Positions 1 to 64,000 of a stretch of 64,000 bases of DNA are shown piece after piece. The stretch's first letter is position 1. Every line of letters begins with the position of its first letter. Source of the DNA: Phytoactinopolyspora limicola (GTDB lineage Bacteria > Actinomycetota > Actinomycetes > Jiangellales > Jiangellaceae); assembly GCF_011320225.1 (NCBI RefSeq), contig NZ_JAAOEN010000007.1, forward strand, positions 119,243 to 183,242, read 5' to 3'. A program made the translations under genes and the position numbers. Under the pieces are notes generated by a model. It saw nothing but the letters and a program-made list of their open reading frames with translations, ran no database searches and was not told the DNA's origin.

Positions 1-659
1 GCGGTGGAGCGGGCGATCCGGGTGCCGCGGCGGGCGACGAACACCGCCGTCGTCTTCGGGACCGGGAACGTCCGATCGCGCATCCGCTGATATCTCTGGA
101 TCGCGGCCATCGTCGTCGCGTGGAGTGGGACGAGCCGGGACTTGCCGAACTTGGTATCGGTGACCCGTGCCCATCCGCTGCCGTCACCGGCCTCGTCGTC
201 GGTGGCGATGTCGTCGTCGTTCAGGTTCCGGGCCTCGCTGATCCGCATCCCCGTCGCCGTCAGCAGCCCGAGGAGTGTCTGCCAGGACGCTGCACGGACT
301 CGTGGAGTCAGTGTCCCTGCCGCGACCAGCAGAGCATCGATCTGCCCACTGGTGAAGATCAGCGGGCGAGGACGATGAGCGCCGTAGGGTCGCCCGTCGA
401 GAACGGGAACCTCTGTCGCGGCGTCGAACCACGCGACGTGCTCAGCGAACTGGCGGACGTAGTTCAACCGTTCCAGCACCGTGCCGCGGGAGAACTGTGA
501 TGCCCACGCGGTCGCCAGATCACGGCGGATCGTGGGCTCGCCGGCCTCTTCCATCCAGCAGACGAATCCGTCCAGTGCCTTGCCCGTCGCGGTCAGCTTG
601 AACCCCAGCGCCCGCCTGGTCGCCAGGTAACCGTCCAGGAGGTCACGCAGCCCGCTCAT
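1..659 (-). CDS. Tyrosine recombinase, partial (runs off the window start)
   Basis: I translated this reading frame from the ATG at 659; it stays open to base 1 (about 219 residues) and its C-terminus lies outside the window. Residues 1-110 form an N-terminal SAM-like core-binding region. The catalytic domain starts with the TATGMRISEARNL motif, which carries the first catalytic Arg. The ATG overlaps the TGA of the upstream recombinase (656-658) as ATGA, so the two are translationally coupled. Tandem overlapping tyrosine recombinases are typical of recombinase-in-trio (RIT) or Tn554-like elements; a third gene would lie beyond the window. The remaining catalytic His and Tyr are not visible here. 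Confidence 0.85.
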   Translation of the reverse strand, partial: MSGLRDLLDGYLATRRALGFKLTATGKALDGFVCWMEEAGEPTIRRDLATAWASQFSRGTVLERLNYVRQFAEHVAWFDAATEVPVLDGRPYGAHRPRPLIFTSGQIDALLVAAGTLTPRVRAASWQTLLGLLTATGMRISEARNLNDDDIATDDEAGDGSGWARVTDTKFGKSRLVPLHATTMAAIQRYQRMRDRTFPVPKTTAVFVARRGTRIARST

Positions 660-1594
660 CGTGCCCACCTGCCCGACGCGGCAGCAGGCCACTCGGGGAC
701 GAGCTGGGTGAGCCGGTTCTTGTCGACCTTGGTGTAGATCGCGGTCGTGCGCGGATGCGCGTGTCGCAGCAGCCCCTGAACCTCCTGCAACGTCGCTCCG
801 GAGGCGAGCATCCCGGTCGCGAACGTGTGCCGCAGCCGATGCGGGCCGAACTTCTCCACCCCGGCTTTGATGCAGATCTGCCGGACGGTCCCGCAGACGC
901 CGTTGGAGCTCAGCGGCTGGACCGGATCGATCACCGTCCAGAACACCTCATCGCCGGCGACCCTGCCGCCGCGGCCGTGGAGCACATAGTCCTCCAGCGC
1001 CTGGCCGACCTCGTCGGGCAGCGGGAGTTCATCGACCCGGTCGCCTTTGCCCCGGATGCGCAGGCTTCCGGTGCGCCAGCCGATGTCATCAAGCCGCAAG
1101 CCTGCGATCTCGCATGCGCGCAGCCCGAGCCCGGTGAGCAGCAGCAGGATCGCCCGGTCGCGGAGCCCTTTCGCCGAACGCAGATCAAGCGTGTCGAACA
1201 GCGCCTCGATCGTGCCCGCCGGCACCGGGTCCGGGATCGACGAGAGCCGCCACGCCGCCGCATGCGGCACCACCCCCGACAAGTCCTGCCCCGTCCGCCC
1301 GGAGCGATGGCAGTACTGCAGGAACGAGCGCAGCATCACCAGCTGCTTGCCCAGCGTCGAAGCCTTCAACCCGCGCGCGGCTTCCAGGTTCACCCACTCG
1401 ATCACCGTCGCCGCCGCCAGCTTCCGCAGCGACTGATCGACCGGCGCGGGCAGCCACTCCACGAACCCCGCCACCCGGGCGGTGTATGCGGCTGCGGTGC
1501 GCTCCTGCGCCGACCGCTCCCGCAGTAGCCACCCCTCGAACTCGTCCAGCACGCCTCGCGCGTCGGCGCGGCGCTGATCACGATGAATCGCCAT
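656..1594 (-). CDS. Tyrosine recombinase, first gene of a tandem recombinase set
   Basis: 312 residues, complete. The N-terminal core-binding domain covers about 1-110. The catalytic domain shows GLGLRACEIAGL (Arg), PHRLRHTFATGM (HxLR), LLRHAHPRTT (His) and the nucleophile Tyr in IYTKVD near the C-terminus, so the protein looks active. The start is the ATG at 1594, preceded on the minus strand by a strong GAGGAGG ribosome site. Its stop overlaps the next recombinase start by four bases. It probably acts with its partner(s) to move the element; a 12-bp inverted repeat lies just upstream at 1676-1744. It is not the integrase that targets tRNA-Glu, which is at 14261-15628. Confidence 0.9.
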   Translation of the reverse strand: MAIHRDQRRADARGVLDEFEGWLLRERSAQERTAAAYTARVAGFVEWLPAPVDQSLRKLAAATVIEWVNLEAARGLKASTLGKQLVMLRSFLQYCHRSGRTGQDLSGVVPHAAAWRLSSIPDPVPAGTIEALFDTLDLRSAKGLRDRAILLLLTGLGLRACEIAGLRLDDIGWRTGSLRIRGKGDRVDELPLPDEVGQALEDYVLHGRGGRVAGDEVFWTVIDPVQPLSSNGVCGTVRQICIKAGVEKFGPHRLRHTFATGMLASGATLQEVQGLLRHAHPRTTAIYTKVDKNRLTQLVPEWPAAASGRWAR

Positions 1595-1675
1595 CTCGGT
1601 CCTCCTCGACCTGATGCTGGGCGATCCCAGCGACCGCCCAGTCAGATCAAGCGAACCCCGACGCGACCGCGCACG

Positions 1676-1744
1676 GTTATGTTGACCGGATCAACCGCTG
1701 ATCCCGGCCCGAGCAGGAGCGCACACGGAGCTGGTCAACATAAC
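1676..1744. repeat. 12-bp inverted repeat at the edge of the recombinase element
   Basis: GTTATGTTGACC at 1676-1687 is perfectly inverted as GGTCAACATAAC at 1733-1744, with 45 bp between. It lies between the recombinase start (1594) and the truncated hydroxylase gene, where the element boundary should fall. I infer an end or recombination site of the recombinase element. The other end is outside the window. Confidence 0.55.
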
Positions 1745-1930
1745 GATGAAGGCGACATACCATCGCCAGAGCCCTCCTGGAAACCGGCGGCGCCAGCCCT
1801 CCCTATCAGCCCGCGCCACACCCGCATCTGTGAAGAGCCGAATAGTGGCCGGAATCACGCCCCGGGCACCGTGGCAGGCCCCGAGCCGTGGTCGGTATCG
1901 AGATATCCAGGTTGGCCTGCGCGGAGAGCA

Positions 1931-2311
1931 ATGTACCCCAATGCTGTCGGCGATCGATACCCTAATCTCGCTCATCGGCTCTGGGTACTGCAGCTGCCGT
2001 CCGGTGTTGCCGACCTCAACAGCCCGGTCACCGCACCCGACGTACAGCGCTACATCCAGTCACCCGGCGTAGGCAGCATCGAACGCATCAAGCTGTCCCG
2101 GCTCGCCTGGGACATCAGCGGCTCAGAGTTTGCCGGTCGCCATCAGCAGTACGAGATCTTCTACGCCGGCGCTCCGTTCGTAGTAAGAGGCGTCTACACG
2201 TTCCACAACTTTGGCTATGACGAGCACGTCGCCAGGCTTGACGAGTTTTTAGCGACCTACGGTACCGACGCACAGCCGAATCGGACCGCGACTACTAGCC
2301 GGGAGGTATGA
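1931..2311 (+). pseudogene. C-terminal remnant of an HpaB-family flavin-dependent aromatic hydroxylase
   Basis: About 125 residues resemble the C-terminal end of 4-hydroxyphenylacetate 3-monooxygenase/4-nitrophenol hydroxylase oxygenase components (FADH2-dependent, normally about 480-520 residues). The diagnostic stretch is LSRLAWDISGSEFAGRHQ, followed by the YEIFYAGAPFVV segment. The first three quarters of the gene are missing and the break falls next to the recombinase element, so the insertion probably removed them. The upstream boundary is approximate. The stop (2309-2311) overlaps an upstream ATG of the cupin frame, so the remnants were one operon with the cupin and flavin reductase that follow. 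Confidence 0.7.
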
Positions 2312-2313
2312 GC

Positions 2314-2685
2314 ATGGCCAAGCCGGAGATCGAGTTCACTCCCACCTCGTCGGTGCCGTTCCGGCCGTGTGATCCACCGATAGACGGGCTCTCCGAGGCG
2401 GTCCTGGCGCGCAACGGCACCGACGGCACGATCACCCGCATACTGCGGTTCGAGCCGGGAACCGACACATCCCCAATCGGAACACTCACTCACGACTTCT
2501 GGGAGGAGGTGTACATCTTTGAGGGCTCATTCGTAGACCTTCGGCTCGGCCGCACCTTCCGGACCGGTGACTGGGCCACCCGCCCGCCTGGGATGGAGCA
2601 CGGTCCATGGTTCTCACCAGACGGAGCCAAGATGTTCGAGGTCAGGTACACCCAGCCGGCAGCAGACGGGGGAGATAGGCGATGA
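2314..2685 (+). CDS. Small cupin-domain protein
   Basis: About 123 residues. A single cupin barrel is suggested by the WEEVYIFEGSFVDL strand region (residues ~63-76), the GDWATRPPGMEHGPW motif (with the conserved Pro-Gly and His), and the final strand FEVRYTQ. The ATG at 2314 is preferred over the ATG at 2308 because GGGAGG at 2301-2306 is then correctly spaced. It sits between an HpaB-type oxygenase remnant and a flavin reductase, so it probably acted on a product of aromatic ring hydroxylation or ring opening; that role is inferred. Its stop overlaps the start of the next gene. It is the only intact gene of this operon. Confidence 0.75.
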   Translation: MAKPEIEFTPTSSVPFRPCDPPIDGLSEAVLARNGTDGTITRILRFEPGTDTSPIGTLTHDFWEEVYIFEGSFVDLRLGRTFRTGDWATRPPGMEHGPWFSPDGAKMFEVRYTQPAADGGDRR

Positions 2686-3202
2686 TGACCGACACCTTCA
2701 TCGAGCCAGACAGCGCCATCATGCGTCGGACCATGGGGCGCTTCCTGACCGGTGTCGCAGTGGTCACCGCCGCCCACGACGAAGCACTCGTGGGGATGAC
2801 GATCAACTCGCTCACCTCGATCAGTCTCGAACCGCCGATCCTCATGATCGCGCTGAACCAAAACACCCGAACCGGCGATGCTGTGCTGCACAGCGGGCAG
2901 TTCGCCATCTCCATCCTGGGCGCCAAACAAGAAGCGGTCGCGCGTCAGTTCGCGGTCCGAGGCGAACGCGGTTCGAGGCGGGCGAATTCGACACCACCAC
3001 CTGCGGCCTGCCGACCATCCGCGGAGCACTCTCCCAAGTCGAATGCCGCGTGCTCAAGCATGACAACATCGGGGATCACCAGGTCTTCTTCGGTCGAGTC
3101 ATGGGCTGCCGGGACCGCGACGGCGAAGGGCTCGCGTTCAACGCCGGCGCGTTCGGAGCCTTCCGCGATTTCCGCCACGACACGATGCCATGGACATTCT
3201 GA
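2682..3202 (+). pseudogene. Flavin reductase (HpaC-like) broken by a frameshift
   Basis: The N-terminal part (MRRTMGRFLTGVAVVTAAHD, then a GMTINSLTSISLEPP motif) is a clear FMN-binding split-barrel flavin reductase. At about 2975-2985 the frame breaks. The next frame continues with FEAGEFDTTTCGLPTIRGAL and ends in FRDFRHDTMPWTF, which is the expected C-terminus. The two halves join if one base was lost. This enzyme would supply reduced flavin to the HpaB oxygenase, whose remnant is two genes upstream. It is either real decay (likely, because both neighbours are also broken) or a sequencing indel. Confidence 0.75.
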
Positions 3203-3249
3203 CCTGCTCCCTCCTGGTGCCACGCCCGCCCTCCACCTCAGGGATCTCG

Positions 3250-3495
3250 ATGAGTCAAGAAGACCGATGCACCTATCCACTCGACGCGGCGCCACCGGTC
3301 GCCGACGATCCCACCCAGACCGCGTACACGCAACACATGGGATCGCGCCGCTAAACCGACGTCCAATACGCCATCCTGTCCGGATACCGCCCACTGCTAC
3401 TCGACCTCACGGTGCCTCAGACCGACAGCCGCCCGCCACTGGTGATCATCGTGCATGGAGGCGCCTGGCTAACCGGCAGCCACAAGCGGGCTCTG
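3250..3495 (+). pseudogene. Alpha/beta hydrolase N-terminal fragment with an in-frame stop
   Basis: From the ATG at 3250 one frame reads 34 residues to a TAA at 3352-3354, then continues as YAILSGYRPLLLDL and PPLVIIVHGGAWLTGSHK. The HGGAW motif is the oxyanion-hole motif of BD-FAE/carboxylesterase-type alpha/beta hydrolases. Similarity ends after about residue 80, well short of the nucleophile elbow and catalytic Asp/His, so the gene has lost its 3' two thirds as well as gaining a stop. It follows the aromatic hydroxylase remnants and belongs to the same decayed block. Confidence 0.6.
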
Positions 3496-3564
3496 GGGCT
3501 AGGCACCTCCGTCGGCCAGTTCATGACCTGGAACGGACTGAGCCGTGTTCAGGGGCCCAAGTCT

Positions 3565-3996
3565 TTAGGCGGTTTTGGCAGCGCCGACAGCTCGGTTTCC
3601 GAGCTGTCGCGCGACCATCCCAGCGCAGGACGGCGCGCAACGGATCACCCGTCGCCGTTCTGTATAGGGAGAAGTGGCAAGGTCGACACACAGGGCAGGT
3701 GCCCACCCGTCAAGGGTCATCAACCCCGGAGCGGCGGCGTGATCGCCACCGCCGATTCCTCGATCGGTCACCCCAACCCCGGGATGCGGCAAGGTCGTGA
3801 AGATCTCGATGGGAGTTGGCTCGAAGCTGACCTCGCGCAATGCGCCCATCAACTCTCTCCCGAACGCCATGTGCACCTCAGTGAGATGACGTCTCAGGCA
3901 GGTGACCGCCGAGATCGCGTCGTCGACGTTCAACTCGATGTCGCGGCGGCACGCCGGTGCCGGACATCGCGCAATAGTTTGCCTCGACTCCATCAA
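3565..3996 (-). CDS. Hypothetical protein with a zinc-finger-like N-terminus
   Basis: 143 residues, not recognised. The N-terminus contains a CxxxxC pair in RCPAPACRRD and, about 20 residues later, CLRRHLTEVHM with two histidines, a spacing that could form a small zinc-binding finger. The central part (FEPTPIEIFTTLPHPGVGV) looks like coding sequence, but the last third is Arg/Ala-rich and could be read-through of non-coding DNA. No strong ribosome site is visible. It lies alone between decayed genes and a small regulatory operon. This is a plausible but weak gene call. Confidence 0.35.
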   Translation of the reverse strand: MMESRQTIARCPAPACRRDIELNVDDAISAVTCLRRHLTEVHMAFGRELMGALREVSFEPTPIEIFTTLPHPGVGVTDRGIGGGDHAAAPGLMTLDGWAPALCVDLATSPYTERRRVIRCAPSCAGMVARQLGNRAVGAAKTA

Positions 3997-4260
3997 CCAA
4001 CTGTCGAACTTATTTTCTATTTTGTCACTTTGATCTCTAAACTCCCGCGCACACTGCCCGACACGGGCACATCAGCTACCACCCTTTGAGAGTGCGCCCC
4101 CGCTGCCCGATGGCCAGCATAGTGCGGCGCCATGTGCAGAGAGGAGCAGCGGCCCGACCTGCGGAACACCAGGCCCATCCACCCACGATTCCGTCCACCC
4201 GAGAACCCGATGCTGCGCTGCCACAGCAAGGACACAGGGTCGCGGAGGGCGAACGCTGAT
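3997..4260. other. Gap without a recognisable gene
   Basis: Several short frames exist on both strands, but none has a domain, a ribosome site or consistent codon use. The stretch 4005-4035 is unusually AT-rich for this window, which fits a promoter or a junction of foreign DNA. Confidence 0.4.
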
Positions 4261-4545
4261 CTAACCCGCCCAGGAGCCGTAGCGCCCCTTGGCATCCATG
4301 AGAAGTCCGGCGAGCCGTTCGGCCATTTCCCAGGACAGGATCGCCTTGCCGTACGGGCTGAATTGCCGTGCCGCCAGCGTGAGCACGCAGTACGGCCGCT
4401 TGGCGTCGGCTTCGGCGGTCACCGCGACCGCGAAGACGCTCGCGTTGCGGGCGAGCATGACCTCACCAATGTGGGCAGTATGCAGACCGCTGTGACCGGC
4501 CTGGTCGGAGAAGTCACACCACCGAGGACATCGTCGCTCGCGCAT
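4261..4545 (-). CDS. Small hypothetical protein, last gene of a three-gene operon
   Basis: 94 residues, not recognised. The middle (residues 25-60: HIGEVMLARNASVFAVAV, then a CVLTLAARQFSP stretch) has a beta-rich soluble look. The N-terminus has a Cys pair (RRCPRWCDF) and a His/Cys mix that could bind metal. Its ATG (4545) overlaps the TGA of the upstream GntR-type gene as ATGA, so it is translationally coupled. Small proteins of this kind, paired with a short winged-helix regulator, are common in actinomycete integrative elements; the function is unknown. Confidence 0.65.
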   Translation of the reverse strand: MRERRCPRWCDFSDQAGHSGLHTAHIGEVMLARNASVFAVAVTAEADAKRPYCVLTLAARQFSPYGKAILSWEMAERLAGLLMDAKGRYGSWAG

Positions 4546-4808
4546 CAGGACTCACCACCCAGACCAGCGACGACGAAGGTCCCTTTGGCCCGTAGCGTGA
4601 CCACCACACCACGTCGCCGCAGATCTTCGAGGGCGCGACGGACGGTGCCGATCGAGACACCCAACATCGAGGCAAGCGCACGCTCACCCGGCAACCTCGT
4701 CCCAGGTGCGAGGTTCTGGGCCTCAATCACCGACCCGAGGTGATCCGTGACCCGGCGGTGGACGTAACCAGGGGCGCCGTCATCGGGGTCGAACTCTTCC
4801 CACATCAT
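4545..4808 (-). CDS. Short GntR-type winged-helix DNA-binding protein
   Basis: 87 residues. Almost the whole protein is one GntR winged helix: VHRRVTDHLGSVIEAQNL (helix 1), PGTRLPGERALASMLGVS (recognition helix region), TVRRALEDLRRRGVV and the wing TLRAKGTFVV. It lacks the C-terminal effector domain of full-length GntR regulators. It overlaps both neighbours by ATGA junctions, so all three genes are one coupled operon. Mobile-element GntR proteins of this type usually repress transfer or replication genes. Here it probably controls its own operon or the divergent HTH gene at 5248; that target is inferred. Confidence 0.85.
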   Translation of the reverse strand: MMWEEFDPDDGAPGYVHRRVTDHLGSVIEAQNLAPGTRLPGERALASMLGVSIGTVRRALEDLRRRGVVVTLRAKGTFVVAGLGGES

Positions 4809-5041
4809 GCACCGCCCCGATCGGCCCCGTCGCTCTCGCCCCGCCTGCCGGACCGCGAACCCGCGCCACGACGGGCACGATCAGAGGTAGCTGCGATATC
4901 GGCGTTGCTGAGCAGCAAATCCAGGCACATGATCTCGCGCTGCAGATCCCACAAGGCCGACTGCACCTCAGCCTCGGCCTGAGCCACCCGGTCCACCTGG
5001 CGAGTCACAGCCCGATCTCCATCACCCGGCATGGCCACCAC
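4805..5041 (-). CDS. Small hypothetical helical protein, first gene of the operon
   Basis: About 78 residues, not recognised. The stretch AEVQSALWDLQREIMCLDLL is a heptad-like helix, followed by an Arg/Gly-rich tail. Its TGA overlaps the ATG of the GntR-type gene. The start is uncertain: two adjacent GTG codons (5041, 5038) and an ATG (5032) lie close together with no convincing ribosome site, and a stop at 5051-5053 bars anything further upstream. The promoter should lie in 5042-5247, shared with the divergent HTH gene. Confidence 0.55.
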   Translation of the reverse strand: MVAMPGDGDRAVTRQVDRVAQAEAEVQSALWDLQREIMCLDLLLSNADIAATSDRARRGAGSRSGRRGESDGADRGGA

Positions 5042-5140
5042 CCCGCATCGTCACCAGCGGGCCTTCGCCCTGCCCCAGGGCAGGCGTGATCGATAGGGTG
5101 TGTCCCATGGTTCTCAACCTCCAAGCAGGTTGGGTTCCTA

Positions 5141-5174
5141 GGTCTTGGGTGGCGTTGGCGCGCCGCCCAAGACC
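5141..5174. repeat. Inverted repeat in the divergent promoter region
   Basis: GGTCTTGGG at 5141-5149 is inverted as CCCAAGACC at 5166-5174. It lies between the leftward operon (start ~5041) and the rightward HTH gene (5248), 18 bp before a larger palindrome. It could be an operator or a terminator stem; no T-run follows on either strand. Confidence 0.45.
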
Positions 5175-5192
5175 GCCTAGTTGTCGCTCTTC

Positions 5193-5234
5193 AGTCTACA
5201 GCGGATTCGCTGCGCAGCAAATCCGCTGTAGACT
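5193..5234. promoter_or_regulatory. 42-bp near-perfect palindrome upstream of HTH gene (operator candidate)
   Basis: The arm AGTCTACAGCGGATTCGCTG (5193-5212) is repeated in inverse up to 5234, with one mismatch over 21 pairs. It ends 13 bp before the GTG start of the HTH protein at 5248. Length, symmetry and position fit an operator for that protein or for the divergent GntR protein. A role as a recombination or replication site is also possible. Confidence 0.6.
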
Positions 5235-5247
5235 AGCGTTATCTGCC

Positions 5248-5436
5248 GTGGCGGAGCAGGAGCTATGGGATACCAAGGCCGTGGCTGAGTATCTGGGAGT
5301 GACCGCTTCAACAGTTCGGGCCTATGTCGCCCGAAATGAGATGCCAGCCCCGGACATGAGGCTTGCTGGTGGTTGGGTCTGGCACGCCTCCACGATCCGT
5401 GAGTGGCACGAAAACCGGCCAAGCCAACGCGGCTAG
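5248..5436 (+). CDS. Small HTH DNA-binding protein (MerR/excisionase-like), copy 1
   Basis: 62 residues from the GTG at 5248, where the conserved sequence begins. A single helix-turn-helix is visible: LWDTKAVAEYLGVTASTVRA, followed by YVARNEMPAPDM and a wing ending in WVWHASTIREWHENRPSQR. This is the AlpA/excisionase type of HTH_17 fold. It is a paralogue of the protein at 11649-11864, with which it shares the WD-x-x-x-VAE-x-LGVT core and the RPSQR tail. Each copy is divergent from a leftward operon. It probably regulates the element (excision or operon control) through the palindrome just upstream. Confidence 0.75.
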   Translation: MAEQELWDTKAVAEYLGVTASTVRAYVARNEMPAPDMRLAGGWVWHASTIREWHENRPSQRG

Positions 5437-5541
5437 ATTCAGCGTAACCGAGGCAACTGCACAACATTGAACCTCGCGGTACGCGAGCTGGTCATGTCGG
5501 CGCGATCTAGTGCATTGGAGCGCGGTCTCCGCTTCAGCTTC

Positions 5542-6540
5542 TCATGGCTCCAGGTTGTGTTCAGCGAACCAGTGTTCCGGATCCAGGGTCGCTCCGTCGT
5601 GGCGAATGGTCAGATGTAAGTGCGGTCCTGTAGATAAGCCTTCGTTGCCGACGGTGCCGATTTGCTGTCCGGCATCGACGGTTCCGCGGCGGGCGACGGT
5701 GGTAGACGCCATGTGCCCATACTCGCTGGTGTGACCGTCTCCGTGGTCGATCTCGACCAGATGTGGTCCGGCCCATGGCCGGAATCCGACGAATGTGACC
5801 TTGCCTGCGGCGATGGCTAGGATAGGAGTACCGGCGGATGCGGCGAAGTCGAGCCCGTCGTGCAGTTTCCACTCGCCGGTGATCGGGTGTTCCCGGTAGC
5901 CGTACCGGTCGGTTATTCGGTAGCTCCCCTTCGCGATGGGCAACGACGCAGCACAAGTGGCGCCGTCTCCGGCCAGCTCGGCCACCCAGGCGCGTGCGTC
6001 GTCTTCCCAGTCGGCATAGCGATCGGGATAGGCGCTGCGTTGAACGGCCTGGGCGGCTTGCCCAACGGTCATCTGTTCCCAGCCGGGGATGTCGAGCAGT
6101 CCGGGCGGTTCGCTTGCTGCTCCTTGAGAGTTTGGCCCGTCGGGGCCGCCGAAGAATGCTGCCGATGCGTAGGAGACGTTCATCAGTTCGCTGGGTGTCC
6201 CCCAACCAGTTGATGGGCGTTGCTGGAACACACCGAGGGAGTCCCGGTCGCCATAAGGAAGGTTCCTCAGTCGGGTCTCGACCGCCCCGGCGGCCAACGC
6301 AACGACCAGGCCCCGATGCGGAACGCTGGCGGTTTCGCCTGCCCTGATGACGGTTCGTGCTATCCCCGTTTGCTCCGCGTCGAGTTCGCTGCTGGTGGAT
6401 GCTGCACAGAACGTTCCGTGGCCATCGTCGCCGGTGTCGTCGTTGCCTGCGTCGCCGAGCACGACAGAGATGCCGAACGTGGCGGTGAGTAGGAAGGCGA
6501 GTGAGATGAATGCGAGCCCACCGATTGTCTTGCCTAGCAT
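5542..6540 (-). CDS. Membrane-anchored lytic-transglycosylase-like/M23 peptidase
   Basis: 332 residues. An N-terminal membrane segment (residues ~7-28) is followed by a lysozyme-like region with the actinobacterial hallmark GVFQQRPSTGWGTPSEL (~100-116). A C-terminal M23 LytM peptidase follows, with HDGLDFAASAGTPI (zinc His and Asp) and GPHLHLTIRH (HxH). Both parts cut peptidoglycan. Such fusions open the wall for conjugative machines in Gram-positive elements, so I infer a transfer or envelope role. The ATG directly abuts the TAA of the upstream gene (6541). It is the last gene of the long leftward operon. No coupling protein or VirB4-type ATPase is visible in the window, so conjugation is unproven. 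Confidence 0.85.
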   Translation of the reverse strand: MLGKTIGGLAFISLAFLLTATFGISVVLGDAGNDDTGDDGHGTFCAASTSSELDAEQTGIARTVIRAGETASVPHRGLVVALAAGAVETRLRNLPYGDRDSLGVFQQRPSTGWGTPSELMNVSYASAAFFGGPDGPNSQGAASEPPGLLDIPGWEQMTVGQAAQAVQRSAYPDRYADWEDDARAWVAELAGDGATCAASLPIAKGSYRITDRYGYREHPITGEWKLHDGLDFAASAGTPILAIAAGKVTFVGFRPWAGPHLVEIDHGDGHTSEYGHMASTTVARRGTVDAGQQIGTVGNEGLSTGPHLHLTIRHDGATLDPEHWFAEHNLEP

Positions 6541-7224
6541 TTATGGTTGCCGATCAAGGACCCGTAGGAGTCGGCATCCGGACCACTCGGCCGCGCAACC
6601 GATCAGCATCTCCAGCGACGGTCGAATAAGTTGAGTCTGAGCGCTGCCGTCGCCGCCGGTGTAGTGCATCGTCTGCGTGCCGGTGACAAGGACCATCGTG
6701 GTGATGACGCCAGCGCGCGTCAGGGCAGGGTCGAGTTCGACCTCCTCGGCGCCAATGGGTTCACGCACATCGAACACAGCCCATTGCTCGTGCGCAGCCA
6801 GGCGACCCCAGACCTCCGGCTCCGGTATGAGCTCGACGATCCCAGCGAGTGCAGGATCCTCGGCGAACGCGGCCCAAGCCGTGTCCGCATCCACGGCATC
6901 GGCGCCGATGCTCACCGCCCACAGGGCGTCGACGTAGTGCTCGCGATCCTCGCGATAGTCAATTCCGAAGACGACTTCACCAATCCAACGGCCCAGCTCA
7001 CGCGGATCACCCGTCACCGGTGCGTCGAGCAGCATCCCCGCTGGCGACCGGCCGGCTGACATGCTCGCGTGGGATCGGACGCTGCCCGTAGGTGAGGCCA
7101 CGCCGCCATCTCGCGTGTTCTCGTCAGACCGATCGTTGTCATCGGTCATGCTCATCAGCGCGAGGACGGCGCCACCTGCAAGGAGCCCGCAGCCGATGAT
7201 CACGATCCATGTCTTGCCGAGCAC
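6541..7224 (-). CDS. Membrane-anchored hypothetical protein
   Basis: 227 residues from the GTG at 7222-7224, which follows a GGAGG site at good spacing; longer starts would put that site inside the gene. Residues 1-24 (LGKTWIVIIGCGLLAGGAVL) form a membrane anchor that begins with the same LGKT as the M23 gene downstream. The rest is an external, acidic domain with FGIDYREDREHYVDALWAVS, then a beta-rich C-terminus and two Cys near the end. The fold (anchor plus an NTF2-like or VirB8-like domain) would suit a secretion-channel component, but I cannot prove that. It joins the M23 gene without a gap. Confidence 0.7.
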   Translation of the reverse strand: MLGKTWIVIIGCGLLAGGAVLALMSMTDDNDRSDENTRDGGVASPTGSVRSHASMSAGRSPAGMLLDAPVTGDPRELGRWIGEVVFGIDYREDREHYVDALWAVSIGADAVDADTAWAAFAEDPALAGIVELIPEPEVWGRLAAHEQWAVFDVREPIGAEEVELDPALTRAGVITTMVLVTGTQTMHYTGGDGSAQTQLIRPSLEMLIGCAAEWSGCRLLRVLDRQP

Positions 7225-7273
7225 GATGTCAACCTCCCCCTCCGTCGTGGGTGCGGAGTTTTGGATAACCGGT

Positions 7274-7930
7274 TCACACGGCCGGGCCAACGAGGCGGGT
7301 TGCAGACGTCCTAGGTGTTGTGGTCCGCGAAGTTGGCGCTTGGCCACGGGCCATCAGGGCTACCGTCACGAGCTTTGTGCGGGCCGCTTGGTCGTAGGTG
7401 AGCTCTCCACGATCGACGGCGTCCACAACGCGCAGCCCGACGGCATCGACGTCGCGGCCTACGCTTGCGGCGACTGGGCGGAGGATCGAATCGTCGTGGC
7501 GGACGGGGCAGAGATCCCAACCGAGCTGGTAGAGGTGGTACAAGCCGTTGGGGCCTGGCTGTAGATGGAACGACCCGAACGCGGTGCGTGTCTCACCGCC
7601 CACGTCTGCTGGCTCGATGACGAACTGGGAGTCGACCCGGACCCGCTCGCCTTCCCAGCTGAGATGGTCCAGCGCCGGGAACGCTTCGCCGGCAGGAGTC
7701 GGGAAGCTGTCGCGCTGCACCACGCTGCGCGCGATGTCGTGTAGTTGCGCCTGCCGCGCGACGATCTCAGCCATCACGCTGCGAGTGACCGCAGGAACGG
7801 CTTCCCGGCCGGAGCCATAGACATGCCACGTCCAGGTCGCGACTTCGTAGGCGGTCAAGTATCCACCGCCTCGGTTCTTGGCGGCCCAGACATGTTCCCA
7901 AGGCCCTGACACAAATCGTGGATTGTTCAT
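7274..7930 (-). CDS. Hypothetical protein of the mobile-element operon
   Basis: 218 residues, not recognised. It has no membrane segment. The sequence starts MNNPRFVSGPWEHVWAAKNR, continues with a mixed alpha/beta region and ends in a Thr/Arg-rich tail that may be poorly structured. Its ATG (7930) overlaps the TGA of the upstream beta-propeller gene (7927), so the two are translated together. About 50 bp separate it from the next gene. It is probably cytoplasmic and works with its operon partners; no function is assigned. Confidence 0.7.
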   Translation of the reverse strand: MNNPRFVSGPWEHVWAAKNRGGGYLTAYEVATWTWHVYGSGREAVPAVTRSVMAEIVARQAQLHDIARSVVQRDSFPTPAGEAFPALDHLSWEGERVRVDSQFVIEPADVGGETRTAFGSFHLQPGPNGLYHLYQLGWDLCPVRHDDSILRPVAASVGRDVDAVGLRVVDAVDRGELTYDQAARTKLVTVALMARGQAPTSRTTTPRTSATRLVGPAV

Positions 7931-9672
7931 TGCCGATCACCGTTCCTGGTTGTCTCGGTCGTTGTGCCGTTCTCTGGTGCCAATGCGTATGCGGTGCCGC
8001 CGACGACGGTCACGGCTACGCCGTCGGCGGTCACTCCGAGCGGCGCTGGCGTGTCTGCAGGTAACACCTCGACGTCACCGGCTGGGTCGATCCGCATGAT
8101 GTGCCCGTCGTCACGGACGCCCCAGACGTGGCGTTCGGTGTGCCAGTGCCATGTGGTCTCCGGTTCAACTGCCGCCTCGCGCGTGCCGTCCAGCCTCAGC
8201 GTCACCGGTCCTAGCGCGATGCTCGGCGGTGACGCGGTCTGGCCTGAGGTCAATCGGGCGTGCCTGACGTCGGCCCACATTGCTCGAGCCGAAGCGATTT
8301 CCTGCCCGCTGCTGGCATCGTGGGTCATGACCACGACGTCACGGTCGTCGTCGTTCTGTCCAGGACGGTTCCAGACGACGGTCACGGTGTTGCCGGCCAT
8401 TCCGGCCCATCTGCGGATGACCATCCCTTCCGGGCTGTCCAAAGCGACTACCTCGGTCCGGCCCCCGTGCACTGGCGTGCGTTGCAACACGGCGGTGCCG
8501 TCCGACGACACGACCACACCATCAACTGCGGCCATGGCCGTCTGGCCCTCACCGATTCCGACCTCGACAAGCCCGGACGCGTTGAGCGCCCACACGCGAC
8601 CCGGCATTTCGGGGTCAGAGACCAATACAGCGTCACCGGCGTTGCTCACCCGCGCACGCGGCCCGGTTCGTTGCACGACGGGGACGTCGCCCTTGGCGGG
8701 GGTGCCAAAGACAAGTTCACGTGCGCGTTGCCAGACCACTGTGTCGTTGCCATCGATCCGGACCAGGAACAACGACCCTGCGTCGGTGCGAGCTTCGTGT
8801 TCCCATACGACGGTGCCGGTGGCCGCCTCCACCAGGCGGACATGGCCGTCGCGCGCGTGTGCGGCGACAAGTTCGGAGTCGCCAGTCACTGGTGCCGTCC
8901 CGGGAGCGACATCCAGCTGCCACACTGGCTCGCCGGAGAAGCCAGGCGGAACACGGCCGGGGACGGAATCCACCTCGGACGCCACCGCTACCGCGGCGGC
9001 GAGATGCTTTTCCCCAGGCGGGTCCAGTTTGCCGACGACGACCATGGCCAACGTGCAGGCCAAGAGCACCGCCGATGCACAAGCCATGACCGCTGCTTCC
9101 GTCCGGCCATCGGATGACTCGGCTCTCGCGCCTTGGTAAACGCTGTCCTCGTCTTCAGAACACGAAACGGCCACCGGCTCGGGCACCTCGCCTGTCGCGG
9201 GCAACTCGTCGACCACTGGCTCGTGTTCTGCCTCGTCCACCTCCTTTGAACCAGCGTTCTGGTTCTCGGTGGCCCGCGGAGGCGGCAGCATTCGTCTCCG
9301 CCGCTGAACCGCCGGTAGGTCCACGTCGCGGTTTGCATCCTCTCGTTGCTCACGTTGGCTGTTCCGAGACTCTGCGGGGGTCGAACCGTCCTCCTCGGGG
9401 GATGCGGCGCCGTCGTCAACAGCCGCATACTCGGGCCGTGGGGCCGGGGCGGCGTGGACGACGTCACGGTATGCGCGGCCGTGTTCGTCGACAGTTCGGA
9501 CCAGCAACGGATGCCCGGCGTCGGACGCCATCTGAGCCAGATGCTTCCAGGCGTCGGCCCTATCGACACTCACCTGTCCTGTTGGTGAAGTGATCGTCGT
9601 CGTAGCATCGCCGAGCTGGTCCACTGTGATCACGGCCGTCACATCCGGGCGATAGCCCACCGCTCCTCCCAT
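7927..9672 (-). CDS. Single-pass membrane protein with an external beta-propeller-like domain
   Basis: 581 residues. Residues 1-60 form a small folded head, about 70-190 are a charged low-complexity linker, and a membrane helix (AVMACASAVLLACTLAMVVV) lies near 195. The remainder (~230-560) is built of repeating beta units such as GHVRLVEAATGTVVWEHEAR, GRVWALNASGLVEVG and GTAYALAPENG, as in PQQ-like/WD propellers. The topology places the propeller outside the membrane. It is the largest protein of the operon and could be a scaffold or surface adhesin for the element's transfer apparatus (inferred). It overlaps the downstream gene by ATGA. Confidence 0.75.
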   Translation of the reverse strand: MGGAVGYRPDVTAVITVDQLGDATTTITSPTGQVSVDRADAWKHLAQMASDAGHPLLVRTVDEHGRAYRDVVHAAPAPRPEYAAVDDGAASPEEDGSTPAESRNSQREQREDANRDVDLPAVQRRRRMLPPPRATENQNAGSKEVDEAEHEPVVDELPATGEVPEPVAVSCSEDEDSVYQGARAESSDGRTEAAVMACASAVLLACTLAMVVVGKLDPPGEKHLAAAVAVASEVDSVPGRVPPGFSGEPVWQLDVAPGTAPVTGDSELVAAHARDGHVRLVEAATGTVVWEHEARTDAGSLFLVRIDGNDTVVWQRARELVFGTPAKGDVPVVQRTGPRARVSNAGDAVLVSDPEMPGRVWALNASGLVEVGIGEGQTAMAAVDGVVVSSDGTAVLQRTPVHGGRTEVVALDSPEGMVIRRWAGMAGNTVTVVWNRPGQNDDDRDVVVMTHDASSGQEIASARAMWADVRHARLTSGQTASPPSIALGPVTLRLDGTREAAVEPETTWHWHTERHVWGVRDDGHIMRIDPAGDVEVLPADTPAPLGVTADGVAVTVVGGTAYALAPENGTTTETTRNGDRQ

Positions 9673-9738
9673 TGCACCTAGCAGAAATCCGTGTCTGTCT
9701 TGTCAGGGAGTACTCGACGACCGCACACTGGACCGGCC

Positions 9739-10644
9739 TTATGCACTGACCCGAAGCTCGGCGTCGGCTTTCCTGCCGTCTACGAAGGGTGCAGCGAACT
9801 TCGCCACTCGTGCGGCGAACTTCGGGTAAGCCCGCAGTTGCGGCCGTTCCCCATCAGCCAGTCGGCAGCGCAATGTCCACCACGCCGAGTCCGCTGCACC
9901 ACCGCGCCGGGTACCGATCAACAGCTCAGCCAGGGCTCTTCTCTGCGCATGGTCGAGGCCCTCTAGGTGCGGTGAGCGATACACCTCGGTGTGCATGTAG
10001 GAGCGTGAATGTGCGGCCGCGATGACCTCGATCACCTGCTGGATCGCCTCTACGGTCTGTTGCGGTGGAACACCTGCTTCGATGAGTTCGGTCTGCAACA
10101 AACGCAACGCCTCGTCCCAGTCCTCCGTAGGTTCGGCTTGAACGTTGCCCAAAGCCTCGTCACCGACAGGGTCCTTCACCCCCGCCGGCGCCGTTGAGGC
10201 ATGCTCAAACGTGGTTCCCTCGCCTAGACGGACCGTCGTATGCAGTGCGCCAGCCTGCAACCGCGACCGAACATTGGACTGCATAAGCTGACGTGCGTGC
10301 CGCTCTGACACTCCGAGCTCGTCGGCAAGCGCCGCCGAGCATGCTCGGTGCCACAGCGCAACGTTGATCATCCCCCATGGGGAGCGGGCACTGACGACCT
10401 TCTCTGGGTAGGTCACCAGCATCTCCCACGCCAGACCGACCAAGTGATCAAGCCGATGCGGATCGACCACATCGGCGTGCGGCACCGTCCACCGGTGCGA
10501 CATTGCCCGAAGTGCGTCCACCACCAAGTGGCCGACTGGGCTGTCCCATCCCTCCCCATCCATCACGCGTGTGAGAGCGGCGCGCAAGCCGTCATCGGTG
10601 AAAATGTCCCCGACACCCACTCTGTTCGACGTAGAACCAGACAT
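9739..10644 (-). CDS. Hypothetical protein with an HTH-like segment
   Basis: 301 residues from the ATG at 10644, chosen because GGAGGT lies at the right distance upstream and a longer frame has only Arg/Pro-rich filler. It is mostly helical. The segment ALADELGVSERHARQLMQSN (about 120-140) looks like a helix-turn-helix, and the C-terminal half has two further helical bundles ending in RVAKFAAPFVDGRKADAELR. It lies inside the leftward operon between a HicB-like/HTH gene and the beta-propeller gene. A regulator or DNA-processing accessory is possible; the family is not recognised. Confidence 0.6.
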   Translation of the reverse strand: MSGSTSNRVGVGDIFTDDGLRAALTRVMDGEGWDSPVGHLVVDALRAMSHRWTVPHADVVDPHRLDHLVGLAWEMLVTYPEKVVSARSPWGMINVALWHRACSAALADELGVSERHARQLMQSNVRSRLQAGALHTTVRLGEGTTFEHASTAPAGVKDPVGDEALGNVQAEPTEDWDEALRLLQTELIEAGVPPQQTVEAIQQVIEVIAAAHSRSYMHTEVYRSPHLEGLDHAQRRALAELLIGTRRGGAADSAWWTLRCRLADGERPQLRAYPKFAARVAKFAAPFVDGRKADAELRVSA

Positions 10645-10894
10645 GCCGAACCTCCCAGGAGGTCTCCTTGGACACGGCCGTCGCGGCGGAACCTCGCCCA
10701 CGTCACCCGTGTCTCGCGATCGCCTACGCTGCGAAAGCACAGTCGGCACTCATCACCGAGCCGTTGGCCGAAGCGCTGACCGACGAACTCACCGAAACGC
10801 TCACCGGCACGAATCAGCCCAGCTCAAAGGCACTTCTTCACGGACGCCGGACGACGAGACCCTCACCAGAAGGGCGCCGCGCCGTCTAGCCCCA

Positions 10895-11281
10895 TCAGGA
10901 ATTGATCAACTGATGAACACGCTGGAATGAGACTCCGAGAAGCCAACCGATGTCACGCAATGACAGTCCGTGATCGACCAGCGCCCGTGCTGCAGCCCGA
11001 ACCTCAATCGCGGAGGCATGATTCGCCCAGGCCGCAGCTGCACGCAGCTCTTTGCTCCTGTTCAAGCGCTCGAGTGCTGCCTGCGGCAGAACAGGGCAAA
11101 TCTCCATGTCGACCTGATCCGCCGGAATACCCAACGAAGCAGACAGGGCATGCCTCTGCCGCTCCGCACACCGAGCAAGAGTCCTGGCCTTCGACACCAC
11201 AGGCGGGCAGCCACACGAAGCCGACCAGAACCAACCATCCCACTGCGCCAAACACACGTAACGCCGCCGCGTGGTACTCAT
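10895..11281 (-). CDS. HicB-like protein with a C-terminal HTH
   Basis: 128 residues from the ATG at 11281 (MSTTRRRYVCLAQWDGWFWS). Residues 1-55 have the strand-helix pattern of a HicB-type partial RNase H fold, with the substrate-face text WFWSASCGCPPVVSKA, RTLARCAER and LGIPADQVDM. Residues ~75-128 end in a clear HTH: ALVDHGLSLRDIGWLLGVSF. In actinomycetes this architecture is usually a regulator rather than an active antitoxin, and no HicA-like partner gene is adjacent. It lies near the head of the long leftward operon. Confidence 0.7.
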   Translation of the reverse strand: MSTTRRRYVCLAQWDGWFWSASCGCPPVVSKARTLARCAERQRHALSASLGIPADQVDMEICPVLPQAALERLNRSKELRAAAAWANHASAIEVRAAARALVDHGLSLRDIGWLLGVSFQRVHQLINS

Positions 11282-11338
11282 CGCGCCGACCTCGATTGAC
11301 CGGGACGAGAGGAAACGCGAACGGACTGTCCACACGTC

Positions 11339-11497
11339 CTAGCGGAGCGCATCGGCAACCGCCTCGGCTAACAGCCGGCCTCGCCGCACGCGGTCCGGGG
11401 CAACTGTCGCCTGCCGGACGCCGTTCGGCCATGTCAGTACGACGGGTTCCTCGCTCGGCTCGATGCCGAGGCAGGCAGGGTCAGGTACCGTACCCAT
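11339..11497 (-). CDS. Small hypothetical protein (52 residues), first gene of the long operon
   Basis: I read this gene directly from the minus strand. ATG at 11497 follows a perfect AGGAGG site at ~8 bases and the frame ends with TAG at 11339. The protein starts MGTVPDPACLGIEPSEEPVV and continues LTWPNGVRQATVAPDRVRRG, ending LLAEAVADALR. It has no known domain; the C-terminal half looks like a short helix. Its position directly behind the shared promoter region with the divergent HTH gene (11649) makes it the first gene of the operon that runs to 5542. Confidence 0.6.
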   Translation of the reverse strand: MGTVPDPACLGIEPSEEPVVLTWPNGVRQATVAPDRVRRGRLLAEAVADALR

Positions 11498-11648
11498 TGG
11501 GTCTACCTCCTGCTAGCTCAGGTGGTGGATCAAGGGACCGTTCGGAGGGCCAACTCCGGGCGGTCCCGCTGTGCAGTTCTCTATTGCATCCACCCGACCA
11601 TACATGAGCCAGCTGTACATGACTAGCCTGTACTCTAGGCTCGTTTGC

Positions 11649-11864
11649 GTGCCGGGCGGTGAAGATGAGATCTGGGATGTAGCACGGGTCGCAGAGCACC
11701 TTGGTGTCACACGAGGCACCGTTTCTAGCTACCTTCACCGCGACCAGATGCCCAAACCTGACTATTGGCCATCAGTAGGGCCATTGTGGTGGCCGTCAAC
11801 CATCAAGACCTGGCACCAGAACCGCCCCAGCCAACGCACCGATCGACATAAACGTCCTGAGTAG
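11649..11864 (+). CDS. Small HTH DNA-binding protein (MerR/excisionase-like), copy 2
   Basis: 71 residues from the GTG at 11649. IWDVARVAEHLGVTRGTVSS is the helix-turn-helix, then YLHRDQMPKPDYW and the wing WWPSTIKTWHQNRPSQR. It is a clear paralogue of the protein at 5248-5436; both begin just before the EIWD/ELWD motif. It is divergent from the leftward operon that starts at 11497. Two CTGTAC repeats lie upstream (about 11613 and 11628) and resemble the CTGTA core of the palindrome before copy 1, so both proteins may read related sites (inferred). Confidence 0.75.
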   Translation: MPGGEDEIWDVARVAEHLGVTRGTVSSYLHRDQMPKPDYWPSVGPLWWPSTIKTWHQNRPSQRTDRHKRPE

Positions 11865-11977
11865 CCGGATGCGGCAGCGGTGTTGCGGCTGGTCCCGACC
11901 AACTCGACCTTGACCCTTCGCCGCGTCCCAGAAATCTTCCTCGATCCGCACGCCCTCGCCCCGTCCGGAATCGTTCG

Positions 11978-12581
11978 TTATGGGACACGTCCGCCCGCGT
12001 CGGGTGGCACCTGTTCGACTATCTCTGGAGTGATCGACTTCGCTGGCCACTCCGTGCCGTCCACGGCGTGCAGCGTCACAAGCATCCTCGGCGGGCGGTC
12101 GATTCCGACAAGGTAGGGGTTGTCCTCAAGTGCGCCCCGGTATATGCCCGGCTGCACTCTCTCGAATCGGTGCTTGATTCGTGGACTGCTGTACTCGAAC
12201 GCCTGCGATGTTTCGGGGGGTTGCCGTCGGCGCAGCGCCCGAAGCCTATCCCCGGATTAACGTCGACTGACGGAAGCGCCAACTCCAGGTCGACCGCCAA
12301 TGTGGCCTGGCCACCGTTCCACACGCGAACCAAGCCCGTGCGGTTGATGATGAACACCCGAATCCGCGGGCGGGTCTCATCTCGCCGCCGTTCGTGTTCG
12401 ATCGCCACGGCTGCCTCCGTGGCGTCCGCCGCCCGTCGAGCTTCGTCCGCCGACCGCTGGGAGGCCTCGGCGGATCCCTTCGCCGCCTTGACCTGTGCTT
12501 CGCCGTGGCGCTGAGCGACGAAACAGCGGCGCCGGCGAACAACGCCGCCACGATCGCCACAACGAGAGCCGCTACATCCAT
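11978..12581 (-). pseudogene. Membrane-anchored coiled-coil protein with two frameshifts
   Basis: Three consecutive frames make one sensible protein. ATG at 12581 gives MDVAALVVAIVAALFAGAAV (membrane helix). After a shift near 12520 comes a coiled coil (EAQVKAAKGSAEASQRSADE...) and a beta domain (RIRVFIINRTGLVRVWNGGQ). After a second shift near 12230 (within a run of six C) it continues YSSPRIKHRFERVQPGIYRG, then PPRMLVTLHAVDGTEWP and ends VPPDAGGRVP with TAA at 11978. Each break is repaired by one missing base. Either the gene is decaying or the assembly has indels. The anchor, coiled-coil and outer-domain layout is intact in content. Confidence 0.6.
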
Positions 12582-12764
12582 GCCGGATATTGTCCCACCG
12601 GCATGCAACACAAGCGGTCGACCGCCCGGCAATCGCATGTTGCGCCACTGCCGTCGACACGTTCGTTGTCGGACGTGGCTGACGACGACCCTGGCTCTCG
12701 GTGGCGGCAGCTTCACGATCTCGACGTCGCGGTCCCACGGCCCACCCCGACGGCCTTCCGCGAG

Positions 12765-13530
12765 GGCGGCAGAGTCGTCAACGCCGTAGCCCCGAGCGCT
12801 ACCGGGAGGACGGGCACCGTGAGGTGCTTGGCATGCGGGTGGCCACCAGCGAGACCGGGGCGGCGTACAAGCGAGTTCTTCGCCGACCTCGTCGCCCCCG
12901 GGCTGGCCGGCGTCAAGCTGGTCACCTCCGACGCGCACGCCGACTTGGTCGAGGCGATCACGGCGAACCTGCCCGGCGCCACCTGGCAACGCTGCCGCGC
13001 TGACTACGCGGCGAATCTTATGAGCATCTGCCCGAAGAGCATGTAGCCCGCGGCCGAAGCGATGCTGCACTGGCGTCTACGACCAGCCCGACACTGCGAG
13101 CGTGCAGCCCCAGTTCGACCGGCTGGGGCGACTACGTCGCCGAACGCCTGGACGCCGCGCGTGCTGACATCCTGGCATTCACCGGCTTCCCCAAAGACGT
13201 GCGGACGGAAGATCTGGTCAAATAGCCCATCCGAGCGGCTCAACAAGGAGGTCCGCCGCCGCACCGACGCCGTCGGGCTCTTCCCGAACCGCGACGCGAT
13301 CGTGCGCCTCGTCGGCGCGTTGCTGGCCGAGCAGATCGACGAATGGGCCGAAGGCCGCCGCTACCTCGGCCTCGAAGTCCTCGCCCGACGCCCCCTCACC
13401 CCCGTCACCGACACCACCACGGAGGTGACACCCGACCCAGTCCTCGTCCTCAGCGTCCAACCCAACAAAGGATCATCGGGGCACTACACCACTCCCAGGG
13501 ACTTGACCGCACATGGTCCGGGCGCAATCG
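12765..13530 (+). pseudogene. Decayed IS256-family transposase
   Basis: Pieces of an IS256 (mutator-type) DDE transposase lie in order but in several frames: GRVVNAVAPSATGR, DGHREVLGMRVATSETGAA, FFADLVAPGLAGVKLVTSDA (catalytic Asp region) and ATWQRCRADYAANLM, ending in a premature stop after MSICPKSM (13044-13046). Then come SERLNKEVRRRTDAVGLFPN and RYLGLEVLARRPLTPVTD from the C-terminus. The 5' third is missing and there are at least two frameshifts plus a stop, so it is inactive. It marks an old insertion inside the element. The exact IS ends were not found. Confidence 0.75.
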
Positions 13531-13654
13531 TCGCAGCGCCTACGATTCGACCTCTCGCGCCGAACCTCCGAGGGCCCAACCACAGTGTGCGTGCGCCCAG
13601 AGACGCCTCCCTGCCGGTACGGGAGCCGGGAGTCCCGAACGGCAAGGAGGGCAA

Positions 13655-13759
13655 GTGAGTACCTACAAACGCTGCAAGTGCAAGGACGAAGGCAGCTGCG
13701 AACTGGGAATCCAGTGCCCGGATCTGAGACGCGAAGATGGCACGTACAGCTCGTTATGA
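13655..13759 (+). pseudogene. N-terminal scrap of an integrase
   Basis: A GTG at 13655 follows AAGGAGG and opens a 34-residue frame: STYKRCKCKDEGSCELGIQC, then PDLRREDGTYSS and TGA. This matches the Cys-containing N-terminal arm-binding head typical of actinobacterial tRNA-targeting integrases, which normally continue to about 400 residues. Here it stops at once. It is a relic of another integrase, or a small free-standing protein if translated. Confidence 0.5.
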
Positions 13760-14045
13760 AGGTCATTCAAGCGCGGCCCCGCCACTCACCTGACGCGTTG
13801 ACTCGCGACACCTGCACGAGCGTCTTCGACGACGTCGGCAAAGACATTGCCACAGCGGCCGCCGCAGTCGTCTCACGGACACGACGAGCGACGTCCAGGC
13901 CCTACGGCCTCCCCGATCGGAGCTCAACACCGCCCCACCACGCCCTCGAGAACTGCATAACCGCAGGTGAAAGCCATGTTCGCAAGTGGGCGCAGCTGGG
14001 CTCTGACCAGCGATCAGACCAAGCGGGCACAGAAGGGACACTGCC

Positions 14046-14261
14046 ATGGCGGCCATACATTCACCTACCCACCGGCAACCCCGTCGACATCTCACGGTGG
14101 CCGACATCTGCGAAGAACTCGGCATCTCCCGGTCCACGTTCTACGAGTGGCGCGCCAAGAAGACCGCGCCCCCGTGCTTCAAACTTCCAAACGGCGAAAT
14201 CAGAATCCGCCGTGACGACCTCGAGCGTTGGCTCGAGGGACGGACGGAGCTTCAAGCCTGA
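14046..14261 (+). CDS. HTH protein, likely excisionase of the tRNA-Glu element
   Basis: 71 residues. After a basic N-terminus (HSPTHRQPRRHL) comes one HTH_17/MerR-like domain: LTVADICEELGISRSTFYEW, RAKKTAPPCFKLPNGEIRIR and DDLERWLEGRTEL. This is the standard excisionase/AlpA-type layout. Its TGA (14259-14261) overlaps the ATG of the integrase (14261), so the two are coupled, as xis-int pairs are in actinomycete integrative elements. It should bend the attachment site and direct excision. Confidence 0.85.
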   Translation: MAAIHSPTHRQPRRHLTVADICEELGISRSTFYEWRAKKTAPPCFKLPNGEIRIRRDDLERWLEGRTELQA

Positions 14262-15628
14262 TGCTCACCACATACAACGTCCGTATCTGGAAGACCGAGG
14301 TCTACAAAGGCAAGCGCGTAACCAGTCACTACGTCCGCTGGAGCGTCGAAACGAAACGATTCAGAGAATCGTTTCGGACTCGGGCACAGGCGGAGAGCTT
14401 TCGAGCGGCCTTGATGGCGGCCGCGCGGAAGGGTGAGGCGTTTTACGTCTCCTCCGGCCTGCCGGTGTCGATGAGGCAAACCCAGGAGAACATGTCCTGG
14501 TACGAGTTCGCCTGTGACTATGTCGACGCAAAGTGGCCCAAGTCGGCGGCCACGACTCGCCGCACGGTCGCCGAAGCAATGACCGCTGTCACCTGCTCGA
14601 TGCTCACGACCGACCGCGGCAGGCCCGACGGGGTCCAGCTTCGGTCTGCGCTGAAGCGGTTTGCGTTCAACACCGGCCGGCGGGATGGCTCGAACCAGCC
14701 TAGACAAGTTACGGACGCCCTGAGTTGGGCCAGCCGACACACCCGGTCAGTATCAGCCATTAGCGACCCGCAGGTGCTGCGGAAAGTTCTCGACGACATC
14801 GCCACATGTCTGGACGGCACCCCACGCGCACCGAGCGTGGTCTCCCGGTGGCGGCGAATCCTGCACAACGCCGTCGAGTACGCCATCGAACGTGAAATCC
14901 TCGCCACCAACCCCATACCGGCGCTCAAATGGAAACCACCTCGCACCGTTCAGGCCGTCGACCGACGCCGGGTCGCCAACCCCGCACAAGCTCGGGCGCT
15001 CCTTACAGCCGTAGACACGCGGGCACCACATCTTGTTGCGTTCTACGCGTGTCTGTACTTCGCCGCCCTGCGTCCGGAAGAAGCTGCCGGGCTCTCCAAG
15101 CAGAATCTGACCCTGCCAGCTGAGGGTTGGGGCGAAATCCATCTCGAACGGGCGAGACCTCACGCTGGCAGCGAGTGGACCAACTCCGGAGATAAACGCG
15201 ACAATCGCCAACTCAAGCAACGCGCGATCGGCGAAACCCGCACCGTACCGTGCCCGCCGGAACTCACCGCGCTGCTCCACCGCCACATCAAACGGTTCGG
15301 CACGACGGCGGACGGGCGACTCTTCGTCGGCCAGCGCAACGCCGACCACCTCCCCGTCCTTACTGTCACCCGAACCTGGGCGCGTGCCCGCGAAGCCGTC
15401 TTCGGCGAGATTGCCGGAACGTCTCACGTCGCTGCCAGGCCCTACGATCTGCGCCACGCAGCAGTGTCGACATGGCTCAACGCCGGCGTCCCGGCAACCC
15501 AAGTTGCCGAGTGGGCAGGCCACTCCGTCGACGTACTCCTCGCCACGTACGCCAAGTGCATCGACGGCGAAGCTCAGCGCAACCGAGCCAAGATCGATCA
15601 AGCCCTCGGCCGATCTCCAAGCCCCTGA
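14261..15628 (+). CDS. Tyrosine integrase of the element inserted at tRNA-Glu
   Basis: 455 residues from the ATG at 14261 that overlaps the xis-like stop. The N-terminus (VRWSVETKRFRESFRTRAQA) is an arm-type binding domain, ~90-230 the core-binding domain, and 240-440 the catalytic domain. Visible catalytic text: FAALRPEEAAGL (Arg), RPYDLRHAAVSTWL (Arg of the HxxR box, with Tyr replacing the usual His as is common in this group), EWAGHSVDVLLATYAKC (His and nucleophile Tyr). The gene ends 118 bp before the 3' end of tRNA-Glu, the usual place for an integrase at its attachment site. A related C-terminal fragment survives at 21613. Confidence 0.9.
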   Translation: MLTTYNVRIWKTEVYKGKRVTSHYVRWSVETKRFRESFRTRAQAESFRAALMAAARKGEAFYVSSGLPVSMRQTQENMSWYEFACDYVDAKWPKSAATTRRTVAEAMTAVTCSMLTTDRGRPDGVQLRSALKRFAFNTGRRDGSNQPRQVTDALSWASRHTRSVSAISDPQVLRKVLDDIATCLDGTPRAPSVVSRWRRILHNAVEYAIEREILATNPIPALKWKPPRTVQAVDRRRVANPAQARALLTAVDTRAPHLVAFYACLYFAALRPEEAAGLSKQNLTLPAEGWGEIHLERARPHAGSEWTNSGDKRDNRQLKQRAIGETRTVPCPPELTALLHRHIKRFGTTADGRLFVGQRNADHLPVLTVTRTWARAREAVFGEIAGTSHVAARPYDLRHAAVSTWLNAGVPATQVAEWAGHSVDVLLATYAKCIDGEAQRNRAKIDQALGRSPSP

Positions 15629-15660
15629 AAACTTTGGCACGTATTTGGCACAGACAGTCG

Positions 15661-15676
15661 TAGAAACCCGTTTCTA
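15661..15676. repeat. 16-bp inverted repeat behind the integrase
   Basis: TAGAAAC and GTTTCTA flank two C residues. It lies 33 bp after the integrase stop and before the tRNA terminator. It could be a weak terminator or an integrase arm site; the sequence alone does not decide. Confidence 0.35.
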
Positions 15677-15699
15677 GCCGGTGACCGCCGGACACAACA

Positions 15700-15740
15700 A
15701 GATCGCCCCTCCCCGCGTTTCCGCAGGTGAGGGGCGATCT
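15700..15740 (-). terminator. Terminator hairpin of tRNA-Glu
   Basis: AGATCGCCCCTC (15700-15711) is perfectly inverted at 15729-15740, giving a 12-bp GC-rich stem. It starts 6 bp after the tRNA CCA end in the leftward direction and is followed on the minus strand by a T-rich stretch (TTGTTGTGT). It may also stop the integrase transcript from the other side. Confidence 0.65.
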
Positions 15741-15745
15741 ACCAG

Positions 15746-15821
15746 TGGTAGCCCCGACGGGATTCGAACCCGCGCTACCGCCTTGAGAGGGCGGCGTGCT
15801 AGGCCGCTACACAACGGGGCC
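15746..15821 (-). tRNA. tRNA-Glu (anticodon CTC)
   Basis: On the minus strand the sequence folds as a full cloverleaf. The acceptor stem is GGCCCCG with CGGGGCT, then A73 and an encoded CCA. The anticodon arm is CCGCC-CTCTCAA-GGCGG (anticodon CTC), and the T arm is GCGGG-TTCGAAT-CCCGT. Its 3' end faces the integrase at 14261-15628, so the 3' half is the likely attachment site of the element to the left. Confidence 0.95.
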
Positions 15822-15829
15822 ATGCGCCA

Positions 15830-16400
15830 TAGTCATGCTCCTGACGCCGTCGGAAACTCTACCCGACTGGGCGCCAGGCTCCAAACCACCGCGTTGACTC
15901 ATCTGAGGATGCCCGCGTGGGATCTGTGATGGATGGAGCTCACGTTGGGTGCGCGGAAGCAGATCACGCCGGCCCAGCTGGATCGGTGGCCGAAAGCGAC
16001 TCGTGCGGAGAAGTGCGAGATCTTGAAAGTTTGTCCGCCTCTCTCTACGCACAGACGCCACCCACACGATCAACAACACCGCATCTTTCACGTGGCTGTC
16101 AGTGGCGCCGCGCACGGCAACGTTTCGGCCGACCACGTGGGTGGGTTTCAGGCGCCGCTCCTAGTGCGCCCCGGAGCGGCCCTCCAGAGGTAGCACGACG
16201 CCCTCAGGCATCTAGCCCGGCAAGGCCGCAACTGAGCCGCCTGGTGTGCTGCGCGCCTTCTTGGACCATCCGGATGGGGGCGCTTAGCTGCGCACACAGC
16301 TCTGCGGGTCAGCCGTGTGATCCGGGTAAGGACATCGGCGCGAGGTTCCAGGGCGGCGGAAAGGCGACATCAAACTCAGCCGGTTGAGCCGCAAAAACAA
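15830..16400. other. Gap of about 570 bp without a convincing gene; one copy of a dispersed repeat
   Basis: Frames exist on both strands but none has a domain, ribosome site or coherent codon use. It contains the first copy (16068-16130) of the repeat that also lies upstream of the small exported-protein genes at 19.2, 20.8 and 21.5 kb. I read it as decayed island DNA. Confidence 0.5.
16068..16130. repeat. Dispersed repeat, copy a
   Basis: Begins GATCAACAACACCGCATC and continues through GTGGCGCCGCGCACGGCAAC. It matches copy b at 19272-19332 over about 60 bp, including the second motif. No intact exported-protein gene follows this copy on the minus strand, so a family member may have been lost here. 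Confidence 0.65.
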
Positions 16401-16450
16401 GTAGCGCATGCCGGACCAGGGAGTCCAAATCCCGGCCCGGCATGCGCTAC
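16401..16450 (-). terminator. Strong intrinsic terminator of the Gly-rich exported protein gene
   Basis: GTAGCGCATGCCGG (16401-16414) is perfectly inverted at 16437-16450, a 14-bp stem with a 22-base loop. On the minus strand the stem is followed directly by TTGTTTTTGC. It lies about 100 bp after the stop of the gene at 16552. Confidence 0.75.
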
Positions 16451-16551
16451 ATCATGACCTAACGGCCCCGTCGCAACCTGACATGGCGGATACACACCCA
16501 CTCGGCGGACCGCCGCCCATAAATGTGCTGGCGCTCAGGGCTTAGCCGCGA

Positions 16552-16995
16552 TCACTCCTGGACCATCTCGGGGTCGCCAACGTCGACGTTACCGTTGTTA
16601 CCACCACCGGTACCTCCGCCGCCGCCGCCAGTGCCGCTCCCCCCGCCCCCGCCGCCTGGCCCCCCGCCGGCGCCCCCGCCGCCCGAGGAGCCGCCATCTC
16701 CAGAGCCCCCACCGTCGCCCTGGTCCGAGCCCTCTACGTGCACCTGCACGATAGCCTCGGCCAGCTCGGCCTCCGTTCCGTGGAAGCTCTCCCCCACGTA
16801 GGCGACGCCCACCACCACGTCCCCGTCTGAGGCCTTGTAGTAGAACACCCGAACTCCATTGTTCTGCACGATGGAGTACTGGTAGTCCCAGTTTCGGGCA
16901 GCATCGGCCATTCCTGTCGCCGCGGCGCCTAGCACCATGGCGCCCGCGAGTGCGAACGGCGCGATAGCGCGGATAAGTTTCTTCTTCACCTGCAT
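16552..16995 (-). CDS. Exported Gly-rich protein
   Basis: 147 residues from the ATG at 16995, which follows a GGGGAGA site. A signal peptide (KKKLIRAIAPFALAGAMVLG, cut near ATGMADA) leads a compact domain of about 70 residues (RNWDYQYSIVQNNGVRVFYY through YVGESFHGTEAELAEAIVQV). After that comes a Gly/Ser-rich tail of roughly 45 residues and the acidic end NVDVGDPEMVQE. The protein is exported and probably wall-associated or free. The family is not recognised. It has its own strong terminator and stands alone. Confidence 0.7.
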   Translation of the reverse strand: MQVKKKLIRAIAPFALAGAMVLGAAATGMADAARNWDYQYSIVQNNGVRVFYYKASDGDVVVGVAYVGESFHGTEAELAEAIVQVHVEGSDQGDGGGSGDGGSSGGGGAGGGPGGGGGGSGTGGGGGGTGGGNNGNVDVGDPEMVQE

Positions 16996-16999
16996 GTGT

Positions 17000-17503
17000 T
17001 CTCCCCTGTGTACATCTGAGCTGTCACGTGTGGTGGCCACGGGCCACCACGACGTCAATGTGCTGGGCCGGCGTTATGTGTCGACGGCGCGGCTGCGCAC
17101 ACAATCGCCATCTCGATGGCTGTTCCTCCTTTTGCCGATATCAAACGTCGTCGTGAATGGTCGACTGCGCCATCGACGCCAACCATCGGGTCACGTCGAA
17201 ACTGTGATCCGACGCATGGTGATGACAGCCAACCGATTTCACGATGAAGGCGTCCGTCGCACGGTGTCGCGAATCCCAGACACTCCCAGACGTCTATGGG
17301 GAGCGCCGCGGCTGACCTCACGGCCTGGGCGCTCACCCCAACCGCCCGGGTTGGCCACCGTGCACCTAGATCACGCTTCAGAACGTCGGTGCGAGAGGAA
17401 AACCCGGGGACCAACACGCTCTTCCTACTCGAATCATTTCGTGACCTGCAACAATGCGTAGCCGGGTGCCCGGCGGGCGAACCGTCCGGCCTCCGCAGCA
17501 GCC
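17000..17503. other. Gap of about 500 bp without a convincing gene
   Basis: Open frames occur on both strands, but their translations are Arg/Pro/Ser-rich, without domains or ribosome sites. The part next to 16995 should hold the promoter of the exported protein gene. Nothing else is supported. Confidence 0.45.
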
Positions 17504-17887
17504 TCAATCAGGTTCTTCGGCGTGCATCGCCTGGAGGGTAGTGGCATGGCGGTACGCCCAGACGCCGACGGCCTGAATCGGTTCGAGGAGATCCTGCCCG
17601 GCCTCGGTCAGTTCATACTGCACCCGGGGCGGTGCTTCAGCGTACCGTCGTCGAATCACCAGTCCCGCATTTTCCATGCGCCGCAGGTTGTCGGTCAGCA
17701 CCTTATGACGGATGCCACCAATCGTCCGCTGGAGTTCTCCGGGGCGCATCGGACCATTGCGCAGAGCCCACACGACCACCGGAAGCCACCGAGACGCAAA
17801 GAGGTCCAATGCGGCGCGGGCGGGGCAGTCAGCAGCGAAGGGGCCGTAGGCCTCGAATTCCACTGCCCCCGTTGATTCGACCGTCAT
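17504..17887 (-). CDS. HxlR-family transcriptional regulator
   Basis: 127 residues, the normal length. The winged helix shows CPARAALDLFASRWLPVVVW, ALRNGPMRPGELQRTIGGI, HKVLTDNLRRMENAGLVIRR (recognition helix and wing) and YELTEAGQDLLEPIQAVGVW, the standard HxlR layout with a conserved N-terminal Cys. These regulators often sense reactive electrophiles or oxidants. It is divergent from an F420/NADP reductase-like gene and probably represses it through the palindrome in between. Confidence 0.9.
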   Translation of the reverse strand: MTVESTGAVEFEAYGPFAADCPARAALDLFASRWLPVVVWALRNGPMRPGELQRTIGGIRHKVLTDNLRRMENAGLVIRRRYAEAPPRVQYELTEAGQDLLEPIQAVGVWAYRHATTLQAMHAEEPD

Positions 17888-17907
17888 GGCTTACTCCACC
17901 ATTGTTG

Positions 17908-17929
17908 TTACGCACCCAAGAGTGCATAA
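17908..17929. promoter_or_regulatory. Operator candidate between HxlR gene and reductase
   Basis: TTACGCAC (17908-17915) and GTGCATAA (17922-17929) form an inverted repeat with 7 of 8 pairs and a 6-base spacer, close to the HxlR start. Size and position fit an HxlR dimer site. Confidence 0.6.
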
Positions 17930-17979
17930 CGACTCTCCTACGTTGTTCATGACATCGTCAAGACGGAAGAGAGAACTCA

Positions 17980-18639
17980 ATGCGCATCGCAACAATCGGC
18001 GCCGGCAAAATGGCCCGCGCCCTGGGCGCCAAGTGGGTCGAGGCGGGCCACGAGGTGTATATCGGCGCGCGCCGCCCGGCAGAGGGAAGTAGGGTCGGCA
18101 CCGAGATAGGCGCCCGCGGTGGCACCATCGACGACGGACTTCCCGATGCGGAGGTCGTTCTGCTCGCCGTGCCGGGGCGGACCGCGCCAGTGGTTGCTCA
18201 GGGCGCGGCCGCTCGCGGCTCGCTCGACGGGAAGATCGTCATCGACTGCACCAACGCGCTGGGCTACGACGCCTTTACCGCACCTCCGGACTCGTTTGTA
18301 CTGGCCACCACCGCGGTTGCTGAGGCGGTCGCGGAAGCCGTGCCCTCAACCAGGGTCGTTAAGGCGTTCAACATTCTCGCCGCCGAGGTTTGGACGACGC
18401 CGACCCGCCAGTTCGACGGACAAGACACGCTGGTCCCGGTCTGCGGAAACGACAAAAACGCGGTCCGTTTGGTATCGGGCCTTGTCGCGGACGCCGGAGC
18501 GCAAGCGATCCGAGCGGGCGACCTGGCCCGGGCACGCTACGCCGAAGCAACCGCCGCCTTCGTGATGGGACTGTGGTTCGCCGGTCACGACGCCCGCGCG
18601 ATGTTACCGCCGCTGGACGCTATGACCGGAGCTGACTGA
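17980..18639 (+). CDS. NADP-binding oxidoreductase, F420-dependent NADP reductase-like
   Basis: 219 residues. The N-terminus MRIATIGAGKMARALGAKWV is a Rossmann fold, with GARRP in the position that binds the NADP phosphate. VVLLAVPGRTAPVVAQGAAA and IVIDCTNALGYD are typical of the NADP_oxRed_F420 (COG2085) family, as is TRVVKAFNILAAEVW. The family reduces NADP with F420 or acts as a small dehydrogenase; the exact substrate cannot be read. It is divergent from an HxlR regulator, a frequent pairing, and is probably induced by whatever that regulator senses. Confidence 0.85.
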   Translation: MRIATIGAGKMARALGAKWVEAGHEVYIGARRPAEGSRVGTEIGARGGTIDDGLPDAEVVLLAVPGRTAPVVAQGAAARGSLDGKIVIDCTNALGYDAFTAPPDSFVLATTAVAEAVAEAVPSTRVVKAFNILAAEVWTTPTRQFDGQDTLVPVCGNDKNAVRLVSGLVADAGAQAIRAGDLARARYAEATAAFVMGLWFAGHDARAMLPPLDAMTGAD

Positions 18640-18789
18640 GCGATGAGCACTGCGTCCCGGTCGGATCGACGTGCCGAGTTCCCGCCCAGTGATTCTCATC
18701 GCCATACATGATCACCGCTTTCAACGCCTGGACATCAGAAATAGCGGGATTCGTATTCAGCCGTTGCCCCACAGCTGTGCGACAGGCTC
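18620..18789 (-). pseudogene. Fragment of the small exported-protein family
   Basis: The frame ending at 18620 reads VGQRLNTNPAISDVQALKAV, then ENHWAGTRHVDPTGTQC. This aligns with the C-terminal half of the intact neighbours (GQRINANP...RLRTT...HYWVEARHVKRTNDDC). The signal peptide and first half are missing. It sits 6 bp after the stop of the intact copy at 18795, as expected for a decayed tandem duplicate. Confidence 0.65.
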
Positions 18790-18794
18790 GGCAA

Positions 18795-19184
18795 TTATGC
18801 CCAGCAGTCGTCGTTGGTCCGCTTGACGTGCCGAGCTTCAACCCAGTAGTGGCCGTTGCCGTGCGGAATTGTCGTCCTCAACCGCCTGGTGGAAGAGAGA
18901 GTGGGATTCGCGTTGATTCGCTGTCCCTTATAGAAGTTGCCATTGTGCCTACTCCCACTGGAGTAGGTGTAGCGCGGAGTCTGCCCCGCGGTGACCTCAA
19001 ATCGACAGATCAAGGACGGCGCGACGTCGGCTGTGACCACTCCTGCCGTCACCGACGCGGCCGCGACGACCTTACCTGAGGCGGAATTCGCCCCGGCGGA
19101 CGGAGCGGCAACAGCACCGACTCCTAATGTCATGACGACGGCGAGCGCACATGCGGCCATCCGGGACCTGAGTTTGTTGGACAT
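18795..19184 (-). CDS. Small exported protein, tandem family copy A
   Basis: 129 residues. Signal peptide MSNKLRSRMAACALAVVMTL with an alanine-rich cut region, then a mature domain with two Cys (LICRFEV near its start, NDDCWA at its end). The domain signature is NFYKGQRINANPTLSSTRRL followed by TTIPHGNGHYWVEARHVKRT. The fold looks like a small SH3b-like barrel closed by a disulfide (inferred). Its paralogues are at 20322 and 21093, with a fragment at 18620. The ribosome site AAGGGGAGAC precedes each start. Function unknown; an extracellular or wall-binding role is likely. Confidence 0.75.
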   Translation of the reverse strand: MSNKLRSRMAACALAVVMTLGVGAVAAPSAGANSASGKVVAAASVTAGVVTADVAPSLICRFEVTAGQTPRYTYSSGSRHNGNFYKGQRINANPTLSSTRRLRTTIPHGNGHYWVEARHVKRTNDDCWA

Positions 19185-19548
19185 GTACCGTCTCCCCTTG
19201 CACTGGTGGCGATCTGCCGCCTCGTGAGCCGCGCGACCGCCTGGTTAACCTGAAACCTCAGCCTGCGACAAGATCAACAACACCGCATCCGTCACACGAC
19301 TAGTACGTGGCGCCGCATACGGCAACGTTCAACCAAGAACAACACCGCCCACGGCAACGTCCGCGACCCATGTCCACCATCTACGCCAGAACCCCGGTCA
19401 GCGCCTTGGCACAGATAGTCGGAATGCGTCGCGGACGCGCCCGAACGGTTACCCGGCAGCCTCAGCCGCTACCCCCAACAATCATCGCCGGTTCACCCGC
19501 TCGCAGAAGCACGTCGCCGGAACCGGTGGGCAGCGAGTTTAAGCATGA
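19185..19548. other. Gap of about 360 bp, promoter region of copy A with a dispersed repeat
   Basis: No gene is supported. It holds repeat copy b (19272-19332) upstream of copy A and degenerate sequence towards 19548. Confidence 0.45.
19272..19332. repeat. Dispersed repeat, copy b
   Basis: GATCAACAACACCGCATCCG followed by TCACACGACTAG and GTGGCGCCGCATACGGCAAC. It lies about 90 bp upstream of exported-protein copy A. The first 25 bp match copies c and d; the second half matches copy a. Confidence 0.7.
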
Positions 19549-20199
19549 CTACCAGCACTTACCGTCGCCACGATCAGTGGTCCAGCTGCCGTCCGCCCTG
19601 GTCATCAACCGCGCCTGGAGAGTTCTGGACTCAGGCCAGGCGCTCCAACGGCCACTCCGGGCGCTGTAGTGGCGGCCCCTCGCGATGCCTCGCCAGGAGC
19701 GGTACTCGCCAACAGACTCGGTGAGGCGGTCGAAACTCCAGCCGCCGACCCTGCCAAGAGTCGTCGTGCTGTGACTCCAGTCGTGTGAGACGTTGCGCAC
19801 CGTCGAGCCGTTGCCTTCCCAGTACTTTTCGACAGTTAGTCGGAAGAGCCGGTGACCGGCCAGGTTGTTGGCGTCCCGCCGAGCCGTCAGCGTGCACCCG
19901 CGGTACGTCGCCTTGATGGTCGGCGAGTCGACGGTCTCACTCTCCACAGAGTCTTCGGCTACGACCTCCACCGGCACAGTCAGCACCACGTCGGGATCGT
20001 GGTAGGCATCACGAGCGTCAGCCTCGGAAAGACCACCGACCTCCATGGCTCCAGCGACGAACTCTTCTTCGCTCATCGGGAGTTGATCCTCGGCGTCCTC
20101 GTCACCCGCAACCGCCGCGCCAGGGGTCGCGAGCGCGAGCACACAGGTCAAGGCGAGGAACGACGTCAATGCACTTCGAGTTATCGCGTGGGCTTTCAA
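19549..20199 (-). CDS. Exported hypothetical protein
   Basis: 216 residues from the TTG at 20199, preferred because GGAG lies just before it and the signal peptide then starts normally (KAHAITRSALTSFLALTCVL). A GTG at 20214 gives five more residues. An acidic segment with SEEEFVAGAMEVGGLSEADA (a helix-hairpin) follows. Then comes a beta-rich domain with YRGCTLTARRDANNLAGHRL, KYWEGNGSTVRNVSHDWSHS and a C-terminal DGKCW; the two Cys may pair. It is a different family from the short exported proteins on either side but shares size class and export. Not recognised. Confidence 0.65.
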   Translation of the reverse strand: MKAHAITRSALTSFLALTCVLALATPGAAVAGDEDAEDQLPMSEEEFVAGAMEVGGLSEADARDAYHDPDVVLTVPVEVVAEDSVESETVDSPTIKATYRGCTLTARRDANNLAGHRLFRLTVEKYWEGNGSTVRNVSHDWSHSTTTLGRVGGWSFDRLTESVGEYRSWRGIARGRHYSARSGRWSAWPESRTLQARLMTRADGSWTTDRGDGKCW

Positions 20200-20321
20200 G
20201 TAATCTCCATTCACTGGGTTGGATATCCGGGAGTGCGAAAGATGTGACGAAACTCGGCCTGACTTAGTCTCAGGCGCCTTAATGGCCGCACCCGGTTAGC
20301 CGGGGTACGCAGGCTCAGCGA

Positions 20322-20711
20322 TTACGCCCGGCACTGGTCGCCGGTTCGTTTAACGTGCCGAGCATCCACCCAGTAGTTCCCGTTGCCGTATGAGACGGTT
20401 GTTCTCAACCGGTTGGTGGGCGCCATCGTGGGGTTCGCATTGATCCGTTGCCCCTTGGTGAAATGCCCGTTGTAACCGCCGCCGTCCCAATGAAAGTAAC
20501 GGCGAGTCTTCGACGCGGTGACCACGTACGGACAGATCATGGCCGGCGCCACGTCTCCGGTGACCGCTCCCGCCGTCACCGTCGCGGCCGCGACCGCCTT
20601 GCCCGAAGCGGAGCTCGCTCCCGCCGACGGAGCTGCAACCGCCCCGACGCCCAGCGTCATGACCACGGCAAGCACACACGCCGCCATCCTGGACCTGAGT
20701 TTGTTGGACAT
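20322..20711 (-). CDS. Small exported protein, tandem family copy B
   Basis: 129 residues. The leader MSNKLRSRMAACVLAVVMTL is nearly identical to copies A and C. The mature part has ICPYVVTASKTRRYFHWDGG, HFTKGQRINANPTMAPTNRL and NYWVDARHVKRTGDQC. The leader and C-terminus are conserved while the middle loop (SKTRRYFHWDGGGYNG) varies, a pattern of diversifying binding surfaces on one scaffold. The ribosome site is AAGGGGAGAC. Repeat copy c lies upstream. Confidence 0.75.
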   Translation of the reverse strand: MSNKLRSRMAACVLAVVMTLGVGAVAAPSAGASSASGKAVAAATVTAGAVTGDVAPAMICPYVVTASKTRRYFHWDGGGYNGHFTKGQRINANPTMAPTNRLRTTVSYGNGNYWVDARHVKRTGDQCRA

Positions 20712-20796
20712 GTTTCGTCTCCCCTTGCATTGCTGGCACCTGCCGCCTCGTGAGCCGCAACCGCCGGTCTGACTAAGCGACTTCAGCTTGCGACAA

Positions 20797-20850
20797 GATC
20801 AACAACACCGCATCTGTCACACGACTGGCATGTGCAACTACGCACACCTC
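20797..20850. repeat. Dispersed repeat, copy c
   Basis: GATCAACAACACCGCATCTG then TCACACGACTGG. It lies about 85 bp upstream of exported-protein copy B and is preceded by CGACAA as in copies b and d. Confidence 0.7.
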
Positions 20851-21092
20851 AGCCCGCGAAACCAGCCCCATGCACTCGACGGACCTCCGCCGCCGGAAGA
20901 AGGTGACAAGCGGCCGTTCTTCACGCCGTCTCACCGACCGAACCCACTCGTGTGAAAACCAGCCGACCAAACACCGAATGGGGCAGCGCCCGCGAAACCT
21001 CATCCCCACTCATTCCGACGCCGAATCAAACGCCATCGCACGAGTGGTCAGAAGATCGTGGACCTGCCCCAACGGCTACGCTGACTCAGCAA

Positions 21093-21479
21093 CTACGCCC
21101 GGCACTGGTCGCCAGTTCGTTTAACGTGACGAGCATCCACGTAGTAGTGGTTGTTTCCGATTTTCTGGGTTGTCCTCAGCCGTTTGGTCGCGGTTGGATT
21201 CGGATCCGCGTTGAGCCGTTGCCCCTTGGAGAAGTATCCGTCGTGTTCGGGCCCACGGTTATATCGGTACCGGGGCGTCGTCGCCGTGACCACGTACGGA
21301 CAGATCGTGGCCGGCGCCACGTGTCCGGTGACCGCTCCCGCCGTCACCGTCGCGGCCGCGACGGCCTTACCCGAGGCGGAACTCGCTCCCGCCGACGGAG
21401 CAGCAACAGCCCCGACACCGAGCATCATGACGACGGCCAGCACACACGCAGCCATCCTGGACCTGGGTTTGTTGGACAT
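21093..21479 (-). CDS. Small exported protein, tandem family copy C
   Basis: 128 residues. Signal peptide MSNKPRSRMAACVLAVVMML; mature part with ICPYVVTATTPRYRYNRGPE, YFSKGQRLNADPNPTATKRL and HYYVDARHVKRTGDQC. The last 12 residues are identical to copy B and the alanine-rich spacer is almost the same, so B and C are recent duplicates. Two Cys at the ends of the mature domain could pair. The same ribosome site and an upstream repeat (copy d) are present. Confidence 0.75.
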   Translation of the reverse strand: MSNKPRSRMAACVLAVVMMLGVGAVAAPSAGASSASGKAVAAATVTAGAVTGHVAPATICPYVVTATTPRYRYNRGPEHDGYFSKGQRLNADPNPTATKRLRTTQKIGNNHYYVDARHVKRTGDQCRA

Positions 21480-21565
21480 GTTTCGTCTCCCCTTGCACTG
21501 ATGACGATTAGCCGCCTCGTGAGCCGCAACCGCCGGTCTGACTAAGAAACCTTAGCCTCCGACAA

Positions 21566-21600
21566 GATCAACAACACCGCATCTGTCATATGACTGGCCT
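21566..21600. repeat. Dispersed repeat, copy d
   Basis: GATCAACAACACCGCATCTG then TCATATGACTGG, about 85 bp upstream of copy C. The integrase remnant begins just after it, so the repeat end may mark a duplication or insertion boundary. Confidence 0.7.
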
Positions 21601-21612
21601 TCGCTCTGAGCC

Positions 21613-21720
21613 GTGTCCACCTGGCTCAACGCCGGCGTGCCGGCGGAATGGGTCGCCAACTGGGCCGGACACTCCGTCGATGGCCTACTGCGGATCTACG
21701 CGAAGTGCAACGGCGGCGAC
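21613..21720 (+). pseudogene. C-terminal remnant of a tyrosine integrase
   Basis: The frame from 21613 reads VSTWLNAGVPAEWVANWAGH, then SVDGLLRIYAKCNGGDA. This matches the integrase at 14261-15628 around its catalytic His and Tyr (VSTWLNAGVPATQVAEWAGH, SVDVLLATYAKC). Everything upstream of the last ~40 residues is gone. It is in the same orientation as the intact integrase and ends just before the first chromosomal gene, so it probably marks the right border of an older island. Confidence 0.75.
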
Positions 21721-21751
21721 GCGGGGAAGCCCTCCACTGTGCCTGCGGGTT

Positions 21752-22948
21752 CTACATCAACGGGTGCGTGCCGCAACGCCGGCACGCTCCACGGGTACGG
21801 AAGTGGTAAGCGAGCGCGGCGGCACCGAGAGCAACGGCCCAGAGCGGCCACAGGACACCCGGATTACTGACGACGGCCTCCGGATCGGTCCAGTCGGTGA
21901 GCCGGACCATCACCATCCCTGCTGAAGCCAGCGCGACGGCGACGATCGACGCGAACATGATCGGGAACATCGGGGGCACCCGCCTGCCGGCTCGGCCGAG
22001 CACCCACCGGGGCCAGATGACACCCCAGCGCTGCACCAAACCCAGGGTGAGGATCCCGCCCAGGGCACCCAACGTCGCCAGATAGGCTCCGGCCCAGACG
22101 AGGCCGTCCTCGTGCAGCTCATCGAGGAACTCGCGCGAGACGGTGAACGGTACGCCGAATGCCCAGAGCCACCGGACCACCGCGTAGGTGAACGGAACGA
22201 GTGCCGCCGTGTACGCGGCCCAGCGGCCCCACCGTGCCGCGGCGGCCGGTGTGGTCCAACTCTCGGTGGCGCCCGGGCGCCGGCCGCACCGCGGACAGGC
22301 GCGGAGCGTACGAAGGTGGAACGCCACGGTAGCCGCGGCGAAGAGCACTCCGCCAAGAGCGCACAGAACCAGGTTGAGATTGGTCCACGGGTAGAGCAGT
22401 GCGAAGAACTCACCAGCCCCCATCGGTGGCCAGCCGAACGGAAGGGCCAGGATCGCCGGCGTGTAAGCGATCGTCATCAGGACCCGGTGGTCCGGGATGA
22501 AAAGGATGAGGACGACGGCGAATATCCAGCCGGAGGCGATCAACGACGATCGGAGCGTCCCGCGTGCGCGGGCCCGGGCGAGGCCGATTCCGGCCAGCCC
22601 ACCCGCGAACCCGAGAACAGCGATCCACGGCCCGGCCCCAGCTGCGGTCGCCTCGCCGAGCATCGAGTGGTGCCGGGCTCCGGGCGCGTCGCCTTCGCCG
22701 AACGGGAACCCCGGCACCCCCAAGGTCCACAGCAGCCCTAGTGCGCCGTAGCCGAACGACCAGACGGCCGCGGCGTAGCCTGCCCACGACCGCCAACTGC
22801 CCAAGGCCCTGCGAATCGGACCGCGAGGTGGTTCGGCCTCGGCGTGCCCCGGCTCGGGCTCACCGGTCCTGGCGTGCCCCGGCTCGGGCTCACCGGTCCC
22901 TGCGTGCGCTGAGCCAGTCCCGGCGTCGGCGGATGTGGAATCGATCAT
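21752..22948 (-). CDS. Polytopic membrane protein
   Basis: 398 residues from the ATG at 22948, which follows CGGAGGT. Residues 1-50 hold a short Pro/Glu repeat (TGEPEPGHA twice) in the cytoplasm. Then follow about eight to nine membrane helices (for example SWAGYAAAVWSFGYGALGLL, ILALPFGWPP, VLCALGGVLFAAATVAFHLR). Two short CxxC motifs occur after helices (ACPRCGRRPG, ACRRCGTHPL) at matching places, suggesting an internal duplication and metal or disulfide chemistry. Family not named. It is divergent from the kinase gene at 23148. Confidence 0.75.
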   Translation of the reverse strand: MIDSTSADAGTGSAHAGTGEPEPGHARTGEPEPGHAEAEPPRGPIRRALGSWRSWAGYAAAVWSFGYGALGLLWTLGVPGFPFGEGDAPGARHHSMLGEATAAGAGPWIAVLGFAGGLAGIGLARARARGTLRSSLIASGWIFAVVLILFIPDHRVLMTIAYTPAILALPFGWPPMGAGEFFALLYPWTNLNLVLCALGGVLFAAATVAFHLRTLRACPRCGRRPGATESWTTPAAAARWGRWAAYTAALVPFTYAVVRWLWAFGVPFTVSREFLDELHEDGLVWAGAYLATLGALGGILTLGLVQRWGVIWPRWVLGRAGRRVPPMFPIMFASIVAVALASAGMVMVRLTDWTDPEAVVSNPGVLWPLWAVALGAAALAYHFRTRGACRRCGTHPLM

Positions 22949-23147
22949 GCTGTACCTCCGAGTGCGACGCGGGTCGTTCCCGCTCACACCTCTAGCCTTC
23001 GCGTGGATCGTTCGCGCGACCAGATGCCGTCCGGCCCGTATCAAGCGCTGCTGACCACCGGAAATATGCCGAACGGCACAGGTCCTGCTACCCGCCTGCC
23101 AGTAGGCTCAGACTGATGACTAACACGGCGGCATCGAGGCGAGACCA

Positions 23148-24359
23148 ATGATCCACGGATCATACAGGCACGCCGTCTCCCACCGTGTGCTCCGGGGTGC
23201 TGGCTGTTCGGTACTGGTCGCCGCACTGTGCGGGTGGGGCGTCGCTGTTCCGTGGGCCCGGCCGCTGGCAACGACGACGGCAGCGGCAGCCGTCGTGATG
23301 TTCTGGTGGCCCCTCTCCAAGACGTGGCTGCCATGGCTCGTAGGCGGTGCCGGTGCGGTGTCGGGTGCGGCGACCGTCGGCCATCGGCTACTGGACTGGC
23401 CGGGCATGCCACCGTTGGCCGTCGTCGAAACCGTGCTGCTGTGGGTGCTGGTGGGGATGGTCGTCCGATGGGCGCCCGTCCGTTCGGCAGCCATCGCCGG
23501 CGCCTCGGCCGGCCTCGCGGCGGCCGTCGGCGTGCTGCGCATCATCGGCCCCGCGGACTCCGATCAGCTTTCACCGGAAGAGTCGCTCTATGCCGTGGCC
23601 TTCTGGGCGCTCGGGCCCATCGTGGCGGCCGCGATCAGCGTCTACCTTCGCCACTTGGACGATCGCCGGACGAGCGCGGTCGCCGCCGCCCGGCAGGCAC
23701 AGCGGCTGGACCTCGCGCACGACCTACACGACTACGTCGCACACGACGTCAGCGAGATGATCGCCCAGGCGCAGGCCGCCCAAGTGATCATCGACGACAC
23801 TCACCCGGCCCACCCGGTGCTGCGCCGGATCGAGGCGGCCGGCCTGCGCGCCATGACGTCGATGGACCGAACCGTGCACTTGCTCCGCGGAGGCGCCGAA
23901 AACCCGGAGCGGTCCGACGCCGAGAACAGATCCTTGCCCGGTATGGCCGAACTGCCGGAGTTGGCGGAACGGTTCGGCAGCACTAGCTCGGCCGTCGTCC
24001 ATCTGTCGGTGGATCCGGTTCTGGCGTTGCGGGTGCCGCGCGAGCTGGCCGGCACGGTGTATCGCGTCGTCGTCGAGGCGCTGACGAACATCCGCCGGCA
24101 CGCCCCGTCGTCGGACACCGTCGAGATCGCCGTCCACCACGATGCCCACGAGCTGGAGGTGGTGGTGCGCAATGAGGGCGCAGGGGCGCCGGCCGTCGAG
24201 CCCGGCCGCAGTGGCGGGCTCGGGCTGCCCGGTTTATCCGAACGGGTGGAGGCCATGGGAGGCACGTTCCACGCTGGGCCCATCGCCGGCGGCTGGGCGG
24301 TCCGGGCCCGGTTCCCGCTGGTGGCCAGCGCCCCGACCTACAAGGAGGCCCCACGATGA
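23148..24359 (+). CDS. Sensor histidine kinase (NarL-type pair)
   Basis: 403 residues. The N-terminal half has about five membrane helices. The dimerisation box [20 protein letters not shown] (~191-210) is the HisKA_3 type with the phospho-acceptor His. The ATPase domain shows [13 protein letters not shown] (N box, ~310) and [17 protein letters not shown] (G box, ~360). The gene overlaps the response regulator by ATGA, so they are one two-component system. The stimulus is not evident; the lack of a large outer domain suggests sensing within the membrane. Confidence 0.9.
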
Positions 24360-25030
24360 CCACCCGGATCGTCATCGCCGACGATCAAGAAGCCATCCGC
24401 GGTGCGTTCCGGATGGTGCTGGACGCACAGCCGGACATGCACGTTGTAGGCGAAGCCGAGGACGGCGTCGCGGCGCTCGACCTGGTTGGCCGGCTCCGCC
24501 CGGACGTCGTGCTCGCCGACATCCGGATGCCCCGGATGGACGGACTCGAGCTCACCAGGCGCCTGGCCGGGCCGTCGGTGGTCGCTCCGGTGCGGGTGGT
24601 GGTGGTCACGACGTTCGATCTCGACACCTATGTGCACACGGCCTTGCGCAGTGGCGCCTGCGGTTTCCTGTTGAAACGGTCCGGGCCGAATCTGCTGATC
24701 GAGGCGGTACGTGCGGCCGTCGCCGGGGACACGCTGATCAGCCCGCAGATCACGGTCCGGCTTCTGCGGCACATGCGCCCGTTGGACCAGCGCAGTGGGA
24801 CCGACGGTGCCGTGCCGCTGGATGCGCTGACCGACCGCGAAAGAGACGTGGCACGGCTCGTCGCGCAGGGATACAGCAACGCCGAGATCGCTGCCGAGCT
24901 GTTCATCAGCCCAGGCACCGCGAAGAACCACCTCGCGAACATCCAGCAGAAGCTGGGCGTGCGCAACCGCGTCGGCGTGGCGGGCTGGGCATGGTCCAGC
25001 GGCCTGGTGCGCGCTGTGCCGGACGCCTGA
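24356..25030 (+). CDS. LuxR/NarL-family response regulator
   Basis: 224 residues. The receiver domain has [12 protein letters not shown] (acidic pocket), [13 protein letters not shown] (phospho-Asp ~55), [10 protein letters not shown] and GFLLKRSGP (Lys). The C-terminal LuxR HTH has [20 protein letters not shown] and [20 protein letters not shown]. It is coupled by overlap to the kinase gene and should be phosphorylated by it. In actinomycetes such pairs often control neighbouring membrane proteins, so the divergent gene at 22948 is a candidate target (inferred). Confidence 0.92.
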
Positions 25031-25141
25031 TCGTGTCGCTGCCCGGACGACCATGCCGACGTGACCGCACTCCATGCCCTCTGGTGCGCCCCGGAACTTG
25101 GCTCAGATGATCGAAATGTGCCCTGAACGGCGCAAAGAACG

Positions 25142-25216
25142 TGGCTGGGGTACCAGGACTCGAACCTAGACTAAGTGAACCAGAATCACTCGTGCTGCCA
25201 ATTACACCATACCCCA
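25142..25216 (-). tRNA. tRNA-Gln (anticodon CTG)
   Basis: Minus-strand cloverleaf: acceptor TGGGGTA with TACCCCA, G73 and an encoded CCA. The anticodon arm is AGTGA-TTCTGGT-TCACT (anticodon CTG), and the T arm is CTAGG-TTCGAGT-CCTGG. It follows gltX in the same direction. In many actinomycetes tRNA-Gln and tRNA-Glu are adjacent behind gltX; here tRNA-Glu is 9.3 kb away. Confidence 0.95.
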
Positions 25217-25327
25217 AGGGCATCGGGCGGGCCTGCCGCCTGATCCGCCCGGTAAGAATAGCCGCCCGGCAGCTCAGGCTCCAAACCGACACGTCGCGAC
25301 GTACGTCACCCCGCCCCGTCACCCCGC

Positions 25328-25385
25328 CCCATGATCATGAACACTTATCCGTGCTATCACCCGGGTAAGTGTTCATGATCATGGG
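25328..25385. repeat. Long palindrome P1 behind gltX (subfamily B)
   Basis: CCCATGATCATGAACACTTA (25328-25347) is perfectly inverted at 25366-25385, leaving an 18-base loop. It ends 10 bp after the gltX stop. The arms share CATGATCATGAACACTT with P3 at 35098. It could act as a terminator, though no T-run follows. Confidence 0.85.
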
Positions 25386-25394
25386 AGTGGGCGG

Positions 25395-26951
25395 TTAAGG
25401 GAGGGAGTTCAACGCCGCCTCCAGGCGGTCCAGCGTCGTCTCGCGGCCGAGCAGCTCCAGCGACTCGAACAACGGCGGCGACACCCGACGTCCCGTCACC
25501 GCCACCCGCACCGGCCCGAACGCCAGCTTCGGCTTCAGCCCGAGGCCTTCGATCAACGCTGCCCGCAAGACCTGCTCGATCGACTCCGTCGACCACACCT
25601 CCGCCTCTCGCAGGGCCGACGCGGCTGCCTCGAGCACGGGTTTGGCGGCGTCGGTGAGAACCTTCGCACCGTCGGCCTCGTCCACCGCGAACCCCTCCCC
25701 GGCGAAGAGGAACCCCAGCATGCCGACGCTCTCCTCGAGGACCACCATGCGCTCCTGCACGAGAGGTGTCGCTGCCCGCAACAGCTCCAACGACGCTTCG
25801 GAGGGCGGATGCGCGAACAGCCCCGCTTCCTGCAGGTGTGGCACCATTCGCTCGGCGAGATCGTCGACGGTGAGCCGCCGTACCCAGGCGGAGTTGATCG
25901 CCTCGGCCTTCTTCAGGTCGAAGCGGGCAGCATTGGGATTGACCTTGGTGACGTCGAATGCCGCAACCATCTCCGGCAGGGAGAAGACTTCCTCGTCGCC
26001 GCCGATCGACCAGCCCAACAGCGCCAGATAGTTGAGCAGGCCCTCACGCAGGAAGCCGCGGTCGAGGTAGAGCTGCAACGACGACTCCGGCTCCCGCTTC
26101 GACAGTTTGCGTCCGCCGTCGCCCGTCACCAGTGGAAGGTGCGCGAAGCGTGGCATCGGCCCGCCAGCGATACCCAGCTCCCGCAGCGCCTCGTGCAGCA
26201 CGATCTGCCGTGGAGTGGACGACAGCAGGTCTTCACCGCGCAACACGTGGGTGATCCCCATCAGCGCGTCGTCCACCGGGTTGACCAGGGTGTAGAGCGG
26301 GTGACCGTTGGCCCGGACCAGGACGTAGTCGAAAAGGTTGTGCTGGTCGACGCTGATCTCACCGCGGATCAGGTCGGTGAACGTGACGGTCTCGTCGGGG
26401 GTACGCATGCGCAGGACCGGCTCGCGCCCTTCGGCCCGGAACGCCGCCACCTGCTCGTCGGTCAGGACTCGGCAGTGGCCGTCGTAGCCGCTGGGTTTCC
26501 CCGCCGCCCGGGCAGCCTCCCGGCGCTCCTCCAGCTCGGCGGTGGAGCAGTAGCAGTGGTACGCCTTACCCGACTCGAGTAGACGGGCCGCGACGTCGCG
26601 GTAGGTGTCGTAGCGCTGCGACTGCCGGTACGGTCCGTGGTCTCCCCCGGCCTCCGGGCCCTCGTCCCAGTCGAGGCCCAGCCAACGCAGCGACGCCAGC
26701 AGCGCCTCATACGACTCCTCGCTGTCCCGCGAGGCATCGGTGTCTTCGATGCGGAACACGAACGTGCCGCCGTAGTGGCGGGCGAACGCCCAGTTGTATA
26801 GCGCCGCCCGAACCAACCCGACATGCGGGTTGCCGGTGGGCGACGGGCAGAACCGCACCCGCACGTCGCTCGGAGCGACGTCGCCGAGCACGAACGCGTC
26901 CGACGCATGGTCGTCAGTCACAGACATCACCTTCACGTTCATATACGACAC
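25395..26951 (-). CDS. gltX: Glutamate--tRNA ligase
   Basis: Up to 518 residues. [20 protein letters not shown] carries the HIGH-type motif (here PHVG), [20 protein letters not shown] is the class Ic signature and [15 protein letters not shown] the KMSKS-type loop; the C-terminal helical anticodon-binding domain is complete. It charges tRNA-Glu (and tRNA-Gln in species that amidate). Start choice is open: GTG at 26951, ATG at 26942 or ATG at 26927 (MSVTDD), all before the conserved domain. The 3' end is followed at once by palindrome P1 and then tRNA-Gln. Confidence 0.97.
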
Positions 26952-26989
26952 ATGGAACTGTCACGAACACTTGCCGGGGCGCCGGACCG

Positions 26990-27775
26990 TCAGTCGGCGG
27001 CGGCCACCACCTGATTGCCCAGCACGCCAATACCCTCAACCGACACGACGACGTGATCACCGGCGTTGATCGGCCCGACACCGGCCGGGGTGCCGGTGAG
27101 GATCACGTCGCCGGGCAGCAAGGTGAACGCCGCGCTGATGTAGGAAACGAGAGCGGCGACGTCGAACACCATCCGCGACGTCCGCCCGTCCTGCCGACGT
27201 TCACCGTTGACCTGGCAGCGCACCGCGACGTCAGCGGGATCCAGGTCGGTCTCGATCCACGGACCGAGAGGGCACGACGTGTCGAACCCCTTGGCCCTGG
27301 CCCATTGGTGATCCTTACGTTGCAGGTCACGGGCCGTGACGTCGTTGGCGCAGGTATAACCGAGCACGACCTCGGGCACGCGCTCGGCCGGGACGTCCTT
27401 GGCGATCCGACCGATGACGACGGCCAGCTCAGCCTCGTAGTGCACCTCCGCGGAGTGCGCGGGCAACACGATCGGATCGTCCGGGCCGATCACCGACGTG
27501 TTCGGCTTCAGGAACAACAACGGCTCGGCCGGCACCTCGTTGCCCAGCTCGTCGGCGTGCTCCACGTAGTTGCGCCCGACGCCCACCACCTTGCTGCGCG
27601 GGATCACCGGCGCCAGCAACCGGACGTCGTCCAGGGCTATCTTCTCGCCGGTGAGCTGGATGGGCTTGTACAGCGGGTCGCCCTCCAGAACGGCGAGGAC
27701 AGTCTGGCCGTCCTGATCTTCACCAACCGCACCGAATCGCGGGTCGTCACCCGTCGTGAACCTCGCTATACGCAC
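26990..27775 (-). CDS. Fumarylacetoacetate hydrolase-family protein
   Basis: 261 residues from the GTG at 27775 (RIARFTTGDDPRFGAV). The FAH domain shows VVGVGRNYVEHADELGNEVP, FLKPNTSVIGPDDPIVLP, VHYEAELAVVIGR (metal-binding Glu residues), GYTCANDVTARDLQRKDHQW and ILTGTPAGVGP. Members hydrolyse or decarboxylate acylpyruvates and related diketo acids with Mg2+ or Mn2+; the exact substrate is not readable. In actinomycetes this gene is commonly next to gltX, as here (38 bp apart, same strand), which suggests co-transcription. Confidence 0.92.
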   Translation of the reverse strand: MRIARFTTGDDPRFGAVGEDQDGQTVLAVLEGDPLYKPIQLTGEKIALDDVRLLAPVIPRSKVVGVGRNYVEHADELGNEVPAEPLLFLKPNTSVIGPDDPIVLPAHSAEVHYEAELAVVIGRIAKDVPAERVPEVVLGYTCANDVTARDLQRKDHQWARAKGFDTSCPLGPWIETDLDPADVAVRCQVNGERRQDGRTSRMVFDVAALVSYISAAFTLLPGDVILTGTPAGVGPINAGDHVVVSVEGIGVLGNQVVAAAD

Positions 27776-27890
27776 GCACGGAGAGTATCTCGGACCGACG
27801 GCGGCGATCGAACCGGACTCGCCGGCACGTCGCGTCGCCCTGGTGGCCACCGCTCAACCGGCGATCCACCCGGCCCGATTGGGGGGCGTT

Positions 27891-28427
27891 TCAGGAGCCG
27901 TGGTGTTGGTGGCGAGAGCGTCCAGCAGCGCGCCGACGCAGGACGGTCACCACGTCGGCGTCGAGGCGCGACACCACGACGACCCCCAGCGCCGCGACAA
28001 CCGCCACGGCGATCAGCACACCGGCCACCGCGGCCGTCGTCGACACCGCGTCGCCGACCAGCCAGCCGATGGCCACCAGCCAGCCCGCGGCGACCCACAC
28101 CCCCGCGTCGCCGGCGACGTCATGGACGATGGCAGCGGAGTCCGACGTTCGCACGACGGCGGCGTAACACGCGACGACGGTGAGCGCCGCGCCGATGGTC
28201 AACCCGGCCGCCACCAACCAGCCGGTCGTCGCCCCGAGGTGACCAGCGACGAGGTAGCCGACGACGCCGGGCCCGACCAGCCCGGCCGCAACGACCAGCG
28301 TCTTCGCTGCGATCAGCAGAGGCAGCAGAGCGACGGCACCCAGGACCGACCGGACCGCGAGCCGTCCACTGGCCGGGGTCTCCCGGCTGGCACTGGCGGC
28401 AGCCCGCTGCGCAGGGTCGTCTCTCAT
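27891..28427 (-). CDS. Small polytopic membrane protein
   Basis: 178 residues with four clear membrane helices (VLGAVALLPLLIAAKTLVVA, GWLVAAGLTIGAALTVVACY, VAAGWLVAIGWLVGDAV, AVAGVLIAVAVVAALGVVVV) and a basic His/Arg-rich C-terminal tail. No recognised family. Its start overlaps the region upstream of the divergent glycosylase-like gene (28480), so they share a promoter region of only about 50 bp. Confidence 0.75.
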   Translation of the reverse strand: MRDDPAQRAAASASRETPASGRLAVRSVLGAVALLPLLIAAKTLVVAAGLVGPGVVGYLVAGHLGATTGWLVAAGLTIGAALTVVACYAAVVRTSDSAAIVHDVAGDAGVWVAAGWLVAIGWLVGDAVSTTAAVAGVLIAVAVVAALGVVVVSRLDADVVTVLRRRAAGRSRHQHHGS

Positions 28428-28479
28428 GCTGGCACCCTATCCACCGGCCCGCGCTTTGGGTCCTCGTAGGCTGGAGAAC

Positions 28480-29355
28480 GTGCAGGTCCTGACCGAACCC
28501 GAGTGGCGACGCCGCGCCGAGGCGCACGCCCGACGGGTCAACGCTCTCATCGGCCAGCACCTCGTCCGCCGCGACGAAGGGCGGGCCCACCCGGTCGAAG
28601 ATTTCCTGTTTACGTACTACAGTCAACGCCCAGCCCGCCTCCGCCGTTGGCACCCTGGACCAGGGGTGACGCTCGCCGGCGACGCTCCGCACGCCCAATG
28701 GCGCGGGTACCACCCAACGGCGGAGGGCACCGTCCTCGACCCGGCGTTCATCGCCGAGCGGGCGGACACCTTGCGGTGGGTGCGCGACCTGCTGTCCGCA
28801 ACCGCGTCCCGGCCCGCGTTCACCGGCTGTTTCGGACTGCACGAGTGGGCCATGGTGTACCGGACCGCCCCTGGTGACGTCCGGCATGAAGCCTGGCCGC
28901 TGCGGCTCGGACACCGCGGCACCGACGACGTCGTCGAGTCGCACCAGATCCGGTGCACCCACTTCGACGCCTTCCGGTTCTTCACCGAGCCGGCCCGCCC
29001 CCGCAATACCGTGCAACCCACCCGATCGCACCAGGCGCAGCTGGAACAGCCCGGCTGTCTACACGCCAACATGGACCTCTACAAATGGGCGTACAAACTC
29101 AGTCCGCTCACGCCGAGCGAGTTGGTCGCGGATGCCTTCGAGCTGGCCAAGGAGATCCGAGTGCTGGACATGCGCGCCTCCCCGTACGACCTCGCCGATC
29201 TCGGATACCAGCCGGTGCGTATAGAGACGCGGGAGGGCAAGGCTGAGTACGCCGCGGCGCAGCGTAAATTCGCCGAACGTGCCGCCGCGCTACGCCGTCG
29301 GCTCCTCGACGTGGTCGACGCGTGTCATCCAGCACCGTCGCCGACCACACCCTAG
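28480..29355 (+). CDS. Putative 3-methyladenine DNA glycosylase (actinobacterial type)
   Basis: 291 residues from the GTG at 28480. The protein has HPVEDFLFTYYSQRPARLRR near the start, FTGCFGLHEWAMVYR in the middle, CTHFDAFRFFTEPARPRNTV and HANMDLYKWAYKLSPLTPSE later. I recall this conserved actinobacterial family being annotated as 3-methyladenine DNA glycosylase; I see no classical HhH or AlkD repeat that would prove that activity, so the name rests on memory of the family. Conserved His, Cys and Asp residues suggest an enzyme. The ribosome site is weak (TGGAG). Confidence 0.65.
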   Translation: MQVLTEPEWRRRAEAHARRVNALIGQHLVRRDEGRAHPVEDFLFTYYSQRPARLRRWHPGPGVTLAGDAPHAQWRGYHPTAEGTVLDPAFIAERADTLRWVRDLLSATASRPAFTGCFGLHEWAMVYRTAPGDVRHEAWPLRLGHRGTDDVVESHQIRCTHFDAFRFFTEPARPRNTVQPTRSHQAQLEQPGCLHANMDLYKWAYKLSPLTPSELVADAFELAKEIRVLDMRASPYDLADLGYQPVRIETREGKAEYAAAQRKFAERAAALRRRLLDVVDACHPAPSPTTP

Positions 29356-29367
29356 CGCACCCCGCTT

Positions 29368-29622
29368 CCGCACCTGATCTCCGTTTTGTCACCTGATCGT
29401 TTTCATGGCGACGATCAGATGCGGATGTGATGGCAACGCTGCTGGTCAACGCGCCGCAGCGGCGTCTGGATACATCTCAAGATGCGAACGGTAGAACGAT
29501 CAGATGCGGAAACCGCCCTGCGGCGTGCGGTCGTGCATCTGATCGAGAAGTGTCCACATGCTGTGACGACGCGATCAGATGCGGAAACGGAGATCAGGTG
29601 CGGAAACGGAGATCAGGTGCAC
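29368..29622. repeat. Array of GATCAGRTG repeats between convergent genes
   Basis: Eight copies of the core GATCAGATG or GATCAGGTG occur in both orientations in 255 bp. Forward copies start near 29412, 29507, 29572, 29591 and 29609; reverse copies (CAYCTGATC) lie near 29370, 29391 and 29536. Several extend to GATCAGATGCGGAAAC. The outer copies form an inverted pair (CCGCACCTGATCTCCGTTT versus AAACGGAGATCAGGTGCGG). It fills the gap between 29355 and the lipoate ligase stop. Confidence 0.75.
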
Positions 29623-29630
29623 GACGGGGG

Positions 29631-30725
29631 TTAGGGGACGCGGTAGAGCCAGTCGTCCGAGGTGAACTTCGTCTCGGCGAGCTGCCGAGCTCGGGCCAGC
29701 GTCGCACCGTCGAGTTCGCCGTCCGCCAGACCGTAACGGGTGCGGAACGTCGCCACCATCCGGCTGATGACGTCGGCGCGATCCAGCCCCGTCTGGCTGC
29801 GTAGTGGGTCTACCCGCTTGTTGGCGCTCTTCGTGCCCTTGTCGGAGAGTTTCTCCCGGCCGATGCGCAACACGTCCAGCATCTTCGCCGCGTCGATGTC
29901 GTACGCCATCGTCACGTGATGCAACACCACGCCTCCAGCCAGCCGCTTCTGTGCGGCGCCGGCGATCTTGCCCACAGGCGAGGTGATGTCGTTGATCGGC
30001 TGGTACGTCGCGGCCACGCCGAGGTCGTTGAGCGCTCCCACCACCCAGTCGTCCAGGAAGGCGTACGAGTCGACGAATGACAACCCCGACACCAGCGACT
30101 CCGGGACGTACAGCGAGTAGGTGATCGTATTCCCGGGTTCGACGAACATCGCCCCGCCACCGCTGATCCGGCGGACGACGGTGACATCATGCCGACGCGC
30201 CGCCTCGAGGTCCACCTCGTTGCGCACCGACTGAAAGCTGCCGATGATCACCGCGTTGGACGCCCATTCCCATACCCGCAGCGTTGGTGGCCGCTCCCCC
30301 GTGCCGACCTGATCGGCGATCACCTCCTCCAACGCCATCTGCAGCGCGGGTTCGTACGGCTCGCCCCGGAGGAGGTGCCATTGGTGGTCGGTCCAGCCCG
30401 TCGCACCGGTGACGGCTCGGCGTACTGCCACGGCGACCGCGTCGGCATCGAACCCGAGTGAGACCGCCCCTTCGAGCGCTGTCCGGGCTCGGGCCGACAA
30501 CTCGGCCGCCGGAGTGTTCAGCGGGATGCCGCTGAGCGCCTCGTTGATCCGCGTTAGCGCGTCGTCGGGTTCGAGGAAGAAGTCGCCGCTGATGGTGGCC
30601 TTCTCGATGACGTGGTCATGAACGACGAGGTCGGCGACGACGAGTTTTCCGCCCGGCACCTTGAATTCACCATGCACACCCTGTGCAACCACCGAACCAC
30701 GCCGACTGTTCCGACCTCTCCCCAT
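29631..30725 (-). CDS. Lipoate--protein ligase family protein
   Basis: 364 residues from the ATG at 30725. An N-terminal accessory domain (HGEFKVPGGKLVVADLVVHD, with DALTRINEALSGIP) precedes the catalytic LplA/LipM fold (~140-330). That fold shows RVWEWASNAVIIGSFQSVRN, VVRRISGGGAMFVEPGNTIT and SPVGKIAGAAQKRLAGGVVL (adenylate-binding Lys). E. coli LplA has the accessory domain at the C-terminus, so this is the swapped order. It attaches lipoate to E2 or GcvH proteins. The ATG lies inside palindrome P2; a GTG at 30692 is an alternative start. Confidence 0.85.
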   Translation of the reverse strand: MGRGRNSRRGSVVAQGVHGEFKVPGGKLVVADLVVHDHVIEKATISGDFFLEPDDALTRINEALSGIPLNTPAAELSARARTALEGAVSLGFDADAVAVAVRRAVTGATGWTDHQWHLLRGEPYEPALQMALEEVIADQVGTGERPPTLRVWEWASNAVIIGSFQSVRNEVDLEAARRHDVTVVRRISGGGAMFVEPGNTITYSLYVPESLVSGLSFVDSYAFLDDWVVGALNDLGVAATYQPINDITSPVGKIAGAAQKRLAGGVVLHHVTMAYDIDAAKMLDVLRIGREKLSDKGTKSANKRVDPLRSQTGLDRADVISRMVATFRTRYGLADGELDGATLARARQLAETKFTSDDWLYRVP

Positions 30726-30781
30726 GATCATTGGCTTTTGACTACCGGATCCGGTAGTCAAAAGCCAATGATCATGGGGAG
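30718..30781. repeat. Perfect 64-bp palindrome P2 (subfamily A)
   Basis: Perfect symmetry around GGATCC at 30747-30752, with no loop. Each half reads CTCCCCATGATCATTGGC then TTTTGACTACCGGA. The core ATTGGCTTTTGACTACCGG is shared with P5 and P7 and nearly with P6. It begins 5 bp after the stop of the nitronate monooxygenase gene (leftward) and covers the first codons of the lipoate ligase. Confidence 0.9.
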
Positions 30782-30785
30782 GGGG

Positions 30786-31826
30786 CTAGGGGAGGCCGGC
30801 GGCGAGGTCCCGGGTGATTTCACCCGCGCCGACCTCCCGGCACCCACTGGTGTTTTGGCCCGCCCACATCCACGAGAAGTCGCCACGCCCCTGCGCCTCG
30901 GCAGCCGCCCGCAGCGGCGCTACGGCGGCCGACGCCAGCGGGAAAGCGGGCACGTCGTCGCGCATCGCGCCGAGTTCACGCATCGCCCGGTTGACGAGGC
31001 CCCGGGCTGGCCGTCCGCTGAACACGTTGGTCAACGCGGTGTGCCGCGAGTCTTCGCTGGCCAGCGCGGCACGGTGGACCGGTGAGGTGGTCGCCTCCGG
31101 GCAGCGCAGATACGCGGTACCGACCTGCACTCCCTCAGCGCCGAGCGCTAGCGCCGCCGCCACTGCCCTAGCGTCGGCGATCCCGCCGCTGGCGATCACT
31201 GGCACGTCGACGGCGGCCACCACCTGCGGCACCAAAGTCAGCGTGCTCACCTGAGTTGTGAGGTCGTCGGTGAGGAACATGCCTCGATGTCCGCCGGCTT
31301 CGAGCCCCTGGGCGATGATCACGTCGGCTCCCCCGTCGTGCAGCCAACGCGCCTCGTCGATCGTCGTGGCCGACGCCAACACCGTCGACCCCCACGCCTT
31401 CACCCGGGCCAGCAGCTCAACCGACGGCAGCCCGAAATGGAAGCTGACGACGGGCGGCCGGAACTCGTCGAGGACATCAGCAGCGTCGGCGTCGAACGGC
31501 GACCGCGTCGGCCCGGACGGCCGAGCGTCCGGATCGAGCCCCAACTCCTCGTAGTAGGGCCGCAGCCGCAACCGCCATGCCTTGTCTCGTTCCGCGTCGG
31601 GCGGCGGCGCGGTGTGGCAGAAGAAGTTGACGTTGTACGGCCCGTTCGTCAACGTCGTGATGCGGGTGAGTTCGGCCCGGATACCGTCCGGGCCGAGCGT
31701 CGCGCAGGGTAGTGAGCCGAGGCCACCGGCGTCGCACACCGCGGCGGCTAGCTCGCTGCCTTGCACACCCGCCATGGGTGCCTGGACGATGGGAAGCTCG
31801 CTGTTGAGTACATCGGCCAGGCTCAC
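30786..31826 (-). CDS. Nitronate monooxygenase (2-nitropropane dioxygenase family)
   Basis: 346 residues, a flavin TIM barrel. IVQAPMAGVQGSELAAAVCD is the FMN-binding start, VVSFHFGLPS follows, ADVIIAQGLEAGGHRG carries the conserved AGGH with the catalytic His, and VIASGGIADARAVAAALALG with GVQVGTAYLRCPEA bind the phosphate. It oxidises alkyl nitronates such as propionate 3-nitronate to the carbonyl compound and nitrite. It lies 30 bp after cimA on the same strand, so it may be co-transcribed, and ends in palindrome P2. Confidence 0.92.
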   Translation of the reverse strand: MSLADVLNSELPIVQAPMAGVQGSELAAAVCDAGGLGSLPCATLGPDGIRAELTRITTLTNGPYNVNFFCHTAPPPDAERDKAWRLRLRPYYEELGLDPDARPSGPTRSPFDADAADVLDEFRPPVVSFHFGLPSVELLARVKAWGSTVLASATTIDEARWLHDGGADVIIAQGLEAGGHRGMFLTDDLTTQVSTLTLVPQVVAAVDVPVIASGGIADARAVAAALALGAEGVQVGTAYLRCPEATTSPVHRAALASEDSRHTALTNVFSGRPARGLVNRAMRELGAMRDDVPAFPLASAAVAPLRAAAEAQGRGDFSWMWAGQNTSGCREVGAGEITRDLAAGLP

Positions 31827-31856
31827 CCGGGTTCTTCCTCTCGTCGCCGGCGGAAA

Positions 31857-33476
31857 TCAGGAAACCCGTTGCACGCCCTGCCTGAGCAGGCCGTAGGTAA
31901 CGCCGGCGACCAGCGCTTCCCACGACGCCTCGATGATGTTGGCGCCGACACCGACGGTCTCCCACGACCGTACGCCATCGGTCATCTCGACGAGCACCCG
32001 CGTCACCGCGTCGGTTCCGTGGGAGGCGTCGAGAATCCGCACCCTGAAGTCGATCAGCTCGATCTTGTCGATCTCGGGATACAACGTGCCGATGGCGGCC
32101 CGCAGCGCATGGTCGAGGGCGTTCACCGGGCCGTTGCCTTCACCGGTGACGACGGCCCGCTCACCACCCGCACGCAGCTTGACCGTCGCCTCGCTGATCG
32201 CTTCGCTGCCCGGCCGGGACTCGGTGATCACCCGCCAGGTCTCGACGTCGAAGAACCGCGGTCGCTCACCCGCCGCCTCCTCGCGTAGGAGAAGCTCGAA
32301 CGACGCGTCGGCGGCCTCGAAGGTGTATCCGGCCGCCTCCAGCTCCTTGACGCGCTGGGTCACCCGCGTCACCAGTTCGCGGTCGTCGGACAGGTCGAAG
32401 CCGAGCTCGCGCCCTTTCAGCTCGACGCTGGCCCGCCCCGCCATATCGGATACCAGCATGCGCATGTCGTTGCCGACGTGCGCCGGGTCGGTGTGCTGGT
32501 AGAGGTCGGGGTCGACCTTGATGGCGCTAGCATGCAGCCCGGCTTTGTGGGCGAACGCGCTGGCGCCAACGTACGGCTGGCGCGAGTACGGCACGGCGTT
32601 GGCCAGCTCCGATATCGCGTGCGCGATGCGAGTGGACTCCTGCAGCGCACCGGCGGGCAACACCGCGCGGTCGCGCTTCAACTCCAGATTGGCGACGACG
32701 GTGATGAGATCGGCGTTGCCGGTCCGCTCCCCAGTACCGTTGACCGTACCCTGCATGTGCGTGGCCCCGGCATCGACGGCGGCCAGCGAGTTCGCCACCG
32801 CACACCCGGTGTCGTTGTGAGCGTGGATCCCGACCCGCGCCCCCGTGGCGTCGAGAACGTCGGCGACGATAGCCCGCACGTCGTCGGGCAACATGCCACC
32901 GTTGGTATCACAGAGGACGACGACGTCGGCCCCGGCCTCCGCGGCGGTGCGGACCACTTCGAGGGCATAGGAACGGTCCAACCGGTGACCGTCGAAGAAG
33001 TGTTCGGCGTCCAGGAACACCCGCCGCCCTTCGCCGGTCAGGAACGACACGGTGTCGCGGATCATCTCCAGGTTCTCGGCCCGGGTGGTACGCAGCGCCC
33101 GCTCGACGTGCCCGACGTGGCTCTTCGCGACGAGTGTCACGACCTCGGTCTCGGCGTCGACGAGGGCCCGCACCAGTTCGTCGTCGGCGGCCCGACCGTC
33201 GGCCTTCCGGGTGGCCCCGAATGCGGCGAGGGTGGCCGACGTCAACTGGAGCTCGTGACGCGCCCGCCGGAAGAACTCGGTGTCCTTCGGCACCGCGCCC
33301 GGCCAACCACCCTCGATGAAGCCGACGCCGAGTTCGTCGAGGTGCCGGGAAATAGCCAGCTTGTCCTGGACGGACAGGGACAACCCTTCCTGCTGCGCTC
33401 CGTCTCGCAGGGAGGTGTCGTAGACGTGAAACGCCTCCGGGTCCACGCCGCTGGCCTGCTCCGCTGTGCTGGTCAC
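31857..33476 (-). CDS. cimA: (R)-citramalate synthase
   Basis: 539 residues from the GTG at 33476 (GGGGAAGAG upstream). The HMG-CoA lyase-like barrel has FHVYDTSLRDGAQQEGLSLS (metal-binding start), GFIEGGWPGAVPKDTEFF, DAEHFFDGHRLDRSYALEVV and GVVIH-type GIHAHNDTGCAVANS. The tail GERTGNADLITVVANLEL and the C-terminal LeuA regulatory domain (FRVRILDASHGTDAVTRVLV) complete it. CimA condenses acetyl-CoA and pyruvate to citramalate, the threonine-independent entry to isoleucine. IlvE (upstream) and LeuB (further upstream) act in the same pathway. A leader peptide and terminator precede it at 33690-33594. Confidence 0.95.
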   Translation of the reverse strand: MTSTAEQASGVDPEAFHVYDTSLRDGAQQEGLSLSVQDKLAISRHLDELGVGFIEGGWPGAVPKDTEFFRRARHELQLTSATLAAFGATRKADGRAADDELVRALVDAETEVVTLVAKSHVGHVERALRTTRAENLEMIRDTVSFLTGEGRRVFLDAEHFFDGHRLDRSYALEVVRTAAEAGADVVVLCDTNGGMLPDDVRAIVADVLDATGARVGIHAHNDTGCAVANSLAAVDAGATHMQGTVNGTGERTGNADLITVVANLELKRDRAVLPAGALQESTRIAHAISELANAVPYSRQPYVGASAFAHKAGLHASAIKVDPDLYQHTDPAHVGNDMRMLVSDMAGRASVELKGRELGFDLSDDRELVTRVTQRVKELEAAGYTFEAADASFELLLREEAAGERPRFFDVETWRVITESRPGSEAISEATVKLRAGGERAVVTGEGNGPVNALDHALRAAIGTLYPEIDKIELIDFRVRILDASHGTDAVTRVLVEMTDGVRSWETVGVGANIIEASWEALVAGVTYGLLRQGVQRVS

Positions 33477-33593
33477 TGCTCTTCCCCGATCCGTGTGTGG
33501 GTGGATTGCGTGCGAATGTTCGGTGCGTGCCGGCCACCGATGCTCACCGTGTCCCGCTGGCGCCACGCGTTCCCGGACCGCACATGCTCCCTG

Positions 33594-33628
33594 GAATGCA
33601 AAAGACCCCTCGCAGAAGCGAAGGGTCT
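33594..33628 (-). terminator. Intrinsic terminator in the cimA leader (attenuator)
   Basis: On the minus strand the transcript forms an 11-bp stem (AGACCCUUCGC with GCGAGGGGUCU, one G-U pair, loop UUCU) followed directly by UUUUGCAUU. It lies 21 bases after the leader-peptide stop and about 120 bases before the cimA start. No other gene ends here, so it is placed to stop transcription before cimA. Confidence 0.8.
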
Positions 33629-33648
33629 GGCGCGCCGGGCGGTGATGC

Positions 33649-33690
33649 TCAGTGCCGACGCGCGCCAATAATAATCATCTGGAAAGACAT
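33649..33690 (-). CDS. Isoleucine-rich leader peptide of cimA
   Basis: ATG at 33690 encodes MSFQMIIIGARRH and stops with TGA at 33649. Three consecutive ATT isoleucine codons are striking in DNA of this GC content. The peptide precedes a GC-rich hairpin region (GGCGCGC paired with GCGCGCC) and the terminator at 33594-33628. This is the layout of ribosome-mediated attenuation: stalling at Ile codons when isoleucyl-tRNA is low would favour an antiterminator and open cimA, an isoleucine-pathway gene. The ribosome site is weak (GAAG), as in other leader peptides. Confidence 0.8.
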   Translation of the reverse strand: MSFQMIIIGARRH

Positions 33691-33861
33691 CGCTTCGTAG
33701 CATGCCACAGACTCGACGATCCGGCCAGCGCCTGCGTCCACATGGTGAACAGCCGTACCACTGGCTGGACGCGCTACCGACAGCCGCTCCTCCGGTCGCC
33801 CTCCCGTTGTCCGGCCGGACAACGTGGAACACGGAGGCCGCGGGGCGGGACGACTGGCGGA

Positions 33862-34959
33862 TCAGACGACGCGATGCATCCAGCCGTGCTGATCATCGGC
33901 CCGGCCGTACTGGATGTCCAGCAACGCCGCGCGCAACTCCTGGGTGACCGGCCCCGGCTCATCACCCATGGTGAGTTCGCCGCCGTCCCAGGCGAGCCGG
34001 CCCAGCGGTGTGATCACCGCGGCCGTACCACATGCGAATACCTCGGTGATCTCTCCGGAGCCGACGCCGTCGCGCCACTCGTCGATGGACACCGGACGTT
34101 CTTCCACCTTCATCTGCCGGTCGGCGGCCAGGGTGAGGACGGTGTCGCGGGTGATGCCTTCGAGGATCGTGCCGGTGAGCTGGGGTGTGGTGACCGAGCC
34201 GTCGGCGCGGACGAAGAACAGGTTCATGCCGCCCAGCTCCTCGACCCACTTGCTCTCGTTGGCGTCAAGGAAACACACTTGGTCACAGCCGTTGGCGATG
34301 GCTTCCTGTTGGGCGATGAGGCTGGCGGCGTAGTTGCCAGCGCACTTGGCCGCTCCCGTGCCGCCGGGCGCGGCGCGGGTGTACTCCGAGCTGAGCCAGA
34401 TGTTGACGGGCTTCACGCCGGAGGCGAAGTACGCTCCCGCGGGCGATGCGATGAGCGCGTAGGTGACCTGCTTGGCCGGCCGAACGCCGAGGAACACCTC
34501 GGAGGCGAACATAAACGGCCGCAGGTAGAGGCTTGCTTCGCCGCCCGATGGCACCCACTCGACGTCGGTGCGCACCAGCAGGTCGAGTGAGTCGACGAAC
34601 GCCGCGGCCGGCAGCTCCGGTAACGCCATACGCACGGCGCTGCGCTGAAAACGAGCGGCGTTGGCCTCGGGCCGGAAGGTCCACACCGAGCCATCGGCGT
34701 GCCGGTACGCCTTCAGACCCTCGAAGATCGACTGGGCGTAGTGCAGGGTGGCCGTGGCCGGGTCGAGGGACAGCGCAGCGTACGGCCGTAGGCTTGCGTC
34801 GTGCCAGCCCGCGTCGGGGGTCCAGGTGGCGGTGATCATGTGATCGGTGAACGTGGTGCCAAACCCGGGAGCGGCGAGAACCTCGGCCCGGCGCTCGGCC
34901 GGTACCGGGCTCGACGAGAGGGTCGTCGAGAACTCCAGTGCCGGCGCGGTCGCAGTCAT
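33862..34959 (-). CDS. ilvE: Branched-chain amino acid aminotransferase
   Basis: 365 residues, a class IV PLP enzyme. LHYAQSIFEGLKAYRHADGS carries the substrate-side motif, ARFQRSAVRMALPELP follows, and GGTGAAKCAGNYAASLIAQQ holds the catalytic Lys. DQVCFLDANESKWVEELGGM and ITEVFACGTAAVITPLGRL are the branched-chain signature. It makes Leu, Ile and Val from their 2-oxo acids in the cytoplasm. It is about 170 bp upstream of the cimA leader peptide on the same strand. Palindrome P3 lies upstream of its start. Confidence 0.95.
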   Translation of the reverse strand: MTATAPALEFSTTLSSSPVPAERRAEVLAAPGFGTTFTDHMITATWTPDAGWHDASLRPYAALSLDPATATLHYAQSIFEGLKAYRHADGSVWTFRPEANAARFQRSAVRMALPELPAAAFVDSLDLLVRTDVEWVPSGGEASLYLRPFMFASEVFLGVRPAKQVTYALIASPAGAYFASGVKPVNIWLSSEYTRAAPGGTGAAKCAGNYAASLIAQQEAIANGCDQVCFLDANESKWVEELGGMNLFFVRADGSVTTPQLTGTILEGITRDTVLTLAADRQMKVEERPVSIDEWRDGVGSGEITEVFACGTAAVITPLGRLAWDGGELTMGDEPGPVTQELRAALLDIQYGRADDQHGWMHRVV

Positions 34960-35097
34960 GGCGAGGTCCTTTCAAGCTGAATGGTCGGGGTCGACAATTC
35001 TATGTGTCGACGAATGGTGCCCTGGGCCAACTAGTAGGACATCCGAAGAAACGTTACCTGGCCCGCACGCCAGTAGTAAACCGGAACCTCATCCCCG

Positions 35098-35155
35098 CCC
35101 ATGATCATGAACACTTTGCCGTGCCATGGCACGGCAAAGTGTTCATGATCATGGG
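35098..35155. repeat. Perfect 58-bp palindrome P3 (subfamily B)
   Basis: Perfect symmetry around CCATGG at 35124-35129. Each half reads CCCATGATCATGAACACTTT then GCCGTGCCA. The outer CATGATCATGAACACTT equals that of P1. It begins 6 bp after the S8 protease stop and lies about 140 bp before ilvE in the direction of transcription. Confidence 0.9.
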
Positions 35156-35161
35156 GAAAGG

Positions 35162-38100
35162 CTAGTGCGGGTGGGACGGGGTCAGGGCGTAGGCGCGCAG
35201 CACGGTCTGCTCCATGGTGTTGCCGTCGGCGTCGGTAGCCTGGACTCGCAGCGACACGAACTCCGCGCCCTGTCGCGGCCGAACCAGCGCTCGCCATCGG
35301 TCTGGCCGCGCCCCAGTTACTGGTGCTTTCTCCCAGGTGCGCCCGTCGTCGAAGGACACGTCGACGTGCAGGTCGCCCCGCCGGATCAGCCCTGCCCCAG
35401 GTAGCGCGTCGACGTGTACCGGCACCAGAGCGGGCCGCCCAGCCGGCAGCCGGTTGTACTCGTCCACATCCGGAACGAACCGTACAGCCGACATCGGCAA
35501 AGCCGTCGCTTCACTTTCTCGCTCCGAGGTAAACACCCACACCGCCGAAACGTCCTTGGACAGCACAGCGTCCGAATCCGGACGGCGGAACGACACCTCC
35601 AGGCGATACTCGGCCGGTTCAGGGGCCACAGTGAACTCGCCGTACCCAGCGTTGCCTGTCTCGCCGACCAGCTCGCCGTCGGCATACAGCGCCGTTCGTG
35701 CTTCGGGCGGATGGCCCCAGCCGCCATGCCCGCCACCATCGGCCTGGTCCGGCAGGTTCACCACGATCTGGTCGCCCACCCGGTATGCCGCCGGGACGAC
35801 GGCCGGCCCGGCCTCCGCCCCCACACCCGCCACGACGGAAAGCCCGGCTTCGCGCCCCACACCCGGCCCAGCCGACCCCGTGGATCCCGCAGGTCCATCC
35901 GGTGCGCCGAAGGGATCCCACCATGGCGCCGCCGCCTGCACCCCGAACCCGAACACGGCGGTGTTCCACCGTTCGCGCAGCTGCTCACCGGCGACGTGCC
36001 GGGTCGGCTGGGACCACAACCAGCGGTCATTGCCGTCGAAGGCGAGGTCCCGGTACCACCACGCGCCGTCGGTGGTGAGGTGTACCCGCATCGTCCCCGG
36101 CAATTCCACGCTCGGCAGCGGACCGCCGGCGGAGCCGAGTCCCGCCGGACCAGCCGCGGAGAGGCTCCCCGAGGCTTCGTCCTCCGCCCCCTCGACCGCG
36201 ATGTCCATCTCGACGGTGGCCAGCTCATCTGCGCCGACGTCGCGGCTGTACCCGGTCGGAACCTCGCCGGGGACGAACCAGGCGGCCCCATACACCGCTG
36301 CGGCGTCATCTTCAGCGGACCAGTACCCGGAGACGTGTCCCTCGAGTTGCTCGGGCTCCAGCGTGGGACCGAGATGCCCAATGGACCAACCATCGAAGGT
36401 GTCGTCGATGAAGCCGACGGCCCGCCGCGGCAGGTCCGGGTTCACCTGCATCGCGAATCCGACGTCGACCCACTCCAGCGTCGCCGCCTCATCCGGCATG
36501 GTGACCGATACCGGCGCCGCCTCACGGGCGTCCATCACCACCGTCATGTCTTGTTGTAGGTCGAGCATCGGGTATCCGAGCACCGTGTTGTCGTCCGCCC
36601 CATGAATCCACGACGACAGCGCGTAGCGCCCAGCTGGCAGCCGCAGCCGCACCTCGTCACCGGCGACGCCGTCCGCCCACGTGTGAAGCTCAGCGTCGTG
36701 GCCGCTCACGTGGGTACTGAACAGCTCTGCCGGGGTTCCGTCCCGGCCGAGGTGAGTCAGTATGACGTCATGGCTGCGCACCTCCTGCTCGATCGCGAAG
36801 GTCGTGCGCACGACGGTGTCTGCCGACGTGGCCACGAACCGGCCGGTGTAATAGCCGTCCGGGCCACCAACAGTCGTGTCCGCGGTGACGGTGGTGCTGG
36901 CGGTGCCACCCGGCGGGACCACGAGTTGGTCGGCTTCCAGGGTGAACATCCCGGCCGGCGGCGCGGCGCCGGCCGGCCCGGCCGCCTCCACGGTGAGATC
37001 CACCGTGGCCGGCTCGTCGCCGAGGTTGCTGTAGGTCAGAGTGTGCGTGATTGGCTCATCGTCATCGTGCGGCCACTGCTGTACTCCGAAGCTGACCGTC
37101 GCTGGCTCCACCACCAGGGTCCCTCCCACCACGGCGGCAAGGTCGAGGCGGCCGGCGCCCTGGTCGAACACATCCAGCTCCGCACCCGGCGTGGCCGCTG
37201 ATACGAGTGCCGCTTTGATTCGCGCACCGTCCCAGTCCGGATACGCTTCGGCCAACAGTGCCGCCGCACCGGCCACGTGTGGTGTCGCCATGGACGTGCC
37301 GTCGAGGCTGGTGTATGCGTCGCCCACGGGGTCGCCGATCCACCCGTCCTGTGCCCGCGCCGCCACGATCCCGACACCCGGCGCGCTCATCTCCGGCTTC
37401 ACGCCACTGTCGCCGAGCCGTGGGCCACGACTGGAAAACGGCGCGACCTCGTCGTCACGGTCCACCGCAGCAACGGCCAGGGCCGCGTCCGCGCTTGCTG
37501 GGGAGCTGACGGTCTCCTCGAATGGTCCGTCGTTACCGGCAGCGACGACGAACAAGGCGCCGGTCTCGGCGCTGAGCCGGTTCACCGCCTCCTCCAACGG
37601 ATCCAGCTCCGGAGTGTCGTCGCCGCCCAAACTGAGGTTGACCACCCGCGCCCCTTGTTCGACGGCGGCCCAATACATCCCGTCGAGGATGGCCGAGTCT
37701 GAGCAGCCGTCGTTCTCACACACTTTGGCGTCCACCAGCCGCGCGCCGGGGGCCATCCCCTGGTAGCGGCCCTCAGCGGCGGCGCCGGTGCCGGCTACCG
37801 TGGACGCGACATGTGTGCCGTGGCCCACCAGATCGCCGTCGTCCTCGTCGGTGAAATTGCGTCGGGCGGTGACCTGTCCGGCCAGGTCGGGGTGGTCGTC
37901 GTCGATCCCGGTGTCAAGGACGCCGACCACGATCCCCTCCCCCGAGAGTCCCATCTCCCACGCCGCCGGTGCACCCACCTGCACGGTGCTGCGGTCGAGC
38001 AGGGGGCGGCGTTTGCCATCCAGCCATATCCGGGCTGGCCGCTTGTCGGACGTCCGGTCCGCGTCCGACGCCGAGCCTTCCTCGGACACCATGGGGAGCA

Positions 38101-38731
38101 GATCGGCCCACACGTCGGCCGCGCGGTCTTTGTCCACCTGGGCGGCAGCACCGTCCACCGCGGGCAGCTCCCTGGTGACCAGGGCCCCGGCGGTGGCGAG
38201 CTCGCCGGTCAGCCGGGCAGCGGCAGCGCCGCTCGGATCGGGCGCCTCCCCCGCATCGGACGCCTCCCTCGGTTCGGACGCCTCCCCCGCGTCGGGCGCC
38301 TCCCCAACACGTGCCGGGTCCCCATCGGCGGGGTCCAGCTCGCCGAGGTCCGGTGCCACGATCAGCGGTATGTGTTCGATGCTCGCGTCGTCGTAACCGG
38401 CCTCGATGAGTGTCGTCACGTCGAACAGGCGACGGTCGAGAGTACCGGCCGCCAGCGCGCCGATCGCGTCGGCGGGGAGCACGTGCAACCCGTCGGGGCC
38501 GCGGTCGATCCGGAACTCGATGCCCTGACGGCCGGGTCCGGCCTCGACCATGGCCCGGTGGGGCTGGCCTTGCGGCACGATGACCTGGTCACCGGTGATC
38601 AGGGTCACCGTGACATCGCGGGCTGGGTTGGGTGGCGGCGCAACCCCCACCCAACCGGCCGCGGCCGGGCTGGCTACCAGCCCGGCCACTATCGTGCTCG
38701 CGATCACGCACACCTTGATCTGGGCCCTCAT
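35162..38731 (-). CDS. Large secreted S8 (subtilisin-type) serine protease
   Basis: 1189 residues from the ATG at 38731 (GGGAGG upstream). A signal peptide (AQIKVCVIASTIVAGLVASP) and a ~240-residue propeptide region with an Asp/Ala/Pro-rich linker (EAPDAGEASEPREASDAG) come first. Then comes the catalytic domain: GVLDTGIDDDHPD (Asp ~270), VGHGTHVASTVAG (His ~303), YTSLDGTSMATPHVAGAAAL (Ser ~477). The long C-terminal part is beta-rich with fibronectin-like domains (VSFGVQQWPHDDDEPITHTL start). It is a multidomain extracellular protease, probably used for protein degradation. It stands alone between leuB and ilvE and ends at palindrome P3. Confidence 0.93.
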   Translation of the reverse strand: MRAQIKVCVIASTIVAGLVASPAAAGWVGVAPPPNPARDVTVTLITGDQVIVPQGQPHRAMVEAGPGRQGIEFRIDRGPDGLHVLPADAIGALAAGTLDRRLFDVTTLIEAGYDDASIEHIPLIVAPDLGELDPADGDPARVGEAPDAGEASEPREASDAGEAPDPSGAAAARLTGELATAGALVTRELPAVDGAAAQVDKDRAADVWADLLPMVSEEGSASDADRTSDKRPARIWLDGKRRPLLDRSTVQVGAPAAWEMGLSGEGIVVGVLDTGIDDDHPDLAGQVTARRNFTDEDDGDLVGHGTHVASTVAGTGAAAEGRYQGMAPGARLVDAKVCENDGCSDSAILDGMYWAAVEQGARVVNLSLGGDDTPELDPLEEAVNRLSAETGALFVVAAGNDGPFEETVSSPASADAALAVAAVDRDDEVAPFSSRGPRLGDSGVKPEMSAPGVGIVAARAQDGWIGDPVGDAYTSLDGTSMATPHVAGAAALLAEAYPDWDGARIKAALVSAATPGAELDVFDQGAGRLDLAAVVGGTLVVEPATVSFGVQQWPHDDDEPITHTLTYSNLGDEPATVDLTVEAAGPAGAAPPAGMFTLEADQLVVPPGGTASTTVTADTTVGGPDGYYTGRFVATSADTVVRTTFAIEQEVRSHDVILTHLGRDGTPAELFSTHVSGHDAELHTWADGVAGDEVRLRLPAGRYALSSWIHGADDNTVLGYPMLDLQQDMTVVMDAREAAPVSVTMPDEAATLEWVDVGFAMQVNPDLPRRAVGFIDDTFDGWSIGHLGPTLEPEQLEGHVSGYWSAEDDAAAVYGAAWFVPGEVPTGYSRDVGADELATVEMDIAVEGAEDEASGSLSAAGPAGLGSAGGPLPSVELPGTMRVHLTTDGAWWYRDLAFDGNDRWLWSQPTRHVAGEQLRERWNTAVFGFGVQAAAPWWDPFGAPDGPAGSTGSAGPGVGREAGLSVVAGVGAEAGPAVVPAAYRVGDQIVVNLPDQADGGGHGGWGHPPEARTALYADGELVGETGNAGYGEFTVAPEPAEYRLEVSFRRPDSDAVLSKDVSAVWVFTSERESEATALPMSAVRFVPDVDEYNRLPAGRPALVPVHVDALPGAGLIRRGDLHVDVSFDDGRTWEKAPVTGARPDRWRALVRPRQGAEFVSLRVQATDADGNTMEQTVLRAYALTPSHPH

Positions 38732-38852
38732 CCGTGCCCTCCCGTCGACGTCATACAGGGGGAGACGCCCGACCGGGTCGGCCGGTTGCACGGCGAGTTG
38801 ATCGTCCCGGCCAAACCACCGTGAATGGTTAGCCGGTGACCCGTCGGAGTGG

Positions 38853-39887
38853 CTAGCCGGCGACCCGCGCGGCCAGCGCGTCTCCGACGTCGCTGGTGCT
38901 GCGCTGAGCGCCGCCGCGGCTGGCCAGATCGGCGGCGACGGCGTCGTGGACCGACTGTGCCCGCTCGGTCAACCCCAAGTGATCGAGCAGCAGCGCCACG
39001 GACGACACCGTCGCGGTCGGGTCGGCGATGCCCTGTCCGGCGATATCCGGTGCCGAGCCGTGCACCGGCTCGAACATCGACGGTGCGGTGCGGTCGGGGT
39101 TGATGTTGCCGCTGGCGGCCAGGCCGATACCACCACAGACGGCCGCGGCGAGATCGGTGATGATGTCGCCGAACAGGTTGTCGGTAACCACGACGTCGAA
39201 CCGGCTCGGGTTGGTGACCAGGTGGATGGTGGCGGCGTCGACGTGCATGTAGTCGACGTCGACCCCGGGGAACTCAGCGGCGACCTGCTCGACGGTGCGG
39301 CGCCACAGATGGCCGGCGTGGACCAGGACGTTGTGTTTATGGATGTAAGTGAGTTTGCGCCGCGGCCGGTCCTGGGCGCGCCGGAATGCGTCACGTACCA
39401 CGCGTTCCACTCCGAAGGCCGTGTTGACGCTGACCTCGGTGGCGACCTCGTGTGGGGTGTCGACGCGCAGGGCGCCGCCATTGCCGACGTATGGCCCCTC
39501 GGTGCCCTCCCGGACGACGACGAAGTCCACGTCACCAGGGTCGGCCAGCGGTGTGCTGATGCCGGCGGCGATCCGCGATGGACGCAGGTTGACGTAGTGG
39601 TCGAACGCGAAGCGCAGCTTGAGCAGCAGGCCGCGTTCCAACACTCCGCTGGGCACGGTGGGATCACCGATGGCACCGAGCAGAATGGCGTCGTGAGCGC
39701 GGATCTCCTCAAGCACCGAGTCCGGCAGCGTCTCGCCGGTGGCGTGCCACCGGCGAGCGCCCAGATCGTATTCGGTGGTGGACACCTTCACGTCAGAGAT
39801 GGTGTCGAGAACCTTCAGACCCTCGGCGACGACGTCGGGGCCGATGCCGTCGCCGGGGATCACGGCAAGATTGATGCTCTGGGTCAT
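38853..39887 (-). CDS. leuB: 3-isopropylmalate dehydrogenase
   Basis: 344 residues from the ATG at 39887. Signature segments are [57 protein letters not shown] (substrate Arg residues), [15 protein letters not shown], and the metal-site segments [20 protein letters not shown] and [20 protein letters not shown]. The end includes [20 protein letters not shown]. It oxidises 3-isopropylmalate (Leu pathway) and, in organisms with CimA, also 3-methylmalate towards isoleucine, which fits the local gene set. Confidence 0.96.
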
Positions 39888-39992
39888 GACCGACCACGGT
39901 ATCCGCGCCGTCCGAATGGCAGTACGCACTTCTCACTATTTGGACGGCTGTCCGTGACCGGGCTGGCGACCGGTTGATCAGCGGACGGTTAC

Positions 39993-40076
39993 TCAGTGGC
40001 CGGTTTCGCCGCCGTTGTCACGGCGGTCCATGGCCTCTTGCAACGCCTGCTGAGCTTTCTGCTGCTCTTCAGTCAT
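39993..40076 (-). CDS. Possible 27-residue small protein between leuB and serA
   Basis: I read MTEEQQKAQQALQEAMDRRD then NGGETGH from the ATG at 40076 to TGA at 39993. CGGAG lies 8 bases before the start. The peptide is a single charged helix. It stands alone in the leuB-serA gap. Such short ORFs can be real small proteins or chance frames; the good ribosome site and helix favour a real product. Confidence 0.45.
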   Translation of the reverse strand: MTEEQQKAQQALQEAMDRRDNGGETGH

Positions 40077-40161
40077 GATGCATACTCCGACAGAGAATCT
40101 AAGAATGAATGTGGGTGGCGAATGCGGGAACACTCGCCGGCCAGCTGGGGTACACCAGGCT

Positions 40162-40199
40162 CCGCGACGGGGAGCCGGCCTTATCGGGCCCCGTCGCGG
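40162..40199. repeat. Hairpin in the serA-leuB gap
   Basis: CCGCGACGGGG (40162-40172) is perfectly inverted at 40189-40199 (11-bp stem, 16-base loop). It lies downstream of serA and upstream of the small ORF. No T-run follows on either strand; a terminator or leader element is possible. Confidence 0.45.
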
Positions 40200-40311
40200 C
40201 AGCTAAGAATGCGTACCGACCACAGCATGACCCTGTGAACGTTACGCCCGTGTCGAGGCGCTGTCTCGCCAATCGACACAACTTCTCACATTCCGAGATT
40301 CTCGATCATGT

Positions 40312-40349
40312 AGGTACGGCCGAGACACCAAGGGGTCCCGGCCGTACCT
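40312..40349 (-). terminator. Hairpin just behind serA
   Basis: AGGTACGGCC (40312-40321) is perfectly inverted at 40340-40349, starting 6 bp after the serA stop on the minus strand. The stem is 10 bp with an 18-base loop and no T-run, the common form of actinobacterial terminators. Confidence 0.6.
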
Positions 40350-40355
40350 CCATGG

Positions 40356-41945
40356 TTAGTCGTCGAGATCGACCGTGCGGCCCCACTCCGCGCCGATAGC
40401 CTCCACGATGCTCTCCATCGGGGCACCGGCAATGGCTTGGTCGACGGTCATCGCGACCAGCGCATGCCCACCCCGGGTGTCCCGGCTGACCTGCATACCC
40501 GCGATGTTGATCTCGGCCTCGCCGAGGATACGCCCAACCGTGCCGACCACACCCGGGCGGTCGACGTAGCGGAAGAACGCCATGTGCTCGCTGGGGAACG
40601 CCTCGATGTCGTGACCCAACACCTCGACGATCTTCTCCACGTGTTTCGGCCCGGACAACGTTCCCGAGATCGAGACCGTCCGCCCGTCGGACATCACTCC
40701 GCGCACGGTGACGACGTTGCGATAGTCCGGTGAGTCTTCGTTGGTGATCAGGCGCACCTCGACGCCGCGGTCGGCCGCGATCACCGGCGCGTTGACGTAG
40801 GAGACCTGCTCCTCGACGACGTCGGCGAACACACCCTTCAGCGCCGCCAACTCAAGAACCTTCACGTCATGTGCCGCGATCTCGCCGCGTACTTCGACGT
40901 CAAGCTGCGCGGCGACCCCACCGGCCAGCGCGGTGAAGATCCGGCCCAGCTTCTCAGCCAGCGGCACCCCGGGACGGACGTCCTCGGCGATCGCACCACC
41001 TTTGACGTTCACCGCGTCCGGCACCAGCTCACCGGCCAATGCCAGCCGCACCGACTTGGCCACCGAGATGCCGGCCCGCTCCTGCGCCTCCGCCGTGGAC
41101 GCACCCAGATGCGGGGTAACAACAACCGACTCGAACTCGAACAGGGGCGACTCGGTGCACGGCTCCGACGCGAACACATCGATGCCGGCGCCGGCCACCC
41201 GTCCTTCTTTCAGCGCCATCGCCAACGCGTGCTCGTCAACGATGCCCCCACGGGCCGCGTTGATGATCCGTACCGTCGGCTTGACCTTCGTCAGCGCACG
41301 TTCGCCGATCAGCCCGGCCGTCTCGGGTGTCTTCGGCAGGTGCACGGTGATGAAGTCACTCTTGACCAGCAGCTCGTCGAGGGTGACGCTACGCACGCCG
41401 AGCTGAGCAGCCCGCGCGGTGGATACGTAGGGGTCGTAGGCGATGAGTTCGGCGCCGAACGGAACCAGCCGTTGAGCGACCAGCGCGCCGATCCGGCCGA
41501 GCCCGACGATGCCGACGGTCTTCTCGTACAGCTCAGTACCGGTGTACTTGCTGCGCTTCCACTCCCCGCCCTTGAGCGACTGATTGGCCGGCGCGATGTT
41601 GCGGGCGGTGGCCAGCAGCAACCCGACGGCGAGCTCGGCGGCGCTGGTGATGTTGGACGTGGGGGCGTTGACGACCATGACGCCGGCCTGGGTAGCGGCC
41701 TTCACGTCGACGTTGTCCAGGCCAACTCCGGCCCGGGCGATGACCTTGAGGTTCTTGGCGGCGGCGATAGCCTCGGCATCCACCTGGGTGGCGCTGCGGA
41801 CCAGGATGGCATCGACATCGGCGATGGCCGGCAGCAACGCCGCGCGATCCGCGCCGGTGGTGTGCCGAATCTCGAAGTCCGGGCCAAGCGCCTCGACCGT
41901 GGCCGGCGATAGCTCCTCGGCGATCAGTACGACGGGCTTGCTCAC
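40356..41945 (-). CDS. serA: D-3-phosphoglycerate dehydrogenase
   Basis: 529 residues, the long actinobacterial form. The catalytic domain shows VIARAGVGLDNVDVKAATQA, the Rossmann fold GIVGLGRIGALVAQRLVPFG, IINAARGGIVDEHALAMALK and FESVVVTPHLGASTAEAQER (catalytic His). After it come the intervening domain (~320-450) and a C-terminal ACT domain (DRPGVVGTVGRILGEAEINI, residues ~455-529) for serine feedback. It oxidises 3-phosphoglycerate, the first step to serine. The adjoining leuB, ilvE and cimA are the usual actinobacterial neighbourhood. Confidence 0.97.
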   Translation of the reverse strand: MSKPVVLIAEELSPATVEALGPDFEIRHTTGADRAALLPAIADVDAILVRSATQVDAEAIAAAKNLKVIARAGVGLDNVDVKAATQAGVMVVNAPTSNITSAAELAVGLLLATARNIAPANQSLKGGEWKRSKYTGTELYEKTVGIVGLGRIGALVAQRLVPFGAELIAYDPYVSTARAAQLGVRSVTLDELLVKSDFITVHLPKTPETAGLIGERALTKVKPTVRIINAARGGIVDEHALAMALKEGRVAGAGIDVFASEPCTESPLFEFESVVVTPHLGASTAEAQERAGISVAKSVRLALAGELVPDAVNVKGGAIAEDVRPGVPLAEKLGRIFTALAGGVAAQLDVEVRGEIAAHDVKVLELAALKGVFADVVEEQVSYVNAPVIAADRGVEVRLITNEDSPDYRNVVTVRGVMSDGRTVSISGTLSGPKHVEKIVEVLGHDIEAFPSEHMAFFRYVDRPGVVGTVGRILGEAEINIAGMQVSRDTRGGHALVAMTVDQAIAGAPMESIVEAIGAEWGRTVDLDD

Positions 41946-42141
41946 GTGGTTTACACCCTCTTCTTGTGTCGTGCGTCCACTGCGTGCATCAGGGCGAGCG
42001 CGACACTGAGCCCGGTCGCAGTTGATTGTAACCGCTGCGTTTCCTGGCCGCGACCGCCGAACACCACCCGGGGCCGGACATGGACCTCACCCGGCGCGAG
42101 CCACACCTGCCGCGAACCTCACTCGGTACGACGGCACCAGC

Positions 42142-42807
42142 TCACGGCATCGGCCAGGTCTCGCCTTGATACGACGCGTCCCAGAACATCCACTCGAACC
42201 TCGAGGCACGAGCATACGCGTGATGCATCTGCTCCACGTTGGTGGTGTCGACCTCCGCGAGGTTGTCCACCAGCGCCTCCGCGCGTCGCGTGTCCGCGGC
42301 GAACTCCGGGTCGCCGTACGTCGCCAGCCACGCCGCGTACGGGTGGTCCGGACGCTCAGCGAGGGCGCCGGCCAGATGCTGACCCACCTCGGCGTAGATC
42401 CGGAAACACGGCAGCAGCCCGGCCATCGCTACGCCCACCGGCGCCAGCGAGGCGTCGGCCTGCAGGGAGTGGACGTAGGCCAGACAGGTGGGGGTCGGTT
42501 CGGTGTCGAGGTTGCTGAGCTCTATGCCGGCCTCGTCCAAGAACGACGCGTGGAGCAACCGCTCGGCGTCGACGGCGCCAGCGGCGAACCGGGCGATGGC
42601 CGCGGCACCGTCCGGCTCCGGCCACCGCGCCGCCGTCGTCGCCAGCGCGCGCGAATAGCGGGCCAGGTAGTGGGCGTCGTCGATCATGTATCGCAGGAAC
42701 ACCTTGCGATCGAGTGAGCCGTCACCGAGCTCCCGGACGAACGGGTGCGCGAGGATGGCGTCGTACCAGGGTTTGGCCCGGTTCCAGGCATCGGCGGAGA
42801 ATCCCAT
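42142..42807 (-). CDS. tenA: TenA-family thiaminase II
   Basis: 221 residues, an all-helical haem-oxygenase-like fold. The catalytic Cys sits in AGLLPCFRIYAEVGQHLAG, with the conserved FLRYMIDDAHYLARYSRAL earlier and RFEWMFWDASYQGETWP at the end (the conserved C-terminal Glu/Trp region). It hydrolyses aminopyrimidine products of thiamin decay so the pyrimidine can be salvaged. It lies just downstream of thiM-thiE-thiD on the same strand but is separated from them by the very long palindrome P4. A GGAG site precedes the start. Confidence 0.93.
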   Translation of the reverse strand: MGFSADAWNRAKPWYDAILAHPFVRELGDGSLDRKVFLRYMIDDAHYLARYSRALATTAARWPEPDGAAAIARFAAGAVDAERLLHASFLDEAGIELSNLDTEPTPTCLAYVHSLQADASLAPVGVAMAGLLPCFRIYAEVGQHLAGALAERPDHPYAAWLATYGDPEFAADTRRAEALVDNLAEVDTTNVEQMHHAYARASRFEWMFWDASYQGETWPMP

Positions 42808-42855
42808 GCTGCTGTGTCACTCCTTGTTCTCGGTTGGGTGCGTCGGTCGGCATAT

Positions 42856-42983
42856 CCCCGTGATCGTTAGCGGATTTCGGCCCCCAGGCCGGGTGATCGT
42901 TGCCGGTTTCGTGTCGCGATAGCGACCCAATCCCGGCGACGATCACCCGGCCTGGGGGCCGAAATCCGCTAACGATCACGGGG
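42856..42983. repeat. Very long inverted repeat P4 (45-bp perfect arms)
   Basis: The arm at 42856-42900 begins CCCCGTGATCGTTAGCGGAT and is perfectly inverted at 42939-42983. The 38-base loop contains its own small stem (GTCGC with GCGAC near 42914-42926). TGATCGTT occurs twice in each arm, so the arm looks like two stacked units. It covers the last codons of thiD (stop at 42969) and ends 49 bp before the tenA start. It resembles P1-P3 in its TGATC ends but has its own core. Confidence 0.9.
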
Positions 42984-43784
42984 GCGAGGTGTCCAGAGGG
43001 CGTGAAAGTGGTGCACTGGCCCATAACCGCCGCCGACGTGAAGGGTGTCGGCGGCACGCAGGGCATCGGTCAGGTACCGCTTGGCGTCGGCGACGGCCCG
43101 CGCCAACGGCCGGTCGAAGGCGAGGCCAACCGCGATCGCCGAGGCGAAGGTGCAGCCGGTGCCGTGGGTGTTCTTCGTCGCCACCCGAAGTTCCCGCAGT
43201 TCGTGTACGCCGCCGTCGTCCACCAGCACGTCGATGGCTTCCGGGCCGCCATCGTGCCCACCTTTGACGACGACCGCCGCCGCCCCCTGCTCCCGCAGCG
43301 CCGCGCCCGCCTGCGCCATCCGGTCCGGGGGGACGTCGTCCCATCCGAGCAGCGCCGCCGTCTCCGGCAAGTTGGGGGTAATCACCGTCGCCAAGGGAAC
43401 CAGACGCTCCCGGATCGCCTCGACGGTCTCTTCGGAGACGAGCCGATCACCCGATGTCGCCACCATCACCGGGTCGACCACCACCTGCCGCACCCGGTAG
43501 CGCTCGATCGCCTCCACAACGGCGTCGACGACGTCCGGGCCGCCCAACATGCCGGTCTTCATGGCGCGGACGTCGAGATCCTCGAAGATCGCCGCCAGTT
43601 GGTCGGCGACGAACTCCCCCGACACCGGCAGCACCCCCGTCACACCACGAGTGTTCTGCGCGGTCAGCGCGGTCAGCGCCGCCGCGCCATAGGCACCGAG
43701 TGCGGAGAACGTTTTGAGATCGGCCTGGATGCCGGCACCGCCGGACGGGTCCGAACCAGCCACGGACAGGACGGTGGGGATCAT
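42969..43784 (-). CDS. thiD: Hydroxymethylpyrimidine/phosphomethylpyrimidine kinase
   Basis: 271 residues from the ATG at 43784. The ribokinase-like fold shows VLSVAGSDPSGGAGIQADLK, AALTALTAQNTRGVTGVLPV, VVVDPVMVATSGDRLVSEE and the anion hole NTHGTGCTFASAIAVGLAF with the catalytic Asp-like position replaced as in ThiD. It phosphorylates HMP and HMP-P in thiamin synthesis. It is the third gene of the thi operon, 4 bp after thiE. Its last residues (PRDR) and TAG stop are encoded inside palindrome P4, so the palindrome overlaps the coding sequence. Confidence 0.95.
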   Translation of the reverse strand: MIPTVLSVAGSDPSGGAGIQADLKTFSALGAYGAAALTALTAQNTRGVTGVLPVSGEFVADQLAAIFEDLDVRAMKTGMLGGPDVVDAVVEAIERYRVRQVVVDPVMVATSGDRLVSEETVEAIRERLVPLATVITPNLPETAALLGWDDVPPDRMAQAGAALREQGAAAVVVKGGHDGGPEAIDVLVDDGGVHELRELRVATKNTHGTGCTFASAIAVGLAFDRPLARAVADAKRYLTDALRAADTLHVGGGYGPVHHFHALWTPRPRDR

Positions 43785-43788
43785 CGCG

Positions 43789-44496
43789 TCACTCCTTGCT
43801 CGACGTGATCGGTGAATCGTCATGGACTGACGTGCGCTCTAGCGGGCGTCGTCGTTGTTCATCCGTCAGCGCGTCGTCGACGGCGTCCCGTAGCCGGGCG
43901 GCCGCCAGCTCCGGGTCGCTGGCGCCGAAGACCGCCGACACCACCGCGACGCCGTCGGCCCCGGCCCGGATGGTCGCCGCTGCCCGCTCCGGGGAGTTGA
44001 TCCCGCCGATGCCGACGAGTGGTCGATCGGTCGTCCGGCGCAGCCCCGCCACCCCGGCGAGCCCTAGCGGTGCCGCCGTGTCGGTCTTCGTTGGTGTGGA
44101 CCAGACGGGACTGGCCGCCACGTAGGAGCACGCCGCTAGTTGCTCCACGTCGTTCCCCTGCGGGTCCTCGATCGACCAACCAACCACCGCGCCGCGACCC
44201 AACGTGGCGCGGGCCAGCACCGGGGTGGTATCCGTGACCCCCACGTGGACCCCGACCCCGGCCCGTTCGGCCACGTGAACGCGGTCGTTGACCACCAGCG
44301 GAACGCGGGCCGGTGCGAGCACATCGCGCAACTCGCTGGCCTGGCGCAGAAGTTCGTCGTCGCTGGCGTGTTTGTCGCGCAGCTGAACCAGCGTGGCGCC
44401 GCCGCGCACCGCCGCCAGGCACATCTCCGCCAGCCGCTCCGGTGGGGTCAGCGCCGGATCGGTGACGACGTACAGGCGAAGGTCGAGGACGGTCAT
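43789..44496 (-). CDS. thiE: Thiamine-phosphate synthase
   Basis: 235 residues, a TIM barrel. RLYVVTDPALTPPERLAEMC, VRGGATLVQLRDKHASDDEL (QLRDK), VPLVVNDRVHVAERAGVGVH, GVTDTTPVLARATLG, AASPVWSTPTKTDTAAPLGL and LVGIGGINSPERAAATIRAG are all typical. It joins HMP-PP and thiazole phosphate to thiamin phosphate. Its ATG overlaps the thiM stop (44493-44496). The C-terminal ~25 residues (EQRRRPLERTSVHDDSPITS) form a dispensable-looking tail. Confidence 0.95.
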   Translation of the reverse strand: MTVLDLRLYVVTDPALTPPERLAEMCLAAVRGGATLVQLRDKHASDDELLRQASELRDVLAPARVPLVVNDRVHVAERAGVGVHVGVTDTTPVLARATLGRGAVVGWSIEDPQGNDVEQLAACSYVAASPVWSTPTKTDTAAPLGLAGVAGLRRTTDRPLVGIGGINSPERAAATIRAGADGVAVVSAVFGASDPELAAARLRDAVDDALTDEQRRRPLERTSVHDDSPITSSKE

Positions 44497-45296
44497 GGCG
44501 CGACCCGGACGCCATGAACAACAGCCGGCTCGTCAAGTGTGTGCAACTCGTCGAGGATCCGCCAGCGCAACGAACCGGGTCCGGCGGCTTCGGCCGCGGC
44601 CCGCTCCCCCGCCAGGCCGAACACGGCCAGTGCCGCGGTGGTCGCCACCAGGGGGTCCTCGTGAACCGCCGCGAAGGCACCCGCGACGGCGCTTGCGGCA
44701 CACCCCATGGCGGTGACCTTGGCCATCAGCGGGTGTCCACCACCAACTCGCCAGGTCCGGTCAATGCTGGTGACGACGTCCACCGACCCCGTCACCGCCA
44801 CCACTGCGCCGCTCTGACGTGCAAGCTCCTGAGCAGCGTCGATGGCATCAGAGGACTGGTCGGTGCTGTCCACACCCTTACCGCGGGCGCTGGCCCCGGC
44901 CAGGGCGAGGATCTCGCTGGCGTTGCCACGGATCACGGTGGGCCGCAGGGCCAGCAGATCCGCCGCCACCTTGGTGCGGTACCCCGTCGCCCCGGCGGCT
45001 ACCGGGTCGAGCACCCACGGGATGCCGCGCTCAGCCGCGACCCGGGCGGCGTCGAACATCGACTCCACCCACGGCGCCGACAGCGTGCCGATGTTGACGA
45101 CGACGGCGTCGGCGATACCGGCGAACTCGGCAGCCTCCTCACGGGCGTGCACCATGGCCGGCGACGCACCTGCCGCCAGCAGCACGTTGGCCGACAGATC
45201 CATGGCGACGTAGTTGGTGAGATTGTGAACCAGCGGCCCCCGGCGGCGCACCGCGTCGAAGACCGTCCAGACGTCGGCCGGTACCAGCGCGGACAT
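44493..45296 (-). CDS. thiM: Hydroxyethylthiazole kinase
   Basis: 267 residues. It shows VHNLTNYVAMDLSANVLLAA, GASPAMVHAREEAAEFAGIA, WVLDPVAAGATGYRTKVAAD, VIRGNASEILALAGASARGK and HPLMAKVTAMGCAASAVAGA (catalytic Cys of the anion hole). It phosphorylates 4-methyl-5-hydroxyethylthiazole, a salvage step, so this operon (thiM-thiE-thiD) is built for thiamin salvage together with tenA. The start follows GGAAGGAG, which is the site masked by the riboswitch expression platform. Confidence 0.95.
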   Translation of the reverse strand: MSALVPADVWTVFDAVRRRGPLVHNLTNYVAMDLSANVLLAAGASPAMVHAREEAAEFAGIADAVVVNIGTLSAPWVESMFDAARVAAERGIPWVLDPVAAGATGYRTKVAADLLALRPTVIRGNASEILALAGASARGKGVDSTDQSSDAIDAAQELARQSGAVVAVTGSVDVVTSIDRTWRVGGGHPLMAKVTAMGCAASAVAGAFAAVHEDPLVATTAALAVFGLAGERAAAEAAGPGSLRWRILDELHTLDEPAVVHGVRVAP

Positions 45297-45302
45297 AGCG
45301 CT

Positions 45303-45446
45303 CTCCTTCCCACCGGGAGGGAGCCTGCGAGGTGGTGCGTCTGGTTCGAGGTGACGTCCGCACCCCCGATTCGGCTCCCTGCGCCGGCATGACCCGGATC
45401 AGGTTCGGCGGGTGTGATCTCAGCCTCGCGCGAGGCACCCCGGCCG
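45303..45446 (-). promoter_or_regulatory. TPP riboswitch with a ribosome-site sequestering platform
   Basis: On the minus strand the conserved TPP (THI-box) aptamer is plain: GGGGTGCC, GGCTGAGATCACACCCG, AACCTGATCCGGGTCATGCC and GGCGCAGGGAG (45446-45368). Downstream, CTCCCTCCC pairs with GGGAAGGAG around the loop GGT, masking the thiM ribosome site (45303-45323). The aptamer end AGGGAGCC (45373-45380) can pair with GGCTCCCT (45318-45325), an anti-sequestering stem. I infer translational OFF control by TPP. Confidence 0.92.
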
Positions 45447-45539
45447 ATCGGTTTCGTGATTCCAACCTACCTCATCGGGCACGACGGGCAATACGCCGCC
45501 TTGTGCCCAAACCCGCCACGCCACCACCGCCCGCCACGC

Positions 45540-45690
45540 TGCCCCGGGGTTGGATGTGGCAACGGAGCGGAACTGGTGAACGGAGTGGAGCTGGTGCAGC
45601 GACGGAGCGGCGGAGGTGTTGCTCTGGCGACACTGATGGCACTCCGTTCGCGCACCAACTCCACTCCGCGCACCAACTCCACTCGGTGCG
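45540..45690. repeat. Short-repeat array between the riboswitch and ppk2
   Basis: About 18-bp units of the type AACGGAGTGGAGCTGGTG occur forward near 45556-45615 and inverted (CACCAACTCCACTCCGCG) near 45652-45688, where two tandem copies lie side by side. Some units are degenerate. The array ends at the ppk2 stop (45692), so it may fold into a terminator-like structure for that gene. Confidence 0.6.
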
Positions 45691-45691
45691 C

Positions 45692-46537
45692 TCACTCCAG
45701 GGTGGCCGCGTGGTCCGGAACGTGGTTCTGCAGCTCATGCGGCGGGCGCTGGTAGCCCGTGGACTCTGGCCGCGGCGGCAGCTCTATCTCCGGCTGTTTC
45801 ACCTCGTGATAGTCGAGGGTGGAGAGCAGGTGGGCGATCATGTTGATCCGGGCGCTGCGTTTGTCGTCGCTTTCGACGACGTACCACGGTGCCTCGGCGA
45901 TGTCGGTGTGAACGAACATGTCGTCCTTGGCTCGGGAGTAGTCTTCCCAGCGCTGGACCGCCTCGACGTCCATCGGCGAGAGCTTCCACCGTCGCATGGG
46001 GTCTTCCAGCCGGGACCGGAAGCGACGTTCCTGCTCCTCGTCGCTCACCGAGAACCAGTACTTACGCAGCAGGATCCCGTCCTCGACGAGCAGCCGCTCG
46101 AAGATGGGACATTCACGGTAGAAGCGCATGTACTCCTCGGGAGTGCAGAAACCCATCACTCGCTCCACGCCGGCCCGGTTGTACCAGCTGCGGTCGAACA
46201 GCACCAGCTCGCCGGCCGCCGGCAAGTGCTGGATGTAGCGCTGGAAGTACCACTGGGTGCGCTCGCGGTCCGACGGCGCAGGTAGCGCGACGACGCGGGC
46301 AATCCGGGGGTTCAGGAACTGGGTGACCCGTTTGATGACCCCGCCCTTCCCGGCGGCGTCTCGGCCCTCGAAGATCACGACGAGCCGGATCCCCTCCACC
46401 CGGACCCATTCCTGAAGCTTTACGAGTTCACTCTGGAGTCGGATCAGCTCGGCTTCGTACAGCTTCTTCTTCAGCCGCCGACGATCGCCCGGCTGTGCTG
46501 CCGCGGCCGCGTCCGAGCTGCGTTTGGTGACGGACAC
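45692..46537 (-). CDS. ppk2: Polyphosphate kinase 2
   Basis: 281 residues from the GTG at 46537, which has GAGGAGGG at the right distance; a longer frame adds only filler. Walker A is VIFEGRDAAGKGGVIKRVTQ, the lid region is SDRERTQWYFQRYIQHLP and Walker B is VLFDRSWYNRAGVERVMGFC. FRSRLEDPMRRWKLSPMDVE and the RAKDDMFVHTDIAEAPWYVV segment complete a one-domain class I PPK2. It transfers phosphate from polyphosphate to nucleotides, mainly ADP or GDP. It is divergent from the kinase-like gene at 46689. Confidence 0.93.
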   Translation of the reverse strand: MSVTKRSSDAAAAAQPGDRRRLKKKLYEAELIRLQSELVKLQEWVRVEGIRLVVIFEGRDAAGKGGVIKRVTQFLNPRIARVVALPAPSDRERTQWYFQRYIQHLPAAGELVLFDRSWYNRAGVERVMGFCTPEEYMRFYRECPIFERLLVEDGILLRKYWFSVSDEEQERRFRSRLEDPMRRWKLSPMDVEAVQRWEDYSRAKDDMFVHTDIAEAPWYVVESDDKRSARINMIAHLLSTLDYHEVKQPEIELPPRPESTGYQRPPHELQNHVPDHAATLE

Positions 46538-46688
46538 CAGGCCCTCCTCGCCGGCGTACGGCCCCTGCGCGGCGCCCCCGCCATCGGTACACGTTAATGC
46601 TGTTGTCTCGACCCTAACGTTCCCGCTGACGTCGCCGTCACCCACTCGCCGGATCGACCACCCACGCACCGCCTGCGACGATGGTGCG

Positions 46689-47366
46689 ATGAAGCTGCTG
46701 GCGTCGGGGCGGGAAGCCGACGTTTACGATGTCGGCGACGGGCGGGTCTTACGCCGGTATCGCAACGGCCACCGCTCTGTCGGCGACGAGGCCCTCGTCA
46801 TGCGGCACGCCCGTCAGCACGGAGTCCGGGTGCCCGAGGTGCATCGGGTGGCTGGTGGCGACCTGGAGATGGAACGTATCGACGGCCCGACGATGGTGGA
46901 CGCAATGGTTAATGGCGCCCTACCCATTGATGACGGCGCCGTTGCCCTCGCCTCCCTGCACCACGACGTCCATCACGTGCCTGCCCTGCGATCCCAGGCA
47001 CCCGAGCACCGCCTCCTCCACCTGGACCTGCATCCGTACAACGTCATCATGGCAACGGACGGTCCGGTGCTGATCGACTGGCCGCACGCCACCGATGGTC
47101 CTCCCGACCTCGACGTCGCCGTCACCGCGGTGATCCTGGCGCAGGTGGTACATCTCCCCGGCCCGCATGCCGAGCTGGCCGCGGCGTTTCTCGAATCGTT
47201 CACCACCCGCGTCGCCCCGCCACCCCGGCAGATGATCGCCGCGGCGGCCACCCGACGGGCCGCCGATGCCAACCTCACTCCAGCCGAGCACGCTGCCCTG
47301 CCGTCGGCCGTGGCCATGCTGCACCAACTGTTCGGTCACCGAACGCCGGATCAGTCCGACAGCTAG
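46689..47366 (+). CDS. Small phosphotransferase (APH/kinase-like)
   Basis: 225 residues from the ATG at 46689. The compact protein-kinase-like fold shows MKLLASGREADVYDVGDGRV (glycine-rich loop), LLHLDLHPYNVIMATDGPVL (catalytic loop with HLDxHxxN) and LIDWPHATDGPPDLDVAVT (the metal-binding DW in place of DFG). The N-lobe is short, with the likely ATP-binding Lys missing or moved, as in actinobacterial aminoglycoside phosphotransferase-like proteins. The substrate is unknown; antibiotic resistance should not be assumed. The P450 gene follows 42 bp downstream on the same strand. Confidence 0.8.
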   Translation: MKLLASGREADVYDVGDGRVLRRYRNGHRSVGDEALVMRHARQHGVRVPEVHRVAGGDLEMERIDGPTMVDAMVNGALPIDDGAVALASLHHDVHHVPALRSQAPEHRLLHLDLHPYNVIMATDGPVLIDWPHATDGPPDLDVAVTAVILAQVVHLPGPHAELAAAFLESFTTRVAPPPRQMIAAAATRRAADANLTPAEHAALPSAVAMLHQLFGHRTPDQSDS

Positions 47367-47408
47367 GGCCGCGCCGGAGATCCGTCCGGCACGATACGGT
47401 CGGACATC

Positions 47409-48587
47409 ATGTTCGACCCGCGTGACCCGGAGTTCCTCGCCGATCCCTACCCGTACTTCGCCCGGCTGCGTCGCCGGGGTGAGGTCCATTGGCACGACGG
47501 ACTCGGCCTCGCGGTCGCGGTGTCACACGCAGCCGCGTCGGCGGTCCTGCGTCACCGCGGTCTCGGCCGGCTCTGGTCCGACGCACAACCTGCCGACCGG
47601 TTCGCGGCGTTTAATATGTTGCACCGGAATTCGCTGCTGGAGAACGAACCACCGGCCCATACCCGGCTGCGTCGGCTGGTGTCGACGGCCTTCCAACGCG
47701 GACATGTCGAACGGCTGCGCCCCCGCGTGGAGCAGCTGGCGTCGGACATGGTCGCGGGCCTAACCCGGCAGATCGAGACCGACGGCCAGGCCGACCTGCT
47801 GGAGCATCTCGCGCAGCCGTTACCGGTGGAGGTGATCGCCGAACTGCTCGACGTCCCCGCTCCCGACCGGCCGAACCTGGTCCCGTGGTCGAACGCGATA
47901 GTGAAGATGTATGAGTACGGTGCACCGGACGAGCAGCGCGACAGCGCCGAACACGCCGCCGCCCAGTTCGCTCGATACCTGAATGAGCTGGCCGGGGAAC
48001 GGGTACGACGGCCCGGCCCGGATCTCATCAGCGACCTCACCCGCAGCGGCCTCACCACCGACGAGGTGGTGGGCACGGCCGTGCTGCTCTTGATGGCCGG
48101 GCACGAGGCCAGCGTCAACGTTCTCGGCAACGGGGTGTACGCGCTGCTCCGGCACCGTTCGCAGTGGGAGGCGCTGGTGGCCGACCCGGGGCTGGCCGAA
48201 TCGGCGACGGAGGAGTTGATCCGGTTCGACTCTCCACTCCAGCTCTTCGAGCGCACCGCGAAGGAGGACGTCGAGATCGCCGGCTACCGGGTAGCTCAGG
48301 GCACCAAGATCGCCGCGCTACTGGGCGCCGCCGCTCGTGACCCCGCCGTGTTCACCGCGCCGGACACGCTGGACATCACCCGGAACCCGAACCCGCACAT
48401 CGGCTTCGGTGGCGGCATCCACTACTGCGTCGGCGCCCCGCTGGCCCGGGTGGAGGTAGCCGCGGCTTTACGCGCGTTGTCCCGCGACCTGCCCGGCCTG
48501 CGCCTCGCCGGAATGCCCCGACGCCGCGCCGAGTTCGTCATCCGGGGTTTGCGGGACCTGCCGGTGACCACCGCGTCGCCGGCATAG
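47409..48587 (+). CDS. Cytochrome P450
   Basis: 392 residues, a soluble bacterial class P450. I helix: LLLMAGHEASVNVLGNGVYA, with AGHEAS in place of the usual AGxET. K helix: ATEELIRFDSPL (ExxR is EELIR). The haem loop is FGGGIHYCVGAPLARVEVAA, with the Cys ligand. It hydroxylates or otherwise oxidises an unknown small molecule and needs a ferredoxin partner, which is not encoded nearby. The neighbouring phosphotransferase may be co-transcribed. Confidence 0.95.
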   Translation: MFDPRDPEFLADPYPYFARLRRRGEVHWHDGLGLAVAVSHAAASAVLRHRGLGRLWSDAQPADRFAAFNMLHRNSLLENEPPAHTRLRRLVSTAFQRGHVERLRPRVEQLASDMVAGLTRQIETDGQADLLEHLAQPLPVEVIAELLDVPAPDRPNLVPWSNAIVKMYEYGAPDEQRDSAEHAAAQFARYLNELAGERVRRPGPDLISDLTRSGLTTDEVVGTAVLLLMAGHEASVNVLGNGVYALLRHRSQWEALVADPGLAESATEELIRFDSPLQLFERTAKEDVEIAGYRVAQGTKIAALLGAAARDPAVFTAPDTLDITRNPNPHIGFGGGIHYCVGAPLARVEVAAALRALSRDLPGLRLAGMPRRRAEFVIRGLRDLPVTTASPA

Positions 48588-48615
48588 GTCGATCAAGGCG
48601 TCGGTGGGCGCAGCG

Positions 48616-48990
48616 TCAGCCAGCCGCCACACAGAACTCGTTGCCTTCCGGATCGAGCATGACCGTCCACCGCTCATGCCGCCGTTGCACCGACGCCCCA
48701 AGCTCGACGAGCCGCTCCACCTCGGCTTCGCGATCGGCGGCGACCACGTCGAGATGGAGCCGGTTCTTGACCACCTTCGGCTCGTCGACCTGCTGAAAGA
48801 ACAGCATCGGACCCGGACCGCCTACGGACACGGTCGGGTCGGTGTCCGGCGTCAGCCCCAAACTCGCCAGCCGTTCGACTTCCGCGTCGTCGTAGGGGAG
48901 CACGTCGTACCCGTCGAGTGCCCCGGCCCAGAACCGGGCCAGCGACGGTGCGTGCCGGCAATCGATCGTGATCTCGTCCAGTTTGGCCAT
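48616..48990 (-). CDS. VOC (glyoxalase/bleomycin-resistance) family protein
   Basis: 124 residues, made of two beta-alpha-beta-beta-beta modules: ITIDCRHAPSLARFWAGALD and PMLFFQQVDEPKVVKNRLHL in the first, EVERLVELGASVQRRHERWT and VMLDPEGNEFCVAAG at the end. NRLHLDV and DPEGNEFC are the usual metal or ligand positions. Actinomycetes have many such proteins, with roles from isomerases to drug binding; the substrate is not readable. The start is 4 bp from the stop of the ABC transporter gene on the same strand. Confidence 0.88.
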   Translation of the reverse strand: MAKLDEITIDCRHAPSLARFWAGALDGYDVLPYDDAEVERLASLGLTPDTDPTVSVGGPGPMLFFQQVDEPKVVKNRLHLDVVAADREAEVERLVELGASVQRRHERWTVMLDPEGNEFCVAAG

Positions 48991-48991
48991 G

Positions 48992-50974
48992 TCAGGGTGT
49001 CTCCCCTTCGGTCACGGGTTGGGTGAACTGGCTCGCATACAGCTCGTAGTACGCTCCGCGCCGACGCAGCAGTTCGGCGTGCGACCCCTGCTCGACGATC
49101 CGCCCGGCCCGCATCACCAGGATGACGTCGGCGTCGCGGATTGTCGACAGCCGGTGGGCGATGACGAAGCTGGTCCGCCCCGACCGCAGGGCCGCCATGG
49201 CCTCCTGCACCAACACCTCGGTTCGGGTGTCGACCGAACTGGTGGCTTCGTCGAGAATCAGGATCTCGCGGTTGGCCAAGAACGCCCGGGCGATGGTGAT
49301 CAGCTGCTTCTCGCCCGCGCTCAGGTTGTCGCCTTCCTCGTCGATCACGGTCTCGTAGCCGTCCGGCAGCGAATGTACGAACCGGTCCACGTAGGCCGCC
49401 GTCGCCGCGGCGACGATCTGTTCATCGGACGCCGACGGGTCGCCGTAGGCGATGTTGTCCCGGATCGTGCCACCGAACAGCCAACTGTCCTGTAGCACCA
49501 TGCCGATGCGGGAGCGCAGGTCGGCCCGGGTCAGCTCGGTGACGTCGACACCGTCCAGCCGGATCCGACCGCCCTGCAGCTCGTAGAACCGCATGATGAG
49601 GTTGACGAGAGTGGTCTTCCCGGCGCCGGTAGGCCCGACGATCGCCACCGTCGTCCCTGGCTCCACCGTCAACGACAGGTTCTCGATCAAAGGCGCGTCA
49701 GGGTCGTAGCTGAACGACACGTCGTCGAACTCCACCCGGCCCCGCGGCGCGTCGATGGCCACCGGCCGCGCCGCGTCGGGTTCCTGCTCGGGTTCGTCGA
49801 GCAGCTCGAACACCCGCTCGGCGGATGCCACACCGGATTGCAGCAGGTTGGCCATCGACGCCAGCTGGGCTAACGGCTGGGTGAACTGCTGGGAGTACTG
49901 GATGAACGCCTGGACCTCACCCAGCGTCATCGATCCGGACGTGACCCGCAGCCCGCCGACCACGGCGATGGCGACGTAGTTGAGGCTGCCGAGGAACATC
50001 AACACCGGGCGGATGATCCCGGAGATGAACTGAGCCTTGAAGCTGGCCTCGAACAGTTCCTCGTTCTTGGCGCGGAACGTGCGCTCCACGTCGTCCTGCC
50101 GGCCGAACGCCGTCACCAGCGCGTGACCGGTGTACGACTCCTCGACGTGGGCGTTGAGATCACCGGTGTGTTTCCACTGGGCGACGAACTGCTTCTGCGA
50201 CCGCTTCGCGATCACGGCGGTGACGATCACCGACAGCGGCACCGTCACCAGCGCGATCAACGCCAGCAGCGGTGATATGAGAACCATCATGGTCAACACA
50301 CCCAGCACGGTGAGCAGCGACGTGATCAGCTGACTCATGGTCTGCGTCATCGTCTGCGAGACGTTGTCGATGTCGTTGGTGACCCGGCTCAGCACATCAC
50401 CGCGCGGGCTGGTGTCGAAATACCGCAGCGGCAGCCGGTTCAGTTTGGCTTCGACGTCGGCCCGCAGCCGGTACATGGTGCGTTGCACGATTTCGTTGAC
50501 CAGGTAGGCCTGTAGCCAGGCGAACAGCGACGCACCGAGGTAGATCATCAGCACCCCGATGAGCACCCAGCGCAGCGCGTCGATGTCAACACCTTGCCCT
50601 GGGACGACGTCCATGCCGGTGAGCATGTCGGCGAACGTGTCCTGACCGTCGGCACGCAGCCCGGCGACCACGTCGTCCTTGGCGGCGCCGTCGGGCAGCT
50701 GCCGGCCGATGGCGCCGGAGAAGATGAGGTCGGTGGCGTGGCCGAGCACCCGCGGCCCCAGCACGTTGAGCGCGATGCTCACCACGGCAAGAGCGAGCAC
50801 CAACACCACGCCGGTCCGCTCGGGCCGCAGCCGGCCGAGCAGGCGACGTGCGGACGGCCCGAACTGTAGCGGCTTCTGCGGGGCGGCGGCCATAGCCCCC
50901 ATGCCGAGGGGGCCACGTCCGCCGGGCGCGGCCGGACCGGGCCGGGCGGGGCTGTCGGTTCCGGTTCGGCTCAT
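48992..50974 (-). CDS. ABC exporter subunit, catalytic half of a heterodimer
   Basis: 660 residues from the ATG at 50974 that overlaps the upstream stop. A Pro/Gly-rich N-terminal tail (~50 residues) precedes six membrane helices and the ATPase domain: TVAIVGPTGAGKTTLVNLIM (Walker A), the variant signature NLSAGEKQLITIARAFL, and ILILDEATSSVDTRTE (Walker B with the catalytic Glu). The partner subunit lacks that Glu. Heterodimers of this type export drugs, peptides or lipids. It has an inserted external segment (DGQDTFADMLTGMDVVPGQG) in the first loop. Confidence 0.93.
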   Translation of the reverse strand: MSRTGTDSPARPGPAAPGGRGPLGMGAMAAAPQKPLQFGPSARRLLGRLRPERTGVVLVLALAVVSIALNVLGPRVLGHATDLIFSGAIGRQLPDGAAKDDVVAGLRADGQDTFADMLTGMDVVPGQGVDIDALRWVLIGVLMIYLGASLFAWLQAYLVNEIVQRTMYRLRADVEAKLNRLPLRYFDTSPRGDVLSRVTNDIDNVSQTMTQTMSQLITSLLTVLGVLTMMVLISPLLALIALVTVPLSVIVTAVIAKRSQKQFVAQWKHTGDLNAHVEESYTGHALVTAFGRQDDVERTFRAKNEELFEASFKAQFISGIIRPVLMFLGSLNYVAIAVVGGLRVTSGSMTLGEVQAFIQYSQQFTQPLAQLASMANLLQSGVASAERVFELLDEPEQEPDAARPVAIDAPRGRVEFDDVSFSYDPDAPLIENLSLTVEPGTTVAIVGPTGAGKTTLVNLIMRFYELQGGRIRLDGVDVTELTRADLRSRIGMVLQDSWLFGGTIRDNIAYGDPSASDEQIVAAATAAYVDRFVHSLPDGYETVIDEEGDNLSAGEKQLITIARAFLANREILILDEATSSVDTRTEVLVQEAMAALRSGRTSFVIAHRLSTIRDADVILVMRAGRIVEQGSHAELLRRRGAYYELYASQFTQPVTEGETP

Positions 50975-52704
50975 GTCAGGTCCTCCACGGCGAGCTGCGA
51001 CTCGACGATCTCCACGTAGGTCGGGCAACTGGCCATTAGCTCGTCATGGGTGCCGACGCCGACGACGGCACCGTCATCGAGGACCGCGATCTGGTCGGCG
51101 GCGGTGACCGTGGACACCCGCTGGGCGACGGTGACGACGACGGCGTTGGCGATATACGGGCGCAGGGCGGCGCGCAGGCGGGCGTCGGTGGCGACGTCGA
51201 GGGCGGAGAACGAGTCGTCGAACAGATAGATGTCGGGGCGGCGGACCAGGGCCCGCGCGATGGCCAGCCGTTGCCGCTGACCACCGGAGACGCTGGTGCC
51301 GCCTTGGCCGAGTGGCGTGTCCAGGCCCTCGGGCATCGCACGGACGAAGTCGACGGCCTGGGCCACCTCCAGGGCCTGCCAGAGTTCGTCGTCGGTGGCG
51401 TCGGCCCGGCCGTGCCGTAGGTTGCTGGCGATGGTGCCGGAGAACAGGTACGCCTTCTGTGGGACCAGTCCGATGCGGCGGCGCAAGGTCTCAGGGTCGA
51501 GCTGGCGCACGTCGACACCACCGACCCGCACCACACCGGCGGTGGCGTCGATGAGCCGCGGCACCAGACTGATCAGCGTTGTCTTTCCCGCTCCAGTACT
51601 GCCGACCACGGCGAGCGTGCTGCCTGGCCGCACCTGAAGGGTGACGTCGCGCAGCACCGGCTCGTCGGCGCCGGGAAAGGTGAAACCGGCTCCGTCGAAC
51701 TCGAGACTGACCTGTTCGGGAAGGCTGGTGACCGGGTCCGACGCTGTGACCACCGACGACGACGTGTCCAGGACCGCCTTGATGCGCTCCGCCGACACCG
51801 CGGCCCGCGGCACCATGACCACCATAAACATGGCCATCATCACCGACATCAAGATCTGCATCAGGTAGGTGAGGAACGCCGTCAGCGCCCCGATCTCCAT
51901 GGCACCGTCGTCGACCCGTATCCCGCCGAACCACAACACGGCCACACTGGACACATTGAGCACGAGCATCACGTAGGGGAACATCAGCGCCATCAGCCGA
52001 CCGGCCCGAAGCGCGGTGGTAGTCAACGCTTCGTTGGCGTCGGCGAAGCGGTCGGCCTCGTAGGGTTCGCGGACGAATGCCCGCACCACCCGTACGCCGG
52101 TGATCTGTTCTCGCAGGACCCGGTTGACCACGTCGATACGCTGCTGCATGGCACGGAACTGGGGGATCATCCGGCGGGCGACGAGCAGCACACCCACCAG
52201 CAACACGGGGACGCTCACGAGCATCAACCACGACAACCCCACGTCCTGGCGCAGCGCCATGACAACCCCGCCGATCGCCATGATCGGGGCCATGACGAGC
52301 ATGGTGGTGGTCAGCATCACCAGCATCTGCACCTGCTGCACATCGTTGGTGTTGCGGGTGATCAGCGACGGCGCACCGAACTGGCCCATCTCCCGCGCCG
52401 AAAACGCCGACGCTTGGTGGAAGACCGCGGCCCGCACGTCGCGCCCGAACGCCATCGCGACCCGCGCGCCGTAATACACCGCCGCGATGATGGTGACGAC
52501 CTGCACGAGTGTGACGACCAGCATCCATCCGCCGGTGGAGACGACGTAGCCGGTATCGCCCTGAGCGATTCCGTGGTCGATGATGTCCGCGTTGAGGCTG
52601 GGCAAGGTGAGTGCGGCGAGCGTGCCGACGAGTTGGAGGGCGACCACGGCGGCGAGTTGTCGCCGGTAGGGGCGCAGGTAGGTCCGCAGCAGGTGGACGA
52701 GCAT
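50971..52704 (-). CDS. ABC exporter subunit, degenerate-site half
   Basis: 577 residues. Six membrane helices span about 15-300. The ATPase domain has TLAVVGSTGAGKTTLISLVP (Walker A), TSVSGGQRQRLAIARALVRR (full signature) and IYLFDDSFSALDVATDARL, where the catalytic Glu after Walker B is Asp, marking the degenerate site. The H-loop position reads VVTVAQRVST, with Gln for His. This is the standard division of labour in TM287/288- or TmrAB-like transporters. It is first in the operon and is preceded by a TetR gene on the same strand. Confidence 0.93.
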   Translation of the reverse strand: MLVHLLRTYLRPYRRQLAAVVALQLVGTLAALTLPSLNADIIDHGIAQGDTGYVVSTGGWMLVVTLVQVVTIIAAVYYGARVAMAFGRDVRAAVFHQASAFSAREMGQFGAPSLITRNTNDVQQVQMLVMLTTTMLVMAPIMAIGGVVMALRQDVGLSWLMLVSVPVLLVGVLLVARRMIPQFRAMQQRIDVVNRVLREQITGVRVVRAFVREPYEADRFADANEALTTTALRAGRLMALMFPYVMLVLNVSSVAVLWFGGIRVDDGAMEIGALTAFLTYLMQILMSVMMAMFMVVMVPRAAVSAERIKAVLDTSSSVVTASDPVTSLPEQVSLEFDGAGFTFPGADEPVLRDVTLQVRPGSTLAVVGSTGAGKTTLISLVPRLIDATAGVVRVGGVDVRQLDPETLRRRIGLVPQKAYLFSGTIASNLRHGRADATDDELWQALEVAQAVDFVRAMPEGLDTPLGQGGTSVSGGQRQRLAIARALVRRPDIYLFDDSFSALDVATDARLRAALRPYIANAVVVTVAQRVSTVTAADQIAVLDDGAVVGVGTHDELMASCPTYVEIVESQLAVEDLT

Positions 52705-52805
52705 GGTGGAACTCCAGACGTGGTGGTGCGTGCGGCGGCGGGGCGAACACTCCCGGGCCGTGATGATGGTGGGCCGCGGCTGGCGCCGGAACCCGGTCTA
52801 CTGGG

Positions 52806-53477
52806 TTACGGCGACCGGCCAGCGCGCTGCTCGGCTCTCGGCGCGGAGGTGGTCTCGTCGTCATGTGGCCACCTGGCGACACCGTGCAACAAGAGGTCGA
52901 CGATTCCGGCGGGTGTCATGATCGGCCCGCTGGCGAGGCGCGGATGGGAGCCGCCGAAGGCGACGATCTGCAGGAGTCGGGCCGCCTCGGCGGGCTCGAC
53001 GCGCAACCGGTGCCGGTCCGGTTCGAGCATCCCGGCCATGATCGCGGTGCATCGCTCGTGATCCTCGAGATGCCGTTTGGCATCCGTTTCCGGGAAGTTG
53101 GCCCGGCCGATGACGCTGGCCAGCTCCAACATGGTGACCATCCGCTCCTGCAAGAGCGCGGCGACCGCCTCCAGGCGCTCCTCCAGGGGTGCGTCGAGGT
53201 CGATCTCCCGGAGCTGTTCGACCAGCGCGGACGGGTCCATGGCAGCCTGGATGGCCTGGCGGAGCAGGACCTCCTTGTCCTCGAAGACGCGGAAGATGGT
53301 GCCTTCGGCGATACCGGCGGCCTCGGCGATCTGCTTGGTGCTGACGTCGAAGCCGTGCCGGCGTACCAGAGGCACGGTGGCGGCGATGATGGCGTGCCGC
53401 CGCTCCTCGGGGGGCAGCGCCTTGGCGCGCTGGCGTCGGCCGGAGCCCGGAGCCGTCGGTGGGTGCTGGTCCGTCAC
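52806..53477 (-). CDS. TetR-family regulator of the ABC exporter
   Basis: 223 residues. The HTH is RRHAIIAATVPLVRRHGFDV, then TKQIAEAAGIAEGTIFRVFE and DKEVLLRQAIQAAMD. The rest is the helical ligand domain. It lies about 100 bp upstream of the two ABC exporter genes on the same strand, so it probably represses them with itself and responds to an exported compound. A perfect palindrome sits before its start. Confidence 0.92.
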   Translation of the reverse strand: MTDQHPPTAPGSGRRQRAKALPPEERRHAIIAATVPLVRRHGFDVSTKQIAEAAGIAEGTIFRVFEDKEVLLRQAIQAAMDPSALVEQLREIDLDAPLEERLEAVAALLQERMVTMLELASVIGRANFPETDAKRHLEDHERCTAIMAGMLEPDRHRLRVEPAEAARLLQIVAFGGSHPRLASGPIMTPAGIVDLLLHGVARWPHDDETTSAPRAEQRAGRSP

Positions 53478-53491
53478 GCCATCATCCTAAA

Positions 53492-53509
53492 TGAGTGAGA
53501 ACTCACTCA
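53492..53509. promoter_or_regulatory. TetR operator candidate
   Basis: TGAGTGAG (53492-53499) and CTCACTCA (53502-53509) form a perfect inverted repeat with a 2-bp centre, 15 bp before the TetR start. This is the typical TGAGTGA-type site of actinomycete TetR repressors linked to exporters. Confidence 0.75.
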
Positions 53510-53535
53510 CAACCCAAACCTCCCCACCTTCCCGC

Positions 53536-53607
53536 CCCTGTCCCGGTGATCATTGGCTTTTGACTACCGGATCCGGTAGTCAAAAGCCAATGATCACCGG
53601 GACAGGG
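53536..53607. repeat. Perfect 72-bp palindrome P5 (subfamily A)
   Basis: Symmetry around GGATCC, no loop. The inner core ATTGGCTTTTGACTACCGG equals P2 and P7. The outer arms CCCTGTCCCGGTGATC are specific to this locus beyond GTGATC, yet still perfectly inverted (GATCACCGGGACAGGG). The stop TGA of the TetR gene at 53594 is part of the right arm. Confidence 0.92.
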
Positions 53608-54310
53608 CAGGAGCGTAGGCCGCCAAGAAGACCCGCACCCCTTCGTCGGCGTAGTAGTCGAGTTCGGCCACCGCGGGCGGTTCGTCGTCGACTCGGAACA
53701 TCGCCCGGTTGAGCGGTATAGACAGGATCAGCCAGTTGAAATGTTCAGCCGCTAACTCCGGGTCAGACACACGTAACCGTCCCTGCCGGGCCAGCTCGCT
53801 GAAGAGCGCGGCGAACGCGGCGCGTCCGCGAGCCGGGGCGCGCTCGTACCAACTCCGCGCCAGCTCGGGGAACTGGTCGGCGGCACCGATGATGACCCGT
53901 CGCATCTGAACGATGTGCGGCTGCATGATCACCGCGAGGTGCCGGCGCGCGTAGTGCCGCAACTGCTCCCCCAGGTCACCAGAGGTGAGGAGACCATCCA
54001 ACATCTCCTGCCCGTCAGACTCAGCCGCATCGATGACGCCGTCGATCACGGCGGTGAACAGCCGCTGCTTGTCCGCGAAATGTTTGTACACCGTCTGCTT
54101 GGAGACCCGCGCCAACGCGGCGATGTTATCCATGCTCGTGCCGCCGTATCCGTCGCGGAGGAAGACAGTGCACGCGGCGTCGAGAATCGCCTGCCGCTTG
54201 CGCGCCGAGCGCCCCCTTTCCGGCGCCGCCCGAGGGCCTGGATCAGTGCCTACTCCGGCGCGCCCGCCGTCCTCGACGGCCCGGCCAGCATCGACTACAT
54301 GTTCACCCAT
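53594..54310 (-). CDS. TetR-family regulator of the divergent hydrolase
   Basis: 238 residues. After a ~30-residue basic lead comes the HTH RKRQAILDAACTVFLRDGYG, NIAALARVSKQTVYKHFADK, then a C-terminal domain of the AcrR/AefR type (HYARRHLAVIMQPHIVQMRR). The ribosome site before the ATG at 54310 is weak; a later start inside the lead is possible. It is divergent from the alpha/beta hydrolase (54396) and the 85-bp gap holds palindromic boxes, so it probably represses that gene. The last codons and stop lie in palindrome P5. Confidence 0.9.
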   Translation of the reverse strand: MGEHVVDAGRAVEDGGRAGVGTDPGPRAAPERGRSARKRQAILDAACTVFLRDGYGGTSMDNIAALARVSKQTVYKHFADKQRLFTAVIDGVIDAAESDGQEMLDGLLTSGDLGEQLRHYARRHLAVIMQPHIVQMRRVIIGAADQFPELARSWYERAPARGRAAFAALFSELARQGRLRVSDPELAAEHFNWLILSIPLNRAMFRVDDEPPAVAELDYYADEGVRVFLAAYAPALSR

Positions 54311-54323
54311 GACTCAGATAGTA

Positions 54324-54371
54324 CTAGACAGTCTAGTTCTCAGGAGAGTACTGTACAGTCTAGTACTCTCC
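54324..54371. promoter_or_regulatory. Operator boxes between TetR and the hydrolase
   Basis: Box 1: CTAGACAGTCTAG (54324-54336), perfect arms around one base. Box 2: GGAGAGTACT (54343-54352) inverted as AGTACTCTCC (54362-54371). CAGTCTAGT occurs in both. They sit between the two divergent starts and are the likely TetR sites. Confidence 0.7.
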
Positions 54372-54395
54372 GGAGCGACCTTAAGGAGCACGACG

Positions 54396-55184
54396 GTGAA
54401 CGCAACCACCACGGTGACCTCGGCTGATGGCACTCAGATCGCCTACTACCGATCAGGCACCGGGCCGCCGTTGATCGTGGTCGACGGGGCCCTGTGCTCC
54501 TACGGCTTCGGCCCGGCGGCCGAGTTGGTCGACGTGCTGTCACCACACTTCACCGTGTACGCCTATGACCGGCGCGGCCGCGGCGCCAGCGGCGATAAAC
54601 AGCCGTTTCACGTCGACCGAGAAATCGAAGACCTTGATGCGCTCATCGCCGTAGCCGGTGGGACGGCATTCGTCTACGGCATCTCCTCCGGCGCGGCACT
54701 GGTCCTTCATGCCGCCGCACGAGGGTCGGCGGTCATCAAAATGGTCCTGTTCGAGCCGCCTTTTACGGCGGAGTTCGGCGATCCGGCCGAGGTGAACAAC
54801 GAGCATGCCATCCTCGACGAAATGCTGGCGGCTGGGCAACACGGAGCCGCTGTTGAACGGTTCTTGTCGTACATGATGCCGCCGGAGGTGATCACCGGCA
54901 TGCGCGAATCTCCCGTGTGGTCGACCCTAGAGAGCGCAGCGCCGACCATTGCTTATGACAATGCCTCCATGGGGGACGGCACGATCCCGCGAGGGACGGC
55001 GCGCATGGTCGACACACCAACGTTGGTCGTGGCGGGCGACGAAAGTCCGGCGGAACTACGACACGTCGCCAAGGCCCTCGCGGATGCCCTGCCCGCTGGC
55101 CGATACCGCGAGGTGGGCGGCCTGAGCCACACGAGTGCGCCCCAGCCCCTGGCACCCGTGCTCCGCGAGTTCCTCATCGCGTGA
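54396..55184 (+). CDS. Alpha/beta hydrolase
   Basis: 262 residues from the GTG at 54396 (AAGGAG upstream). The fold shows LIVVDGALCSYGFGPAAELV, YAYDRRGRGASGDKQPF, the nucleophile elbow VYGISSGAALVLHAAARG (Ser in GxSxG), an acid in PTLVVAGDESPAEL and the His in GGLSHTSAP. It looks catalytically complete; the substrate is unknown. Control by the divergent TetR suggests a catabolic or detoxifying role. Confidence 0.92.
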   Translation: MNATTTVTSADGTQIAYYRSGTGPPLIVVDGALCSYGFGPAAELVDVLSPHFTVYAYDRRGRGASGDKQPFHVDREIEDLDALIAVAGGTAFVYGISSGAALVLHAAARGSAVIKMVLFEPPFTAEFGDPAEVNNEHAILDEMLAAGQHGAAVERFLSYMMPPEVITGMRESPVWSTLESAAPTIAYDNASMGDGTIPRGTARMVDTPTLVVAGDESPAELRHVAKALADALPAGRYREVGGLSHTSAPQPLAPVLREFLIA

Positions 55185-55270
55185 CCAAGAACGAACCGGT
55201 GCCCCGGTCGACAGAGACCCGCCGACGGCGGACCCATCGTGGCAGGACAATCGTTGCGCCCTCGACGCGA

Positions 55271-55906
55271 TCAGGCAACACCACGCGGGCGGAACTGGAT
55301 GCTGATCCGTGGCCCGACCGGCCGGGCCGTCTTCGGCACAGCATGCTCCCACGTGCGCTGACATGAACCACCCATCACCAGCAGATCGCCATGCCCAAGT
55401 GGGTAGCGAAGTGCCTGCCCGCCACCACCTCGGGGCCGAAGTAGGAGCGTGCGAGGCTCCCCCACCGAGACGATGGCGACCATGGTGTCCTCACGCTGAC
55501 CGCGACCTATGGTGTCGCCGTGCCAGGCGACGCTGTCCCGGCCATCTCGGTAGAAGCACAACCCGGCAGTGCGGAACTGCTCTCCCAGCTCGGCCCCATA
55601 GTGCCCGTTTAATGCGGTACGGGCGGCGTCCAGCGACGGATGCGGCATCGGCACACCCTCTCCGTACCAGCACACCAACCGGGGAACGTCGACCACCCGC
55701 TCGTACATCTGTCGACGCTCGGCCCGCCACGGGACGTCCGCGGCAAGCCGGGCGAACAGCTCGTCGGCGCCAGAAACCCACCCTGGGCGGACGTCGACCC
55801 AGGCACCCGAGCTGAGCTCCGTGCGCTGCACCACACCGGCGAGTGCGGACACGTGAACCTCGTCGGCAACGGCATCGAACAGCGACGGCTGTAAGGCAAT
55901 CGACAT
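55271..55906 (-). CDS. AlkB-like Fe(II)/2-oxoglutarate dioxygenase
   Basis: 211 residues. The jelly-roll core has the iron ligands WHGDTIGRGQ (His, Asp) and WEHAVPKT (His), and RISIQFRPR for 2-oxoglutarate. RLVCWYGEGVPMPHPSLDAA and GLCFYRDGRDSVAWHGD match AlkB proteins. The family removes methyl groups from DNA or RNA bases (1-methyladenine, 3-methylcytosine). It ends near a small gap before the hydrolase gene (convergent). Confidence 0.92.
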   Translation of the reverse strand: MSIALQPSLFDAVADEVHVSALAGVVQRTELSSGAWVDVRPGWVSGADELFARLAADVPWRAERRQMYERVVDVPRLVCWYGEGVPMPHPSLDAARTALNGHYGAELGEQFRTAGLCFYRDGRDSVAWHGDTIGRGQREDTMVAIVSVGEPRTLLLRPRGGGGQALRYPLGHGDLLVMGGSCQRTWEHAVPKTARPVGPRISIQFRPRGVA

Positions 55907-55915
55907 AGCCTGACC

Positions 55916-57904
55916 CTACACCACATTCGAACGCATGTTCCGACGCTGGCGGTCGCGGAGCCCAAGGCGGCGAGCACGCCCGGCTCGGATGCCATTGGTG
56001 ATGACCACAACCTCCGCGACCTCGTGCACCACGACCACTGCCGCCAGCCCGAGGGCTCCGGCCAGCGCCAACGGCACCAGACCCGCGATGATGGCCAGTG
56101 ACAGGCCCACGCTCTGCCACATGATCACCCGCGCGCGGCGTGCATGATCCAGAACGCGGGGTAGGTGACGCAGATCCGTGCCCATCAACGCGACGTCCGC
56201 GGTCTCGACGGCGACGTCGGCCCCCATGGCGCCCATCGCGATACCCACGTCGGCCGCGGCCAACGCGGGGGCGTCGTTCACACCGTCGCCGACCATAACC
56301 ACCGGGCCACCGGTGCGGAGCTCCGCGACGATCCGGGATTTGTCCTCGGGGCGCAAGTCGGCGTGGACAGCACCGGGGTGGAGACCGGCTTCGCGAGCTA
56401 GCGCGGCCGCTGCGGTGTGGTTGTCGCCGGTGAGCATGACCACGCGGTAACCAGCGCCGCGCAGCGCCGCCACCACCGTGCCAGCCTCGGGGCGGAGTTC
56501 GTCGCGCACCGCCACGGCGCCAATGACCACCCTCTGCTCCTCGACCAGTACGACGGTGGCCCCGGCGCGCTGTAGTCGGTCCACGTCACTGGCCAGCGGT
56601 CCGGCGTCGATCCACCCTGGGCGGCCTAGCCGTACTGGGCGGGTCTCAATTGTTCCGGTGAGCCCGGCCCCAGTGACCGCCTCGACGTCGTGCGCGGGGT
56701 GGAGGGGCGAGGCGGCGGCGAGCACGGCTTGCGCCAGTGGGTGTTCACTCCGTTCCTCCAGGGCGGCGGCCACGTCGAGAACATGCTCGACGTCGTACCC
56801 GGCAACGGCCACGACCTCGACGACGGCCGGCCGGTTACCCGTGAGGGTCCCAGTTTTGTCCAGTGCGACGGTCCGGATCCGGCCCATGGCCTCCAGCGCT
56901 GCCCCACCCTTGATCAGGCTGCCGTGCCTGGAGGCAGCACCGATCGCGGCGACGACGGTCACCGGCACGGAGATCGCCAACGCACACGGGGAGGCCGCCA
57001 CGAGAACCACCAGGGCACGTTCGATCCAGGTTGTTGGGTCACCGAGCAGAGAACCCACGATGGCGATGACCGCCGCCGCCACCATGACACCGGGCACCAG
57101 AGGCCGGGCGATGGTATCGGCGAGGCGTTGACCGGCACCTCGGCGCGACTGCTCGGCCTCCACGATGGCCACGATGCGGGTCAGCGAGTTGTCCGACGCG
57201 GTGGCGGTAGCCGTCATCTCCACCACCCCCGTACCGTTGATGAAGCCGGCGTACACCTCGGTTCCAGGGCCAGCCTCGACCGGCAGCGACTCGCCGGTGA
57301 TCGCCGAGGTGTCCATGCTGGTCCGGCCCGCGACGAGCACACCGTCGGTCGCCACCCGCTCCCCCGAGCGAACCACCACCGTGTCCCCGACGGCGAGGTC
57401 GGCTGGGCTGATGCTCTGCTCGCCGTCGGCCCGCTTCACCCGCACTCGGGCGGGTACGAGGTCCAGGAGCGCTCGCAGCCCTCGACGGGTGCGGGCGATC
57501 GAATACTCCTCGAGCCCTTCGGCGATGGTGAAGAGCACCGCCAAGGTGGCCGCCTCGCCTACCTCACCTAGCAGCACCGCACCCGTCGCGGCGATCGTCA
57601 TCAAGGTGCCGACGCCGATGGTGCCGCGGGCCAGCCGGCGCAGCGTCGCAGGTATGAACGTCGAGCCGGCCACCACCAGGGCTGCGGCCTTGAGTATCAG
57701 CTCCACAGGTTCGGACAGCCCGGCCCACCCGGCGGCATATCCGGCGGCCAGCAACACCAAGGCCACGGCCGCGAACCGGATCTCCCGGACCTGCCACAAA
57801 CGTCCGGACTCGGCCTGCTCCCCGCCCTCCCCGCCATCCGAGCAGGTCTCAGCGCGGTTGGTTGGCGACGTGGCCACGTTCCCGCAGCCACAGCCGTCGT
57901 TCAT
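55916..57904 (-). CDS. Heavy-metal P1B-type ATPase (CtpG-like)
   Basis: 662 residues from the ATG at 57904, which overlaps the sensor gene stop. The N-terminus has NDGCGCGNVATSP with Cys but no HMA domain. The membrane metal site is LVAASPCALAISVPVT (SPC rather than CPC). The phosphorylation loop is VALDKTGTLTGNRP, and MVGDGVNDAPALAAADVGIA is the hinge. The C-terminal helix has VVHEVAEVVVITNGIRAGR. The SPC motif and lack of HMA fit the subgroup moving Cd, Co or Pb/Zn. It is coupled to a CmtR-like sensor, so Cd or Pb efflux is the best guess. Confidence 0.93.
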   Translation of the reverse strand: MNDGCGCGNVATSPTNRAETCSDGGEGGEQAESGRLWQVREIRFAAVALVLLAAGYAAGWAGLSEPVELILKAAALVVAGSTFIPATLRRLARGTIGVGTLMTIAATGAVLLGEVGEAATLAVLFTIAEGLEEYSIARTRRGLRALLDLVPARVRVKRADGEQSISPADLAVGDTVVVRSGERVATDGVLVAGRTSMDTSAITGESLPVEAGPGTEVYAGFINGTGVVEMTATATASDNSLTRIVAIVEAEQSRRGAGQRLADTIARPLVPGVMVAAAVIAIVGSLLGDPTTWIERALVVLVAASPCALAISVPVTVVAAIGAASRHGSLIKGGAALEAMGRIRTVALDKTGTLTGNRPAVVEVVAVAGYDVEHVLDVAAALEERSEHPLAQAVLAAASPLHPAHDVEAVTGAGLTGTIETRPVRLGRPGWIDAGPLASDVDRLQRAGATVVLVEEQRVVIGAVAVRDELRPEAGTVVAALRGAGYRVVMLTGDNHTAAAALAREAGLHPGAVHADLRPEDKSRIVAELRTGGPVVMVGDGVNDAPALAAADVGIAMGAMGADVAVETADVALMGTDLRHLPRVLDHARRARVIMWQSVGLSLAIIAGLVPLALAGALGLAAVVVVHEVAEVVVITNGIRAGRARRLGLRDRQRRNMRSNVV

Positions 57905-58278
57905 CGTGGCCCGTCCAGGCCCCGGCTGTCGGTTCCGTAGTTGGGGCACAGGGCGACGGCGTTGCCCGTGGCGGCGAGCACGGCTTCAGCCGCGGCGAGG
58001 ACGTCGAGGAGTTCTGGCCGAGCCAGCGAGTAGAACACCTGCCGCCCCTCGGGACGTCCGTCTACCAGGCCACAGTCGCGCAGGCAGGCCACGTGTTTGG
58101 ACACGGTGGATTGGGCGAGGCCCAGTTGGGCGACGAGGTCGGCCACCCGCGCCTCTCCGACGGCGAGCCGGCGCACGATGGCGAGCCGGGTGCCGTCGGA
58201 GAGGCTGTGGAACAACGCTTCGGCCGCCCCGATATCCGCATCGCCGGCTACACACTCAGCCGTCTGATCAATCGCCAT
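57901..58278 (-). CDS. ArsR/SmtB-family metal sensor (CmtR-like)
   Basis: 125 residues from the ATG at 58278 (a start at 58296 is possible). The winged helix is FHSLSDGTRLAIVRRLAVGE, VADLVAQLGLAQSTVSKHVA, then CLRDCGLVDGRPEGRQVFYS. The pair CLRDC matches the Cys57/Cys61 pair of mycobacterial CmtR, and a third Cys near the C-terminus (ALCPNYG) fits Cys102. CmtR senses Cd and Pb. It overlaps the P1B-ATPase gene by ATGA. ATATC and GATAT around 58277-58291 could be its operator, overlapping the start. Confidence 0.9.
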   Translation of the reverse strand: MAIDQTAECVAGDADIGAAEALFHSLSDGTRLAIVRRLAVGEARVADLVAQLGLAQSTVSKHVACLRDCGLVDGRPEGRQVFYSLARPELLDVLAAAEAVLAATGNAVALCPNYGTDSRGLDGPR

Positions 58279-58431
58279 ATCGTGATGATATTCCATGAGG
58301 GCGATGAAGAGCACTGAGGTCGGACGGCCAGCCAAGGCGGGTCCTTCGCCCCTGGGTCGACACCATGCCGGATCGCAGAATCGAATCGACCACACCGGGG
58401 CCTTGAGCGCCCTCCGAAGGAGTCACCCGTC

Positions 58432-58947
58432 ATGCGTGCACTCGTCGTCTACGAATCGATGTTCGGCCACACCCGCTCGATCGCCGAGGCGATCGCCGCC
58501 GGACTCGCCTCGACCATGGTGGTGGACATCGTCGAAGTCAACGATGCGCCGACCGACATCGGGCCCGACGTTCACCTGATCGTCGTGGGCGGCCCCACCC
58601 ACGCCCTCGGCATGAGCCGGCCGAGCACCCGGCAGGAAGCTGCTCGCCAGGCGCCGGACGGCCTCGTCTCCACCGGCACGGGGATCCGGGAGTGGCTGGC
58701 CACACTACATCCACCGACGACGACGCTGGCCGCGGCCAGCTTCGACACCAAGGCACGCCGGCCACGGCTACCTGGCTCGGCGGCCCATGCCACCGCCCGT
58801 CGGCTCCGCCGGTTGGGGTTGACGATGATCTCCCGACCACAGAGCTTCAACGTCGACGGGGTTACCGGCCCCCTCACCGCAGGTGAAGAGGACCGGGCGC
58901 GGGAGTGGGGCCACGAACTCGGCGACCACGTACCCATGAGCCGATGA
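58432..58947 (+). CDS. Flavodoxin-fold protein
   Basis: 171 residues. The FMN-binding start is ALVVYESMFGHTRSIAEAIA, followed by DVHLIVVGGPTHALGMSRPS (second loop) and LAAASFDTKARRPRLPGSAA (third loop, with the FxTKxR pattern common in actinobacterial flavodoxins). The end EEDRAREWGHELGDHVP is typical. It may serve as an electron carrier or a stress-related FMN protein. AAGGAG precedes the ATG. It is divergent from the metal sensor gene. Confidence 0.88.
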   Translation: MRALVVYESMFGHTRSIAEAIAAGLASTMVVDIVEVNDAPTDIGPDVHLIVVGGPTHALGMSRPSTRQEAARQAPDGLVSTGTGIREWLATLHPPTTTLAAASFDTKARRPRLPGSAAHATARRLRRLGLTMISRPQSFNVDGVTGPLTAGEEDRAREWGHELGDHVPMSR

Positions 58948-58966
58948 ACGTCGGCGCAGGCAACAC

Positions 58967-59443
58967 TCAGGCGGACGCCCGCAGCTTCTGCACGGTTCTC
59001 GCCGCACGATCATCGCGCGTCTCTTGACGCTTCGCCTCCGCGACCCAGCCCGCATATTCCTTGCGGTGAGAGTAAGAGAGCGCATCGAAGGCCGACTTTG
59101 CCTCCGGATCGGCGGCGAGCGCGGCCTCCAACTCGGCCGGCACCTCGACCAACCGGGGCTCGTCGTCTCGCGCGATCCGTATCCGCACCGCGTCTCCGAC
59201 GTCGACCCCGAACTCGACGCGTTGGTCTTTGCGCAGCCCAATCCAGCCCGAGCCGCCATAGATCGCGACGGTGGTGCGAAACCATGCACCACCGTCGACC
59301 GAGACCCGCACCGGAGCGCGAGCCTTGCCGAATACCTCCCGAGGGTTGAACGGCAACTCGAAGCCGCACCCCGGTCCATCGTCCTGACCCACCAGGACGG
59401 CGTCGAACGCGTGCCCTAACACACGTACATTGTGCACGCCCAC
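58967..59443 (-). CDS. DUF1905/YdeI-type protein
   Basis: About 158 residues, with start GTG at 59443 or 59437; longer frames add basic filler only. The N-terminal beta barrel has PFNPREVFGKARAPVRVSVD, RTTVAIYGGSGWIGLRKDQR and VGDAVRIRIARDDEPRLVEV (DUF1905). The C-terminal helical part has SAFDALSYSHRKEYAGWVAE, then AKRQETRDDRAARTVQKLRA, the bacteriocin-protection/YdeI motif. The function of the family is not established. Confidence 0.82.
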   Translation of the reverse strand: MGVHNVRVLGHAFDAVLVGQDDGPGCGFELPFNPREVFGKARAPVRVSVDGGAWFRTTVAIYGGSGWIGLRKDQRVEFGVDVGDAVRIRIARDDEPRLVEVPAELEAALAADPEAKSAFDALSYSHRKEYAGWVAEAKRQETRDDRAARTVQKLRASA

Positions 59444-59501
59444 TGACGATTCGTCAGGCGAACCACGGTGTTTATCTCTCAGATCGGTATACCTCGCCCG
59501 T

Positions 59502-60461
59502 TCAGCCCGTCGCCGCGGCGACCACCACACCACCGAGCGCCGCCAGACCCGCACTCACCGGCAACGTCACCAGCCAGGCCATCGCGAGATTCCGGACGAC
59601 GCGCCAGCGCACCCGGCGCACGCTGTCGTGAACACCGGCACCCAGCAGACCACCCGCGATCGACTGCGTCATGCTGACCGGGGTACCCACCGCGGCACTG
59701 CCGAGCACCGCCGCCGCGGCCGACAGCTCAGCCGTGACGGTGTGGGTGGCCCGCGTGCTGAGAATGCCGTTGCCCACCGTTCGGGCGACCTTCGGCAACC
59801 CCAGGAGAGCACCAACGGCGAACCCCGCCGCCACCACCAAGTAAACCCACCACGCCACCGCGGCACCGTGACCAGCCGCGACGCTGGCGGCGAGGAACAG
59901 CACCAGAACCTTCTGACCGTCGTTGGCCCCGTAGGCCACACACTGCGCCGCGTACGCCACCACGTGCGCCCGCCGCATGGTGGACAGGTAGGAGCCACCC
60001 CTCAGCGACCGCCACACCTTCGACACCACTAGCGCCAGCACCATCCCGACGACGGGCGCGGCCGCACCGATGGCGAGCACCCGCATGAGTGCACTCCACT
60101 CGACCACCAGCCCGCTCCCGAGGCCGGCCCCCGCGATGCCGCCGATCACCGCGAGCGTCAAGCTGGTGGGCAAGCCGAGCCAGGCCAGCACGGACACCAC
60201 CGCCACGGCCGTCACGAAGCCGATCCCCACCGCGGTAGTACCGTCACCGTCGCCCGGCACGATCGAACCGAGCATGGTTCCGGCAACCGCGGTGGTCACC
60301 AAAAGCGGCACCGCCACCAGCGCGGCGACCAGCAACGCCAGACTCGCCGACACCGACAACCCCGGCACCCTCAACCCTGGTGCGATCAGCGCGCCACCAT
60401 CATTCGCTCCGGTGACGATCACGAACGCGACCGCTACGGCGACGAGCAGCTCGGGCGCCAC
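59502..60461 (-). CDS. PiT-family inorganic phosphate transporter
   Basis: 319 residues with about ten membrane helices and the duplicated PiT signature: VIVTGANDGGALIAPGL in the first half and QCVAYGANDGQKVLVLFLAA in the second (GANDxxK/N). It moves phosphate with H+ or Na+ as a metal-phosphate complex. It is shorter than E. coli PitA (about 500), as in many actinobacteria with a compact middle loop. It lies 88 bp after the DUF47 gene on the same strand. Confidence 0.93.
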   Translation of the reverse strand: MAPELLVAVAVAFVIVTGANDGGALIAPGLRVPGLSVSASLALLVAALVAVPLLVTTAVAGTMLGSIVPGDGDGTTAVGIGFVTAVAVVSVLAWLGLPTSLTLAVIGGIAGAGLGSGLVVEWSALMRVLAIGAAAPVVGMVLALVVSKVWRSLRGGSYLSTMRRAHVVAYAAQCVAYGANDGQKVLVLFLAASVAAGHGAAVAWWVYLVVAAGFAVGALLGLPKVARTVGNGILSTRATHTVTAELSAAAAVLGSAAVGTPVSMTQSIAGGLLGAGVHDSVRRVRWRVVRNLAMAWLVTLPVSAGLAALGGVVVAAATG

Positions 60462-60549
60462 GATCCTCCTCGTTCTGGCCGGACCACCGTGGCCAAGCCG
60501 CTACACCTGGACGAGAGTTGAACTGCCGACGGCCGCCGGCCGATGAGCC

Positions 60550-61215
60550 TCAGTAGCCGCGCTTGAGCGCTCCGTCGGTCAAGACGTCGGCGGCATCGTT
60601 GATGCGCATACCCACCATGTCGAGCCGTTTGATCAGCTCCCGGTGCTTGAGCGCCTGCGGCGAGACGGTGCCGTCGATGATCTTCGCGAACTCATCCTGG
60701 TAGCCGCGGCTGATGCCTCGGGCCGCCTTCTTCGCCTCCAGCGCCTTGAGCGGGACCCGGTGGGGCTTACTCCAGAGGGCGTCGACGGCTTCGTCGAGTG
60801 ACTCGATGGCCCCGACCACGTCGTCCAGGAACGGCCGATACGTCTTCCGTTTCTCGATCTGGTAGAGGTCGGCTTCGCGGACGAAGTCGCGGATAGTATC
60901 CAGGACGTCGTCGATGGAGCGGGAGAGCCGGAACAGGTCCTCACGATCAAGAGGGGCCACCAACGTCTGCGACAGCCGTTCGACCAGCTCCGCGCGCTGT
61001 TCGTCGCCCCGATGCTCGATCTCGGCGATCTGCGACCGCGCATCGGCCGGGTTCACCTTCTTGTTCACCATTGCCTGAGCCAAGGCGGCACCTTCGAGGG
61101 CAGCATGCACCTGCCCGGTAAGCGCTCCGGACAGGTGTGAGTCCCCCCGCGCCCGCCACGACGACCGCAACCGTCGCCATGGTGCCTTCATCGCCGACCT
61201 CGTCTCAACAGTCAT
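60550..61215 (-). CDS. PhoU-like (DUF47) accessory protein of PiT
   Basis: 221 residues, all-helical: EIEHRGDEQRAELVERLSQT, DREDLFRLSRSIDDVLDTIR and KRLDMVGMRINDAADVLTDG carry the ExxxD-type metal motifs of the DUF47/PhoU fold. Its pairing with a pit gene is standard and it modulates the transporter. A start at 61191 (MKAPWRR) is also possible. A Pho-box-like repeat lies directly upstream. Confidence 0.9.
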   Translation of the reverse strand: MTVETRSAMKAPWRRLRSSWRARGDSHLSGALTGQVHAALEGAALAQAMVNKKVNPADARSQIAEIEHRGDEQRAELVERLSQTLVAPLDREDLFRLSRSIDDVLDTIRDFVREADLYQIEKRKTYRPFLDDVVGAIESLDEAVDALWSKPHRVPLKALEAKKAARGISRGYQDEFAKIIDGTVSPQALKHRELIKRLDMVGMRINDAADVLTDGALKRGY

Positions 61216-61224
61216 TCAGATTCC

Positions 61225-61257
61225 GTTCAACTTTTGTTCACCTTTGATTAACCTATT
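61225..61257. promoter_or_regulatory. Pho-box-like direct repeats upstream of the DUF47-pit operon
   Basis: Three 11-bp units in a row on the plus strand: GTTCAACTTTT, GTTCACCTTTG, ATTAACCTATT. The first two match the Streptomyces PhoP direct-repeat consensus (GTTCACC core). They lie 10 bp upstream of the start codon, in reverse orientation to the operon. PhoP control is likely. Confidence 0.65.
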
Positions 61258-61316
61258 ATCTACCATCTCCCAGCGATCGCCGTAGTGGCCTACGTCACCT
61301 CATACCCACCGAGACG

Positions 61317-62363
61317 TCATGTTCTCCACGCGACATCCGAGTTCACCAGGCCGGGCAGCTCGCTGCCGGCCAGATAAGCGGCCACCACTTCGGCGGCCAG
61401 CTCGGCGGCCCGATGGGCGGTCTGCCGGGTGGCACCGGCGAGGTGTGGTGTCAGCACCACCCGATCGGAACCCAACAACGGCCAGTCCTGCGGCAGCGGC
61501 TCAACTGGGAAAACGTCCAGGCCAACACCCGCGAGATGGCCATCGCGGAGCGCATCGGCCACCGCTGTGTAGTCGACTAGGCCACCCCGCGCGGTGTTCA
61601 CGAGGTAACTCCCCGGGCGCATCGTCGCGAGCCGGGCACGGTCGATCATGTTCGCCGTATCCGGCGTGAGGCGGGCATGCAGCGAGACAACATCGCTGCT
61701 GCCCAGCAGGGTGTCGAGGTCGGTCAGGCGGACGTCCGGGGGCAGCGTCGCCGGATCGACGAACGGGTCGGACACAATGACCGTGGCATCGAAGGCCCGC
61801 AGGATCCGCGCCACCCGGCGCCCGATGGCCCCCAGCCCGATCAACCCCACGGTGGCGCCGCCGAGTTCCGCGCCGCATGCGTCGTAGGCATACAGGTCAC
61901 TGCGCCATTCACCAGCGGCGACGCTGTTGTGTACGGGCGGGATAGCGCGCACGGTGGCGAGCATGAGGGTGATGGCGTGTTCGGCGGCCGCCACGGCGTT
62001 GCGGCCCGGCGTGTTGCACACGGCGACCCCCCTCGCCGTAGCCGCCTCGACGTTCACGTTCACTGGCCCGCCACGGGTGCACACCACCAGGCGCAACGCG
62101 GGTGCGGCGGCCAGGACCCGTTCGGTGAGCGGCGCCATCTGGGTGATGACGATCTCGGCGTCGGTCAACTGCTCCAGCATCGTGTCCTCGACGTCGGAGG
62201 CCTCGTCCACCTCGCTCACCCGGCCGAATGGCTCTAGCGGCCATGGAAGGGTGATGGACCGAAGGTCGAGGTCAGCGGAGACCGCTCGGTTCAGCCGGTC
62301 CGCCAGGATGTCGTTGCGGACGAAGTGGTCTCCCGCCAGCAGGACCCGTCGTGGCTCACCCAT
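61317..62363 (-). CDS. D-2-hydroxyacid dehydrogenase
   Basis: 348 residues from the ATG at 62363 (GAGGAG upstream). The Rossmann fold is VGLIGLGAIGRRVARILRAF. LRLVVCTRGGPVNVNVEAAT carries the substrate loop, NTARGGLVDYTAVADALRD the catalytic Arg, and DRVVLTPHLAGATRQTAHR the catalytic His. It resembles phosphoglycerate/hydroxypyruvate-type dehydrogenases but lacks an ACT domain. It follows the FGGY kinase on the same strand, so the pair probably serves sugar or sugar-acid catabolism. Confidence 0.9.
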   Translation of the reverse strand: MGEPRRVLLAGDHFVRNDILADRLNRAVSADLDLRSITLPWPLEPFGRVSEVDEASDVEDTMLEQLTDAEIVITQMAPLTERVLAAAPALRLVVCTRGGPVNVNVEAATARGVAVCNTPGRNAVAAAEHAITLMLATVRAIPPVHNSVAAGEWRSDLYAYDACGAELGGATVGLIGLGAIGRRVARILRAFDATVIVSDPFVDPATLPPDVRLTDLDTLLGSSDVVSLHARLTPDTANMIDRARLATMRPGSYLVNTARGGLVDYTAVADALRDGHLAGVGLDVFPVEPLPQDWPLLGSDRVVLTPHLAGATRQTAHRAAELAAEVVAAYLAGSELPGLVNSDVAWRT

Positions 62364-62390
62364 CTTGCTCCTCATCATCTGTGCTCGTTC

Positions 62391-62448
62391 CCGGTGATCA
62401 TTGGCTTTTGACCACCGTTTCCGGTGGTCAAAAGCCAATGATCACCGG
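62391..62448. repeat. Palindrome P6 (subfamily A variant)
   Basis: CCGGTGATCATTGGCTTTTG then ACCACCG (62391-62417) is perfectly inverted at 62422-62448, with a 4-base loop TTTC. Compared with P2 and P5, the inner arm has paired changes: ACTACCGG became ACCACCG on one side and CGGTGGT on the other. The FGGY kinase stop (TGA, 62442-62444) is in the right arm. Confidence 0.92.
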
Positions 62449-63890
62449 AGGGGGTGTGCTGTCCAGTGGGCACGAGCGTGCTCGACGCGATCGACGTAGT
62501 CGGCGAACGCGGCGTCGTAATGCTCACGCGCCGTCGGCTCCGGTTCGACGACGCGCCGCGGAATCGGCCAATCCACCGCATCACCGCGTTCGTCCAGCGC
62601 CGAGAGCACAGCGCCGTAGGCCCCGGCCTGTGCCACGTCCACCACCTCGAGCGGCCGGCCGAGTACGTCGGCGAACAACTGGATCCACGTCGCACTCTGC
62701 GCTCCGCCACCACACACCGCCAGCCGCCCGGTGAGCCCCGCGGCCTCGAAACAGTGCCGGGCGGCGAACGCCAACCCCTCACACAACCCACGCACCAGGT
62801 CCGCGCGGGTGGTGCCCAAGTGCAGCCCGTCGATCCGGCCACGGGCCGCAGCTTCGACGAACGGCGCCCGCTCCCCCGACTCCGACCAATACGGCAACAC
62901 CCGCACCCCGTTCGCGCCCGCCGGCGAGGCATCGATCAAGCCACCGAGTTCACTCACCCTGGCACCGACGGTGGTGAGCAGCCAGTCCAGCGACGCGGTC
63001 CCCACCATGGCCGGCATCGCCCGCATCCAATGCCCGGGCTCCCACATACCCAGCAGCAGTCCGGCCCGGTGCGGGATCGGCGCCGGGTCGGTGGTCACCA
63101 CCTGGCAGGCCAGAGTGGTCCCGACGATCAGCAACCCATCTCCGGGGTCGACGATGCCGCTGCCCCGGGCGGCCGCCAGCAGGTCATACGGACCAGCGCT
63201 GACCGTCGTGCCGGCCGGCAGGCCGAGCAGTTCCGCACCGGTGCTATCCAGGGGTGCCGACGGGCCGCCGGGGCGGATCACCTCCGGCAGCAGGTGCGCG
63301 CGTTGGTCGAGACCGACGGCGCGTAGCACCTCGGTGTCGTATTCGCCGCGGAACGGGTTCAGGAACGGGTACGACGCGTCGGACACGTCGATGGCCCGCT
63401 CCCCCGTCAGCCGCCGGAACACCACACCGACACAGTGGGTGGCCGTCGTCGCCCGGTCGAGTACCTCCGGCTCGTCGCGGTCCAGCGCGGCCAGGATCGC
63501 CGCCGACGCACCCGGGAACAGCATCCCGCCGGTGCGTTGCAGTACCAGGTCCGCCGTGCCGTCACGGTCCCACTCGCGCACGATGTCCGACGCCCGCGCG
63601 TCCAGCCAGGATGCCGCCGGGCGCACCGGCAGCCCGTCCGTATCGTGCAGCCAGCATCCGTCGCCCTGTCCGGTCAACGCGACCAGCTCAGGAGCCACCG
63701 GCAGGTCGGCCGCCACCGCCCGGATCACCTGGGCGACCGAGGCGATCACCGCCTCGATGTCCTGTTCTACCCGGCCGCCTCCGGGGTGGTGCAGTTCGGT
63801 GCGGACGCTGTGTTCGCTCAGCGGCGTGCCGCCGGGGTCGTACCCCACGGCCTTGGTCAGCGTGGTGCCGATGTCGACCCCGATGTACAT
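62442..63890 (-). CDS. FGGY-family carbohydrate kinase
   Basis: 482 residues. The ATPase-fold start is YIGVDIGTTLTKAVGYDPGG. LVALTGQGDGCWLHDTDGLP and AASWLDARASDIVREWDRDG (catalytic Asp region) follow, then DLLAAARGSGIVDPGDGLLI and the family signature region RLAVCGGGAQSATWIQLFAD. The family includes xylulokinase, gluconokinase and erythritol or ribulose kinases; the substrate is not decided. It is upstream of the 2-hydroxyacid dehydrogenase in the same direction. Its C-terminal Arg codon and stop come from palindrome P6. Confidence 0.92.
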   Translation of the reverse strand: MYIGVDIGTTLTKAVGYDPGGTPLSEHSVRTELHHPGGGRVEQDIEAVIASVAQVIRAVAADLPVAPELVALTGQGDGCWLHDTDGLPVRPAASWLDARASDIVREWDRDGTADLVLQRTGGMLFPGASAAILAALDRDEPEVLDRATTATHCVGVVFRRLTGERAIDVSDASYPFLNPFRGEYDTEVLRAVGLDQRAHLLPEVIRPGGPSAPLDSTGAELLGLPAGTTVSAGPYDLLAAARGSGIVDPGDGLLIVGTTLACQVVTTDPAPIPHRAGLLLGMWEPGHWMRAMPAMVGTASLDWLLTTVGARVSELGGLIDASPAGANGVRVLPYWSESGERAPFVEAAARGRIDGLHLGTTRADLVRGLCEGLAFAARHCFEAAGLTGRLAVCGGGAQSATWIQLFADVLGRPLEVVDVAQAGAYGAVLSALDERGDAVDWPIPRRVVEPEPTAREHYDAAFADYVDRVEHARAHWTAHPLR

Positions 63891-63914
63891 GGACGCCTCC
63901 TCGAACTCCCTCGT

Positions 63915-64000
63915 CCGCCTCCCCAGTCCCGGTGATCATTGGCTTTTGACTACCGGATCCGGTTGTCAAAAGCCAATGATCACCGGGACTGGGGAGGCGG
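63915..64000. repeat. Palindrome P7 (subfamily A), cut by the window end
   Basis: Symmetry around GGATCC at 63955-63960 extends over at least 43 bp on each side to base 64000, with one mismatch. The core equals P2 and P5. The outer arms CCGCCTCCCCAGTCCCGG are specific to this locus and perfectly inverted. It lies about 25 bp upstream of the FGGY kinase start; by the rule seen elsewhere another leftward gene should end just beyond the window. Confidence 0.9.

Follow-up and report, generated by a model that had tools for sequence, protein, structure and literature searches.

Dispersed TGATC-ended palindromes at gene ends of a Phytoactinopolyspora genome, some of which supply the stop codon

We have found that seven long palindromes (P1 to P7) in a window of 64,000 nucleotides from Phytoactinopolyspora limicola are members of a dispersed superfamily of several hundred copies, of the form TGATC...GATCA and most often exactly 50 bp long. 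What can be seen directly are copies that are nearly identical, the 50-bp length of cores A and B, their placement on the stop side of genes, the use of their TGA as a stop codon, arms that change in a linked way and cores that are specific to the species. We give about even credence to the reading that these TGATCA-ended palindromes spread by copying and work as predicted two-way terminators or barriers at 3' ends, some of them supplying the stop codon.

The genome of the window (G0, number G000 in our set; genus Phytoactinopolyspora, family Jiangellaceae; 6.59 Mb in 40 contigs) was compared with relatives, among them G1 (G001) and G2 (G002). Elements, defined as palindromes TGATC...GATCA, were surveyed over 1.004 Mb of G0 and 0.86 Mb of G1, the gene models being our own heuristic calls and not curated annotation. 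Wider searches used the frame pattern TGATCAT-N(35-49)-ATGATCA. Hairpins with a score of at least 15 numbered 33 in 400 kb of contig C1 and 42 in 400 kb of contig C12 (with GATC, 18 and 28). Two second-order Markov controls of 400 kb yielded none at that score, which rules out chance as the origin of the palindromes.

An earlier note on this DNA had described seven palindromes with TGATC near their ends, all of one family and fixed at gene 3' ends. A palindrome search of the window recovered the seven where the note had placed them, and exactly seven TGATC...GATCA elements are present. The stretch that it considered mobile (1-21,700) is indeed free of them; an unrelated 42-bp palindrome lies there at 5193-5234. 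The sharing of cores also held, with P2, P5, P6 and P7 carrying core A and P1 and P3 core B. The idea of one family had to be given up, since P4 is a nested C/D composite and the core families number three or more, besides the composites. Exact 50-bp cores were found in six of the seven, and the P4 element spans 118 bp (Table 1). The distances of P1 to P6 from the neighbouring stop (+9, +4, +6, -15, -14 and -7 bp) agree to within a base with those first given, and Pfam backed the six gene names (GltX, NMO, S8 protease, ThiD-type kinase, TetR and FGGY kinase). The gene to the right of P7, read past the window end, also has its stop within the P7 palindrome. In another relative (G4) there is a different short hairpin (TTGAGCGAG...CTCGCTCAA) right at the stop orthologous to that of P7.

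Table 1. Palindromes and adjoining genes in the window, with exact 50-bp cores
Feature	Position	Strand	50-bp core	Remarks
P1, core B, asymmetric centre	25328..25385		25332-25381	9 bp past gltX stop, convergent genes on either side
P2, core A	30715..30784		30725-30774	about 4 bp past nitronate monooxygenase stop; 30718-30781 perfect, outer bases add one mismatch
P3, core B, perfect	35098..35155		35102-35151	6 bp past S8 protease stop
P4, nested composite	42856..42983			element of 118 bp at 42861-42978; TGATCGTTAGC outer arms, C-rich spacer, inner TGATCGTYGCC palindrome; stop of thiD-type gene inside
P5, core A with 11-bp site-specific palindromic flank	53536..53607		53547-53596	TGA of P5 is the TetR stop (53594-53596, minus strand)
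P6, core A	62391..62448		62395-62444	TGA of P6 is the FGGY kinase stop (62442-62444, minus strand)
P7, core A with 18-bp palindromic flank	63915..64000		63933-63982	occupies the gap between the FGGY kinase gene and its upstream neighbour
FGGY kinase gene	62442..63890	-		terminates on the P6 TGA
2-hydroxyacid dehydrogenase gene	61317..62363	-		downstream of P6, gap here 78 bp
TetR gene	53594..54310	-		terminates on the P5 TGA; protein tail -PALSR

The 50-bp copies read inward from TGATC at both ends, as TGATCATTGGCTTTTGAC in core A and TGATCATGAACACTT in core B. Over the whole G0 genome the half-sites (up to two mismatches) numbered 104/101 for core A (some 100 copies) and 91/93 for core B (about 92), and none in the reversed controls; the frame pattern gave 212 matches. 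The surveyed 1.004 Mb of G0 contained 65 elements, 37 of them of 50 bp, 64 intergenic and one within a gene. In the 0.86 Mb of G1 there were 63, and the reversed sequence gave none. Every exact half-site in the G0 survey (62/62) had its partner at the 50-bp distance, so single sites of the DNA uptake type do not describe these elements. The design of P4, an inner palindrome enclosed by the arms of an outer one, plus a C-rich spacer, recurs elsewhere in the genome. Beyond the 50 bp, the arms run on as C/T-rich sequence that varies by site and is often an exact inverted copy of the opposite flank; flank palindromes of at least 10 bp were found at 11/65 elements in G0 (0.6% when flanks were swapped between copies) and at 4/63 in G1 (0.1% with swapped flanks). 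The longest extension of a core A copy reaches 24 bp past the core with one mismatch (C1:251614-251711).

The elements lie close to stop codons. Among those with an adjacent 3' end, 46/59 in G0 were within 30 bp of the stop, for 36.8 under random placement in the same gaps (sd 2.8), and in G1 43/55 for 29.2 (sd 2.9, maximum 38). For G0 the margin is moderate: the best of 2000 random draws equalled the observed 46. Random placement relative to stops, under which the earlier note would have put its rule down to chance, is not borne out in the stretches surveyed. The note had also called the element dispersed and chromosome-specific; dispersal at 3' ends stands, with about 100 copies of each core, and specificity applies to the cores but not to the frame, which is found across the family and patchily in the class. 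By type of gap, 23 of the 65 G0 elements were in convergent, 36 in same-strand and 6 in divergent gaps, the background of gaps of at least 50 bp being 85, 293 and 138. Convergent gaps are enriched, with an odds ratio of 2.8 in both G0 and G1 (p 0.0006 and 0.0015), and divergent gaps depleted in G0 (p 0.001); in G1 this depletion was not significant (p 0.10). We also considered a signal avoided because of restriction. Outside the elements TGATCA is as frequent as expected (408 observed and 408 expected in G0, 395 and 381 in G1), which does not fit such a signal.

The contact with the gene can be closer still. When a stop lies within an element, it is the terminal TGA in 19/24, 16/17 and 9/10 cases in the three species (pooled p 7e-15 against one frame in three). 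In all, 52 of 1929 predicted genes in these species end exactly on the TGA of an element, with a Pro/Ser-rich tail. The last residue is Pro or Arg in 45/52, and the ending -SP* appears 13 times, in keeping with a frame that reads TCC CCA TGA or TCC CGG TGA. Among the last four residues Pro makes up 58/208 in the element-ended genes and 563/7508 elsewhere. Gene 10 of C12 has the same TGA end inside TCCCATGATCAT in G0, G1 and G2, with a 50-bp element in each. The elements of G0 and G1 are diverged forms of core A (40/50 bases alike), whereas the G2 core is unrelated to them (23 and 24 of 50 alike; 9 and 10 of the 36 interior bases). The earlier note had described neither this stop codon role nor the dialects of the species and the joint change of the arms treated below.

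Core A, at up to one mismatch, was present in only two of the 60 genomes searched, G0 and G001. The TGATCAT frame was found in 21/22 family genomes, and the four relatives with listed sites had cores unlike those of G0. Across the class, 110/296 genomes (the 22 of the family included) had the frame, in a patchy distribution, the reversed pattern giving, by our reading, one match in three genomes. Outside the family 15/274 had at least five matches, and single matches were often in coding-like sequence. The best match among 50-bp copies of the same genome had a mean identity of 97.4% in G0, 92.0% in G1 and 83.1% in G2 (36, 7 and 9 copies); between genomes the means were 79.4% (G0 to G1) and 63.8% (G0 to G2). 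At the level of these sequence comparisons, species-specific cores are shown to sit inside one shared frame. We have examined also whether the same gene ends are occupied. In 223 reciprocal-best pairs of G0 and G1, both ends had an element in 9, only G0 in 20 and only G1 in 17 (odds ratio 4.7, p 0.002); with both gaps of at least 45 bp, 8 had both, 10 and 12 a single one and 74 neither (p 0.006). Different cores were found in G0 and G1 at P6, P7, a site near 71.6 kb and C12 gene 23, and a diverged form of the same family at other shared sites. Shared occupancy was not significant for G0 and G2 (1/47 pairs, p 0.49) or for G1 and G2 (1/7, p 0.14).

The two arms of each copy resemble one another beyond what the family predicts. 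In 34 copies of core A we counted 21 mismatched pairs, and 47.8 ± 3.4 with the partners shuffled; in 29 copies of core B, 43 and 63.9 ± 4.8, the covariation being inflated in both by the common descent of the copies. Symmetric changes are common: GGATCC becomes GAATTC, for example, or both feet exchange CA for GG. Selection of the stem by RNA pairing alone would favour G.U, yet at same-strand sites, read along the gene, the mismatches were 25 G.U and 29 A.C (p 0.68; the control hairpins offered only 13 and 6, too few for calibration). This equality, together with both arms changing at once, suggests that copying from arm to arm at the DNA level probably keeps the palindromes perfect. Insertion into the loop of a pre-existing hairpin would explain the nested P4 and the palindromic flanks, but among the ends listed no element-free orthologue had the same outer arms.

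As RNA, the palindromes would make very stable structures. Six of them fold at -50.6 to -129.5 kcal/mol (z -8 to -17), placing a stable hairpin at the stop or just past it, as in Rho-independent terminators. A U-tract after the hairpin is absent; the 3' flank is G/A-rich, the complement of the pyrimidine-rich flank (in a tally that included some sub-pairs of composites twice), and for this reason they are not canonical Rho-independent terminators. To our knowledge, termination of transcription without U-tracts is poorly understood in GC-rich actinobacteria. Rfam matches at gathering score fell on two tRNAs and a TPP riboswitch in the window, three in all, and on none of the palindromes. Elements that cut transcription should seldom occupy tight junctions. 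At same-strand junctions that gained an element, the orthologous gap without element was shorter than 30 bp in 2/16, against 47% of 226 others (p 0.008). Both exceptions are one site, P6, seen from G0 and from G1; in this test the P4 site was also counted twice and one P7 orthologue (G1) that carries an element was scored as element-free. Since short gaps offer fewer base pairs as targets, the shortage of elements at tight junctions may simply match expectation.

The proposed mechanism has three steps. Copies would move by a process other than RAYT, or by gene conversion. Replication would switch template between the arms, so that they stay identical and lengthen into the local flank. Copies would survive at the ends of transcription units, where an RNA hairpin of about -50 to -130 kcal/mol would end the transcript, or block its decay, without a U-tract. 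Its main rival, which we consider unlikely, is that the palindromes are REP-like stabilisers of mRNA or dampers of translation, the hairpin at or over the stop blocking 3' exonucleases or stalling the last ribosome without termination. The site of P6 speaks for it and argues against strict termination. There, the gap between the kinase and the dehydrogenase genes is -16 and 19 bp in two congeners without the element and 78 bp here, with 31 bp to the next start; the element is absent from this end in nine relatives inspected. A strong terminator at a junction so tight in the congeners would leave the next gene silent unless a promoter of its own drives it. Besides, P6 and P7 fill two consecutive same-strand intercistronic gaps, the TGA of the element is the stop codon of 52 genes, and in E. 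coli ribosome stalling has been described at REPs lying 15 nt or less from the stop (PMC12306157). However, tight junctions were only 2 of the 16 same-strand cases and come from one site, and the enrichment in convergent gaps suggests ends of transcription units.

That same enrichment would suit elements that act as DNA, taking up supercoils at 3' ends either as binding sites of gyrase or some other protein or as extruded cruciforms; the near-full palindromic symmetry and the missing wobble bias point the same way. Such a role does not require in-frame use of the stop or tight placement at single tandem 3' ends, and we regard it as improbable. Nor do we expect the palindromes to be purely selfish, inserted near stops and merely tolerated with no host function. 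The turnover is fast (20 G0-only and 17 G1-only among 223 orthologous ends) and amplification is species-specific, but ends shared by G0 and G1 above chance (9/223) and the in-frame TGA kept in three species at C12 gene 10 suggest retention.

A bolder version of the preferred reading, terminators spread by copying, is also somewhat unlikely. The palindromes would be mobile 'stop-and-terminate' cassettes throughout the actinobacterial class, installed in frame by non-RAYT copying machinery. Each species would overwrite the 36-bp interior in place, and hundreds of gene ends would evolve in concert with frame, length and stop fixed. Overwriting of cores is slightly weakened by C12 gene 10, where one family, in diverged forms, accounts for two of the three cores. 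Should the preferred reading hold, a dispersed repeat would write several hundred gene ends of these actinobacteria, able to give at once the stop codon, the last residues of the protein and the hairpin of the transcript end, while evolving in concert within each species. With so many copies, one candidate terminator is replicated by nature across many contexts, and at C12 gene 10, where three species share one frame around cores that differ, the replacement of cores in dispersed repeats can be tested directly. C-termini rewritten in this way would mislead gene callers and ortholog comparisons.

The earlier note had left the class of the element between terminator, REP-like and MITE-like. By habit these are REP-like dispersed palindromes. 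REP, BIME and REPIN sequences, which go with RAYT transposases, are short, high-copy, extragenic palindromes by stop codons with species-specific sequence, and all this is shared by the elements described here (65 in 1.004 Mb, one inside a gene). The REP hairpin has a conserved tetranucleotide at one foot; here, by inspection, both feet are alike, C-rich and variable. They differ from REPs also in their near-perfect symmetry over 50 bp and in their TGATCA ends, one of which is often the stop codon itself, and in that no RAYT gene (Y1_Tnp, PF01797) was detected in the five genus genomes, with 5/14 control genomes positive, which sets aside RAYT-driven REPs. We found no paper on these palindromes, in a coverage that takes in few of the subscription journals. 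Canonical terminator was the option that failed, for lack of the U-tract. As for MITEs, their inverted terminal repeats have a counterpart here, the element being an inverted repeat over its full length that ends in TGATC, and no clean empty site was seen: among the alignments listed of 37 single-occupied G0-G1 ortholog pairs none gave a precise boundary, the intergenic DNA being too diverged to align cleanly.

DNA uptake sequences are another high-copy signal, with inverted pairs at gene ends that act as terminators and with species dialects. The elements resemble them in copy number, in the inverted pairs at gene ends and in the dialects, and differ in that the half-sites (62/62 exact ones in the G0 survey) are paired at a fixed spacing and not single. 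The link between pairs of uptake sequences and terminators is named in the title of a reference within PMC13155455. Hairpins maintained by template switching, as described in PMC8794818, have arms that change jointly and perfect stems that arise in this way; our elements share the linked change and the perfect stems, although they are dispersed repeats, for which we infer the switching. In Streptomyces clavuligerus, 3' ends with U-less hairpins (HS-U-lack) are discussed together with the I-shaped intrinsic terminators of GC-rich bacteria (PMC8269248). These are alike in having a GC-rich hairpin at gene ends without a U-tract, whereas the elements described here are dispersed copies, near-identical to each other, that can overlap the stop codon.

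In nine relatives (loci L195–L201, L207 and L220) the FGGY kinase gene is, as judged by eye, closely followed by the next reading frame, and no element was found at the end of the kinase gene in these same nine. For this reason P6, the palindrome whose TGA is the kinase stop, appears to interrupt an old operon.

An eighth repeated palindrome of the window, with 61-nt arms that are 70% complementary and of the ACGGAGTGGAG type, lies 4 bp past the stop of a leftward gene (45692–46645). About a dozen look-alike copies are found at other places in the own genome, and the palindrome belongs to a family that is distinct from P1–P7 and lacks the TGATC ends. The mobile region holds a near-perfect palindrome of 42 bp, unrelated to the TGATC family. 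Additional hairpin families in the own genome have the arms CTGGCTCAGAATTGCGGATA and TACCGCCAGATGG, and one of these is present in G001, another genome compared, too.

Palindromes, hairpins and riboswitch
Feature	Location	Strand	Remark
Mobile-region palindrome	window 5193–5234		
TPP riboswitch	window 45359–45452	minus	Rfam match
Eighth palindrome	window 45562–45687		
Palindrome GATAGTACTAGACAG...CTAGTACTCTC	window 54317–54370		just upstream of TetR gene
Further hairpin (L083)	own genome (G000), contig C1: 372761		
Further hairpins (L093, L100, L101)	own genome (G000), contig C12: 160440, 175828, 312537, 325636, 333827		

The thiD-type gene is part of a run of leftward genes, and the riboswitch is located upstream of this run. 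The palindrome preceding the TetR gene is perhaps its operator, and a counterpart resembling it was found in another genome (G004).
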